From Metridium senile (Eukaryota > Cnidaria > Anthozoa > Actiniaria > Metridiidae): a stretch of DNA of 64,000 bases. The notes beneath the pieces were generated by a model. The model had not been told where the DNA came from, searched no databases, and saw only the letters and a program-made list of their open reading frames with translations. Made by a program: the position numbers and the translations under genes. How positions within the stretch are numbered: position 1 is the stretch's first letter; the number at the start of each line of letters is the position of its first letter. The stretch is taken from contig OX459100.1 of assembly GCA_949775045.1 (NCBI GenBank), forward strand, positions 4,179,936 to 4,243,935. The letters run 5' to 3'. Shown piece by piece: positions 1 through 64,000 of the stretch.

Positions 1-166
1 ATGCTATGGGGAAACTTATGCTTGACGTATAGAGCCTGAACCTTGTCGATTCCAACGTTATCGGTGAAGATTGGTTTCTTGTGATGCACATAATATGGTG
101 GTGCTTTATATGCAGCATAGAATATAGTGGGACCTGGGCAGTAAACTATTTTTGGCGCCTCTTTAT
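1..166 (-). CDS. Partial internal or terminal exon of an unrecognised host gene
   Basis: Read on the minus strand, a strong splice acceptor (pyrimidine-rich tract ending TTTATTTCAG) is followed by 166 bases with one fully open frame that runs off the left edge. The exon starts in phase 1 (two bases, AT, complete a split codon). The roughly 55 residues are rich in Tyr, His, Lys and Pro, with stretches such as VYCPGPTIFYAAYKAPPYY and YVHHKKPIFTDNVGI. I do not recognise the family. The Pro/Tyr/His bias suggests a secreted structural or matrix protein, but that is inference from composition only. Upstream exons would lie at higher coordinates beyond the transposon cluster, and none could be identified. 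It is too short for the start-codon-based ORF list. The open frame and good acceptor make a real exon likely. Confidence 0.6.
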
Positions 167-1015
167 CTGAAATAAAAGAAATAGCTTCTATCTAAGGAAA
201 TTGATGAGATTTTGAGCTTCTGATTTTGCATGATGCAAGGTCAGCAGTAAATGAATATGCATATCTGATGATGTGATAATAATCAGTGAAAATTTCCGGC
301 AATTCTAGATTTCGGATAGAAATAGCATCTGATTCTTAAAAATTTCATTAAATCGGTATAACAAATTTCGTTTTAAAAATCAAAATTGAAATATCTTGTA
401 CTTAACTTCCGTGTTTCAATCTTAATTTGCTAATTCGGAATTTACTTACCTATTTTAATTTCACAAATAGAAAAAGGGGGTAAATTTCAGTTTCTTAGAT
501 TAAAATGGTTATTACAAGTTTTGCCCTTATTGTCAAATATGATTTTCAACATAAAAGTCAAATTTGAAAATATAGTACTAAATTCTTATTTTTGTGTTAT
601 TATAATTATCTATTAAAATTTCACTACCTCTTTTCATTTCAAAGATCGAAAAATCAAGTGAATTTTGATTGTTAAAATTGGAATTTTATGCTATTTTATC
701 GAATTCAAATTCAATTTGAAAGTCCGGAGTATAGTCTTATTTGGCGAGAATACTAATTAGCGAACTGTCCATTCAGGTACCGAAGTTTTGCCGTTACGTC
801 ATAGCACGTCACTAACAAGAACGAAATCAAAACATCGAAGATGGCGGCCGCGAAGTCGGATTGCAAATATAGGAGAACTATATGATCTAAAGCTCGTGTC
901 TTAAGTCAAACTGCCGTAAATACTTCTATGTTTTTAGGAAATGGACATTTATATTTAACCTTCGGGGTGTATGAAATGTATTGCTCAGCTTTATAGGGCG
1001 TTTTATCGTTGGAAA
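167..1015. other. AT-rich non-coding stretch
   Basis: Probably the intron upstream of the exon at 1-166. It contains two degenerate tandem units of roughly 200 bp (around 360-560 and 560-700) sharing phrases such as ATTTTAATTTCAC next to ATTTCAC-TACCTCTTTTCATTTCA. A short ATGGCGGCCGCG stretch near 841 opens a 13-codon frame only. No gene seen. Confidence 0.5.
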
Positions 1016-2317
1016 CACAGTGGTATAATTTAATAGTTATGATTAAATAGAGGTATAGAATATGTATAGGAATAGATATGGGACTTTTTATTGTGGACGC
1101 CTATAGTTGGTGACCTCTTTATGGGTGCATGACCACTTAAGAGAAGCAGTCGTAATTATCGGCTATGGCGTGCAGAACGCAAAAAATCAAAATTGCTCAA
1201 ACTTTGTCAAAATGAAGGATTAGTAGCCCTAATAACATAAAAGAGTTATTAGCTTAATTAGAAAAATATTTTTAGCAAGAAGTTGGAATTTGTATTTTCT
1301 TGCAAAACCAGCTTATTTTCGAATAGATTTACGTTGCTTCAGATTGACCTTGTTTTTGTTGCTAACTAAATTGTCATGCAATTTTCCGCTTATCCATCGT
1401 CAAATATAGATAATAAAGTAACACTAGCAATCGTTAGAATGAAATTTAATATGAGTTTAAATATTTTAACGATTTTTGAACTTGTCGTTTGTTTTGGCAC
1501 GCTTTAGAGTGTGTTTAGTTAAAGTCCGTATATCTTCACTGATACCTCGAATTGAACCATGAAAACAGCATCCACGTTTAGAGCAAGAATTGTTCTTTCG
1601 ATGTGTAAAATAAAATTTTTGGGCCACTCAAAATTTGAAGAGTTTGAGCGATGAAATGAAAGGTCAAATTGCTCAAAAACTCATTGTTTACATAACGCGG
1701 TGTAATCAATGAGTCCGCTTCAAACGATCGCAGTTCATTAAAATACTTTTCTAAAGTGCAAGATTTATAAAAAGCAATGTAAAATGTTTTAAATCTGCTA
1801 AAGTTTGTGACTTTCTTGCCATTTTTAACGTAGTATACGTAATGATCACATTTTAGAGGTCAAACCGTTATAGTTGCACGCTGTGTGGTCATAGTGTGTT
1901 TACCTTTTCATGGGAAATCTTCCTTAGACGATCTTGTGTGCTCATCCAATCGACTTTAGACATTCTGTAAATGTACGAGGTTTTCACTGAATGGTTTTGA
2001 TATACTGTTCCAATAATAAAAGCGTTCGTTCTAAGTTTGTTTGAAAGTCAACGTTTATATAATACTGATTCCGGCCAGACTGCACAATAGATTGTAGACT
2101 GCGTGACAGATAGGAAGCCCAATCGCAAAGTACTGCGTGTGACTGCGGACCGCGGTTAAATTTAGTTGTATATCTGTATTTCACTTCAGACTGCGGACCG
2201 CGGTTACAATAAGTTGTATATCTTTATTTCACTTTCTCTCCCTTTCTTCTCTCCCCCCCCCTTTCCCTCCCCCCTTTCCCTATCCTCCCTTTCCCCCAGA
2301 GAGCCAGGCTACGCAGG

Positions 2318-2516
2318 CTAAAGTTGCTCCCTGCTCCTCCTTTGTGAGGAAATAAAAAGAAAGCCTGGATTTAAAATGTTACTGCAGCTGCACATTGCAA
2401 CAGTGTTTTCTAACAGTTCAATGTATGGAGCTTTTCTGTGGACCTTTATATCTGGGCAATCCAGATCAAAATATTCGCATATTGTGCGAAGCAATACAAC
2501 GCTGAGCTTCGTCAAG
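2318..2516 (-). CDS. Possible exon inside the long-TIR transposon, Cys-ended small domain
   Basis: A minus-strand frame of about 65 codons is preceded by an acceptor-like CTCTAG at 2517-2522. It has no ATG start. The peptide reads TKLSVVLLRTICEYFDLD, then a basic RKAPYIELL patch, and a CSC near the end. This Leu/Arg/Cys pattern looks like a small helical module rather than random translation. The intron phase does not match the exon at 3537-3717, so joining them is not supported as read. Function unknown. Confidence 0.25.
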
Positions 2517-3536
2517 CTAGAGGATTTACTAAGTTTGCAAATATCATAAGTGTCATAGAGGATAGGATGAATTAACTGACAATCTTGAATTATGGCTGAG
2601 CGTGTGTAGGTGTAAGTATTTTCTTCTTTTGCGGCTATATGGTCTGCCTCATCGTCTTCATTTCCAGGTGTTTGCGGTAAAGCATAGAGACGTTGTATTA
2701 TGCTTAATAAATTATTATTATTATTATTAAGTACCTTTCTTTAGTTTTGATGCAAGTCTTGAAAAGTATTAGCTGATTTGCTGGGCTGTTAAAAACTCAC
2801 TAACTTCAAACAGGCGTACTCCATTGTGGTCTTTGGCATATCTCATATCATCTTTTATAGTTATTTAAATGATTTGTTAACTTCCTAGGCTATATATAAT
2901 GTGTATATACCCTATGTATATTAAAAGGTATGACAATAAAGATATCTTAGTTAATTATATCAGTTTTATTAGACACCATTGATTCCATGAGAAAGAGCAC
3001 ATCGAAATGAGTGATTTTTCAAAATTTCGTGTAGTAATTTAGTAACATAAAATGATAAAAAGCAACAGCTGTTGAATTTACAAAGATTTGAAAGAAAGAG
3101 CTTGACTTGAAAATTGAACTTTGGGGTGACGAACCTCGTTTTTATTTTTTGTTACATTTCGAATGCTGATAACTCTGCAGTGTTACAATATATGACAACA
3201 GAACTCCAATTAGAACAGAATTACTAATTTAGACGTGCTCTTTCTTTAATGGCAAAATATTGAAATAATGTATTGTTCGTGGTGCTTGTTCCCAGTTATC
3301 AATTTGCGAAAAGCTACTGATGGAAATTTAGTTTAAAAAAAAAACACTATGAAACCCTGTGCTCCTGTGCTCTTCGCTTTAAAAGAGCTTACAAAGTAAG
3401 TAATAATAAATGACGATCAGATAACACGAGGAATCATAAGTTTATGCGAGTTCAACAGCGTCATTTGCGCGGTGCTAGACATTATAGTCAATAAAAAAAA
3501 TTCTTAGACTTGCATGTATCTGTTGCATAGACTTAC

Positions 3537-3717
3537 CAGTTCTTGCAAAGACAAGTTGTGCTTCAGTTATCAGTGTTGCGTCATGTACATTTAAAGCAGT
3601 GAGATGTCTCTTAATGTTTCTCCGACAATCAGAGACAGTCACACACTCTGCGTTTCCTGGATCATCTATACTTGATCCACAATCACTACCTGCAGCAAAA
3701 AAACTGCATCGAGCCAT
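3537..3717 (-). CDS. Possible first exon inside the long-TIR transposon
   Basis: A minus-strand frame begins with ATG at 3717, after AGCT, and runs 60 codons to a strong splice donor (CTG|GTAAGT, exon end at 3537). Without splicing it continues 20 more codons to a stop at 3475. The peptide is Cys- and Ser-rich near the start (MARCSFFAAGSDCGSS) and then has SDCRRNIKRHLTAL followed by an amphipathic stretch. No family recognised. Its position between the arms of a TIR transposon suggests a transposon-encoded protein, but no catalytic motif is visible. Confidence 0.3.
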
Positions 3718-5041
3718 AGCTCCAGCACGATTAAACGACTAAAAGGATTTTGAATTAACGCCGTTAGTCTTACAATATCATGTAGGTTCACATGCTACAA
3801 TCTTCACCAAAAACTTAAAAAAAAACTAAAAACTAAAAAAGCACAAACGCGATTGGGCTACCTGTCTGTCACGCAATCTACATTGTTTTAATAGTCCAGC
3901 TGGACTATCGTATTATAAACGTTTACCTTCAGACAAACTTTCTATATTTAGAAGAGTATATCAAAACCATTCAGTGAAAACCTCATACATTTACAGAATG
4001 TCTAAATCGATTGGATGAGCACACAAGATCGTCTAAGGAAGATTTCCCATGAAAAGGTAAACACACTATGACCACACAGCGTGCAACTATAACGGTTTGA
4101 CCTCTAAAATGTGATCATTACTACGTTAAAAATGGCAAGAAAGCCACAAACTTTAGCAGATATAAAACATTTTACATTGTTTTTTATAAATCTTGCACTT
4201 TAGAAAAGTATTAAATGAACTGCGATCGTTTGAAGCGGACTTATTGATTACACCGCGTTATGTAAACAATGAGTTTTTGAGCAATTTGACCTTTCATTTC
4301 ATCGCTCAAACTCTTCAAATTTTGAGTGGCCCAAAAATTTTATTTTACACATCGAAAGAACAATTCTTGCTCTAAACGTGGATGCTGTTTTCATGGTTCA
4401 ATTCGAGGTATCAGTGAAGATATACGGACTTTAACTAAACACACTCTACAGCGTGCCAAAACAAGCGACAAGTTCAAAAATCGTTAAAATATTTAAACTC
4501 ATATTAAATTTCATTCTAACGGTTGCTAGTGTTACTTTATTATCTATATTTGACGATGGATAAGCGGAAAATTGCATGACAATTTAGTTAGCAACAAAAA
4601 CAAGGTCAATCTGAAGCAACGTAAATCTATGCGAAAATAGGCTGGTTTTGCAAGAAAATACAAATTCCAACTTCTTGCTAAAAATATTTTTCTAATTAAG
4701 CTAATAACTTTTTTATGTTATCAGGGCTACTATTCCCTCATTTTGACAAAGTTTGAGCAATTTTGATTTTTTGCGTTCTGCACGCCATAGACGATAATTA
4801 CGGACTGCTTCTCTTAATAGAGGTACCACTGTGTTTTCTTTTTTTTTTTAGTATAATATGGATATTTCGTGCAACTATATATATATAGTTTTATTATATA
4901 GATTGATTCTAACGCGCGCTCTGATTGGCCAAACAAGCGTGGTTTATGAGAGTATAAACCACGGTCGTAAGTTTTCGAAATCAAACAGACTTTTTTGAAC
5001 GATTTTTGAACAATTTTTAATCGAAATTTATATAATAAAAT

Positions 5042-5221
5042 AAATAATTAAGGTTCAGCCTTGGTTTATAATCTGATAACCGCACGCTTGGCATTTGAAC
5101 ACACTTAAAAATGTCCAGAAGCACTCGCTTTCAGCTCGTGCTTCTTGACATTTTCTCGTGTGTTCAAATTGCCAAGCGTGCGGTTATCAGAGTATAAACC
5201 ACAGCTGAACCTTAATTATTT
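5042..5221. mobile_element. 180-bp foldback MITE
   Basis: A nearly complete hairpin. AAATAATTAAGGTTCAGC at the left end is mirrored by its complement at the right end. The inner stem around TGATAACCGCACGCTTGGCA pairs with TGCCAAGCGTGCGGTTATCA, leaving a loop near 5130. Long self-complementarity with A/T flanks is typical of a MITE. Superfamily unknown. Confidence 0.7.
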
Positions 5222-5315
5222 GTTAAATATCCAGTACTTCACTAAGATAACCATTTCAATTTTCTTGTATCATAGAGTTTCATTACAATTTTGAAATAAA
5301 GTGTTATTTTTGTCA

Positions 5316-5635
5316 TAATCATAACTATTACAATTTCCTCGAATCTGATTGGTTGACAGACTGCTCTATTTTCCACTAATCAATCTTGTTTTTGTAATCG
5401 GACAGTGTAATCGGATAGTTGGCTGTAATCAGACAGTTGTTATCAGACAGTTTTATGAGCCAATGATTTTACTGCTTTCAGATTAATCAACCAATCACTG
5501 AATTGATACAATTATAAGTCACTATAGCAACGAAAATTATTCTCAAAAATGAGTTTTTTTCAAAAATGGAGGATTTTTTTCATTTTTATTAGAAACCCCA
5601 CACATGTTTCTCTGAAATTGTAATAGTTATGATTA
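5316..5635. mobile_element. 320-bp element with 22-bp terminal inverted repeats
   Basis: TAATCATAACTATTACAATT at the left end is repeated in inverse at the right end (AATTGTAATAGTTATGATTA). The interior repeats phrases such as ATCAGACAGTT/ATCGGACAGT and contains GATTGG motifs. Non-coding; best read as a non-autonomous DNA element. A related AATAGTTATGATTAA phrase occurs near 1032. Confidence 0.55.
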
Positions 5636-5638
5636 ATT

Positions 5639-5780
5639 GGTAATCAAATTTTGTGTCGTCAAATTCTGTCTGTAATCATACTCGTGATAAACAAATCGGA
5701 CTTCCGCTACGCGGTCGTCCGATTTTGAAATCACTGGTATGATTACAGAACGAATTGGACTCCACTCAGTCCAATTACCA
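5639..5780. mobile_element. Compact palindromic MITE abutting the previous one
   Basis: TGGTAAT at the left is mirrored by ATTACCA at the right. Nested inner complementarities are CTGTAATCATAC with GTATGATTACAG, and AATCGGAC with GTCCGATT. Non-coding hairpin, probably a separate MITE inserted next to the 320-bp element. Confidence 0.45.
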
Positions 5781-5949
5781 TTATATATTATTATCATTTT
5801 TATTATCATTAAATTGTTGTTGATCAGTTCTGAATAAAAGTTATTATTATTATATTAATAATGATGATAATATAATAATAATTATAAAGTGTTTTTTTGA
5901 TTAGCCCATGAAACAAAGTGTATTAGGGAAAGAGTAATAAATTTACTTC

Positions 5950-6345
5950 AAAACTTGGTAACTGTAATTCTGTACTCTTTGAACTCCCTATTCACAAAAC
6001 TGCAAGAAATCTGCGCACATCTTCTCACTTGTTGCTATCCTCAAAGTCATACAATCTCAAGTCATATGGTCTACGGTCTTTATCTCAGTTACTGCTCCTC
6101 TGCTTTGGAACTCTCTACCTCCTCAACTAAAGACATTTCAAGTCTATCTTTCTTTGAGTCAAATATCAAAACTCATTTGTTTAAATTAGCTTTTTCATTG
6201 CTATCATATCTATTTTTTATTTTAAGCGCTTAAAACAGACACGTATAAGTGCTATACAAGACATTATATATATATAAATTATATATTATAATTATTAGTG
6301 TGTAAAAGTGCTATTGGACTATTGAACAAATAATTATAAAACACA
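5950..6345 (+). pseudogene. LINE 3' end remnant
   Basis: A plus-strand frame carries, with one frame change, the signature found at the C-terminus of CR1/L2-group retrotransposon polyproteins: LLWNSLPPQLK in one frame, then SNIKTHLFKLAF in another. It is followed by a short 3' UTR with an AAGTGCTATA-type motif and AT-rich simple repeat. Only the last ~90 codons remain; the reverse transcriptase domain is absent. It is a dead 5'-truncated copy and is not close in sequence to the LINE at 44161-47283. Confidence 0.55.
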
Positions 6346-7187
6346 AAGTGAAAATGTAATAAAGCATATAAAGCTAAGCTAAACTGTGTTTCACGAGTTT
6401 ATAACCACTCTAATAATAACTGTTATAATTAACAGAAGAATAGTCTACAATACTGTGCAAATCAAAACTTACATGTTACAAGATTTCTGTATAAAAAATA
6501 CTCACACTTGTATTGAAACAACTTTGTTTTCATTTAATAACTCTACAAAGGCCTAATAATTTACAAAGTATTGTACCCTTCAAACATCGGATGTTAAGCT
6601 TATTTATCATGTTTATATTATGGTTATGAAGTATGCTATGAGCGTACATGTGAGCTTGGATGTTGCTAGCTGATACAAAATGACAGTATAGCCTTCCAAA
6701 GCGATCCTAAATTTATCAAAGAGATGCAAATTCCGGAATGAACTGTAGATCAGACCGATCGAACCTGTAGAGCCAAGCGTCGAAGTATCAAATATCTTCA
6801 AAAATTTTTATCAAACTTTAGCTTAAATCTACCATTAAACAAAAAAATCTACCATGCTGACACTAATTTGCATACAGTTAGAGAGAACATCCAAGAACCC
6901 TAAAAAAATCGAACTTTCCACGGGAAAATTCAAACACGACGGCAATGAAGGAAAGTAATCATACTTACCGATTGAAAATCAACAAAATGGCGAACAACCA
7001 GCACGATGAAAAGACGATTTAAAGTACTTTCTTCTCACTCTACATCACCCAGTCGTTGTGTCAACCATGTTTAGGTCCATGTCCTTTCAAACAAACTAAA
7101 AGTTCGCGGATATTTCACCCGAGAGAGCGCTGGAGACGACTTTTACAAACAAATCGATTATTTTTGCGTATTTTTCTCTATTTTCAC
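6346..7187. other. Non-coding stretch
   Basis: No supported gene. A strong splice-donor-like site on the minus strand (GTAAGTATGA, near 6960-6970) follows a short stretch with a hydrophobic frame but no in-frame ATG. It could be a 5' non-coding exon of the gene represented at 1-166, but this is speculative. Confidence 0.3.
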
Positions 7188-7190
7188 TTA

Positions 7191-7940
7191 AGGCCGATTT
7201 AGACTGTACGATTTTGACCTAAGTCTATCGCATGCAACTTGACTTGCTGCTGATGTACACATGCACAACTTGTCGCACAACACACACAGGAAAAATATGT
7301 TAATTCCCAATTTGTGAAAATAGTGGGTGTTTTCAGGGATTTTCATGTGTATTCATTGGGAAAGTGGTACCAAACCCGTTCATGAAACAAAAAAATCCCA
7401 TTTATTTCCCAAGAAAATCACAATAATTTCAAATTGGGAATTTAATAATTTTCCCTGTGACACGGAAAAGTCTCGTACGATTTCGAGTGAAGCCAGCCGT
7501 GCATTTTTCTTAAAATAATCTTTATATGAGCATTGGAAAAGTACTGGTTCCTTGCTCCACTAGGTAATAAGTCTTTTTGTTCTTTCGGTAATAAAGAATG
7601 ATATTTTTCTGACTCTTTTCCCTTTCTTTTTCGTCGAAATATCAGCAAAGCCGGCAGCTTTGTTTTTAACCGCCATTTTGTGCAAAAACACTCCACGGTA
7701 CCCCACAAAGAAGTTTTGTTACATGATACGTCACTTTTTTACCATATTTGGCTACGACGGCTACGATTGTCGTAGCATTTTAAAACATGTTTCAAAATCC
7801 TACGACTTTTTTCGTGTTGCATGAGTCTGTCGTAGACGTGTTGTGGGCTTGATTTACACTGTACGATTGAGTTGTATGTATGGCGTGAGCAGGTTGCATG
7901 CGTTAGACTTAGGTCAAAATCGTACTGTCTAAATCGGCCT
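7191..7940. mobile_element. 750-bp TIR element with TTA target duplication
   Basis: The left end AGGCCGATTTAGACTGTACG and about 28 following bases are mirrored at the right end (7893-7940). TTA stands immediately outside both ends (7188-7190 and 7941-7943). A 3-bp TTA duplication fits PIF/Harbinger-type target choice, but there is no transposase here. The interior contains only short shadow frames, including one on the minus strand at 7442-7708. Confidence 0.65.
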
Positions 7941-7997
7941 TTAGACAAAGGAAATATCACGTGACGTATCTCGCCAAATAAGACTATATCGGACTGT

Positions 7998-8375
7998 TTG
8001 ATAAGTCGAAATTAGGTCTGAGATGGACACACAACCAGCCTCAGGGGGGTGGGACAGTCAATGAGTTTGTCAACCAGAATCTGTGGGTGGGGGTACTAAG
8101 GCAAGCAAAACCCGAATGGGGTAGGCATGGTATGATTGAAAAGAGACCTGGTTACCAAGCAGAAGATGGCGGCTTTCATCCTTCATGGATCGATGGACTG
8201 AAAAAGACATGGTGGAACAACATGATTTCCTTATATTTAGTGATCATAGGATCAGAAAACTCGTCAACGAAAACTACGATTTTCTCGAATTGGTACTTGA
8301 TTCCAAGCAGTAATTTTTCTGGGACAACTGCGAGCTTAAACACATGAAACCAGAACGAATGGCCCTACGAATCGT
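7998..8375 (+). other. Non-coding spacer before the giant composite element
   Basis: A GC-richer stretch with GGGGGTGGG runs and a short frame (8087-8347) that looks like no known protein. Its last nine bases (8376-8384) are the left target duplication of the composite element. Confidence 0.3.
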
Positions 8376-8384
8376 AGAGGTTAG
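8376..8384. repeat. Left 9-bp target site duplication
   Basis: AGAGGTTAG immediately left of the ACTGCAGT tip; its partner is at 40175-40183. Confidence 0.8.
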
Positions 8385-8684
8385 ACTGCAGTGAAGTAAG
8401 CGATCACATTCAAAAGACATTCAAAAGGGGGCGTGATGACATCCACTAAATTCGTACACATCACTTATATACCTTAATCTTGCTTAAAAGTTGTAGTAGT
8501 CTCGAAATAAGTATTCCGATATCTTCCCTATCTATTCACGGACATTTGTGTGTATTTTCAAGTGTTGTCATCAAAAGGCCGCTTTTTTTAGAAGCACTTT
8601 CGTAAACACCTTTGATTCGCCCGCTGAAATCAACGATTGGAACGTTTACGGCCAAATCACACAACTTTTATCTTTAATAACTTC
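8385..8684 (+). repeat. Left terminal inverted repeat of the 31.8-kb composite
   Basis: Matches 39876-40174 in inverse orientation, with a few single-base differences and no large gaps. The stretch beyond 8684 (to about 9164) has no counterpart on the right, where homology ends at GAAGTTATTAAAG. This unmatched stretch is non-coding. Confidence 0.85.
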
Positions 8685-9164
8685 GCAATAAAGACCTCAA
8701 ATCGTCTAAATTTTTTCACATCAATACATTAACTCACATTGATCTCATGGCAAATATTTTCAACAACCCAAAATACAAATTCGCTTTCCATTCGAGCGGC
8801 AAAGACAGCAAAAACGTGAGAAATCTCTAGTTTTAAACTTTAATAACTCATCTAGTTTTTATTCCATCGTTCTGAAACTTGCACAACCGCTTTCGAATTA
8901 GTTGTAGATTCCATGGCAAACGGTTTCAAAAGGCAAATTAACAAATTTCTGACCAAACAATTTTACGGAAACTCGTCCGTCATCATGAAAAGTTAACACA
9001 AAAACTATTAAAAAATAATTTTTTTTTCTTATCCTACAAAAAATAACTTGTTCTACCGATAATTATCAACAATCCGAGTTATTATTAGGAAAAATCCAGA
9101 ATTTATATTAATTTTACATTTTTCGTATCATCTGTTGCGTTACCGTCACGCAATCCCGTATATC

Positions 9165-11408
9165 AAGATTTAGAAATTGTCAATTTTCTTTCATATCAAA
9201 AAGGTACGTTGAGAGATATTGTGTTGTAAATGCTTGCAATGGAATACTCAATCCATGGAGAGTTCCAGGGTTCAAAATCAGGAGTACATCTCTAATTTGA
9301 AAAAAGTTTTTAAAGATTTTCTGTTTTTTTTTTTACAAATTGCCAATTTTCAGTCATATCTAAAAAAAGGTCATTTGCATGTTGAAAGATATTGTGTTGT
9401 AAATACTTGCCATGGAATACTCAATGCATGGAGAGTATCAGGGTGCAAAATCAGGAGTATATCTCTAATTTAAAAAAAGTTATTAAGAATTTACTGTTTT
9501 TTAGAAATTGTCAATTTTCCATCATATCAAAAAACCTCATTTGCATATTCAATGATATTGTGTTCTAGATGCTTGCCATGGAATACTCAATGCATGGAGA
9601 GTACCAGGGTGCAAAATCAGGAGTATATCTCTAATTTGAAAAAAGTTATTAAGAATTTACTGTTTTTTTACAAATTGTCAATTTTCCGTCATATCAAAAA
9701 ACCTCATGTGCATGTTCAATGATATTGTGTTCTAAATGCTTGTCATGGAATACTCAATGCATGGAGAGTACCAGGGTGCAAAATCAGGAGTATATCTCTA
9801 ATTTGAAAAAAGTTATTAAGAATTTTCTGTTTTTTAGAAATTGTCAATTTTCCATCATATCAAAAAACCTCAATTGCATGTTCAATGATATTGTGTTCTA
9901 GATGCTTGCCATGGAATACTCAATGCATGGAGAGTACCAGGGTGCAAAATCAGGAATATATCTCTAATTTGAAAAAAGTTATTAAGAATTTACTGTTTTT
10001 TTACAAATTGTCAATTTTCCGTCATATCAAAAAAGGTCATTTGCATGTTGAAAGATATTGTGTTCTAAATGCTTGCCATGGAATACTCAATGCATGGAGA
10101 GTACCAGGGTTCAAAATCAGGAGTATATCTCTAATTTGAAAAAAGTTATTAAGAATTTTCTGTTTTTTAGAAATTGTCAATTTTCCATCATATCAAAAAA
10201 CCTCTTTTGCATATTCAATAATATTGTGTTCTAGATGTTTGCCATGGAATACTCAATGCATGGAGAGTATCAGGGTGCAAAATCAGGAGTATATCTCTAA
10301 TTTGAAAAAAGTTATTAAGAATTTACTGTTTTTTAGAAATTGTCAATTTTCCATCATATCAAAAAACCTCATTTGCATATTCAATGATATTGTGTTCTAG
10401 ATGCTTGCCATGGAATACTCAATGCATGGAGAGTACCAGGATGCAAAATCAGGAGTATATCTCTAATTTGAAAAAAGTTATTAAGAATTTACTGTTTTTT
10501 TACAAATTGTCAATTTTCCGTCATATCAAAAAACCTCATGTGCATGTTCAATGATATTGTGTTCTAAATGCTTGTCATGGAATACTTAATGCATGGAGAG
10601 TACCAGGGTGCAAAATCAGGAGTATATCTCTAATTTGAAAAAAGTTATTAAGAATTTTCTGTTTTTTAGAAATTGTCAATTTTCCATCATATCAAAAAAC
10701 CTCATTTGCATGTTCAATGATATTGTGTTCTAGATGCTTGCCATGGAATACTCAATGCATGGAGAGTACCAGGGTGCAAAATCAGGAATATATCTCTAAT
10801 TTGAAAAAAGTTATTAAGAATTTACTGTTTTTTTACTAATTGTCAATTTTCCGTCATATCAAAAAGGTCATTTGCATGTTGAAAAAAAAATTGTGTTCTA
10901 AATGCTTGCCATGGAATACTCAATGCATGGAGAGTACCAGGGTTCAAAATCAGGAGTATATCTCTTATTTGAAAAAAAGTTATTAAGAATTTACTGTTTT
11001 TTTACAAATTGTCAATTTTCCATCATATCAAAAAACCTCATTTGCATATTCAATGATATTGTGTTCTAGATGCTTGCCATGGAATACTCAATGCATGGAG
11101 AGTACCAGGATGCAAAATCAGGAGTATATCTCTAATTTGAAAAAAGTTATTAAGAATTTACTGTTTTTTTACAAATTGTCAATTTTCCGTCATATCAAAA
11201 AACCTCATGTGCATGTTCAATGATATTGTGTTCTAAATGCTTGTCATGGAATACTTAATGCATGGAGAGTACCAGGGTGCAAAATCAGGAGTATATCTCT
11301 AATTTGAAAAAAGTTATTAAGAATTTACTGTTTTTTTACAAATTGTCAATTTTCAGTCATATCAAATAAAGGTCATTTGCATGTTGAAAGATATTGTGTT
11401 CTAAATGG
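9165..11408 (+). repeat. ~167-bp satellite array, left arm, about 13 monomers
   Basis: A monomer of 166-170 bp containing AATACTCAATGCATGGAGAG and an A-rich GAAAAAAGTTATTAAGAATT recurs about 13 times, with TGGAGAGT near 9255, 9429, 9595, 9761, 9927, 10097, 10261, 10427, 10592, 10760, 10929, 11096 and 11262. Shared rare variants (for example CCAGGATGC at about 10438 and 11107) recur at about 670 bp, four monomers apart, indicating higher-order repeats. The open frames of 60-84 codons that cross it are translations of the repeat, not genes. Confidence 0.95.
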
Positions 11409-11417
11409 GATTGCTAA

Positions 11418-12155
11418 GATAAGTGCTATCATGTGATAGATATTGATGAGAAAAATTAAAACATTTGACTGACATGATCACTGACCACGACCTTGCAAAG
11501 TAATGACGTCATCAATGCTTTGCCTGGTTTAAGAAAATCCATGTAACTTCTGAAATATTTAGAATATTTAAATGATATGTGTACCAACAAATAGGTATAG
11601 CTGTCAGCTTTTGAGCAATACTATTTTCATGCTCATCAGATCACCTTGAAAATTGACTTGACTGACAGATTTGACATCATAACACGTGATAGGTGTGGTC
11701 AATTGGCCACATTTGTTTATGCCTCAACTAGAGCCGTCCAATGATACCAGAGTTGTATAAGTTCATAGGTTAACCGTAACCCCTGAAAACTAGGGTTCCA
11801 GATCCTATATATTTATTTCTTATTACTACAACTTGCGTTTGAAATCCAGCTTTGCTGAAAAACTCCCTTTTTGAAATTTTTGATGGAAGTGAAAACAAAT
11901 GATATCATTTGATAGATATCGATGAAATAGATTTAAAAAATTGACTGGCATGATCACTGACCAAAGTGACGTCACTTTGCCTTGTTTAACAAAAGTCGTG
12001 TAACTTTTGAACTATTTAGGGTTTTGAAATGATATGTGTACCAACAAATAGGTGTAGCTGTCAGCTTTTGAGCAATACTAGTTTCATGACCATCAGAGCA
12101 CCTTGAAAGTTGTCTTGATTGTCAGATTTGACGTCAAAACACCTGATAGGCGTGG
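11418..12155 (+). repeat. Direct duplication of a ~285-bp non-coding unit
   Basis: Segments at about 11418-11702 and 11887-12155 share long phrases, including ATGATATGTGTACCAACAAA and CTGTCAGCTTTTGAGCAATA, spaced about 465 bp. No open frame. Probably part of the original interior of the 31.8-kb composite, between its left satellite arm and the Helentron. Confidence 0.8.
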
Positions 12156-12809
12156 TAGTACGTTATTGTTACTTATTTTCGAGGGCATTCAATCTTGCGA
12201 AAATATCACTATTTCTTGGGACTTAAATTTCGTGATGCGGCGCAAACGATACGTTCACGGGACTATAAAATAGCTCGGTAAAAGGTCAAAATACTGATCT
12301 AGAATTGGCAAAATTAATTCTTATTTTTCTTATATAATAAAGATTTACAATGATCAGTGGTTATTCAGTGATGTCAGTGAAAATTAAGTCCCGCGAAAAT
12401 AGGTAACAAGGTAGTAGTATATTTGTTGTTAGTTTTTTTCCCTTATTTGACAATTATTACTTTTTATAAACCAATTTTTATATACTTTATCGTTGAATGA
12501 TTAAAAGGGATCACTCAAGCTGAACTCTTTTTTTTTGGTTATTCCTTTTTCACTAAATTGCTTTCGTTTTTTATGTGACATTATTGCAAATAGTTGCTGG
12601 CATTCCATTGTGCCGTGTGCATAGCTGCAGGTATATTTTAAAATAACTATCAACATAATTACCAAATTAACATCGATCATTACAGGAATTTCTAAAAATG
12701 TTTAGGAGAAGAGTAAAGTACAATATGACAAGTGCGAAGATATGAATAATCATGAGAAACACACTAAAATGGCATACAGCCATGTAACACTGATTTGACA
12801 AATAAACTC
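12156..12809. other. AT-rich non-coding stretch
   Basis: No gene seen. Lies between the duplicated unit and the low-coordinate end of the Helentron, and presumably belongs to the interior of the composite. Confidence 0.4.
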
Positions 12810-12892
12810 TAATATACAAATTAGGTAATACCTAATAGCGGAGCTCCCAGTCTAATTTTTTCTTACAACATCAATATGTGCATGTAAATACC

Positions 12893-13019
12893 ACTTATTA
12901 GATATTTTGTTGGGTATTACGTGCTGATATTTTACGAGTTGCGTACGTATTGCGTACGTAAAATACCAAGCAATGAGTAAAATGTCAGCCCGTAATACCC
13001 AAGAAAATATCTAATAAGG
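12893..13019. repeat. Long subterminal hairpin of the Helentron 3' region
   Basis: CTTATTAGATATTTTGTTGG and the following GTATTACGTGCTGATATTTTAC pair with a mirrored stretch ending in GAAAATATCTAATAAG. The centre has TACGTATTGCGTACGTA. The same hairpin is kept at 59126-59250 in the short copy, so it is part of the element and not a chance palindrome. Confidence 0.75.
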
Positions 13020-14800
13020 GATTTATTATAATTTATTATTCACTGTTTATTGTAATTTCTATATCATCTTTAATTGAAAAATATAACCTTTCGGAGATTC
13101 AGCGCGCGGAGAGAGAATCAAAACAAATAGTTAAAACACAGGCAGCCCAAGCAAATCACTTGTATTCAGTGGATTCTTTTTTTTTTTCATTTTTTTTTTC
13201 AATAAAATGTTACTTAACTTTGTCTGTAGTTGTTGTGATGTATGTAAATACTTTTTGGATGAGCTCCCGAAAGATATATTTAGTCAGTTAGTTCGGAGAT
13301 ATGTGTGACGGAGGACCCATTTAAATCAGACTCCTTCAGGTTTTGCTAAGAATAAAACATTTTTTTGAATAAAACCAAATCTTGTAATTGCCAGTCAAAT
13401 GATGAACATGTATTCATTAACTGACTATTCTTTTCCTCTTGAGTTTTGTTGATGCAAAACACTATATATATATAGAGAGAGTAGAACACTAACAAATTTG
13501 AATTCTTATAGTGTTGGTGTACAATTTATTATGAAGATTGTTTTAAAATACACTATCCTAATTATGTTACATATATTTCTCTTAAAAAATAACATAACTT
13601 AAGTTATTTACAAAAGATAATGCATTGCCTGCTACGAAAAAAACCAGATGTAAACCACTTGGGGAACAAAATTCTGGAAAACGTAGTCCCCGACCAATGC
13701 AAATGTATGGTAGTTCCGGGGGTTAGAGCATTATGAAAGATTAGCTAAATTAAATTTATATATAAGATTGAAAATAAAATCATAATATATTTCGTAATCC
13801 GATTATATTCAAATTATATCAATGTCATTAATTACATGTGCTGATCAATACAAAACTGTTTGCCCACTGATCAATCTTCAATGCAAATTCGTACAGTTAA
13901 GTAATTCTCCCTTGTTTTAAATAATAATATGGTATATTACTCAATACAGCATTCATTTTCATATTGTATGAGGTTGCAAAAAAAAGGATGTATTTAGTAA
14001 GTAAATATACTTGTGGTCAATCTGAAAAAAAAAAAAAAAAAATGATTCTAAATGATTATGCAAATAATAAATCAATACACTTTATTTCAAAACATCTTTC
14101 TGCAGCTGTGTAACTATTAGTCCAAGAAGACAAGTGGAGTATGTACGATTTGATAGACCATAAAACATGTTATCGGTCAAATAAAGAATAAAAATCATAA
14201 CTTTTTCAGTTTTGCTTACTCAAAACATGGCATCTACTGGTGATATATCAAACAATTAGACCATTAGTAGAGTAGCCAATAAGAAAACAGGATTTGTGAA
14301 AGACCATTAGTAAATTGTTTATAATAAATGCAGAATAAATGCACATTAGAACTGGTAAGAGATAAAAAAAGAATAAACTCACCTGCTTACTAAAAACAAG
14401 TGTCTATGCAAATAACTGCCAACTGCAAACCTATATAAAGAACGAAAAAAAATGATCTTAATTAGTGATGAAAATAAAAACAATAGTAAAAATAATGATG
14501 TCATGATAATTATCATAATAATAATGCTAATAATGATACTAATAAAACATTGAATTTGCATGTCTTATGTTAACAATTAATATCAAAACAAAACTGCATT
14601 TTCATACATGTATACTATCTAAAATAATCAATTTGGACTGTTTTTCTTGGTAAGCTTAAAGTATTTGGAGCTAAAAAAATTAAATAACATCAACAAAACC
14701 TGTCTTCTCAATTGCTATGCTCTCTATCTAAATAGGATTGGATAAAATTTGAACAATAGGTTAATAGTGACATATATAAAATATCGACAATTAATGAGTA
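13020..14800. other. AT-rich Helentron tail without genes
   Basis: Contains TTCAGCGCGCGGAGAGAGAA (about 13098, shared with 59320 in the short copy), a (TA)n/(GA)n microsatellite near 13464-13486, and a poly-A run at about 14024-14041. The minus-strand frames at 14379-14561 and 14708-14911 are low-complexity translations. Confidence 0.4.
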
Positions 14801-14889
14801 AGTGAATGGATGAATGAACAAACAAACAAATGAATGATTATGACTGGACGAGCGAGTGAGTGCATGATTGAGTGAGTGCATGTGTGAGT

Positions 14890-15035
14890 GAGTGAATATC
14901 CTTAGCCACAAAGGCCTATGAGATATTCATTGCCACAAAGGCTAAACACAGCCACAACGGCCACTCACATATCCTTACCCACAAAGGGTAATTAATGGAT
15001 ATAAATTACCTGATTTCAAACTGCAGTAGTAGTGG
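14890..15035. repeat. Minisatellite of ~25-bp units (AGCCACAAAGGCC)
   Basis: Degenerate tandem copies of ATCCTTAGCCACAAAGGCC-type units, ending in TATAAATTACCTGATTTCAAA. A close counterpart is at 17540-17760. Confidence 0.8.
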
Positions 15036-15066
15036 GTGATTAATAAACATTTTTGATCCCTTTTTT

Positions 15067-16363
15067 AACTCGTGGATCGAAGATCCTCGAGTTATTGGGA
15101 TGGGGCTTTTGAACCGGAAGTGTCACTCACTCACTCACTCACTCGCTCACTCGCTCACTCACTAGACCGTCAGTGTAAACTTTTGAGCCCCAAGATCTCG
15201 GTCAGCGTACTTCGAGCACATGGATATTTGATTCGTCTGAAGGAATGATTTTTCGGTCGAAGTAATCGCGAATACTCTCATATTTTATGTGCTCACGCCA
15301 CACGATTCGCAGTAGAATTACACATAAGTTTATGTCGAATGTTTTCGGAAATGGTCACTGTGAATTTTACTAAAGATCATGCAATTTACGAGCGAACTAA
15401 GCGAGCCAACTTATTATGATCAAATTTATCGAGATATCTTCCCTGCTATAAACAGAAGCTACTTTTTATCCATCCTTTCATAATGCTATGGAATGGATTC
15501 ACAACCAGTTACAAAGGACGAAGCTGTTATTACTGGATATTTAACAGTATTTCCGGTAAGCATTCTTAGAGAGTACGATACACACTAGAAGTGAAGACAA
15601 CAACAGTATAATAGTTTAGTGATGTTGTTTGGTAAATATATTGCTTATTGTAACTATTTCTTTTATATTTTTGATTAAAGTAACCAGTTTATCTGTCAAT
15701 AGTTTAATTTTATTGACTACTATTAATTCGTACAAATTCGAACGGCGATTGAAACAGGCGATTCTCGAGCTCTTAGCTTCTTGTACAGAACAACAAACTT
15801 ATTCGCAAAACTTAAATCGCTTCACCCTATTATCTAGCAGTTCAACTTAACGATCTATGTATATGTAGATGAAAGTAATATTTCTTTCTTTACAATATGT
15901 GAGATAACGTGATCGGTTTTAAACCTCCAGGTTGACCTCGACAACAACAAATAAACAGCTAAAACGGCCTCTCTAAAAACTACACCCAACAGCCCAAATC
16001 GCCTCAAATATAACACCAATTGCTTCAATGACTATCTAATTTGCTTTTTCTGGCGTTTATTTTGCAAGAACAACTTAATAACACTGTTTCTTAGACACTC
16101 TTTGAACTCGCATGTATCTCTGCACGAACCGAAGATCGAACCAGGTAAATATCAGACTTGTCAGCGGATCACGGACTGAGGGAACGACGGACCGTAAGGG
16201 AAACGGACGACAACCAAAAAAATACAAATAAAACAACAACATTGAATACTTATTTTTCGCTTCAAATCATCTCAAGCTAATCCGAGAAAATAATTACATA
16301 ATCGTAATGGAGCGGTCTAAACTGTAAGCGCTTTCAAAATGTTCTAATTATGATCCACGAGTT
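15067..16363. mobile_element. 1.3-kb candidate element with AACTCGTGGATC inverted ends
   Basis: The left end AACTCGTGGATC is mirrored exactly by GATCCACGAGTT at the right end. The left end also forms an internal hairpin (AACTCGTGGATC-GAA-GATCCTCGAGTT). It sits inside a duplicated segment whose other copy lacks it, which supports insertion. It contains an (ACTC)n microsatellite at 15124-15170 and no convincing gene. No clear target duplication. Confidence 0.45.
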
Positions 16364-16715
16364 GGCCATAGGTGGCCTTTGATTTGTATGTTTGTCTATC
16401 CATTTGAATTGATGTTTACAAATTTGGCAAAGCAACGAACACTAAAATTGTTGAAAGTTGCATCAAGTCTAGCTTCTTTCCAAAATGAAATAATATGTAT
16501 TTCAGTAGTGACACACAGTCTCCATATTCATATCTGTGTATTTCATATTATGTTTTTGACTTTTAATTTTGATTATTGGCTTTTTTAGCATGTAGAACTA
16601 ATTTTTGTTTGGAATCTATAAATATAATTATACAAATTGCTATTTCAATGATTAAACTTTGACTTCTGTGTTAATTGAGATAGTGTTAGGTAATGGTTTT
16701 GTAGCTTTTTACAAT

Positions 16716-17003
16716 TTGAAAACAGGTAATAGCCACAAAGGCCAATCAGATATTCAGAGCCATACAAGCTCATCATTCATAGTCACAATAACTATTCAAA
16801 CACAATAATTTTATCCATGCATAATATTTACAATTCAACTCACTGCAGCTGTAGACTGAGCCCAGTCTACAAGTCTACGGAAGGTAGACCCATCATATGC
16901 TCCAGCTAAACTTTCTCGGTTACGGCAATCTACTGCCAATGATTGCAGCCTTTGCATTTCTGCCGATCTTGAACAAGTAGTTGGAGTGTTCACTGCATGT
17001 ACG
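16716..17003 (-). pseudogene. Duplicate of the Rep-helicase C-terminal segment
   Basis: About 150 bp (16850-17000) are nearly identical to 18228-18380, the last ~45 codons of the Rep-helicase gene. The flanking minisatellite and a TTTGAAAACAGGTAAT phrase (16716) match 18084-18100 in the same order, so about 290 bp was duplicated in tandem, 1.37 kb apart. The reading frame changes after the copied part, so it is a dead fragment or an unused alternative terminal exon. Confidence 0.75.
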
Positions 17004-17535
17004 ACCACATTAAAAAAAAATTCAATATGTATAATCTTAAGTTCGAAAACTGACCCTTAAAGGTATGGTGTCAGTTTGAGACCCTAAAAGGTACGCGAGG
17101 GTCTTTTTTTCGACCTTAAAGGTATGTCGAGCACCCCTATCCATTTTCTAAGGGAGTACCCCCCGGGAATGCTAACCTTTAGAAAATATCACATGAATTT
17201 CAATACTTTATGAGTAACAAAACTGGTCAGAAATTATTGATTAATTTAATTGCAAACAATATAATGATCTTTGAATTGCATGTTAAATTGATAAAAACAT
17301 GACATATTCTTCTACTGAATGTTATATATAAACACAGAAATGTGTACATTGTAAAACTACACTAATGACTGAATACATGATGACAGTTCATGACTAATTC
17401 AATGAAAGAATAACCGAATGAATGGCCATATTAATAAATGGATGAATTAATTAATGGACGTATTAATAAATGGATGAATCAATGAATGGATGAATTATTA
17501 AATAGATGAATTAACAAATGGATGAATTGATGAGT
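17004..17535. other. Non-coding stretch with repeated short motifs
   Basis: Contains GACCCTAAAAGGTACGCGAG and ACCTTAAAGGTATG-type short repeats (about 17050-17165), then AATGGATGAAT repeats (about 17435-17540). No gene. Confidence 0.4.
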
Positions 17536-17539
17536 GAAT

Positions 17540-17760
17540 GAACCTGATCTTAGCCACACAGGCCCATCAGTTATTCATAGCCACACAGGCAATTTAATAT
17601 CCTTAGCCACACAGGCCAAATAGATATTCGTAGCCACACAGGCCAATTACATATCCTTAGCCACATAGGCCAATTAGATATTCATAGCCACACAGGCCAA
17701 TTACATATCCCTAGCCACTAAGGCCAATTAGATACAAACTACCTGATTTAAAACTGTAAT
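17540..17760. repeat. Minisatellite of ~25-bp units (AGCCACACAGGCC)
   Basis: About eight copies of a unit reading CATATCCTTAGCCACACAGG with alternating TATTCATAGCC forms. It ends in CTACCTGATTTAAAACTG, matching the end of the array at 14890-15035. The remaining bases to 18090 are non-coding. Confidence 0.85.
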
Positions 17761-18217
17761 TGGGTTGAGTGATAATGTGTCTGGCCGCCATGCACTGCTT
17801 TGTAATAGAAAGGTAAATTTTACACCGTAAAAAGTAAGAAAGGTGTAATATTTAGGACCTGTTTTTATCATAACTGTTTCGTTACACTAGCCTACCGCTA
17901 GTTATCATCTTGTTCATTGCTTTGTTTGTCTAGTATGCATGTGATCTAATTTTGACTGTTATTGTTTTTTCTTTTTTGACTTAAAAAAAAAATGTGTGCG
18001 CTCTATAGATATTATTATTGTTTTGATTATGTGACTCTTGTTCATTGCGACAATGCTAGGGAAAATTTATGCAGGCTTCACAATTTGAAATCAGGTAATA
18101 AGCCACACATCCTAAATCAGATACTCATAGCCAAAAAGGCACATCACTTTTTCATAACAACAAAAGCTATAATTCAAATACACTAATTTTTTCCATAAAA
18201 TAGCATTTACCAGTTAT

Positions 18218-21200
18218 TTAACCTGTTGTAGACTGAGCCCATTCTACAAGTCTACGGAAGGTAGACCCATCATATGCTCCAGCTAAACTTTCTCGGTTAC
18301 GGCAATCCACTGCCAATGATTGCAGTCTTTGCATTTCTGCCGATCTTGAACGAGTAGTTGGAGTGTTCACTGCATGAAACCTATCGTCATTAATCAGCAC
18401 ATCTTCATGAAATGCAAAGTCGGGATCCTTATCAGGTCCTCCAGCTGACTTGGCTTTTGACAATGCAACATAAAGGGCTCCGGGATTTTTTGCTTCAAAA
18501 GCATGGTTTCCAGGATGAATCACTACATATCGAAAGGCTTCACCTTCTCCAACTGTCATGCCTTGGCATTTGTGAATTGTTGTTCCCCATGAAAGTCGTA
18601 GTGGAATCTGCAAACGCTTGCACCGGCATCCACACTCAGTTGACCTACTAATAGGAACAATTGGTACAACGGTTGGATGATTTTCAATGAAGGCTGGTCC
18701 TCTGTACCCATTGAAGCGTACCAACATTAAATCGGGCTGAGGTGGTGGATCATCTGTGGGCCGTCGACCATCAAGATAAACAATATCTACTACTGTGCCA
18801 ACTGCTCCATTGAATAAACCCCATTCAGTCTTGATATTTGTTACAAGCATGACCTTACTGTTACAGCAAAGATAAAGACGCTGCAACAATCCCCCTGCTT
18901 TGTTGCTATCAGCCTTCTGTGCATGTTTGCCATTGTTGACTGCTTTGATCTTTGCAACAGGGTGTCCAGGAAGACGATTACATTCAAGCAACTTTTTCTT
19001 GTTGCGCTCCCACTCCAAACGATGTGTTGGAAACACAAATAGACCATGGTCATCCATTCTTTGTAGCAGTTCCTCTCCATGACTCTGTAGTAGATTATGC
19101 CACTGGAATTGCTGCAGCCAATGAACTTGTTCGTGTGTAGTGGTATACGATCTAAGTGACATAAGTACTTCTCGTAGCTGTATTTCAGATTCAGACTGTC
19201 TCACATTCTGAGTTAGTTGCACAGCACTATCAAACGTTGTCCAAACCAACCGACCATGGTTAGAAGGTGCACTGCGTGCATCAGGGACATACACAGGAGT
19301 ATCGCAAACAGGAGGTAGCTGCATGTCATCTCCCATCATGACAACAACTGGAATGCCTCCCCAAAGCTCTTCTGATGAATTTCCTCTATTCATTCCATAC
19401 CGTGCATGCTGCTCCATCCATCCCATTGTAGTACGTCCAAACATTGATCGCTCATCTCCAAGTAGCACTTTCAAGTTTTCACATTTGTTCTGGATCCTTT
19501 GTAGAATAACTCCAGACGGTATTGACAGTTCTTTGCAAGATCGTCCACCTGTTGGCAATGATAGAAAGCTGTGGGCAGTACAACCGTCAACTAAATAAGC
19601 TGAATTACCAGTCGGGGTGATCACTTGTATCGCATCATTTATTCCAAAGACCTGTCTTACCAGCCGTTGTAAGCATTTGATAACATAAGACTTTCCAGTT
19701 CCACCAGTACCAGAAACGATTAAGTCTCAGTGGTGAGTAATTCCCAGGATTCTCCACAAAATTGTACAGGGTGTACAGCACTAAGCTCACTATTGATCTC
19801 TGCTCTTCGTTCAACGTTGAAGGACATACATCTGGCAAATAAAGATTGTCGTTTACAGTACTTCTTTCTTGATTTGCATCAATGCAATCTTGAAGCCAAT
19901 GCTTAGCTCGATGAACTTCAGGTACTGGGATTGAAGTGTTACCCCAGTCAAACTGATCACCACCATCATCATATTGGAATTCACTTTCAACTCCTTCAAA
20001 TTGATTATTTGGGCCTGCATAAATGTCAACCCAATCTGGCTGTTCTTCGGCCTCATATGCATCTTCACCATCGTCTTCTTCATATTGATCCTCTGCTTGA
20101 CGGTTTGCTGCTTGTTGGGCTTTCATCACCTGAGCCTTGACAAAAATGGGACAATCATCACTGCCAAGGAAATTTTCGAAGCATGCAATCCAAGTTTCGT
20201 CATCTCTCTTCACTTCTTGAATGTGAAACCAGCTTGGCCAATGCAGCAACATCATTGTTCGACAATAATCTTCACTCAATGGCCATGTTGCATATGTTGC
20301 ACCACCACTTACAACCGGTACTTTTCCATTTTGGGATGCGTACTCATACCAGGAACACAGTTTTTCACGTGGTCTTGCTAAGTACCTATCCAGTACACTA
20401 GACGTTGTTGCTGTATCACCATTCTGTTCAAGACGTCTTGAACCCGTCATTGATAAATAGGAAAACTGTCTGCTGCAACGCCACAATGCCAAACCACTAA
20501 GCTCAAATGATGCTTCTGGTCCACTGATATCTCTTCTTCCAACTGTTTTCATCAGCAGTTTTGCACAAATAGATCTTCCTGATATTTCGTCACCAGAATC
20601 TGTGGTATTGACCATGTCCTTAAACAGATCAATGGTTGCAGGCATATCCACACACATAGTCGGTCACAGCTATGATTTCGTTTGCACTAGGGAAGTCTGG
20701 ATGAGAGTTTGATACAATCAAACTAACATCGCCATTTGCTCTCCATGACTGCAACTGATATCTGGAATTCTGTATCACACGGGGATGGTCGCGTGGTAGC
20801 TCAAGTCTCAAAGCGCCATTGCGATCTTTTACTACTGCTGGTGAATCACGAGGTTCTTTTCCTCTGTGGAATTCAGATCCAAATTCCATTCTACAGACCC
20901 GCTCTCCTGGTTGAAGTCCCGGCTGAGGATGTCGGGGTGTCCTCAAGCAATAATCAGAGCAGCAATGAAGTCCAACTCTATTCACCAACTGCAAATAATC
21001 TTCCAGTATTGCATCTTGTGTTGCGGATACATCCATCAGCATCTTAACTAATGGATCTTGGTCACTTGCAATAGGCTGGGCCGAACCTTCTGGTGCTGGC
21101 CAGAACTCATTCCTTGGATTTCCTTGGCTATCTTTACCTGCAGGATGTGAAGCTGACATAGCAAATTTCTCTTCAACCCAATTGCTTAGTCTTGAAACAT

Positions 21201-23474
21201 GTTCATCATCGTCACAGTCTTCCTCTCTTGCATTGTGGAGTAGCACGTGTGGCTCTCGATCACCTCTCCAACTAAGTTGGTGCCAGTGAATTTGTCCTCT
21301 TGACTTTGCAAATTCGTATCGATACCAGTAGTCGCTAACACCAAACACACCCTTCACAATCTTCTCATGGTAGCTCTGTGTGCGTGCATCAAAATACGAA
21401 ACCACAACATGGGTGTTCTCTTGTACTGCTTTGAATCGTGCATTGCCATCTTCAAGTAGATTAACAACTTTTCCAGTAGTTTCCAAAATGTACTTCTCTA
21501 ACAGTCTTCTTAATGGTGGGAAGTAAAACTCAGCACAGCTTCCGGCCATGAAAAAGGATGGTAAACCGAGCTTCTCATTCACCATATATTCTATTAATGC
21601 TCGAAGTTCTCGTCGTCTTTGATGCCAATACTGCGAAGTACCACGAATACTGGCTCCAAAATGCAATAGCTTATTTGCTATGCTAGTATCTCCTCTTGCA
21701 AAGCGCTCTTGCAGATCAGCTACAGTAATGTGTGGTTCTCCTAGTTGCTGGTCAACAAAATAGCGACTCTGTTCCAGGGCTCGTTTTCTCATAACCATGT
21801 TGTGTACTACATATTTCCACACTTTGTGCTTGGCAAATCTTCCATCTTGATACCACAGCAAATGTTCTGCCCACTCATGTAGTGAAGTACATGTTCTTGC
21901 TCGGTTTGCATTATAATCACCATTTCCTGTAGGAAAAAGACAGGGAAATGCCATTGTGAAAAAATATGGAGTACTAAATTCAGATGCTGGTGTTCTGTCT
22001 GTCGATGGCCAAGGGATTACAGTTGGTCTTCCGACTCTAGATGCGTGAGCAGATTCTTCATCATGCACAGACTCTGTGAGTTGGTTCACAGCTGTCGCAA
22101 TCTGTTCCTGTACATTGACACCTGGTTCAGGCAGTAAAACTCCAGATACAGTCTCTTCTTGATTACCTTCTATCACTTCAACATCCAACTGATTTGGAGC
22201 AGGACCTTGATCATCTTCACGTTGGGTCTCAGTAAATTCAACTGTACGTAGTTGTGGCAATTCACCATCCTCAGGCAAGTTTTGAATTCGAGTGTCATCA
22301 ATGATTATAGTACTATATGCAGGATTGTTGTGCTTTAACCATCGAATAGCTGCTTCCACACGATGCCTTCGCACTCTGAAATCTTTATGGGTGTCATCCT
22401 TCCCTTGTCTTCGTACACGAATGATATCCACCTCTACTGGTAAACGTGGAAGGATTGTAGCGGGTTCTTGAACAGCCTGTGGGAATGCAACACAGTGTCC
22501 TCTTGAACCAATACCACCATGTTTCAGCATACGTACATGAATAGCAGGTGCAAGTCTTGCTATTAGCATCTGTTCTGCATCTGTGAGATCTGTAAGCTCA
22601 TCTGGAACTAACCCAGGATCCATGTTGTTTTCCTCTAACCATAACTTTGGAACTTGCTTGTCCCTTTTACATCGAGAGCAGCAATCACTTCTCGTAGTTT
22701 TCACTTGAAGTCGTCTTTCTTTGCATACGGTACAACGATGGAATTCATATGTCATTTGCTCAACCTCAAATGCTCGAATGGCAACATAGTATTCATCTTC
22801 GTGTTGAATTGATCCCGGTGGTGGTGGCGGGGGAAGATCATTTATCACTTCAAGCAACCTCCTTTCACCTTGCAAAATCCGTCTTTGATTTCGACGTCTT
22901 CTTCTTCTCTGATCATCACCAGTTTCAGTACTACCAGGTTCTGCAAACTCATAGCCTATACCAACAGCTCTTGCTCGTGCAATCAGTTCCCTTTGGTCAC
23001 TAGTTTCAGCATGTGGCTGTCTGTTGCTAGGTGTTCCAGGTATTTCAATAGGCATCTGTTCATCTGGCTCGATATGATGACTGACAACTTCCTCCAAAAG
23101 GGTAGTACTTTGTACAGTTCTCTCCTGGGCAATCAGTTCGCTTTCTTCGTTTTGGTCACTAGTTTCAGCATGTAGTTGTCTGTTGCTAGGCATTTCAGAT
23201 ATTTCAGTAGGTATCTGTTCATCTGGCTCGATATGACGATTGGCAACTTCCTCCAAAAGGGTAGTATTTTGAACATCATCTTGATAATGACCTATACCTG
23301 TTTGGACTATAGAATTATCAACTACAAATTGCAAACAATTACTACTGACATTAACATCATCACTTTGCAAAGGCAAACCTATCATACATGTACCTGAAGT
23401 CGATGTACTAGCAATGCTTACAGCATTTCTGTCGTCAGTGTATTCTGCACATGTGCTGCCATGAAATTCATCGA
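18218..23474 (-). pseudogene. Helentron Rep-helicase, exon 2 (two frameshifts)
   Basis: Encodes most of a rolling-circle Rep plus Pif1-type helicase for Helentron transposition. The acceptor TTTTTAG precedes 23474. The exon starts with TC, completing a Val codon with the single G left by exon 1 (30289-30766), so the phases agree. Order: acidic low-complexity region; Cys cluster CTVCKERR...CCSRCKRD near 22710; Rep core with the metal-binding HUH-type motif IHWHQLSW near 21285; the DYCLR/CRMEF region near 20900-20960; then helicase. Helicase motifs: Walker A GTGGTGKS (19691-19714), GDERSM, GDDMQLPPV, QNVRQ, TTIHKCQGMT and YVALSKAK. Breaks: a frame change near 20645, where the YVCGYAC region is followed by DLFKDM in another frame, and a one-base shift near 19722 just before Walker A. 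A stop ends it at 18218. Family assignment is firm; inactivity is inferred unless these are sequencing errors. Confidence 0.85.
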
Positions 23475-24004
23475 CTAAAAAGAGAGAGTAACAAAATAGA
23501 TTATTTTTACTATAAGTGTGAATCAAGTAAAACATAACAAAATATTAGAAACATCTTTTTATATTGAATAAATTAGATGTTTGTATAAATGTATACTACA
23601 ACTAGTCCATTAATATGGGAAAACAATTGTGCACTAAAAGCACCAAATTTGACACAATTATATTATTTGACATACTGATTAACTTAAGCTATGGACCCCA
23701 ATTTTTGCACTTAGGGGGTGGGTCAAATAAGATTAAATAATGATAATTTGAAGATAAATATAATACTTAGACAACACTAAATCTTGTATTCTTGCACTGA
23801 GAAGAAACGTTAATGTGCATAATTTATGTTAAACAACTGTGATTTTGTAGCATTTTGTACATTATAGCACATTATGTTATCTTAAATGTATTACTAAATC
23901 AGACATTGACCTACCCCACCCTCCATAACACGAAAATTGACTAACCGATGGTCAAATTCGGTTGGTGTACATAGGTATAAATTATCAGCACATCAAATAT
24001 TATA

Positions 24005-25395
24005 TAGCCTGCGTGCAGCCCCTTCTTTTACCCGTAATAAGGGTCTGCGAATTATTGCAAGATTCCGTGTTCTGGACCCCCAGCCGAGTTGCACGATTAT
24101 ATATAACAGGCTCTGATTGGCTGCTACGCCAGCTCATTCTTACATACTCTCTGATTGGCTCGAAAGCTCGTACTCGCATCATTAGTACCTATTATTATCA
24201 ATATTATCACCATCGTCACTACACCTACAACATTCCCATCAACATCACTAATACCATCATTATCATCATAGTATTATTGTAAATAATAACATGAAAATAT
24301 GTTCTTCGGCCAACATTAGCCAGTATGATTGATAGAAATAAAAGAACTCACCAAACACAAACATAATAATGACATTTAATCAGTTTAAAATGTATTTCAC
24401 TTACTACAATCGATAGATGACTCGATAGATATGATTCACGAAACGCTTTTCAAGTAAAAATTGTTTACCGCCACGTGTCGTGAATTCAAATGCCTCGTTT
24501 GAAAAATATTATAAATATTTTTCAGATGTATTTTGATATGTTTTACATCGATCAATAATTGTTCTTTTAACGAAGTATGAAGCTTATATATCCATGTCAG
24601 TCCTTATATTTGACGATTTTCGACGTGACATCGAACACTTTGAGACGCGAGCGAAGTTCATCTACATCGAGTAGTAGAATTCAATATTTCCGCGATAAGT
24701 CGACGATAAACTTGAGAACTATCAACCCATACAGGGGCTCTGATAAATTTGTTACTTCCATAAGTAAGTTTTAGTGCATTTACTGCGGTTTTTTGGCATT
24801 TCCGAGCCATTTTAGAAGAGACAACTTTGTTAAAAGAACAATTATTGATTGATGTAAAACATATCAAAATACATCTGAAAAATATTTATAATATTTTTCA
24901 AACGAGGCATTTGAATTCACGACACGTGGCGGTAAACAATTTTTACTTGAAAAGCGTTTCGTGAATCATATCTATCGAGTCATCTATCGATTGTAGTAAG
25001 TGAAATACATTTTAAACTGATTAAATGTCATTATTATGTTTGTGTTTGGTGAGTTCTTTTATTTCTATCAATCATACTGGCTAATGTTGGCCGAAGAACA
25101 TATTTTCATGTTATTATTTACAATAATACTATGATGATAATGATGGTATTAGTGATGTTGATGGGAATGTTGTAGGTGTAAAGACGATGGTGATAATATT
25201 GATAATAATAGGTACTAATGATGCGAGTACGAGCTTTCGAGCCAATCAGAGAGTATGTAAGAATGAGCTGGCGTAGCAGCCAATCAGAGCCTGTTATATA
25301 TAATCGTGCAACTCGGCTGGGGGTCCAGAACACGGAATCTTGCAATAATTCGCAGACCCTTATTACGGGTAAAAGAAGGGGCTGCACGCAGGCTA
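24005..25395. mobile_element. 1.39-kb foldback element with perfect 9-bp target duplication
   Basis: The arms 24005-24573 and 24827-25395 (about 569 bp each) are almost perfect inverted copies around a 250-bp centre. The tip reads TAGCCTGCGTGCAGCCCCTT. AATATTATA stands directly outside both ends (23996-24004 and 25396-25404). Long TIRs with a 9-bp duplication fit a Mutator-type non-autonomous element. It has no transposase; the frames in the arms and centre are shadows. The TAGCCTGCGT tip is shared with the 91-bp MITE at 61389-61479. Confidence 0.85.
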
Positions 25396-25435
25396 AATAT
25401 TATAGTAAATTATAAATATTATAATACATTTTGTG

Positions 25436-25810
25436 CGATCTAAGTATTATTATCTTCCCCCCCCCCCCAAGTATAAAAAACTGAACCCACCTGGACAAGG
25501 TCTATAATCAAAATTAATCAGCATGTGGAGTACTATAATTGAGGTAAATTTGGAGTTGTCTAGGTATTATTATCTGCAAATTATCATTTTTTGTCTAATT
25601 TGAACCAACCCCCCACCCCCCCCCCCCCCCCTTATTTGAAAAAAACGTTAATCAGCATGTGGAACACTATAATTGAAGTAGATTTGGAGTTGTCTAGATA
25701 TTATTATCCCCACCCAACCCCTAAATGCAAAAAAATGACCCCCTCCACCCCCTGGACGAGTCTGGGTGGGTTCCATAGCGTAAATTAATCATCATGTCAA
25801 ATACTATATA
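25436..25810. repeat. ~135-bp minisatellite with C-tracts
   Basis: Two clear units, each with AATCAGCATGTGGA, then ACTATAATTGA and GGAGTTGTCTAG, start near 25520 and 25652. Partial units flank them at 25441 and 25787. Long C runs occur at 25459-25468 and about 25611-25631. Confidence 0.7.
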
Positions 25811-26950
25811 AATGTGCCAAATATGGTGTTTTTATCCCGAAGTGCACAATCAATTAGGCCCTTTTTTGGCACCATGTTGCTGGAGTAAACATTTCTGCAA
25901 TTCAGACTCTATAATGTGGTACTATATCAATGTATACATTCAATGTATTTATTATATTACAGTTTAATTTCTTGCATTCTGATTGGCTTATTAACTTGCT
26001 GTATTTCGCTGTCCGTGTGCACGGTTACACACAAGTTCAATGAGTGTTGAAACTTAAATTCTAGCACACACCACTTGTTATTACTAAAAGCGTGCTGCTT
26101 TAATTTATTCATGGTTTAGGGAGAATGTAGTTAATCATATGGCAAAAAATGATTCACCTTGCTCTCGGTCTGTACTGAAAAATATCATATCTCACTATTT
26201 GCTGCACGGTCAACATGCAGCCTATGTCCTTAAGCTGTATATTCAAAACCTCTGTACAGACCTCGCGCTTAGTTAAAAAGGTTCAAAGGTTTTTATTTAC
26301 CACATACACACAATAAACATTTACAATGAAGAATGGAAAAAAAGGTGGAGGTTGCAAGAGAGACAATTAACCCAAAGGGTTAAACAAAGTACTCTTGCAC
26401 CCAGGACTAATTAACAATTTAATATAGTATGAAGCGTGGAGATTGCATAAGGCAATCAAGCTGTAAACAAAGGATTGATAATAATCCTATAGTGTCTCAT
26501 TCTCATCACAAAATAATCAAATTATTTGTTTAGTTACAATGTGTTTCACTTGTACAAATTCATTTCACAAGAGCTAAAAATTGTACAATCCCATTCATTG
26601 ATAAATAAATCCAAATAAATTGAATTCATATGGTTTTCGTAAAGCAATATATCAAAAATGTGCATGATATAAACACTCAATATATTAATTTTATCGTATC
26701 CATTTTGAAATCAATATAAAAATTCAGATCTGTAATTTCATTGTTTTTCCAAAATTTTAAGTCTGAAAAACATATAAAAATTCATAGATTAGGAATTGGT
26801 TTTGAAATGACTTGAAAGATAATTGATAACTTAAGTGCTGATATTGAGTAAATAGTGATTCAGTCATTGTTCAAGCTGAGCATTTTGCCACAGGAATGAA
26901 TTTAAAATATAATATTGATGACAGTTTTTGACTTAATTCTGGTATGAATT
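25811..26950. other. AT-rich intronic DNA
   Basis: No gene seen. Contains a TTGCATTCTGATTGGCTTATT phrase near 25975, typical of MITE ends in this window, but no inverted partner was found. Confidence 0.3.
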
Positions 26951-26954
26951 GTTG

Positions 26955-27660
26955 TTAACTTCCAGCTTGGTAATATAACCTGAACATCTAAAGATAAGCA
27001 ACCTTGGCTCAATATAATTAATTGTCAAGTGAGATTATTTCTGTTGATGGGAATAAAGACTGCTATTTTCTGTTTTCAGCAATAAGCAATTATAATATTA
27101 GCTACATGTAGGCTTTAAAAATGGATTCAATATAGAACTATAATGTATATTTATGTCGACAAATAACCCTTTCTCATGAGCATCCTTATATTCAAATTTT
27201 TGTGCCAACATAATTGTACAAAAATTGCATTTCAAACTTCTAAATGTCAATGGGATTACAAGAAAAATAAGTTTATGAGTCAAAAAATATACATTAGTCA
27301 CTAGCTATCGGAGATGAAAATAGTTGTAAAAAATCAAAATGTATCTTCAGAAGTGAGGTACATGTATTTAAAACTACTCTAGTCTTATTATGCAAGGAAG
27401 GCAATATAGATAAGGAAAGACAATACTACCTCAAAAAATCAAGAAACATCCTGTAAACATTATATGAAAAGTATGTTTCATCAAGTGTAAATAAGCCCAA
27501 ATCTCAGCTGGGTCTGAGCCCAGGACCTCTCGCTGTCCGGGGGATCACAACCATTAAGCCAATAATGAGATCATCAGGTGAGGAGGTTGGGTAGATCTTA
27601 TTTTAAACTGTAGCATGATATGGGACAAACGCTATTCTTCGGAATATTGTGGGCTTATTT
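26955..27660 (-). repeat. tRNA-like repeat unit, first copy
   Basis: A direct duplicate of 28417-29010. Near its right end the minus strand reads GGCTTAATGGTT followed by CGAGAGGTCCTGGGCTCAGA. This resembles the A and B boxes of a tRNA-derived SINE head, with a changed B box. Phrases such as CCTTTCTCATGAGCATCCTT occur in both copies. Confidence 0.6.
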
Positions 27661-27999
27661 CCACTTGACAAAACATACTTTACATATAACCATTATTTTG
27701 GCTGTTGCTTCAAAATACTCAAAGACTTAGAACAAATATTACAATACTCCTTACAATACTCTCATAGAAAAAGTTTATGCTGACTCATTTTGCAATTTTG
27801 ATTGGCCATAAAGAAAAAGTTGTGCATGGTCGAGACCGGTTCAACTTCGCAATGCAAACACAAAGAAGTACAACAACAGGTTTCCTAACCAGTCCCCTCT
27901 ATTAACTATGAGTTCAATAGTTCCTTACATCACTTACACTTAGGCTTCAAGACATGGAAATTTTGCAAGAAATTCACTAGTTACAATTTAAGGTGAAAA

Positions 28000-28115
28000 A
28001 GAAAGTCTTTGATCACTAATCATAACATTCGAACCCGGACCTACCGCATTGAAATCTCCTCACTTCCCAACTGTATTACTGATTCGATTCATGGAAAGCA
28101 ATAAACAGAAAAGCA
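28000..28115 (-). repeat. tRNA-like B-box region
   Basis: On the minus strand GGTAGGTCCGGGTTCGAATG closely matches a Pol III B box (GGTTCGAATCC type). It is preceded at about 40 bases by CAGTAATACAGTTGGGAAG, a weak A-box-like stretch. It does not fold into a full tRNA by eye, so it is best called a SINE or tRNA-derived fragment. Confidence 0.4.
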
Positions 28116-28416
28116 AGTCATGGATATGCAATTAAGCTTGTTAACATTTACTTGAAAAGAATTGAAAAGCCATTGTCAAATGTTTTCTTTTGGGAATAAA
28201 GTAACAATGAGCATGCAGTTAGCTGTCGTCCCAATGGGATTGTTGTTGTGTGAACAAGAACACTGATATATGCATGCATTTTGTATTCACTCTATAGAAA
28301 ACCTCATTAATTAGATACTAAATTTGATAGTTCCCTCGCACGTCGTCTCTTAGCTATAAACTGCCCTCGGGCTGTTTATAACTAAGAGCCTCCCTTTTCG
28401 GGAACTAACTCTTACT

Positions 28417-29010
28417 TAACTTCCAGCTTAGTTGGTTTTAAATATAACCTGAACATCTAAAGATAATCAACCTGCATCAGCAATAAGCAATTATATCAGC
28501 TACATGTAGACTTTAAAAATGCATTCAATACAGAACTATAATGTATTTATGCAAAATAACCCTTTCTCATGAGCATCCTTATATTCAAATTTTTGTGTAA
28601 ACATGATTGTACAAAAATTGCATTTTCAAACTTCTAAATGTCATTGGGATTACAAGAAAAATATATTTATGAGTCAAAAAGTATACATTAGTCACTAGCT
28701 ATCGGAGATGAAAATAGTTGAAAAAAATCAAAAGGTATCTTCAGAAGTGAGGTACATTTAAACTGCACTAATCTTATTATGCAAGGAAGGTAATATAGAT
28801 AGGAAGCTGTCAAAGACAATACTACTACATTCATTGTTTGTCTTAAAATATAACTACTTACAAGAAGAAAAAAAAAGAAACATCCTGTAAACATTATATA
28901 TAAAGTATGATTCATCAAGTATATATGAGCCCAAATTTCAGATGCATCATGAGCCCGGGATCTCTCACTGTCCGGGCGAGTACAACCATTAAGCTACTGA
29001 AATCATTAAG
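28417..29010 (-). repeat. tRNA-like repeat unit, second copy
   Basis: Duplicates 26955-27660 about 1.45 kb downstream with roughly 85-90% identity by eye, including the CCGGACAGTGAGAGATCCCG tRNA-like segment (minus strand). The frame at 28688-28918 is not supported as a gene. Confidence 0.6.
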
Positions 29011-30288
29011 CTACTGAGATCAGTAAATACTACGATACCTATACATCATTCGTTTTGAGCACGAGTGGTCATATAATTCTCCCATGGGTCTATAGTTTTA
29101 AATCATACTTATATTACCTAAATATTACCATAGCAAAATATCGTCAAAACATCAAAACTTGGGTACAAAAACCTTATTTCCGTGTAAATTTAAGTTTTGT
29201 AAAGTTTACTTACATTGTATCAGCATGTTTCTCAACTAAATTCCAATAAAATACGTCCGTATGTCGAGTCGATTCCAATAGCAAACGCTATCCATAATTT
29301 TACTTTTTCATTGCCCAAAACTTCCAAACTTGACATTTATGAATCGTCAAGAAACCATCCATGTGCATTTTTCGACTGTTCTTTTGTAAATTGATGTTAA
29401 ATTCAATGCATTTTGATTCAGATCTAAAAAACAACTGGTCATGTCATCCACTCGATCCGCCATCTTGAATATTCTTGCAGTGGTTGTTATGGAAACCAAT
29501 AAACAATACTATTTTTAAAAGATAAAATTTCATTTCCAACTCATATTTCCCGGCTTTATTACATTTCAATGAAAAAAGAATTGATTAAAATGGAGTTGTG
29601 ATGCTCAACATTTTTATACCATCATTAAGAAACAAAAGCAAGGAGGACTTGAGGACATTTTACGCTACTAACTCGAACAAGAAAAATATCAACACACCAT
29701 CTTCGTGAAATTAGCAATGGAGAAAATGTATTTGCAAATCATACCAAAATGTCATCGGATTTTTGCCGAACATCCAAAGCAGTTAAGATAATACTCAAAA
29801 TTCAAATTCAATAAGTTTATATTGTGTGAAAAGTGCAGTAAATGCTAGCGCTTGCAAATCTAAATGAATGTTCTGGGAATGTGTCTTGTTAAAACGATGA
29901 ATTTCAATATGGCGAACGTGACAAAAAGGACTTATTTAGCTTCGTGACAGACTCTAAAGCTGTGTAAAACTGCTTTTGATAATTGATATGTCAATAAGTT
30001 TATTTGAAAAATAAAGTGAAATACCTAAAACTTACTATCTAGATGTTAAAATTTTATTTCAAACGAAAAAAAACGAAATAATACTGCAGTTTTTCACTTT
30101 GCCGATATTTTCATAAAAACTTTGACGTCTAACTTCCGAAATGAAGGCAGTGTCCCGATTTGTCGACTTTATAATAAAATAAAAGTTAATTTTTTTACGT
30201 CTCACAAAAATAAACCAAAACAATTGAATAGAAACGAACAGCATACATAATAGAAAATCTACATAGACGCATATAATTTTAGACTTAC

Positions 30289-30766
30289 CTGAGAGAATTG
30301 AAGCGCTTGCCATCTCCCCTTCGAGACCGCGGCGGCGAAGTTGTCGAAATCTAATTCTCTCTCTTCTCCGGTACTCCTCTGTACATTTTCTTCTTTCATT
30401 TCTCTTCCTTGCGTTCTCTATTTCTTGATCTTCTTCGGTGAAGTTTTGTCTGAAAACCCTTACTCTTTGGCGCTCATGTTCTCTATTTTCATCAGTGAAG
30501 TTCTCTCTCAAAGCCCTTAGTCTTTGCCGTTCGTCTTCTCTATTTTCATCGGTCAAGTTCTCTCTAAAAACTCTTCGTCTTTGGCGCTCGTGTTCTCTAT
30601 TTTCATCGGTCAAGTTCTCTCTAGCTCTTTTTCTTTGACGTTCTTGTAGTCTTTTTTCTTCACTAAAATTCCTTCGTCTTTCTCTTTCTCTTTCACGTTT
30701 CCTTAGTTTTTCTTCTTCTGTCAAGATTCTTTTTGTCTTCTCTGATTTGACTTCCTTCGTTGACAT
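30289..30766 (-). CDS. Helentron Rep-helicase, exon 1 (Arg/Glu-rich repeats)
   Basis: Begins with ATG at 30766 and runs 159 codons to a strong donor (CTCTCAG|GTAAGTCT), leaving one base that fits the start of exon 2 at 23474. The protein is extremely charged: a ~17-residue unit of the form RENLTDENREHERQRRR repeats about four times, followed by RKCTEEYRRRERIRFRQ. Such Arg/Glu coiled N-termini are common on animal Helitron/Helentron proteins and probably bind DNA or self-associate; that role is inference. If read through the donor the frame continues about 76 unrelated codons. Decayed versions of this exon (KRVLTEEE frame) survive in both short copies, near 49360-49480 and 60785-60895, which supports it as the real gene start. 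Confidence 0.75.
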
Positions 30767-31058
30767 CTCAAATATATCGAAACTCTTGCTTTGTTGTTGT
30801 TAAAAAGTGTTTGTTTTAATTTTGTTGTCGACCACAGTCGTTGTCGAGCAAACAAAACAACAACAACAAAAAAAAAACCATTGCCGTATTTCGCGCGCGC
30901 GTCAAACTACATTTTCCCGCCGAAATGTATCAGCCAATCAGTATCGCGATGGGCACGGACGCCGTTGTACGGACGTGCGCGCCCGCGATCCTATGTGGTG
31001 TCCATGAAAAATCAACTCGATGGGTTACCATTTTTTCTTAATTATGGTGCTCCGCTAT
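30767..31058 (-). promoter_or_regulatory. Conserved 5' end of the Helentron family, probable promoter
   Basis: This 290-bp stretch upstream of the exon 1 ATG is conserved in all three copies (also about 49490-49756 and 60905-61191). Shared landmarks are a CG-rich GCGCGCGTCA, CCCGCCGAAAT, AGCCAATCAG (a CCAAT box), ATCGCGATGGGC and ACCATTTTTTCTTAA before the GCGGAGC tip. Conservation and position suggest it holds the promoter and the 5' transposition signals. Confidence 0.55.
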
Positions 31059-31451
31059 AATAAAGTTATATAATTGGCTGGGTGAAACTGCAATTTTCTG
31101 TAATCAGAGCATTGAAAGTGATTGTTGTGCTAGTGAATGGAAACTAGCGAGTAAACTAGTATAGGCTAGCTGCGTCGGTGTTGTGCTAGTGGGAGAAAGC
31201 ACACATTTCTCACAGTATAAATTCATTGATTTAATAGAAGGTGACATAAACCGACTTGAAAAATCGTTCATTGATAGTGCAAAAAAAATTCACACACTAT
31301 AAAATGCATATATCCTGTTCTGCGAGTGACCTACATGATCATATGGCAAAAATGGACCCTAGCATTTCCAAAGGGAATGTTAGCGTTATAAAGAAAATAA
31401 TGAAAAAAGCCAAGGAATTCAGTGAAGTTGCTCTGAAAGAAAATTGATTAA
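31059..31451. other. Non-coding stretch between Helentron and right satellite
   Basis: A short plus-strand frame (31256-31447) has Lys-rich sequence but no recognisable domain, and its start lies next to poly-A-like runs. It is not supported as a gene. This stretch is probably original interior of the 31.8-kb composite. Confidence 0.35.
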
Positions 31452-33157
31452 TACCAACGATTTTATATACTCCTGATTTTTCACCCTGGTACTCTCCATG
31501 CATTGAGTATTCCATGGCAAGCATCTAGAACACAATATCATTGAACATGCACATGCACATGAGGTTTTTTGATATGACGGAAAATTGACAATTTGTAAAA
31601 AAACAGTACATTCTTAATAACTTTTTTCAAATTAGAGATATACTCCTGATTTTGCACCCTGGTACTCTCCATGCATTGAGTATTCCATGGCAAGCATCTA
31701 GAACACAATATCATTGAACATGCAAATGAGGTTTTTTGATATGATGGAAAATTGACAATTTGTAAAAAAACAGTAAATTCTTAATAACTTTTTTCAAATT
31801 AGAGTTATACTCCTGATTTTGCACCCTGGTACTCTCCATGCATTGAGTATTCCATGGCAAGCATCTAGAACACAATATCATTGAACATGCAAATGAGGTT
31901 TTTTGATATGACTGAAAATTGACAATTTCTAAAAAACAGAAAATTCTTAATAACTTTTTTCAAATTAGAGATATACTCCTGATTTTGCACCCTGGTACTC
32001 TCCATGCATTGAGTATTCCATTGCAAACATCTAGAACACAAATATCATTGAACATGCATATGAGGTTTTTTGATATGATGGAAAATTGACAATTTGTAAA
32101 AAAAACAGTAAATTCTTAATAACTTTTTTCAAATTAGAGATATACTCCTGATTTTGCACCCTGGTACTCTCCATGCATTGAGTATTCCATGGCAAGCATT
32201 TAGAACACAATATCATGGAACATGCAAATGAGGTTTTTTGATATGATTGAAAATTGACAATTTCTAAAAAACAGAAAATTCTTAATAACTTTTTTCAAAT
32301 TAGAGTTATACTCCTGATTTTGCACTCTAGTACTCTCCATGCATTGAGTATTCCATGGCAAGCATCTAGAACACAATATCATTGAACATGCAAATGAGGT
32401 TTTTTGATATGATGGAAAATTGACAATTTGTAAAAAAAAACAGTAAATTCTTAATAACTTTTTTCAAATTAGAGATATACTCCTGATTTTGCACCCTGGT
32501 ACTCTCCATGCATTGAGTATTCCATGGCAAGCATCTAGAACACAATATCATTGAACATGCAAATGAGGTTTTTTGATATGATGGAAAATTGACAATTTGT
32601 AAAAAAACAGTAAATTCTTAATAACTTTTTTCAAATTAGAGTTATACTCCTGATTTTGCACCCTGGTACTCTCCATGCATTGAGTATTCCATGGCAATCA
32701 TTTAGAACACAATATCATGGAACATGCAAATGAGGTTTTTTGATATGATGGAAAATTGACAATTTCTAAAAAACAGAAAATTCTTAATAACTTTTTTCAA
32801 ATTAGAGATATACTCCTGATTTTGCACCCTGGTACTCTCCATGCATTGAGTATTCCATGGCAAGCATTTATAACACAATATCATTGAACATGCAAATGAG
32901 GTTTTTTGATATGACTGAAAATTGACAATTTCTAAAAAACAGAAAATTCTTAATAACTTTTTTCAAATTAGAGATATACTCCTGATTTTGCACCCTGGTA
33001 CTCTCCATGCATTGAGTATTCCATTGCAAACATCTAGAACACAAATATCATTGAACATGCATATGAGGTTTTTTGATATGATGGAAAATTGACAATTTGT
33101 AAAAAAAACAGTAAATTCTTAATAACTTTTTTCAAATTAGAGATATACTCCTGATTT
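31452..33157 (-). repeat. ~167-bp satellite array, right arm, about 10 monomers
   Basis: The same monomer as at 9165-11408 in the opposite orientation. A higher-order period of about 1003 bp (six monomers) is visible: the variant monomer with CCATTGCAAACATC and ATGCATATGAGG occurs at about 32000 and again, seemingly identical, at about 33003. The array is interrupted at 33157 by a transposon and resumes at 37718. Confidence 0.95.
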
Positions 33158-33250
33158 CACGGCGGGCACGCGCGACCCCGAAATCGGAACTTTTCGCCAT
33201 TCATTTTGGTCAGCGGCCTAACCCAACAATACATAACTCGGAAATCCAAA

Positions 33251-33503
33251 ATGGCGGCTGCTCGAAGGATAAATTACAATGTTGAGGAAGTTTTAGACCA
33301 GATTTGGAATGATAGTGACGAAGAGGAAGAGGAAGTACTTGAGAAAGAGGAGGTAGACAGGCAGAAGGAAGTTTTAGACGACTGGGTTGACACATTTGAT
33401 GGAGGAGAACAGTGTGACAGCGAGTTTTTGAGGGAGAACGCTAAAATGTCACTTCTCCCTCTGGTTCGACAGGCGTTTCTCAGAACATCTACCGACGAAA
33501 GAG
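33251..33503 (+). CDS. First exon of a transposon-borne gene, acidic N-terminus
   Basis: ATG at 33251 in a good context (AAAATGGCG) opens 84 codons to a donor (GAAAGAG|GTAGGT). The protein starts MAAARRINYNVEEVLDQIW and then has an acidic DSDEEEEEVLEKEE patch and further Asp/Glu-rich helix. Phase 1 at the donor matches the acceptor at 33964. No catalytic motif and no family recognised. As the only good gene start in the CACGG-ended element it may be the transposon's own protein or a captured gene. Confidence 0.55.
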
Positions 33504-33963
33504 GTAGGTTTGATTTATTTTACTTGAACTATATTTGAAAAGATACATTTGCACTAGTTTGATAACCATTTTTAAAGATATACATAAAACAAAACAAACA
33601 AAAGAAGAAGAAAAAACAATATAAACAATTCTGCATGAATTTTGCTACAGTACAAGTTGACAACAATTATACAGGTCCACCAAATAGATTTGTGTACTGT
33701 AAATATGTACTTATAGAAAACCCAAGAGTATTTGAGTCATATTACACTATTACATAAATTATAAAACATTACTGTAAAAAAAAACATTCTTACATTAAGG
33801 GTTTTTGGTCCATATGGTAAGAAAATTCCCCTAAATTATTTATTTATTTTACCATAAGGAATTTAATCACCTCATGGACAATAACCCTTGAAATAAATAT
33901 TGACTTTTTTAACAGTGATCCTTGTACAGCATGAATATTTAATTATGTTTATTTTATTTATAG

Positions 33964-34364
33964 ATCTTCAGCAAGTTGCCCAAAATTTGAATTCACAGAC
34001 TGTAAGTGTTAGAGCAGTGCTAGATCAGGAGAGTAGGTTGTGACTTAGTGGTATTTATAGAAGACTGGCTGGAAGGGTTGGTATACCCAAACCATACTAT
34101 GCTGAAATTACACGAAGCATACCACATAGTGTGTTTTTATCTATGCGACAAGTGTTGAGGGACCTTAATGTTGCTGAGCCAAACTGCTATTTTGCTGGAA
34201 ATAAGAAAGCAGATGTTATTTCTATCACAAATATGGAAATTGTCCACAAGTTGCTGTCATGTTTGTCTGGTCATACCATTGCTGAAGTGAAGAAGTACTT
34301 TGAACGCACTCACAGGTATGACCAGATACAACCACAGGGTAAAAGTAATAACATCAACCTCTAA
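33964..34364 (+). pseudogene. Second exon region of the same gene, with an in-frame stop
   Basis: Follows the acceptor TTTATTTATAG. It continues the frame of exon 1 (DLQQVAQNLN...) for about 26 codons to TGA at 34041-34043, then stays open in the same frame for 106 more codons (LSGIYRRLAGRVGIPKPYYA, later NCYFAGNKKADVISITNME) to a stop at 34362. The protein-like composition after the stop suggests a single nonsense change. An alternative donor (ACT|GTAAGT near 34011) might skip the stop in spliced RNA. Family unknown. Confidence 0.5.
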
Positions 34365-34929
34365 GGACTTTGCTTTTGTTTACAAAAAGAAGTGTGGACA
34401 ATTAATTGTACAATACTATTACGGTGAATGGAATTTTCATGGTAATGCTCAACATTTTGGCTAAAACTAACTGAAATATTTATTTGGATGAGCCCTTGAA
34501 CTGTTAAATTCACTTATGTTGGCAACAATTAAAGATTGGATTAGATGATAATTTGTTATGAAAGAACAACATTTTTGAAAACTCATCCAAATATATATCT
34601 GTAGCTAGAGTGCTTGGACTGAATGTACTTGATAAACAACACAATACTGATTAGAAAAGACCCATGCAAAATTTATTTATTTCAAATTGTTTGACTATTT
34701 TAAATATTGTGTTCTCAATCCCTGGGCACTACTTGTTAGCTGGTACAAAGTTAATGTGAACAGATAAAAGAGAACAAATTTTAAAGATGCATGCTATAAA
34801 TTTACAGATAGTCTTGCTCAGGTTAATTGAAATCAATACTCATTGCTTTTGTATATTCAATGCATGCATTCTTACTGATAGTTAAAAACCAAAAAAAACA
34901 GTCACAAATTTTGAGCATGCAAATATTTT

Positions 34930-35735
34930 ATTCTGTTATATTTCTACATGTGTAAAAATTCATTAGATATGTTTATGTATTGTTTATTTCCAACTGTACA
35001 CTAGTTACCACTTATTATATACATGTGTAAAAACTCATTAGATATATCATTATGGTTTGTTAATTTCAACATGTGTAGTACCACTCTTGTCTAATTAGTG
35101 ATTACAACATGTGTAAAAACTCATTAGATATATCATGATGGTTTGTTAATTTCAACATGTGTAGTACCACTCTAGTCTAATTAGTAATTACAACATGTGT
35201 AAAAACTCATTAGATATATCATTATGGTTTGTTAATTTCAACATGTGGAGTACCACTCTAGTCTAATTAGTGATTACAACATGTGTAAAAACTCATTAGA
35301 TATATCATTATGGTTTGTTAATTTCAACATGTGGAGTACCACTCTAGTCTAATTAGTGATTACAACATGTGTAAAAACTCATTAGATATATCATTATGGT
35401 TTGTTAATTTCAACATGTGTAGTAGAGTACAAACACTAAAAGTGTGCAACATAAATACCACTAAATACTGCTAAATTATGCAAATTCTTTTGTCCTCTAT
35501 TGTTTAATCAACACTATTTAGTGGTAAATAGTACAAAGTATTGCACATTTTTAGTGTTTGTACTCTACCACTCTAGTCTAATTAGTGATTACAACATGTG
35601 TAAAAACTCATTAGATATATCATTATGGTTTGTTAATTTCAACATGTGTAGTACCACTCTAGTCTAATTAGAGATTACAACATGTGTAAAAACTCATTAG
35701 ATATATTATAACAGTTTGTTAATTTCCAACATGTG
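34930..35735. repeat. 88-bp tandem repeat array
   Basis: About eight units contain CAACATGTGTAAAAACTCAT, TTAGATATATCATTATGGTT and CCACTCTAGTCTAATTAGTG, with near-identical central copies and decayed edges. One unit is split by the MITE at 35425-35565. Confidence 0.9.
35425..35565. mobile_element. 141-bp MITE with TA target duplication
   Basis: GAGTACAAACACTAAAA at the left end is mirrored at the right end. TA lies outside both ends (35423-35424 and 35566-35567), and the surrounding 88-bp repeat gives the empty site. TA duplication fits a Tc1/mariner-type MITE. Confidence 0.8.
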
Positions 35736-36173
35736 CTAATAAGCACTATTACATGTACATGTGCACTAGAGTGCTGTCAATAAAACCATGAAATATGCAT
35801 AGCTATTTAGCCATTTGTGCATGTAAGTACTGCTTTTTTCACTATACAGTACATGACTGTGTGATTAGCTGTAATTATGCATACCTATAGTTATGCCTAT
35901 TTCACAGATTTATTGATTTGATGGCACTCTAACACATTAGAATTAGAATTACCTTTGCATAATCTTTATTACTCAATTGAGATATTTTTGAACTAGCAAT
36001 ACAGAGTTGTCAATAAAGAGGATTTCAAAATAATGGCATTTTTGTATGTGATTTTAAACTAAAAGAACTGCATTGACTGTGATAATAAAAATAAATACTT
36101 GCTGGTGGTAGGCACGATATTCCCTTATGTTTGGTATACGTCATGTTAATTCAAATGATAAATTTTGTTTTAG

Positions 36174-36364
36174 CACTCAAATACACAATCCTCAAGACAA
36201 TTTGCTCCAAAGAGCACATAATTCTCATTGGAGCTACAGGCACTTCCCAGCCTATGATAATAATCCCTATAAGCCATGCACAAGCAGTGTCGTCTTTTCC
36301 ACAAGGGGCACCAACTCCACCTAGGGACATAAAATTTACGAGGCTGATTATTGAACCACTTTAA
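36174..36364 (+). CDS. Possible terminal exon of the transposon-borne gene
   Basis: The acceptor TTTTGTTTTAG is followed by a 63-codon open frame to TAA (YTILKTICSKEHIILIGATG early, then a Pro-rich APTPPRDIKF and LIIEPL end). The exon begins in phase 1, like the other introns of this gene. AATAAA-like signals follow at about 36387. No domain recognised; continuity with 33964-34364 is not proven. Confidence 0.35.
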
Positions 36365-36420
36365 ATCATAAATATGACTATTATTTAAATAAAATTATGC
36401 AAGCCTATTAAAGTGTCGTT

Positions 36421-37717
36421 TGTTTTAAATCCCTGAAACATTCATGCATCTTGTCACTTCAATCCATATCTTCACAAAGAGTGCCATACACGTTGTGAAC
36501 ATTGCCAATAGGAATTTGCTTAATAAAAGGCATGAGCCTGTTATAAGGGATGAGTGTAGGCAATGAACAACCGTCAACAGCTGAAGATATGTTCTGCATA
36601 CCCCCCCCCCCCCCCCCCCCCAAAACCACCACCCCCACTATAATATACAGTGTGAGAAACACATTAAAACTTAATAGGAAACCATGAAAAACAACTAGAG
36701 CGAAATAGTGATTCAATTAGTGTGATAAGCTTGTGTATGATTGTGCATTTTATGGCCTGTTTGTCTGTTTTGTTAAGCTACTGACAGTCACACGTGCGCA
36801 CGGCTTGTTGCTAAGCGAAAAATCAACAATATTATTGTTCATACTATGACACGAAGGCAAAAATACTATAGAAGAGCCGAAAGCCAATAATGATAGTTAA
36901 TATTCTTTATTTCACATGTCAATATATCTGTTTTGCTTCAGCTTCAAGTTAACTTGATCTGAAAGCAGATTAAAGCATTGTTTGCACGACAATCAAAATC
37001 GAAAATTATCACAACATTGTAAGAATTATTAAATCCAATCCCTTATAAAGAAAATCATATGGTTTTGCTCACCTTTTCATCAAGTTTCTGACACAAGTGT
37101 TAGTGTCTTCGCGTGTAGATCTCTCTACTTTGTCTTTATCAAGTCGTCGGTATCAGTTCAAATCCCGTTCTAATGAGTCGATGCCCCTTGACTTCATAAT
37201 ATGTCCTTCTCTCAACTGTTTCTTCTTCTTATTAAAGCTCGAAAGATCGAATCTCGGCATTGTTTTCGCGATAAATAAAGACCTTATCGCGCGAAATCTA
37301 AGTAGTTTATCCAAAATCTGGAGTCAACAAATTCTAGTTCAACTCACATTCTATCACAAAATCAAGAGACTTAAACTATTTAACCTTCATAAAAAAAATT
37401 TTCCCAAGGCGATAAAAGTGTATTCAGGCGAGAATAGCGAAATGTCGTTCAAACTGTGTTTTTTCAAGCAAACAGTGTCGACTTTACAGCTATATTTGTT
37501 GACAAGTTTGGTATCAAATTTAAGCTCTTTCCTTCGTCGAGCATATACGATTAGTCGATAAACCTTCGGAATAAACCGAAGGCAGTGATCGGCTCCCGAA
37601 TTATACCGTCAACGGTTTTCGCTAATTCGGCACCAGTCCACCGAAAATTGAAAACGGCCAATATGGCGGCTTCGGCGATGAAACGTTCCTATTTCGGGGT
37701 CGCGCGTGCCCGCCGTG
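36421..37717. other. Subterminal region of the CACGG element
   Basis: Non-coding. The long plus frame at 37097-37561 has no protein-like features and overlaps a region with palindromic CTTCGG..CCGAAG motifs near the element end. Confidence 0.35.
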
Positions 37718-38617
37718 TTTTGCACCCTGGTACTCTCCATGCATTGAGTATTCCATGGCAAGCATTTAGAACACAATATCATGGAACATGCAAATGAGGT
37801 TTTTTGATATGATTGAAAATTGACAATTTCTAAAAAACAGAAAATTCTTAATAACTTTTTTCAAATTAGAGTTATACTCCTGATTTTGCACTCTAGTACT
37901 CTCCATGCATTGAGTATTCCATGGCAAGCATCTAGAACACAATATCATTGAACATGCAAATGAGGTTTTTTGATATGATGGAAAATTGACAATTTGTAAA
38001 AAAAAACAGTAAATTCTTAATAACTTTTTTCAAATTAGAGATATACTCCTGATTTTGCACCCTGGTACTCTCCATGCATTGAGTATTCCATGGCAAGCAT
38101 CTAGAACACAATATCATTGAACATGCAAATGAGGTTTTTTGATATGATGGAAAATTGACAATTTGTAAAAAAACAGTAAATTCTTAATAACTTTTTTCAA
38201 ATTAGAGTTATACTCCTGATTTTGCACCCTGGTACTCTCCATGCATTGAGTATTCCATGGCAATCATTTAGAACACAATATCATGGAACATGCAAATGAG
38301 GTTTTTTGAAATGATGGAAAATTGACAATTTCTAAAAAACAGAAAATTCTTAATAACTTTTTTCAAATTAGAGATATACTCCTGATTTTGCACCCTGGTA
38401 CTCTCCATGCATTGAGTATTCCATGGCAAGCATTTATAACACAATATCATTGAACATGCAAATGAGGTTTTTTGATATGATGGAAAATTGACAATTTGTA
38501 AAAAAAAACAGTAAATTCTTAATAACTTTTTTCAAATTAGAGATATACTCCTGATTTTGCACCCTGGTACTCTCCATGCATTGAGTATTACATGGCAAGC
38601 ATCTAGAACACAATATC
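37718..38617 (-). repeat. Continuation of the right satellite array, about 5-6 monomers
   Basis: Takes up the satellite exactly where 33157 left off in repeat phase. Its first ~730 bases are nearly identical to 32155-32885, as expected for the next higher-order unit. It ends in a 100-bp filler (38618-38721) joined to a LINE fragment. Confidence 0.95.
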
Positions 38618-38721
38618 AATAACTGGTTACGTACAGACAGTGTGTAGCCGTTTGTAACGTGAGTACTTTGAAATTCAAACCTAACGTATTAGCGTGCGTT
38701 ACTCTAATACGTTACGCTAAT

Positions 38722-39700
38722 GCCTCTGACTACGCACGAAACATTGGAGTTATATTCGACAAGCACATAACATTGGAAAAACACGTCACAAACACTTGTA
38801 AATCAGCTTTCTATCACTTAAGGAATATTGCCAAAATAAGAGACTGTCTAACACAAAGTGATGCAGAGACCTTAGTGCATACATTCATTTCGTCCAAACT
38901 AGACTATTGTAATGCACTCTTATATGGCCTTCCACAGTGCATCCTTGACAAACTTCAGTATGTGCAAAACTGTGCGGCACGTCTTGTGACAAGAACCAAG
39001 CGATCGGAACACATTACTCCAGTTCTACGAAAATTGCACTGGCTGCCAGTAAGGCAGAGAATTATATACAAAATATTACTCCTTACCTATAAAGCACTTA
39101 ACTCTATGGCTCCAACGTACTTAACCGATTTACTACAACGCTACACACCACCAAGACAACTAAGATCGTCATCAAAAAATCTACTCAAAGTACCAAATAG
39201 CAACCTGAAGTCTTATGGCGAAAGAACCTTCCAAGTAGCTGCCCCTAAACTTTGGAATGAACTTCCCGAAAACGTTAAGATCGGCAACTCAATCAATGAA
39301 TTTAAAACCAGCATTAAGACATTACTTTTTAGAGACGCTTTTCAGATATATTAAGATAGATAAGTTGTAACTTGAAATAGAATAGAACAATAACGTATAT
39401 TGAACAACAAGTAACTCTTAAAATCAATTTAATTTTAATATACATATATGAAGTAATTTTTAATATCAGTTTTTATATACATAGAAAAATAGATAACTTA
39501 AATTTAAATTTATATACATAGAACTATAGATAACTTTTAATTTCAATTTACATACATCGAATACATATAACTTTTAATATAAATTCATATTCATAAACAA
39601 TAGATTACTTTAAATATTATTCTTTCAATTAATCATTGTAAAGCGCCATTGAGCTTCCGGAAATGGCGCTATAAAAATGCTTATTTATTATTTATTTTAT
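38722..39700 (+). pseudogene. 5'-truncated LINE copy (C-terminal part only)
   Basis: From 38722 on it is nearly identical to 46307-47270 of the LINE at 44161-47283. It covers the C-terminal ~220 residues after the reverse transcriptase core (SDYARNIGV to FRDAFQIY) and the 3' UTR with CGCTATAAAAATGCTTATTT. The frame is intact to the TAA at 39352. The 100 bases before it (38618-38721) are filler with internal inverted pieces (AACGTATTAG and CTAATACGTT), as seen at sloppy integration or repair joints. Confidence 0.85.
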
Positions 39701-39875
39701 TAATGCGCTCTCAAGTTACCAACGGCACACACAGGTCGATAACGCTAATCCATTACCGGAAACTCTAAGGATTAAATACAGCACAGGAAACCCAAAGGCT
39801 CTCATGATTATAATAGATTTTATTTCATTGTATAATTTATTTCATATAAAAGCGACACAAAGCAGGGCTCCCTGT

Positions 39876-40174
39876 GAAGTTATTAAAGAAAAAAGTTGTG
39901 TGATTTGGCCGTAAACGTTCCAATCGTTGATTTCAGCGGGCGAATCAAAGGTGTTTACGAAAGTGCTTCTAAAAAAGCGGCCTTTTGATGACAACACTTG
40001 AAAATACACACAAATGTCCGTGAATAGATAGGGAAGATGTTGGAATACTCATTTTGAGACTACTACAATTTTTAAGCAAGATTACGGTATATAAGTGATG
40101 TGTACGAATTTAGTGGATGTCATCACGCCCCCTTTTGAATGTCTTTTGAATGTGATCGCTTACTTCACTGCAGT
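39876..40174 (-). repeat. Right terminal inverted repeat of the 31.8-kb composite
   Basis: Inverse copy of 8385-8684. The 170 bases just inside it (39701-39875) match neither the left arm nor the LINE, so this side has lost or replaced sequence. Confidence 0.85.
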
Positions 40175-40183
40175 AGAGGTTAG
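40175..40183. repeat. Right 9-bp target site duplication
   Basis: AGAGGTTAG immediately right of the ACTGCAGT tip; identical to 8376-8384. Confidence 0.8.
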
Positions 40184-41148
40184 TGAATCTTTTAAATAAC
40201 ACTAAGCTTATATTCTGTTGATAAATACAGCCACAGGAAATGGATGATGTATACCGTATATATTTAGAATTTATTTTTTATAATTTATAAAACTTTAGAG
40301 TTTTACAGTGCGTATACAAATTTTCCACAAATTTTTTAATCACTTTCTTGACAATTTAAGCTTAAGCTTATTATCAAGAAAAACGGCATAGTAATTTTTC
40401 ATGGATTGTTTGTTATTTATTTGTGATCATACAAAGATAATTTCAAGTAATTTTGATGGGTTTACTACACATTTCAATGTTACAGACCTCCCGGGTGTTG
40501 ACAATAACAATGTTTGACAAATTTTATATCCTTCTGTACACTCAAAACAGAAATATAGACATGTATGGTACAATACAGTGATAGGACTACAAATGTTCAT
40601 TGATAAAAAATAAAACAATGATAAAAATGATCGGCGAGTGTGCCTTGAAAAAGAAGCCATGATGTACTTCAAGATCCTCACAAATTCTGTACAAAAATTA
40701 TATACAGAAAAAAATTCTATATATTAATGATCATGGATCAAGTATGAAATACTGAATTTCTAAGGATCTGTAAGGATGGTCGCTTACTTGAGAGGAAAAA
40801 CAATGAAAAATTCCAAAATTTTAATCCAGAAGGTGGTCGTGGTCGCTTTTTGGAGTGGTTGTTTACAAGAGAGTTTTATTGCAGAGTTTATATGGGAAAC
40901 AAAACAGGAAATTCAGGGTGGATGTGGAGATTGGAGATGAAAAAATATGAAGTAATTTGAATTGATGAAAACAAAGCTAACACACTGACTCATAAAAATT
41001 CCTAAACAATTCTAAAATGTATGCTTAGAACAATTTTTATTTATTTTTATTGATTTCTTTTATTCAGCCCATTGGAATTGAGCTAGTGTACAACAAGTTG
41101 ACTGTGACCCAATAAGCCTAATGAGGTAAGAGGATGTTTTTATGTAAT

Positions 41149-41249
41149 GTTTAATAAACGAGCAGAAGTGTTTTATCATGATTTAAAACCACGAGGCGAA
41201 TCCAAGTGGTTTTGAACCTGATAAAGCACAATCTGCGAGTTTATTAAAC
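41149..41249. mobile_element. 101-bp foldback MITE
   Basis: GTTTAATAAACGAGCAGAAG pairs with the inverse at the right end, and TGATTTAAAACCAC pairs across a short loop with GTGGTTTTGAA. Non-coding hairpin. Confidence 0.55.
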
Positions 41250-42870
41250 GACTTCAAAAACTTCAACCTATATTTTGTGTTTTTGTAAAAAAAATCAAGG
41301 ATTTATGAAAGTTTATTAGAGGAAATTAATGTTAAAGTTTATGTAAATTAGGGTGAATCTTTATCTTCAGTTAAAACACTCATCACGAGTACGATTTCTT
41401 TTGAAAATTTCTCATGAATTATTGAGTTTTTGAAAATTATTTATAAAATGATTAAGATAGTATGCACGTTGTGATTGGTCGAGAGGTGTGCTTTCATAGG
41501 GCTATGAAACACAGCTGCGAAACATAGCTCATATAACTTAACTGATCTACATGTATCTAAATGTAGCATCAAGGCAAACTTTTCACATTTAGTAAAAACA
41601 AAACAAAAAAAGTTAAAAATGGTGATAAAACCAAATCAATTGGCATTTCTAAGTTATAAAGCATTTGAATGCAAATCTTGTCAGCTGAAAATGTAAACTC
41701 GCTGTATGATCAAACTCGTTTTGCATCAAGGGAAAGAGCACTATATTTTGAAACTGAGATTCACTAGCATAACAAGAAACATTAGTGGCAGTAAAAATCA
41801 ATTTTTATTGAAACAGAATTCATACAAGTGCATGTTTTTCCTAGTAAAACAATTTCTACCTACTTTGTCGATCAGATGTGAAGCCTGCGGTCTCGTGCTT
41901 CACTGATCTGCTCTCAAATTCTCCCAACCATAGTGCTACGAAGGCACAGAAATTGTTTTACTTATTTTTTAAATAATCTAATAACAGAGGACTTTGATAT
42001 TGACTAAATGTATTGAAAATAGAGGGAGAGAGCCCCACCCAACTCACTTCTGGAGAAACCAGCCGATACTATATTGCTATGATGGTGCTAAGTTATTGAA
42101 TAAATATTTTCGTTCTGCATAAATTACAATAGACTAGTTCTTATCTCTAAAGAGGCAGCTTCCTATACTATCATCAGTCAAACCATTTATTAAATACTAT
42201 TTAAACCTGCATACATATCCATTAATATTTGGTGGCTTTGGGATCAGTTTCCATAAAGAAAATACAATTTACACCCGTACATATAGTTAATAATAATGAA
42301 TTAATAGCAGCACTGAGGGTTAACATTAATACAATTTCACTTTGAATTTCATGAATCAATCTTGACAATCAATCTATTCAGCAGATTTATTTATTTTTTA
42401 CTTGAAGAATATAAATGTTCTTTGTGTGCAAATGTCGCTTTGCTTCTACATCAGCATAGTGAACAAACCTGCTTGTCCAATTTCTCACTTGACTGAGTTT
42501 TATTTTAAATTGTTTTAAGAATATAACATGAATGATAAAATTTAAATATTTTGATTGTTGAGATAAAAGGTTGTTAAGTGTAGACACAGGTATCAACAGC
42601 TCATAATAAAATTATTTACACTTTGATTTAAATCTAATAAAATTGCAAAATCAGCATCAAATTTCCAACTTTTAACACACTCAGAAAGATAAAGTGAGAT
42701 CTCCATCGAGCGGCCACGGCCCTCTATTCAGCGGCCACTTTCCAAAGTCCCAAAATGTATGTGACTAGGGTAGTTGAACCTCCATTAAGCAGCCAACCTC
42801 TATTTAGCAGCAACTTTTACAAGTCCCATTGGTGGCTGCTTTAATGTCCACAACATAAATATGTCCAATA

Positions 42871-42908
42871 TAGCCTGAGTATCTGGCCCTGGGGGTATAC
42901 TCAGGCTA
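42871..42908. repeat. 38-bp TAGCCTGAG hairpin
   Basis: TAGCCTGAGTAT at the left is exactly mirrored by ATACTCAGGCTA. ATGTCCAA occurs just outside on both sides with a two-base offset on the left, so a target duplication is possible. The tip resembles those of 24005-25395 and 61389-61479. Confidence 0.45.
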
Positions 42909-43600
42909 AATGTCCAAAACAATCTTTTGGCTAACATTACTCAAAGAATAAAAGGTACATGTGTAGTTCATTGAAATTTTTATGCTATAATTATATAATT
43001 GTTACTTGACTCTAACATAAAATCCTTTCTAAAATGCCTTTGCAATTGAATTTCATACAAGTCATTTCAGAGAATTCAGCATTTCTCTTCACAATCAACA
43101 AAAATTAATGAATTGTTCTGAACCTATAGATCACGACTTACCAAGACAACAATTTGTATGATAAGCATTTGGTCAATTCCATGATCATGGACGTTACATT
43201 TGAAGGCTTTTTTAACTTCAATTCCATATAAAATTTAGAAAAAGGCATGAATTTGCTAACTGTCGTTTGATAAGATACTTTGGGTTGAGCCTTATTGGTA
43301 AGTCAATGAAGAATTGCTCTACCTCAAATCTAATATACAAATTAGGTAATACCTAATAGCGGAGCTCCCAGTTTAATTTTTTCTTACAACATCAATATGT
43401 GCAAGTATATAGTTTTTGTGCACGGGTCATAAAAACTGTACGTGATGACGTAGGCGTATTTGATAGTATGTGAAAGAAATACTATTTCTTACTGTTGAAG
43501 GTTACTCAAGAAAAAAACGAGAAATATTAATCTGGGATATATACATATATATTCGACTATAAGTCAACTATATTTATCAAGATTTTTGCTAAAGGTTATG

Positions 43601-44160
43601 AAATACGGTTCAATATAAATGTTGTAAATATGTAAAGCTTGTTGACTGATATCTATATACAAACTTTTATAGCAGTAAACAAAACAACAATCTACTCTGT
43701 TGATGTTTACGGTTCAATATAAATGTTGTAAATATGTAAAGCTTGTTGACTGATATCTATATACAAACTGTTATAGCAGTAAACAAGACAACAATCTACT
43801 CTGTTGATGTTTACGGTTCAATATAAATGTTGTAAATATGTAAAGCTTGTTGACTGATATCTATATACAAATTATTATAGCAGTAAACAAAACAACAATC
43901 TACTCTGTTGATGTTTACGGTTCAATATAAATACTATAAATATGTCAATATAAATGTTGTAAATATGTAAAGCTTGTTGACTGATATCTATATACAAACT
44001 GTTATAGCAGTAAACAAAACAACAATCTACTCTGTTGATGTTTACAGTTCAATATAAATGTTGTAAATATGTAAAGCTTGTTGACTGATATCTATATACA
44101 AATTATTATAGCAGTAAACAAAACAACAATCTACTCTGTTGATGTTTACGGTTCAATATA
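43601..44160. repeat. ~104-bp tandem array (first part)
   Basis: Units contain GTAAAGCTTGTTGACTGATA and AACAATCTACTCTGTTGATG, and start near 43607, 43711, 43815, 43919 and 44046. The fourth unit is lengthened by a 23-bp internal duplication (TCAATATAAATACTATAAATATG). Confidence 0.9.
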
Positions 44161-47100
44161 TTAGCCATAACCGAAACCTGGCTGAGTGATTCTGTTCAGG
44201 ATGTCCATGTTATCCGTGATGTTTGTCCCACTGGCTACTAACTATTCAATGTACCAAGAGGTCGGAGGGGTGGAGGTGTGGCACTCCTTTACAAGAATCT
44301 GCTTAAGTTCAACAGTCAATCCTCCATCAAGAGAAAATTCAAATCTTTTGAATTCACTGATCTATTAATGAAACACTCGTCTTCAAGTTTAAGGATTGTT
44401 ATCATATACCGTCCACCTCCCTCAAGATCTAATCAGTCCTCCATTACTGCGTTTTTTGATGAATTTCCACTTCTACTTGAAAATCTTGCAACAGCACCTG
44501 GATTGCTTCTACTAGTTGGTGATTTTAACTTTCACGTTGATGATGTTGGTGATCCTGTGACCACACGATTTATTTAGCTTTTGGAGTCATTCAATCTAGT
44601 ACAGCATGTAAATGAGTCTACTCACAAAAATGGTCATACTCTCGATTTAATTATCACCAGAGCGGATGAAAAAATCACCAGCAATCTCAAGATAAGTGAT
44701 CCTGGTATATCTGACCATTACCTAGTTGAATGCAGTCTCTCTTTGCCCAAACCTAATTTGGAGAGAAAAGAAATCTTCTACCGCAAGCTAAAATCGATAG
44801 ATATATCTCAGCTTCGTGATGATATTCGTAGTTCACCGCTCTTAAACCCCATAGTGAGGGACTTACTATCATTAGTTGAAAACTACGAAAGCCAACTGGA
44901 AACAATCATGAACACCCATGCACCTGAAAAAAGTCGAATGATCACTATAAGGCCATCCGCCGTTTGGTATGATGATGAAATTGACAAAGAAAAACGAAAA
45001 CGAAGAAAACTTGAACGACGCTGGCGTAAATCGCGTCTAGTCATTGACAGACAACTTTACAAAGACCAATGTAAATTAGTAAATTCCCTAATAAGAAGCA
45101 CAAAGTCCAGGTATTACTCAAACATCATAAATGAAAACAAAGGAAATCAAAGGATATTATTCAACACAGTAGATAAACTACTTCATCGCAAAGGCGAGAA
45201 CCGCTACCCAACTGCCTCATCTCCAGAGAGACTAGCAAACAACTTCGCGGATTTCTTTGTTAACAAAATCGAAACGATACGAAATGATCTAACAAACAAA
45301 GACACAACAGATTACAATCACACCGAAGATAAAGATGAAGTTGATGTCATTAATGAACTTACAGAATTTAAAGAGATGTCCGAAGAACAAGTAAAGAATC
45401 TAATCAACACCTTCACCTTGAAGTCCTGTATGCTAGATCCAATGCCTGCCTCGATTCTAAAGAGCTGTATCGACATTCTACTTCCAATATTCACCAAAAT
45501 TATCAACTTATCCTTAGAGACAGCTACCATGCCTAAGTGTCTAAAAGAAGCTATAATCAAGCCAAAACTCAAGAAAGAATCTCTAAGCCACGAACATTAC
45601 TCAAATTTTAGACCTATATCTAATATGAAATTCATATCAAAAATAATTGAAAAAAGCAGTGCTATTCCAGTTAGATGATCACATGAAGCATAACAACATA
45701 GAAGAAAGACTACAATCAGCATATAAACGTTTCCACAGCACTGAGGCAGCCCTTGTCAAGGTCCACAATAACATTGTTCACGCAATTGACAACAAGTGCT
45801 ACGTCATATTGTTACTACTCGACCTTTCGGCAGCATTTGACACTGTTGATCACAAAATTTTGCTGTCTCGTTTATCCAACCGCTTTGGTATTACAGGAAT
45901 TGCGCTGCAATGGTTTCAATCATACCTTGAAGACCGTCAGCAAAGAGTATATGTACAGGGTGCAACATCGTCAAAAAACACGCTGACATGCGGTGTCCCT
46001 CAAGGATCGATTCTCGGGCCGATACTATACCTGATATACACATCGCCACTAGGAGACATTGTCAGACGTCATCGCCTATGGTGTCATTTCTATGCAGATG
46101 ACACGCAAATATATTGCACCTTCAAACCAGAAGATAAGACAGTCTCAGTTACAGCTATAGAAGCATGTGTCAAAGACATTGATACATGGATGTCAACTAA
46201 TGAACTTAAACTAAACAAAGACAAAACTGAAATACTTATAATTGGATCGCAGTTTAGGCCACACCCAGGTATTGAGGGTATTGCAGTTTCAGATGAATAC
46301 GTACGAGCCTCTGACTACGCACGAAACATTGGAGTTATATTCGACAAGCACATAACATTGGAAAAACACGTCACAAACACTTGTAAATCAGCTTTCTATC
46401 ACTTAAGGAATATTGCCAAAATAAGAGACTGTCTAACACAAAGTGATGCAGAGACCTTAGTGCATACATTCATTTCGTCCAAACTAGACTATTGTAATGC
46501 ACTCTTATATGGCCTTCCACAGTGCGTCCTTGACAAACTTCAGTATGTGCAAAACTGTGCGGCACGTCTTGTGACAAGAACCAAGCGATCGGAACACATT
46601 ACTCCAGTTCTACGAGAATTGCACTGGCTGCCAGTAAGGCAGAGAATTATATACAAAATATTACTCCTTACCTATAAAGCACTTAACTCTATGGCTCCAA
46701 CGTACTTAATCGATTTACTACAACGCTACACACCACCAAGACAACTAAGATCGTCATCAAAAAATCTACTCAAAGTACCAAATAGCAACCTGAAGTCTTA
46801 TGGCGAAAGAACCTTCCAAGTAGCTGCCCCTAAACTTTGGAATGAACTTCCCGAAAACGTTAAGATCGGCAATTCAATCAACGAATTTAAAACCAGCATA
46901 AAGAAATTACTTTTTAGAGACGCTTTTCAGATATATTAAGATAGATAAGTTGAAACTTGAAATAGAATAGAACAATAACGTATATAGAACAATAGGTAAC
47001 TCTTAAAATCAATTTTAATATACATATAAGAAGTAATTTTAATATCAGTTTTTATATACATAGAAAAATAGATAACTTAAATTTAAATTTATATACATAG

Positions 47101-47283
47101 AACAATAGATAACTTTTAATTTCAATTTACATACATCGAATACATATAACTTTTAATATAAATTCATATTCATAAAACAATAGATTACTTTAAATATCAT
47201 TCTTTCAATTAATTATTGTAAAGCGCCATTGAGCTTCCGGAAATGGCGCTATAAAAATGCTTATTTATCATTATTATTATTAT
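44161..47283 (+). pseudogene. CR1/L2-group LINE, 5'-truncated, with APE endonuclease and RT
   Basis: Flanked by a 6-bp duplication AATATA (44155-44160 and 47284-47289) within the tandem array. The reading frame starts mid-endonuclease (ITETWLSDSV), continues with LLVGDFNFH and SDHYLVEC, then the reverse transcriptase (LLDLSAAFDTVDH, CGVPQGSILGP, FYADDTQIY) and the C-terminal LWNELPENVKIG region to TAA at 46937. Breaks: in-frame stops at 44239-44241 and 44575-44577, and a frameshift near 45655 (the IIEK to AVLFQLDDH step). The 3' UTR ends in GCTTATTTATCATTATTATT repeats. Target-primed insertion and 5' truncation explain the missing start. The separate copy at 38722-39700 is a close relative. 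Confidence 0.9.
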
Positions 47284-47505
47284 AATATAAATACTATAAA
47301 TATGTCAATATAAATGTTGTAAATATGTAAAGCTTGTTGACTGATATCTATATACAAATTATTATAGCAGTAAACAAAAGAACAATCTACTCTGTTGATG
47401 TTTACGGTTCAATATATTAATGTTGTAAATATATGTAAAGCTTGTTGACTGATATCTATATACAAACTTTTATAGCAGTAAACAAAACAATAATCTATGC
47501 CTATC
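47284..47505. repeat. ~104-bp tandem array (resumed after the LINE)
   Basis: About two further units of the array at 43601-44160. The first resumes at the AATATA target duplication. Confidence 0.85.
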
Positions 47506-49359
47506 ATCGACACAAAGTTTTTTCATCAAAAAAGGATTTTAAAAACAAGTTTATAGATAAACTATCAATGGATATTACTTTTCTGTAAGTAGAAAATTGT
47601 AGTAAATGTAACTATGCTGTAATGGCCATGGAGTTGTTGTCGTTTTAATTTTATGCGTTTTTTCAGTCTTTTCAAATCAACGTGACAAGTTCTATTTTTG
47701 GCGCGTTCCAGCAATGCCAAGGCACCTTTTTGCTTCAAAAACAAGACAAAACGCTGAGAAAAATCAAGATTTTGAGCTTCAAATTGACAAAAACATTATT
47801 TGAACTAGACCTTAATAGAATGGTAACTATGTATTTAAAGGAAAAAAGGAAATTTTAAAGCATTTCTTTGTAAAAAAAACAAACATTTTTATCGTATTGG
47901 ATTTACTAAAAAGTAGTCATGGCAAATATTCAAAACAAAACAAAAAATTATTTTCATGTGGAATTAAAAGCCTCAAGAATAAGTTCTACCAACACAAGAT
48001 CGATTTGAAAAGACAAGGATTTTAAAACAAGGTATTTTATTATGAAAAACTTTGTGTAAAACATCATTTTCGACTTTGAAGTAAAAACTACTAAAAAAAG
48101 CTCGTTTAGTAAGCATAAAATAGTCAATATTGCTAAATAAACAGAAGTTATTCAACCAATTTAAATTGTGTTTGTATTTCAATTTATCTTTGAAGTTTTC
48201 TGTTTATGAGGTTTAAAAAGTACATAAATAACATCCTTTCATGATCAATCGACCAAAGTACAATTTACACATGCACAAACATCGTTTCATGTACGGTTTT
48301 TATCTCAAAAAGTAAATAAAATGGAGGCTTTTCTCTTTTCTTTCTATAATAAAACAGAGAACGGATTTTTCCTTTTTGAGGCTTAATTATTGCAAGTTTT
48401 GAGGTGTTTTTTTTTTCACGCTCGGTATGGGAGGTTTTATGGAATCTTTTTTTGACGTCACACACTGGCCTCGGCTCGAGTCTGGCCGTCAAACTGGCCG
48501 CCTTGCACTTGTTTGCATCGATGCCAACTTTATCATGTTTTGATGAAAAAAATTGCCTAAAACGATGTTGTGATTCTCAAAAATCAGAAACAGTGGAAAA
48601 ACAAAAGCACAATCTGTCACATGAATAGGACTTGAGGACATTTTATGCTACTAACAGAAAAAGAAAGAAAAATATCAACACACCATCCTCGTGAAATGAA
48701 TTAGCAATGGAGAAAAAATCTTCACAAATCATAACAAAATGCCATCGGATTTTCACCGGTCATCCAAAGCAGTTAGGTAATATACATAAGTTAAATTCAA
48801 GAAGTTAATTTTGTTTGTAAAGTGAAGTAAATGTTTTTAAATTTACACGAATGTGTCTTGTACGACTGAATTTCAATATGGCGAACGTGACAAAAAGGAC
48901 TTGTAGGCTTGTACAAACTCAGTTTTATAATTGAGATATCAATAAATTTATTTGGAAAATAAAGTAAAATACCTAAAACTTGCTATCTTGATGTTCAACA
49001 TTTTACTTAATACGAAAAAGACTAAATAATTCTGCCTTTTTACACTTTGCCGATAGTTTCATAAAAACTTTGGCGGCCAGCTTCGGCCAGCTTGTGTACA
49101 CGCCACCAAAATACGTCACAAAAAAATATTTTGACGAATAAATGTATGTACTTGAATTTTGATGGATTAAACATTGTTCATAGTTCAACTGCCAAGCTTG
49201 AAAATCCTTCAATAAACTGTGCCGAGGGAAGATTTGATAGTTTTCATAACAAACAAGGTCGCTTCTTTATCAATTTTGTTTTGAATTGCTGTAGTCTTTT
49301 AATATTCTTCCACGAAGGTATCTACAAATAGGTTTTCTTGATCTTTTGGAATCAGTCTT

Positions 49360-49480
49360 TTCTGCTTTTCTTTAGTATAATTTCTTCGTTTTTGTGTCCT
49401 TCGAGTTTATGTTCTTCTTCGGTCAAAACTCTCTTTGTTCTTCGAAGTTCATCTTTCTCCTTTGTTAGTTTGTATTAATG
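49360..49480 (-). pseudogene. Decayed Rep-helicase exon 1 in the second Helentron copy
   Basis: The minus strand can be read as KRVLTEEEHKLEGHKNEE, aligning with KRILTEEEKLRKRERERE of exon 1 at 30289-30766. It then loses the Arg repeats and meets a stop. The same remnant occurs at 60785-60895. Confidence 0.6.
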
Positions 49481-49756
49481 TAAGCTCTGCTATTTTGTTG
49501 TTGTTTGTTTGACTTTTTTGTCGATAAATGAAAAGAACAACTTTGCTTTGTTGATCTAGCGCTATTTTAGCGCGCGTCACTTTCGTTCCCGCCGAAATAT
49601 AACAACCAATCAGCATCGCGATGGGCGCGGACGTCGGACGTACGCTTGGGATTCCTGTGTGAAAACCATCGAAAATCGACTCGATGCATTACCATTTTTT
49701 CTTAAGTATGGTGCTCCGCTCGTGCGGGCCTTCGGCCCGCGCGGGAGCTCCGCTAT

Positions 49757-51920
49757 AAGAAAATATGAATTAATAAGTCATTGTCATGGACGTTACAAAA
49801 AAACAACCACACTTTTCAGTGAACAATTTCAATATAAAAATGCTCTGATTTTTTTCACCGCAGAAAACCAATAAGGGTATAGAGATATAGTAGTGGGATT
49901 ATATTTATGTTGTAAATTGTTATTTTGACATCTAATATCCTTTTGGCTCCTGTTAATGAGTGAAAAACTAGTGCCATGGACGTTACAGGCCCTGTCATGG
50001 ACGTTACGTTGTATGAAACATTCACCTATTTTAACCTCTTTAACCTCTTTAATACCCTCCTATCCTTCTGCAATCTACTCATATCACACTTGAAATGGTT
50101 GAAATGGTTGCTTTTGCCTGGAGTTTGCAGTTTTGACCATTTCTAGGTCAGCTTTCCACTGTTTTCCATTTTACTAAAATGAGGGGGGAGGGGTGGTAAA
50201 AGAGCAAATTGGGATTTGTTCTGAAAACTAAAAAATCATTTGAAAACAGTGGGCTAATGGCTAATGGAGCTTTACAGGGTAAATTATGGATAAATAATTA
50301 CGTAAGAACAATCCAAGATGCCAATTCTAACACAAATACTTCTGAAATATGCTGAAGACTCATATTTTTACCATTTTTACCAAAATCCGCCATATTGGAT
50401 TATGGCATAGTGTGATTAAACTATCTTTAAAGTGATAAATTGGCCAAAATAATGTCTAACAACCTGTGTAAGATTCTTGGTTATTATTCAAATCACTCAA
50501 TTAATGAGTTAATTCTAGAAAGAAAGTATAAAAGCCACAATCTTATCAGAAATATATTATCCTGTAACTTAAGGTATCTGTTATATCATTATTACATTCT
50601 AGCTGCAATAAATCTAAATTATGAACTTCTCAAATTCATTGTACTAAACTTTACCTACTAATGTAATTTTGCATAATTTTAAACTTTTAAACTAAAACTC
50701 AGGGGGAAAAGCTCACTATTCTGTCAAGTCATGGTTTTTATAACGTCCATGCCAAAGTTTAAGGACATTTTTTGGAGAAACAATTTGTAGGCAATGATTG
50801 TTTCTATTGCATATGCATTCAGACTGGACAGCTTGCAGTCCACCAGAAATAATTTGGTCTCTCGAGCAAGGTTTCCATAATGAGGCAAACAATTGTGTCT
50901 TGTGTCAATTGAAAGAGTGTTTACTCCTCTATCCAAACATTTTGAAGTTGGTTAAAAAAACTCGGCTGTGTCTCGTTTTTTCACCTAACTTCTCCGTGTT
51001 TGGATATCGGAGGAAACACTATTTCTCGTGCTTGATTTATTACAAACTAATAACAATCTACTGATCTGATATCCACGATGGATGAACACTTTTGCAATAT
51101 TCTATTAAAGTAGCTGCAATGATATGTGGCATTATTATAAATACGCAGGTGATTATAGTAAATTGTGCGCGGTGATTTGTCGAGAAATTCACACAATTTC
51201 TCGATTATTATTCACAGCGTTTCGCGCGCTTTTAGAAATGAGAAATGAACAGTTTTTCTTCAAAAAAAGGCTTGTTATTTTCACTTTTTTAAATAATCAA
51301 TTGTGTATTTATAATAAAACAATTACCCACCTCAGGCTCAGCGTATATCGGTGAATAATAACCTTGACTTCTTCTCGATTAGTACTCACCGATATTCACT
51401 TTGCCTTCGGCAAATAATTGTTAAATTATATTTTTTCTTTATTCCTAGATGGAGAAGCTCCAGCATTATAACAATAGTTACCATGGCAGAAACCATCGGC
51501 CAGTTTCCAGCAATTGTCACGTCCAGGAAGATCAATCCATAACGCGTATAATATATTTTATGATCCAAAATTTTATGATCAATAGCATTTACATTTTTAC
51601 GGAGGATGTTTTAGGAAATACAATTTTAACTTATTAACTAGTGGTTATTGTTGCATGTGTGGTTCCTGTCAAGACAAAGAGAATAATTCATATTCAATTT
51701 ACACTTTTTGTCTTTGATTTTAAATACTTTCATAACACAGCGGCAAACGACCACGCATGCGCGAAAACAAAACAAGTAAAATGACCCATCTGGCATTCGT
51801 ATAGACTTTTTTCTCAAAATGTAAAAGTGAAATTAATACAAAAGTGAAAATTAATCGGTATCTTCACAATATAACAAACGTTATAACAAACGTACACGAA
51901 AATCCAAGCTTATAAATTCC
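49757..51920. other. Intergenic DNA with a recurring CATGGACGTTAC motif
   Basis: No gene supported. CATGGACGTTAC occurs at about 49787, 49978 and 49998, and once more on the other side of the Helentron copy at about 43187. An inverted variant lies near 50741. Short frames at 50440-50661, 50798-51064 and 51124-51637 have no recognisable features. Confidence 0.4.
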
Positions 51921-52092
51921 ACAGGTAGCCCAAGCGTAGAGTCAGTACAAGGGAATGTATGGTGAATTGTAATTTTAACATAAATATGTCAATAAAATTT
52001 CCCTTTCTTACATGGATGTTTTTTTGTGGTCTCTGATAATGTCTGTGAATAACTTTTTGGAAAATTTGATCAATTGTACATCCCCTTGTTAA
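51921..52092 (+). repeat. Left arm of a 170-bp inverted repeat pair
   Basis: Matches 54630-54799 in inverse with very few differences (shared GGTAGCCCAAGCGTAGAGTC and TGATCAATTGTACATCCCCT). The pair is 2.5 kb apart and encloses the TIR element at 52422-54632. Confidence 0.8.
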
Positions 52093-52421
52093 TATATTGA
52101 CAAGGTTGGACGCTAAAGGCACCAACTCACTTCCAATCCAGTTTACTTCAGAAGCTTTTTTTTTTTCACGAAAAACAATTCCTTTCCAAAAATCACTCCT
52201 CATAGCTAAGGAAGGGTTGTTTGGCTATCAATCCATACCAAATTCTTCGAGCCAGTGCGCGGTACTGAGCCGTGAGCCCTCAAGACCCTCAATAAAACGA
52301 CTACGAAAACCGCCATTTTATCCGTGAAGGTACAATCCGGAACAGAAAAGCCGTTGAACGCGCCGTATGGCCTGGGAACGGTTGCAAATTTAACCCTGAC
52401 CGGGAGGGTGTCAGTGATATA

Positions 52422-54632
52422 TTAAAGTGCTAGTCTTACGAAAATCAAGGTGCAAAATTCGCACTTTTTTAGTATGCTATCCTTAAATATATGCCTAAAA
52501 AGGATAGTGACAAAAAAATTATGCCAAAAAAAAACTTTTTTGCACCTAAAAATTGCTGTCAAAAACGCTAAAATTTTGTCCGCCATCACTCGATCTTGAT
52601 ACTGTACAGCGGTTGTACATTTAAATGTGTGACGTCATATGCTTAAGACGCTTCATGTCGAAATACATTTCTCTGTAATACTTGTATGAAATGGCGTCTG
52701 TTCTGGATGACTATGATGAGAATTTTTCATCATTACTAAGCGAAGAATACGAAGAGACCCTCTCAACAACATTATCGACTACTGAGCTAATGTCTGATGA
52801 CGATATAGAGCCGCTAGCAACAGAAGAACAAGCAGAGGAATACGCTTTTGAAGTTGAAGTTCCTTACTAATATTTATATGAAGTAGCGTACTCTTTTGAT
52901 GCGAGTTTTATACCATTATCACGAAAAAAAGTATGGAACAACATCATCAACTACTTGATAGAAGTCTGAAAGTGATTTAGAGCCGATGGTAAAAAAAAAT
53001 CAAGAGAAGATTGTGCTATCGAAGAAGAACGTAAGGATATTGTAGATCAACAGCTCGAGTCGAAACTAAAAACAAAAACAGCTACGGGAAACCATGAAAT
53101 CAATATAAAATCATTAATTGCAATTCATAATCAATTACAAGTTATATCTTTAGTAAGTCTATCAGTATATTTAAAAATTTATCATTAACTTTTATGTTTA
53201 TTTTGCGAGTGCAAATATTCTCTGTGTAGTTTACAACTGTATTGTAAAACATCAAGAGTATAGTCGCTGTATAACGATCATTGTAGGGAAAAGATGTAGG
53301 ACACTGCATAGCCTGATTGGTGTATTGAATAAGCATTAAAAGACGTTTATTGTGCTAGAATTGTTGTCTTGATTTGTTCGTTTTGTGTTGTAACCGAAGT
53401 TACTTCATATATAGTTTGCATGCCGTTGTTCGCCCGTAACTGGCCAAACCAGCGTGTACAAAAGTAAGTAATCTATCTAGAGTATTCTAAAAATTATGTA
53501 GCTTTTTAATCACAAGTGCAAGCTCTTTCAATTTGTTAATCGTTAAAATCAGTTTTCCATGCACGTTCATGAAGCTAGTCAGTATTAAAAACAGTCGAGA
53601 TAAAATGCCACACTGACAACTCGCAATATGTGCTTACTAGTTATACTGGCATCCAAGAGCGTTCATTTCATAAACAAACTCAAAGTTTTCGTCTTTATTT
53701 TTTTCTGCGAATAGTTTTATAGGTTGTTTAGTTAGTTAATTCTGTAACTTATAATACATATTCTTAGATCAGTAAAACATACGTTATTTGATTTGGAATG
53801 ATTTCCATTTTGACCTTGCGTAGGCTGACATACTGACTCAAAACAAATCCAGTTTCATAACATTTTGGAAGTAAAAAAACTGAGCTCTTTATATCAAAAG
53901 GAGTGTAGCGTTTTTGATGAAATAATGAAGATAAAAAACAACAATAAATCTAAATACGAGATACAACAAATGCTTGTCACTTTTGCTTTACGTAGGGCAA
54001 GCTTTTATGACAATGATGCATAGTTTAGCGCTCTTTACTGATGAGTTTCTTTAGTAAGTTCCATTCTTTAGACACTCTCGTTTCAGTTACGAATTGCCTT
54101 TTGCATCCCTCGATGTAAACATTCCTTGTAAGTTGGTCTCTTTTGAAATGAATCAAGCAGATAATGCCTTTGCGAAAGTTTTCTATTTTTGTGCGGGCAA
54201 ATCCGATTTGTTCATATTTAGTCTATTGACTGAAATGAATTGAAATTTCGGCGTTATTGTAAGACAAATTCGACCAAACTTGAACAACACATATTGTAGG
54301 AGACATGTTTTAGAGTTTGGACGTAAAAATATTCAAGAATCAATGAAACATTTGATGAATTATGACCATCGCACAATATAAATAACAGAGGTTTAGTAGC
54401 AATGAAAGTTCGAGCGTTGAGCATATGACGTCACTTCCTTTAATGACAGGCCGGCTCAGAAGAACGCGATCGATTAATGGCGGACGCAAAGTGCCGAACT
54501 TCAGACGCTAAATACAGCAACTTCCCGGACTCGTATGAAAATAAAATTTGAACAGTGATATAACCATCATCTGAAGTTTTAAAAGGTATAATTTTTAGAA
54601 ATTGTGTCATACTCGTAAGACTAGTACTTTAA
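52422..54632. mobile_element. 2.2-kb TIR element
   Basis: The left end TTAAAGTGCTAGTCTTACGA is mirrored at the right end with one difference (GTACTAG). The right tip abuts directly on the 54630-54799 arm. The interior contains one short acidic plus-strand frame and AT-rich DNA; no transposase domain is recognised. No clear target duplication. Confidence 0.6.
52691..52870 (+). CDS. Short acidic ORF inside the TIR element
   Basis: ATG at 52691, in frame with an upstream TTG, gives 59 codons beginning MASVLDDYDENFSSLLSEEY with many Asp, Glu, Ser and Thr residues, ending EVEVPY. Degenerate coding-like sequence (about 52975-53095, Lys/Glu-rich) follows in other frames. It may be the first exon or N-terminus of a decayed transposon protein. 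Family unknown. Confidence 0.3.
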   Translation: MASVLDDYDENFSSLLSEEYEETLSTTLSTTELMSDDDIEPLATEEQAEEYAFEVEVPY

Positions 54633-54799
54633 CAAGGGGATGTACAATTGATCAAATTTTCCAAAAATTATTCACAGACATTATCAGAGACCACAAAAAA
54701 ACATCCATGTAAGAAAGGGAAATTTTATTGACATATTTATGTTAAAATTACAATTCACCATACATTCCCTTGTACTGACTCTACGCTTGGGCTACCTGT
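54630..54799 (-). repeat. Right arm of the 170-bp inverted repeat pair
   Basis: Inverse copy of 51921-52092; see there. Confidence 0.8.
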
Positions 54800-54929
54800 G
54801 ATAAATTCAAGGAATTTGTTGACTTCAAGCACTAGCACTATAGTTCGAAATTCCTAATGTTTATAACAATGGCAAATTTACCGCTGTGAAAATTGTGCTA
54901 CGTAATTTTACATGCGTAGTCGTTTGACC

Positions 54930-55010
54930 GCTATTCTCAGCGGTCTCACTAGTATAAATGTATGAGAATTCATTAGCATACTACTCAGTTTAGTCAAACC
55001 TGCAGCCAGC
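54930..55010 (+). repeat. ~75-bp repeat, first copy (TCTCACTAGTATAAATGTAT)
   Basis: Nearly identical to 56935-57009, 2.0 kb away in the same orientation; contains a TATAAAT box-like motif and GAGAATTCATTAGCATACTA. The pair could be remnants of LTRs or of a promoter-bearing repeat. The DNA between (55011-55590) has no gene. Confidence 0.6.
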
Positions 55011-55589
55011 TCGCACGGTCATCTCATCGCTCTACGTATATACCTTCCAAACGAACATTTTGACTGAATTGAATTGGTTGGAGTGTGTAGGTTTCTCCTC
55101 TCAACGTTCAATAAGTAAAACGTAGCGGGTACAAGCTATGCAGTTATTAACGCCGAACAACGTGCCTCAAATGCAACAGATAATTCAAACTCGGCTACGG
55201 ACGGCGCTCAAAACCTTCAGGTACTGACTCGCCATCTTGCTCCTTCCCTCGCCGTATTTCCCTCCGGCCTTCCCTCACCTACACAACGTTTTCTTTAGTT
55301 TCTGTGACTTTTCTTAAGCTTTCTAAACTTTCAAGTTAGTTTTGGTAGTTTCTTTTAGGTTTGTTTTCTTAGGTTTTCCATGCTGTGTTAAATTTGCAAT
55401 TCAAATCCTTTACTTTCAAAACGCTACATGCATTTCATTCCCACGTGTACCTTGTTTTAACAAGCTATCGCTTGCTATCGTAATTTTGTTAGTAGAATAA
55501 CCTAGCGGTTATTATATTTTTACAACATAGCTCTACATTTAGTCTATTTCTTATTTCTCACGGGTTGAACAGTGTAACCGTGCAACATA

Positions 55590-55945
55590 TTTCTCGTAGG
55601 TTAATTTGACCCTGCATTATATTTGATTTAGCAGGTTAACAGTTTGTCCCTGCATTATATTTGATTTAGCAGGTTAACAGTTTTGACCCCGTATTATTAT
55701 TTGATTTAGCAGGTTAACAGTTTGTCCCTGAATTATATGTGATTTAGCAGGTTTAAAACAGTCTTTGACCCCGCATTGTACTTGATTTAGCAGGTTGGCA
55801 GTTTGTCCCTGCATTATATTTGATTTAGCAGGTTAACAGTTTGACCCTGTACTATATTATTTGATTTAGTAGGTTAACAGTTTGTCCCTGGATTATATTT
55901 GATCTAGCAGGTTAACAGTTTGTCCCTGCATTATTATTATTTAAA
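55590..55945. repeat. ~45-bp minisatellite, about 7-8 units
   Basis: The unit reads TATATTTGATTTAGCAGGTTAACAG plus TTTGTCCCTGCAT with small length changes (TTTGACCCC forms). Looser relatives with GAGTTAACAGT and a following AAGGTCTCGC continue to about 56340. Confidence 0.9.
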
Positions 55946-57236
55946 CATTCGGCGAGTTAACAGTTGAAGGTCTCGCCTATAGCTACTCTAAAATATTACA
56001 TACTCGTAGTTTTATTTTCTTTGGGCAGTTTAATGGTTATAGGAGTCGATTATCTGATGTTTTTGTGTTATACAAACATTGGACGAGTTAACAGTTTAAA
56101 GTCTCGCTTTTTAGAGAAATATCTGGATTTATATAGCACTTCCACGTGTCATATTTTGCATATTATTCAAAATGTATTTGGGGAATTAACAGCTAAAGGT
56201 CTCGCATAACTACGAAAAAATATTTGCATATCTGTAGAGTCTTATTTGGCGAATTAACGGTTATAGCGCTCGATTGTTTGATACTTTTGTATGTTATGTA
56301 AGATATATTCACAGCAAGTTAACGGTTTGTTATAACGACTCGCCTACGTGATGAATATTCCATGTTTTGGAATTTTGTGGCGACTACACCTATTGTCAAC
56401 GACTCCTTCCATGGTAGCCTGAAAGGGTATCTAATGCCCTAGTCGGATTACTGGCGCTCAGGCTGCCATCTCTTGGGTGGGTGAACCTTTGTCCTCCCGT
56501 TGTTCCTCACTCCTTTTCGCTTTTGTTCCTTTGTGTGATTGATACCACCTAAGGGTTGGCAGCCTTGAAGCCTTATTGTTATATATTCTATTTGTGTGTT
56601 TATAGGTATGATTTTTGAAAAAGTTAACGCCTGTTTTGTAATTCAAGTGCCACTGAATGTTTATCGAATACTGGCCCCTTCACCCCTCCCCCTTCTGAGT
56701 ATGGGTAAAGGTTCTAGGTTCTAGTCCACTCTACCATAAGTAATAAGTAATATTTAAGTTTGGGTTTGAGTTTTGGGTTGAGTTTTGAGTATGGAGTATG
56801 TTTTTAGGAATTTCGGAATATTATTATCCGGTCTCCTACGCACGAGGATAGTTATTGTTCTTGTATAGCGGAGCCAGGTCTTCTCCAATACTCATACATG
56901 AGTACAGTGAGACCGATGAGAAGAGGACACTATTCTCAGCAGTCTCACTAGTATAAATGTATGAGAATTAATTAGCATACTACTCAGTTTAGTCAAACCT
57001 GCAGTAGGCTTTACGGTATCAAGCCTAAACATCTTACGAATTTATGGTCTTGCTGTGCTCTCCGTTCCCCGACCTGGGTTGCTGTCCTATTGTTTTTCAT
57101 CCCCACCCTCCCACCCTTTCAATGGACTCGCTTTTATCGTTTCATTGAAGAGCTCCGCCAGGTCTTCTCCAATACTCATACATGAGTACAGTGAGACCGA
57201 TGAGAATAGGACACTGTCTTCACTATCATGTATATT
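55946..57236. other. Region 3' of the LicD-family gene
   Basis: No gene supported. It holds the second copy of the 75-bp repeat (56935-57009) and a ~63-bp repeat (CAGGTCTTCTCCAATACTCA...) at 56873-56935 and again at 57155-57217. The latter copy is within 20 bases of the gene's stop codon, so it is probably in its 3' UTR. Confidence 0.45.
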
Positions 57237-58658
57237 CTAAACAACTTTGAAGGCAATGTTACCGTCTGCTGGAAACTTATCCAAGCATGAATGAAATGTT
57301 GGATCATTACACTTGTTGAAAGACCCTGACGAATATCTAGAAAAACTAGATTTGGAATTACCAACCATTCTCCAACTCTGACTGTGTTTTAAAACGTCTT
57401 GGCCGTATCTATTGCGAGAGAACAGACCTGGAAAATGTCCACAATTGAACCAATGATTATTGACAAGACATTTTGTATAATGTGACGGTTTGTTTAATTC
57501 AGGTGGAGAGAACTTGTCAGCTGACATTTGAACTATGCCCCATACTTCAATGGGAATGTCAGGTGTGTGATAAGTCAAATATCCTAAATCCCCGCCTTTT
57601 TTCATTTTGCCATCACTACCAATGCCAGCGGGTTTATAGCTACTTAGACGAAAGCCATTCTGTGATATATAACTAGATTTTGAATTCAAAAAAGATACAT
57701 TAAAAGATGAGAGAAATAAGTCACCATCGATGTCAAAGGGGTTATAGTTGTTGAACTTGACGCAGGCCAAAGTTGAGCCAGAATCAAGCTCGTAATGAAG
57801 ATTATTTGCGACGGACAATTCATGAAACAACTTCATTGCACTTCCAAATTGCTCCAAACAACACATAGGAAGCGCCACAAACTTTGTGACACCAGTATTA
57901 CATGTGTAGGAAATCTCTGCACAAGAGAACTTATGACGGACCTCGTAATCAACAAAAACTACGCGTACTAACTTCATGTCTTTCGCAAGAGGACGCCATA
58001 TTGCCTTGCTGTTATGCTTAGTTTCACTTGAGTAGTCAGTTGTAAAGTACATTGCATCAGGACAATTTAATATCAAGTTACCAGAACGAAACACCCGAAG
58101 GAAGAATTCCTCAAACACAATTTCCTTACTGTACTTTTCGCCGAATTTCAGACCTTTTAGAAGACCAGTTTTGGCAACAAATGGTCCTTCTAAATCATCA
58201 CAAAACATACATGAATGTCTAGAGTAGTGGTAACCTTCCTCATACTGCAACACGTAGTTGAACAGTTTGGTTTGTCTACATCCTATTCGCCAGTGTCCAG
58301 TAAGGTTACGAAACGATCCTCCAGCTATACCGACATGCTCTGTTGTACTTATCATACGAATCTGCCTTTCGATGCGTGCTAACCACGTGAAATGAACAAC
58401 ATCTCGCGCGACGAGTGTGTATTGAGTTGATACTCCATTAACCAGTTGATTCCAAACTTTGCCAAGAGAACTGCCTTTAGTAACTGAAATGGTTTTAATG
58501 TTAGGGTATTTCTTGGTAGCATCTTCAATCTGACTTGTTTTGGCAGCTAAGAATACTTTGAGTTGTGGATATGTTTGATTAATTCCTTGTAATACAGCCT
58601 CAACTTGCTTTTCCATGGTCTCTGGGTATTCCATGGTATTAACAACGATACTGACAAC
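57237..58658 (-). CDS. FKRP/LicD-like glycan transferase, exon 2 (residues 163-635)
   Basis: Second exon of a Golgi-type enzyme gene; the acceptor CATCTAG precedes 58658 and phase 0 matches exon 1 (61488-61973). Residues ~163-390 resemble a GT2-like stem: VVSIVVNTMEYPETMEKQVE at the start, YTLVARDVVHFTW, then a CMFCDDLEGPFV block. Residues ~440-600 resemble the LicD/fukutin/FKRP domain: YELDSGSTLA, then FNNYNPFDIDGDLFL with Asp at about 471, 473 and 475 (the metal-binding DxDxD), IEVWGIVQM, and a FSRNRYGQDVL motif before the end. FKRP and fukutin add ribitol-phosphate to alpha-dystroglycan glycans, and the stem-plus-LicD order here is that of FKRP. The exact substrate cannot be deduced; many invertebrates have divergent paralogues. 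Several Cys and N-glycosylation sequons (NQT, NLT, NVS) fit a lumenal protein. No disabling change seen. Confidence 0.75.
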   Translation of the reverse strand, partial: VVSIVVNTMEYPETMEKQVEAVLQGINQTYPQLKVFLAAKTSQIEDATKKYPNIKTISVTKGSSLGKVWNQLVNGVSTQYTLVARDVVHFTWLARIERQIRMISTTEHVGIAGGSFRNLTGHWRIGCRQTKLFNYVLQYEEGYHYSRHSCMFCDDLEGPFVAKTGLLKGLKFGEKYSKEIVFEEFFLRVFRSGNLILNCPDAMYFTTDYSSETKHNSKAIWRPLAKDMKLVRVVFVDYEVRHKFSCAEISYTCNTGVTKFVALPMCCLEQFGSAMKLFHELSVANNLHYELDSGSTLACVKFNNYNPFDIDGDLFLSSFNVSFLNSKSSYISQNGFRLSSYKPAGIGSDGKMKKGGDLGYLTYHTPDIPIEVWGIVQMSADKFSPPELNKPSHYTKCLVNNHWFNCGHFPGLFSRNRYGQDVLKHSQSWRMVGNSKSSFSRYSSGSFNKCNDPTFHSCLDKFPADGNIAFKVV

Positions 58659-59043
58659 CTAGATGACAAATAATAATGATAATAATAATGATCACTATAA
58701 CAGATGAATAATGACAATGATACAATGTAATCGTAAACATTTTGATAAGGGTGGTGACAAGGATCATTTTGATTTTCAAATAGTAATAATAAGCAGCCAT
58801 ATAGTTGAATTCCGATTCAAAATCTACTAGAAAATACCGGAAAACTAAATAAATACTTATATTAATATCTACGATTTAAAGATTGTTAGCAATTATGCAA
58901 AAAGACATCAAGAAAGTGTTTGGAAACTGTTTTTTTTGTTTCACTTGGGAATATGAAATTGATGTCTCAATAAATATGTTGCTTGCCTGTTCTGACTCGG
59001 TACCAAATAATACAGACGACTGTTTTTATCACTGATTATATAA

Positions 59044-61191
59044 TAATATACAAATTAGGTAATACCTAATAGCGGAGCTCCCAGTTTAATTTTTTCTTAC
59101 AACATCAATATGTGCATGTAAATACCACTTATTAGATATTTTCTTGGGTATAATATACGTGCTGATATTTTGAGTTGCGTACGTTTAATCAGCAAGCAAT
59201 GAGTAAAATGCCAGCCCGTAATACCCAAGAAAATATCTAATTAAGGGATTTATTATACAACTTACTGTTTATTGTAATTTATATAGCATTTTTCATCGAA
59301 AAATATAACCTTTCGGAGATTCAGCGCGCGGAGAGAGAATCAAAACAAAGCCTGGAAAAGCCAATAAAATGTAAGATATTTCTCACTCTCTTTTTGATTG
59401 ACATAATGTCAAAAACCTCATTGGCTATCGATGTAGATGACGCCATCATGTAACGCAACGCACGAAAGGAAAGTTTGTCATTTACACGAGGGACGGAGAT
59501 TTCTCATTGAAAAAAGTCCGATAAAAGCATGTTAATGGACAATTCATGAATGGAAATTGATTTAATGTAAGTAAAAAAATTGTAATAAATTCCACTGCTT
59601 TTTCTTAGGTTGGTTATCGTTTTCATTCTATGCACTTTTTCATCTTTTTCTCAAATTTTCAACTGTCACTTCAGTCAATAGTGTTGTTCAGACAAAAAAG
59701 TGTTCAGAAATGTTTTTGATGGAAAATACGATTCCCAAACGATAGTGTGAATAGCCTTATTATTATCCCTTTTATTTTTAAGTCATTAAGCTTATTTTGC
59801 TTTTGATAACGCCTTGAAAAAGTGCTTTGGCTGAACAGTCGTTTTACGACCGCTTTTTACCTTCTTTTATTTTCCAAAGTTAGTTAGGATTCCGTATAGA
59901 AAAGGTTAAACCTTTTCATTGTATTAGATTTATTAAAAAGTAGTCATGGCAAATCATAAAACAAAACAAAAAGTTATTTTGAAATGGAATTAAACGCCTC
60001 AAGAATTATAAGTTCTACCAACACAAGATCGATTTGAAAAGACAAGGATTTTAAAACAAGGTATTTTATTATGAAAAACTTTGTGTAAAACATCATTTTG
60101 TTCTGTAAAAAAAACTTAAACGACTTTGAAGTAAAAACTACTAAAAAAGCTCGTTTAGTAAGCATAAAATAGTCAATATTGCTAAATAAACAGAAGTTAT
60201 TCAACCAATTTTAAATTATGTTTGTATTTCAAATCATCTTTGATGTTTTCCGTTTATGAGGTAAAACTATGACAAAACGAGTTGAAGATTGAACTAATTT
60301 AGGCTGCAAAACAGAACCTACTTTTACACAAAAACTATGACAAATCGAGTTGAAGATTTAACTAATTTAGACTGCAAAACAGTCCCTACGTACTTTTACA
60401 CGAAAACTACGACGAAACAAGTTGAAGATTGAACTAATTTTTGAGTTTTGTCTCTCAAAAACTTGAAACAAATGATAATCTTGAACCATGGATAAGAACT
60501 TACTTTATCGGTAATTATTTTCTTGAGGTTTTCTTTCTTCAATGACATTGATCATATTTTGACGAATAGATGTAAGCTTATGTACTTGAATTTTGATGGA
60601 TTAAACATTGTTCATAGTTCAACTGCCAAGCTTGAAAATCCTTCAATAAACTGTGCCGAGGGAAGCAATTTGAAGACAGTTTTCATAACAAACAAGGTCG
60701 CTTCTTTATCAATTTGTTTTGAATTGCTGTAGTCTTTTAATATTCTTCCACGAAGGTATCTACAAATACGTTTTCTTGATCTTTTGGAATCAGTCCTTTG
60801 CTTTTCTTTAGTATAATTTCTTCGTTTTTGTGTCCTTTAAGTTTATGTTCTTCTTCGGTCACAACTCTCTTTATTTTCTTCGAAGTTCATCTTTCTCCGT
60901 TGTTATTTTGAATTAATGAAAGCTCTGCTATTAGCAAGTAGTATTTTGTTGTTGTTTGTTTGCCTTTTTTAAGATAAAAGAAAACTTTGCTTTGTTGGTC
61001 TAGTGCTATTTGGCGCGCGCGTCACTTTTGTTCCCGCCGAAATGTAACAGCCAATCAGCATCGCGATGGGCGCGGACGTCGGACGTCGGACGTACGCTTG
61101 GGATACCTGTGTAAAAACCATCGAAAATAGACTCGATGCATTACCATTTTTTCTTAAGTATGGTGCTCCGCTCGCGCGGGAGCTCCGCTAT
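59044..61191 (-). mobile_element. Third Helentron-family copy, 2.15 kb, in the intron
   Basis: Same ends as 12810-31058: TAATATACAAATTAGGTAAT palindrome with GCGGAGCTCCC at the low end, and CGCTCGCGCGGGAGCTCCGC at the high end. It keeps the subterminal hairpin (59126-59250), the TTCAGCGCGCGGAGAGAGAA stretch, a block shared with 47.97-48.18 kb and 49.14-49.34 kb, a decayed exon 1 (60785-60895) and the conserved 5' flank. It has no Rep-helicase exon 2, so it would need a helper. Its coding strand is the same as the host gene's. Confidence 0.85.
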
Positions 61192-61388
61192 TAATTTCCA
61201 TTTTTTTAATTATAATAATTGTGATGATAACGATGATGAAACTAATAAATAAATAAATAACGATCAGTAAAAAATAGAATTAAAAACGATGATGATGATT
61301 AACATTATGCGTTAGTCCCCTGTTATGTCTGCTTTTATTATTATTACTATTTGTTTCTTGTTTGTAATTGTTATCTAATGGTTTAACC

Positions 61389-61479
61389 TAGCCTGCGTAA
61401 ACAGACCCTTATTAGCGCTCGAAACTTCTCTTTGCGGGAGACGTTTCGAGCGCTAATAAAGGTCTGTTTATGCAGGCTA
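61389..61479. mobile_element. 91-bp foldback MITE at the splice donor
   Basis: TAGCCTGCGTAAACAGACCC and the next bases, through GCGCTCGAAAC, pair with their inverse across a 16-base loop. The outer bases GGTTTAACC (61380-61388) and GGTCTTACC (61480-61488) agree at seven of nine positions, as an aged 9-bp duplication would. The right one contains the gene's splice donor in inverse (GGTAAGACC). The tip TAGCCTGCGT matches the foldback at 24005-25395. Confidence 0.75.
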
Positions 61480-61487
61480 GGTCTTAC

Positions 61488-61973
61488 CTGATTGAGTGGT
61501 TTTACATTGCTACAATTTTGCAACTGCCATCCTTTATGGTAAAAAGGATAAAATGACAATTCCCCCATATATTTCTCAGGGCAAACATCAAGCATGACAG
61601 ACGAGTTGTTTGCTTTTGGTTCTGTTAATTCTCTGTCTTCTGTGCTCAGTTTTTGAGCAGGATCAAGTCGTCCGATTATCCCTTTAAGTTCAACTAGAGT
61701 CTTTGGAGTAGGAGGTTTACTGTGACTTACAGCATGTGCCAGTTCAAGGTAAATATCCGCTAGCTTTTTAGAAATCTCCCTCTTTGTTTCAAGATATGGT
61801 ACTTGGGTTGTGTGAACCTGTTCTGGGCAGTTTAAAATAGGACAGTTCTCGCCTCCCGCAGGTATAGGTACATCTTGTTTCATTTTTGCACTTATATTAT
61901 AAGAGTTGAAGGCCAAGAATATTCCCAAACAGCAGGCAAAGAACAAAAACACTAAAGTTGCTTTGTAGCTCAT
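61488..61973 (-). CDS. FKRP/LicD-like glycan transferase, exon 1 (residues 1-162)
   Basis: ATG at 61973 opens 162 codons to a consensus donor (CAATCAG|GTAAGA), phase 0. Residues ~6-23 (TLVFLFFACCLGIFLAF) form an uncleaved signal anchor after a short Lys-containing tail, giving a type II membrane protein with the rest in the Golgi or ER lumen. A stem follows with paired Cys (NCPILNCPEQ), a helical segment (EISKKLADIYLELAHAV) and sequons NIS, NSS and NCS. It joins exon 2 (57237-58658) to give about 635 residues, longer than human FKRP (about 495), mostly by a longer stem. Without splicing the frame continues into the MITE and stops at 61383. Promoter elements are not evident in the 140 bases upstream. 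Confidence 0.75.
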
Positions 61974-62440
61974 TGTCGACCTCTTCTTGATTCCTTTAAA
62001 TAGTCATAATAAAACAAATTAATAATTCAATCAATCCATGTATTAACGTTTTCTTTCGTGATTTTCGATAATTAACTGCGTATTGATACGGCAGTAATAA
62101 TTATAATATGCCTTCAAATTAATCTTAGTAGTGACTTTTTGTCAGAGAATCTTAGTTCAGACCACTCAGCGGTGACCACGTACATGTAAAGATTTGTCTT
62201 AATTTCGTGTTCTTTGCATGGTAGAGTGCATTCACTAAAAGCATGAAACATTCGTAATTCTATTGATAGAGCACTAACTCGGCTTAGCTGGGGGCAAGGA
62301 GCACAACGCTCCGGCTGAACTGTACCTTGCTTGTTAACCAACAATGTTAGAAATACTACCAGTAAATTGAACAAACTTATTTTGTCACTTGGCTTTAATA
62401 ACTGGATTCAACTTCGAAGTGATATATTACAATACTTGTT
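61974..62440. other. Upstream region of the LicD-family gene
   Basis: AT-rich near the gene. A minus-strand frame (62114-62374) starts at TTG with a hydrophobic stretch and several Cys but has no ATG; it is not called as a gene. Confidence 0.3.
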
Positions 62441-62529
62441 TATCGAAGTAACAATATTTGTCGAAGTAACAATATTTGTAATAGGATCATCCGGGTGGAT
62501 GTAGCCCTCAGAAGGGCTGTTTGATGTGA

Positions 62530-62570
62530 CTGACGTTTCGACATCCTGTGCGGAAGTCATCTTCAGAGTC
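62530..62570 (-). ncRNA. Possible degenerate hammerhead-ribozyme-like motif of the PLE
   Basis: The minus strand has CTGAAGATGA, a 6-bp imperfect stem (ACTTCC with GGATGT), then CGAAACGTC. This has the order of a hammerhead core (CTGATGA - stem II - GAAA) but with three extra bases in the first motif. PLE terminal repeats are known to carry hammerheads. This copy is probably inactive or a false match. Confidence 0.25.
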
Positions 62571-62613
62571 AAGTGAATAAAAAGTCAGATAGAGTGATAT
62601 TTATACTCCCACG

Positions 62614-64000
62614 CTAATTAATGGATGTTGCGTCATTAGCGGCATCGGTCTTGTTGTGTGGCTGAACCGCTTGGGTGTAATTAGCGGCATAAGTCCCATT
62701 GTGTGGCGGTACCGTTTTGGCGGCGTTTTGTTTGTTAAGTTTGTTTACAAGCCGGTTGTATTGTGTTGGAAGTGTAATAGATCTATTAATTGGTTGATGT
62801 TCTAACTTGGTAAACCAACTTTCAAGGACTAGTCTTTGCTTTCTGTTCCCACTAAAAGAAATACATTCACCAGAATCCCAGTTAATGGAATGTCCAGTCT
62901 TGGTATAATGCATGGCGATGTTATTTCGATTGTCCTGTTGTTGAACTGCTTTCTGATGTTCCTGTTTTCTAGTATTAAACGATCTACCTGTTTCACCAAT
63001 ATATGTAGCCTCACATTCATTGCATGCAATTTTATATATAGCACCGATTCGATCATTAGGACTGTCTTTGTCTTAAACCTTAGTCAGGATCTGGCGTAGT
63101 GTAGATATGGGTTGATGAGCTACGCTGATGTTGTGCGGTTGTAAAATACGTGATATGATCTCTGACGTCCCTCTGATGTATGGTAGTGAAATATAGGATT
63201 TGGGCGAGGAAGACATGTCAATAAGACTTTCCCTATGATTTCTTGGTTTATGCGTGTTGGTATTAATAAACTTATCGCTGTAGTTGTTCTTATGAAACAC
63301 ATTTTTTAGATGTTGAGTCTCACTGTGTAAACTATCTGCTGAGTCACAAATGATTTGAGCACGCCTTGAAAGAGTTTTGATGGTCGTAGCCTTGTGAGAT
63401 GTTGGGTTATATGATGATTGGTCAAGTAACCTGTCTGTATTATTAGGCTTACGGTATACAGTAGTGTGTAAGGTATTGTCGTGGCGGCTAACTAGGCAGT
63501 CTAAGAATGGTATTTTACCGTTATCCTCAAGCTCTCTGGTAAACTGTATATGAGGGTTCTGATCGTTTAAGTGGTTATGAAAGGCGTCAATATTATCTGA
63601 TGGTAAGGCAGTTATGGTATCATCTACATATCGAAACCAGAATGGTAACGGCTGTTCATACGTTTCAAGGGCTTTTTGTTCGATTTTCTGCATCACAATC
63701 TCTGCGACAACCACAGAGACAGGAGAACCCATAGCTGTGCCGTGAAGCTGTTTGTAATGTTTACCATTGAATTGAAAGCATGTAGATTCTAGGCATAATT
63801 TTAATAGAGCCATAATCTCACATGCTGGCATTGGAAGTCTAGTATCGGCAGTTGTGTTCTCCAAAAGGGCTTTAGTGCTGTCTATGGCCATCTGGAGTGG
63901 GATGCTAGTAAACAGAGATTTCACATCAAAAGACACAAGCTTATAATTGTCTGGTACATGAATTGTCTTGATGGCATTGATGAAATTTTCCGTTGATTGC
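62614..64000 (-). pseudogene. PLE reverse transcriptase plus GIY-YIG endonuclease (5' partial, one in-frame stop)
   Basis: Open from the window edge. RT motifs: SFDVKSLFTSIP (motif A), LHGTAMGSPVS, FRYVDDTI (catalytic YVDD), PFLDCLVSR and TTVYRKPNNTDR. After LRQILTKV a TAA stop occurs at 63073-63075, but the same frame continues with KDSPNDRIGAIYKIACNEC and ATYIGETGRSF, the GIY-YIG endonuclease core, with the HYTKTGHSINW and LVLESWFTKL regions following, to a stop at 62614. RT followed by GIY-YIG is diagnostic of Penelope-like elements with endonuclease (established knowledge). The single nonsense codon between domains suggests a recently dead copy. The missing part is the N-terminus of the RT and anything before it. 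Confidence 0.9.

What the first reader, a model, noticed from the sequence alone, without database searches (positions are those of the whole stretch)
8376..40183. 31.8-kb composite transposon with satellite-filled arms and a perfect 9-bp target duplication
Two 300-bp inverted repeats 31 kb apart are nearly identical, share the tip ACTGCAGTGAAG and are flanked by the same AGAGGTTAG. Just inside each lies an array of one satellite in opposite orientation. Seen directly: ends, duplication, satellites. Established: long TIRs with 9-bp duplications are the Mutator-like pattern. Inferred: a ~7.7-kb non-autonomous element whose arms carried or grew satellite arrays and which then accumulated at least three large insertions. 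A TIR element that spreads satellite DNA would be a route for seeding new arrays.
Basis: partly seen in the sequence, partly recalled or inferred. Interest (0 to 1): 0.9.

Follow-up and report, generated by a model that had tools for sequence, protein, structure and literature searches.

The report
Foldback transposon with satellite-filled arms
This is an old, insertion-riddled copy of a mobile DNA family in an anthozoan (a relative of corals and sea anemones) whose mirror-image ends each carry a stretch of tandemly repeated satellite DNA, a design known from a few other animals and here seen in many fresh copies.

Summary
The inverted arms (303 bp, 97.0%) are flanked by the same 9-bp AGAGGTTAG and carry mirror-image arrays of one ~167-bp satellite. 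The window's own genome (389 Mb, anthozoan-like) settles what it is: tips with up to 2 mismatches form 21 inverted pairs 3.3-31.8 kb apart, and 21 of 21 have a target duplication (14 perfect 8-bp, 6 perfect 9-bp, one 9-bp with one mismatch). All 21 contain the satellite. The window also holds a paralogous empty site of another copy (15311-15521, 210/211). Intact relatives read tip domain, satellite array, inner domain, non-coding middle, mirror image: the Foldback plan, closest to Tetris of Drosophila virilis. The window copy is the longest because other elements landed in it; it is not a composite transposon. No long free satellite array was seen within capped searches. No MULE transposase lies in any of the 21 copies, so Mutator membership is inferred. 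New observation: without the other subfamily, identical monomers make up 27/1356 pairs within arrays, 15/1170 between the two arms of an element and 6/14310 between elements, which suggests exchange between arms; it rests largely on a few elements. New member of a known kind.

The parts
8376..8384 (+). left copy of the 9-bp target duplication AGAGGTTAG
   Evidence: perfect match with 40175-40183
8385..9168 (+). left tip domain; first 303 bp match the right arm at 97.0%
9169..11407 (-). left satellite array, about 13.4 monomers of ~167 bp
11382..12156 (+). inner domain of the left arm (overlaps the array edge)
   Evidence: matches the inner domains of other copies at 87-93%
12157..12593 (+). 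remnant of the non-coding middle
   Evidence: 12244-12593 matches three copies of the second subfamily at 86-88%, 11520-12495 matches C8:7.79M at 89%
12594..31431 (.). body without match to the middles of the fetched copies (apart from the empty site at 15311-15521); contains Helitron and other repeats
   Evidence: boundaries of the single insertions were not resolved
15311..15521 (+). paralogous empty site of another family copy (C4:5374182-5377481)
   Evidence: 210 of 211 bases identical to that copy's flanks with one copy of GAGCCAAC
18218..23544 (-). Helitron protein frames (Helitron_like_N PF14214, PIF1 PF05970, DUF6570)
31432..31466 (+). 35 bp identical or nearly so to the middle of six other copies, directly beside the right array
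   Evidence: 100% in five, 97% in one
31465..33157 (+). right satellite array, inner piece, about 10.1 monomers
33158..37717 (.). 4,560-bp DNA transposon inserted in the right array; 27-bp identical ends, TTT duplication (PIF/Harbinger-like by recall)
37718..38618 (+). right satellite array, outer piece, about 5.4 monomers
38619..39872 (+). LINE-like piece and other sequence that replaced the inner half of the right tip domain; 38722-39702 is 97.5% identical to 46307-47282 outside the element
39873..40174 (-). right tip domain, outer 302 bp
40175..40183 (+). right copy of the 9-bp target duplication

Best explanation
The interval is one old copy of a non-autonomous, Foldback-type DNA transposon family. 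Each end is a long inverted arm made of tip domain, satellite array and inner domain around a non-coding middle. Shown: copies insert whole and make an 8-9-bp target duplication; the satellite is an inherited part of the arm; arrays differ in length between copies whose 303-bp arm ends are identical; the window copy was later broken by other elements. Inferred: it is moved in trans by a transposase encoded elsewhere that recognises the tip, most likely of the Mutator (MULE) superfamily; arrays grow and shrink by unequal exchange; the two arms of one element exchange blocks of monomers, perhaps through foldback pairing.
For: 21 of 21 tip pairs with 8-9-bp duplications; paralogous empty site 210/211; mirror-image arrays in 11 of 14 copies read in full and satellite in 21 of 21; inner domain inverted in both arms; no reading frame over 218 aa (stop to stop) in six copies and no period of three or frame-keeping indels in the middle; arm ends identical between C1:23.0M and C2:28.3M although arrays are 13.3/11.3 and 17.1/12.3 monomers.
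Against: No transposase gene was found between matching tips: 0 of 30 PF10551 places and 0 of 57 places of a MULE-related fragment lie in the 21 copies, the nearest being 296 kb from a listed tip, apart from one fragment beside a tip-less arm relative at C2:47.36M. The Merlin search did not complete. Arm exchange rests on few elements.
Confidence: 0.9

Rival explanations
1. Same Foldback-type element, but moved by a transposase of another superfamily with similar duplications (Merlin, hAT or P; lengths recalled). Galileo of Drosophila is a Foldback-shaped element of the P superfamily (PMC3573991, PMC3688188; abstracts' beginnings seen in listing).
For: 14 of 21 duplications are 8 bp; no MULE transposase in the copies.
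Against: The closest structural relatives are placed in Mutator: Tetris by its authors, Tm1 with 8-10-bp duplications. Indirect.
Confidence: 0.25
2. The satellite is an independent genomic satellite that invaded or was captured by the arms recently.
For: A second subfamily carries a satellite only about 76% alike while the tip is about 91% alike, so arrays or whole inner arms may have been exchanged. A few short arrays lie where no tip was recognised.
Against: Array position and inner phase are the same in many copies; the listed satellite places lie in family copies, beside single tips, or in short pieces. Both searches were capped.
Confidence: 0.08
3. The two arms are separate insertions or an assembly artefact.
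For: None found here; satellites and inverted repeats can mis-assemble.
Against: The same pairing with a shared duplication at 20 other loci and an empty site.
Confidence: 0.01

Closest known systems
Tetris, Foldback transposon of Drosophila virilis (PMC4079207; abstract and passages seen)
   Same: Arms of tip domain (up to 866 bp), tandem repeats and inner domain; non-coding variable middle; 8-10-bp duplications; no transposase in the copies; link to satellite DNA.
   Different: Unit about 220 bp, unrelated host; Tetris repeats also form longer satellite-like arrays, whereas no long free array was seen here.
Rehavkus-1_TC of Tribolium castaneum with satellite TCsat23 (PMC10218199; passages seen)
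   Same: 164-bp satellite in the inverted ends of a DNA transposon; no long free arrays seen there either (no stretch over nine monomers).
   [quoted passage not shown] a transposase with PHD finger defines Rehavkus (PMC6446971), none was seen in our copies. Sequence relation not tested.
Tm1, Mutator/Foldback family of root-knot nematodes (PMC3169594; passages seen)
   [quoted passage not shown] 8-10-bp duplications in 45 of 53; paralogous empty site.
   Different: Repeat unit 13-15 bp; some copies encode a transposase.
Satellite-like repeats carried by Helentrons in oyster (PMC7492417; listing only)
   Same: Short satellite arrays spread by a non-autonomous mobile element.
   Different: Rolling-circle element without long inverted arms (recalled).

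Membership tests
Foldback-type element | long inverted arms containing tandem repeats | tested here: met
   mirror arrays in 11 of 14 copies read in full
Foldback-type element | arms and whole element mobilised as a unit with target duplication | tested here: met
   21 of 21 pairs; empty site
Foldback-type element | variable middle without conserved coding capacity in most copies | tested here: met
Mutator (MULE) superfamily | 8-11-bp, mostly 9-bp, target duplications | tested here: met
   14 of 8 bp, 7 of 9 bp, one of these with a mismatch; not exclusive to MULEs
Mutator (MULE) superfamily | MULE transposase in the element or in an autonomous partner with the same ends | tested here: inconclusive
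   none in 21 copies; a MULE-related fragment beside one tip-less arm relative
Rehavkus | transposase with PHD finger | not tested
   no transposase was found to test
   the arms of all 21 pairs share one duplication outside the pair
Free satellite DNA | long arrays outside transposons | tested here: inconclusive
   none in the listed rows, but both searches were capped

The most novel reading that the evidence does not exclude
The element works as a moving satellite factory: in each copy the two arms keep their arrays alike by copying blocks of monomers between the inverted arms, array size changes within the lifetime of identical arm ends, and a conserved ~300-bp tip carries different satellite variants in two subfamilies. 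Satellite homogenisation would then be driven by pairing inside one transposon and not only by exchange between chromosomes.
Probability: 0.3. Interest if true: 0.65.

Novelty: new member of a known kind. Interest (0 to 1): 0.45.

Why it matters
It brings the Tetris/Rehavkus arrangement to an anthozoan genome with many copies, clear target duplications, an empty site and near-identical young copies. That makes two questions testable in one genome: how satellite arrays grow inside transposons, and whether inverted arms homogenise each other.

Tried and rejected
Satellite against tip domain: under a loose score no better than shuffles (largest z 2.6); a stricter score found only the edge of the array. 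A weak 166-bp periodicity of the tip domain remains (z 2.8, 2.5, 2.9, 2.7, 1.6 in five copies that are not independent).

Transposase: none of the 30 loci fetched for PF10551 matches the arm or the satellite; eight have short weak matches (28-111 bp) to the middles of the second subfamily, to which I give no weight. A SWIM-domain frame ends exactly where an arm relative begins at C2:47.36M. I considered that the arm grew from the end of a transposase gene, but the frame lies outside the arm and the arm lacks its first 11 bases, so a rearranged junction is simpler.

Others: satellite pattern in viral contigs 0 matches; Rfam 0 matches in the window; Pfam found nothing in several small frames. 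A search for PF12762 (Merlin) did not complete. In the arm tree the window's two arms and the C2 relative are about equally distant (2.4-3.4%), so the 303-bp ends themselves give no sign of conversion in this copy.

Papers: seven searches. Searches returned one paper each, neither about this by its title; not read. PMC4079207 was seen as abstract and passages; PMC6446971, PMC10218199 and PMC3169594 as passages; all others as listings. The library is open-access papers only, so I do not claim that this family is absent from print.
Full report
Where it is. The window is G000:C6:4179936-4243935 of a 389-Mb assembly in 169 contigs. A host-like protein in it (57237-58655, minus strand) has its closest named relatives in Nematostella vectensis (54% identity) and next in stony corals (lineage of Nematostella). 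I infer an anthozoan; the species is not known to me.

The observation. AGAGGTTAG occurs twice on the + strand, at 8376 and 40175, each directly outside an ACTGCAGTGAAG tip. The arms match over 303 bp at 97.0% in inverted orientation. Tandem Repeats Finder gives arrays of a ~166-bp unit at 9215-11407, 31465-33157 and 37718-38618. The two right pieces read as one array broken by a 4,560-bp insertion whose first and last 27 bases match in inverted orientation and which is flanked by TTT.

The family. A search with the left arm scored 40 of 72 candidate places, most of them in inverted pairs. The 18-base tip with up to 2 mismatches has 62 places, 40 of them exact. The control, the pattern read backwards, has 838 places, so single weak matches mean little; pairing and duplications carry the argument. 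By contig, orientation and distance I formed 21 pairs: 18 of two exact tips, one of an exact and a one-mismatch tip, one of two one-mismatch tips, one of two two-mismatch tips. Of the exact tips three stayed unpaired (C1:41843198, C11:388738, C13:1193634). The flanks of all 21 pairs were read: 14 perfect 8-bp duplications, 6 perfect 9-bp, and one 9-bp with one mismatch at C7:11.7M. Lengths are 3.3 to 31.8 kb; the window copy is the longest.

Empty site. The flanks of the 3.3-kb copy at C4:5374182-5377481 lie side by side in the window at 15311-15521, inside the body of the studied element; with one copy of GAGCCAAC kept, 210 of 211 bases agree. This paralogous empty site shows insertion with an 8-bp duplication.

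Anatomy. I read 14 of the 21 pairs in full, the window copy included. The typical order is tip domain, satellite array, inner domain, middle, and mirror image. The array starts 792-794 bp from the tip in six copies, 784 bp in the window copy, 778 bp in C13:5.83M, and further in where other sequence is inserted. The inner domain is inverted in both arms: in C1:23.0M the first 674 and the last ~672 bases of the body match the same stretch of C6:18.3M in opposite orientation, at 98% and 94%. Arrays have up to 22.4 monomers on one side; 11 of 14 copies have mirror-image arrays on both sides (one side of C2:5.54M only 1.3 monomers), C8:7.79M and C4:5.37M on one side only, and C7:11.7M has pieces in one orientation only. 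The other 7 pairs have satellite in the listed rows, on both sides in 4 and on one side in 3. Two subfamilies share the 303-bp tip at about 91% but the inner tip domain at about 72% and the satellite at about 76%. The middle of C1:23.0M is matched in large blocks at mostly 95-99% in five other copies. The longest stop-to-stop frames in these six copies are 218 aa (in a repeat also found at the right of the window) and 204 aa. Between distant copies substitutions show no clear period of three and most indels are not multiples of three. One copy, C11:0.39M, carries an inserted LINE frame of 1014 aa.

The window copy. From the left: duplication, tip domain, array, inner domain to about 12156, a piece of middle to 12593, a long stretch without family match that includes Helitron frames (PF14214, PF05970) and repeats also found outside the element, 35 bp of middle (31432-31466), the right array with its insertion, a LINE-like piece that replaced the inner half of the tip domain, right tip, duplication. 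I did not resolve the borders of each insertion in the long stretch. Its arm ends differ by 2.6%; those of ten other copies by 0-0.7%, of C1:17.6M and C7:11.7M by 2.0%, of C8:7.79M by 8.5%. The arm ends of C1:23.0M and C2:28.3M are identical, as are those of C13:5.83M, C4:5.37M and C11:0.39M, so the family moved recently and the window copy is older.

Satellite and element. With the window's satellite the search reported 500 matches with 39 of 76 candidates scored. The listed rows, read by hand, lie in the 21 pairs except four at C2:47.362-47.363M, beside an arm that lacks its first 11 bases. With the second subfamily's satellite it reported 411 matches with 38 of 74 scored; listed rows outside the pairs lie beside single tips (C11:0.39M, C1:41.84M, C11:16.87M, C14:5.97M) or, 13 rows by hand count, at C7:14.29M and 14.33M, C10:12.39-12.40M and C12:8.28M in short arrays without a recognised tip. 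No long free array appears in these lists; both are capped.

Array evolution. The window's left array shows a 5-monomer and its right array a 6-monomer higher-order pattern. Among 209 monomers from 8 elements (the window's right array left out) identical monomers make up 35 of 1506 pairs within arrays, 30 of 1320 between the arms of one element and 6 of 14310 between elements; but half of the 30 come from C13:5.83M, whose subfamily was left out of the last count. Like for like, without it: 27 of 1356, 15 of 1170, 6 of 14310; without C8:7.41M too: 21 of 1030, 7 of 830, 6 of 8871. Five of the 6 between-element pairs join the two closest copies. Two of six elements share no identical monomer between arms. 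Reassigning right arrays among the six elements reaches the observed 15 in 2 of 720 orders. Exchange between arms is the simplest reading, because inheritance alone should leave each arm most like its counterpart in other copies; the sample is small.

Transposase. PF10551 has 30 places in the genome and a MULE-related fragment has 57; none lies in the 21 copies and the nearest to a listed tip is 296 kb away. One fragment lies between two direct copies of a 97%-alike arm relative at C2:47.357-47.362M, a rearranged place. The middle is non-coding, so the source of transposase is unknown and the superfamily is inferred from duplication length and plan.

Comparison. Tetris of D. virilis has the same domains, 8-10-bp duplications and no transposase. 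Rehavkus-1_TC of Tribolium has a 164-bp satellite in its ends. Tm1 of root-knot nematodes has variable tandem repeats in its arms. The plan is known; the host group, the number of copies, the empty site and the test of arm exchange are what is added.

Noticed in passing
L026:247-501 and 4531-4785 (C2:47.357M and 47.361M): A SWIM zinc-finger frame (PF04434) ends exactly where an arm relative begins at its base 12 (GTAAGCG...); the first ~852 bases of the place are duplicated 4.28 kb further on (98.9%).
   Followed up: partly
L059, about its last 3.7 kb (C2:47.3685-47.3723M): GC-rich stretch with dense reading frames that look like an endogenous adintovirus or Polinton relative (recalled resemblance, no search made). 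Observed only.
   Followed up: no
L010 (C2:5.54M): Inside this copy satellite pieces and inner-domain pieces alternate in three similar units about 1.4 kb long, as if a larger tandem repeat were forming.
   Followed up: no
window 23997-25403: Two 580-bp inverted arms, 99.0% identical, 247 bp apart, inside the body.
   Followed up: partly
window 62437-63272: Repeat with a weak GIY-YIG match (E 0.0076, below the Pfam cut-off), also inserted in copy C1:17.56M at 98.5%.
   Followed up: no
C1:63.33-63.36M, C9:7.30-7.32M, C1:53.08-53.10M: Listed satellite rows reach over about 8 kb in one arm at C9 and at C1:53.1M, the largest arrays seen; these copies were not read in full.
   Followed up: no
window tip 8385-8392: The first eight bases of the tip, ACTGCAGT, are their own reverse complement.
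   Followed up: no
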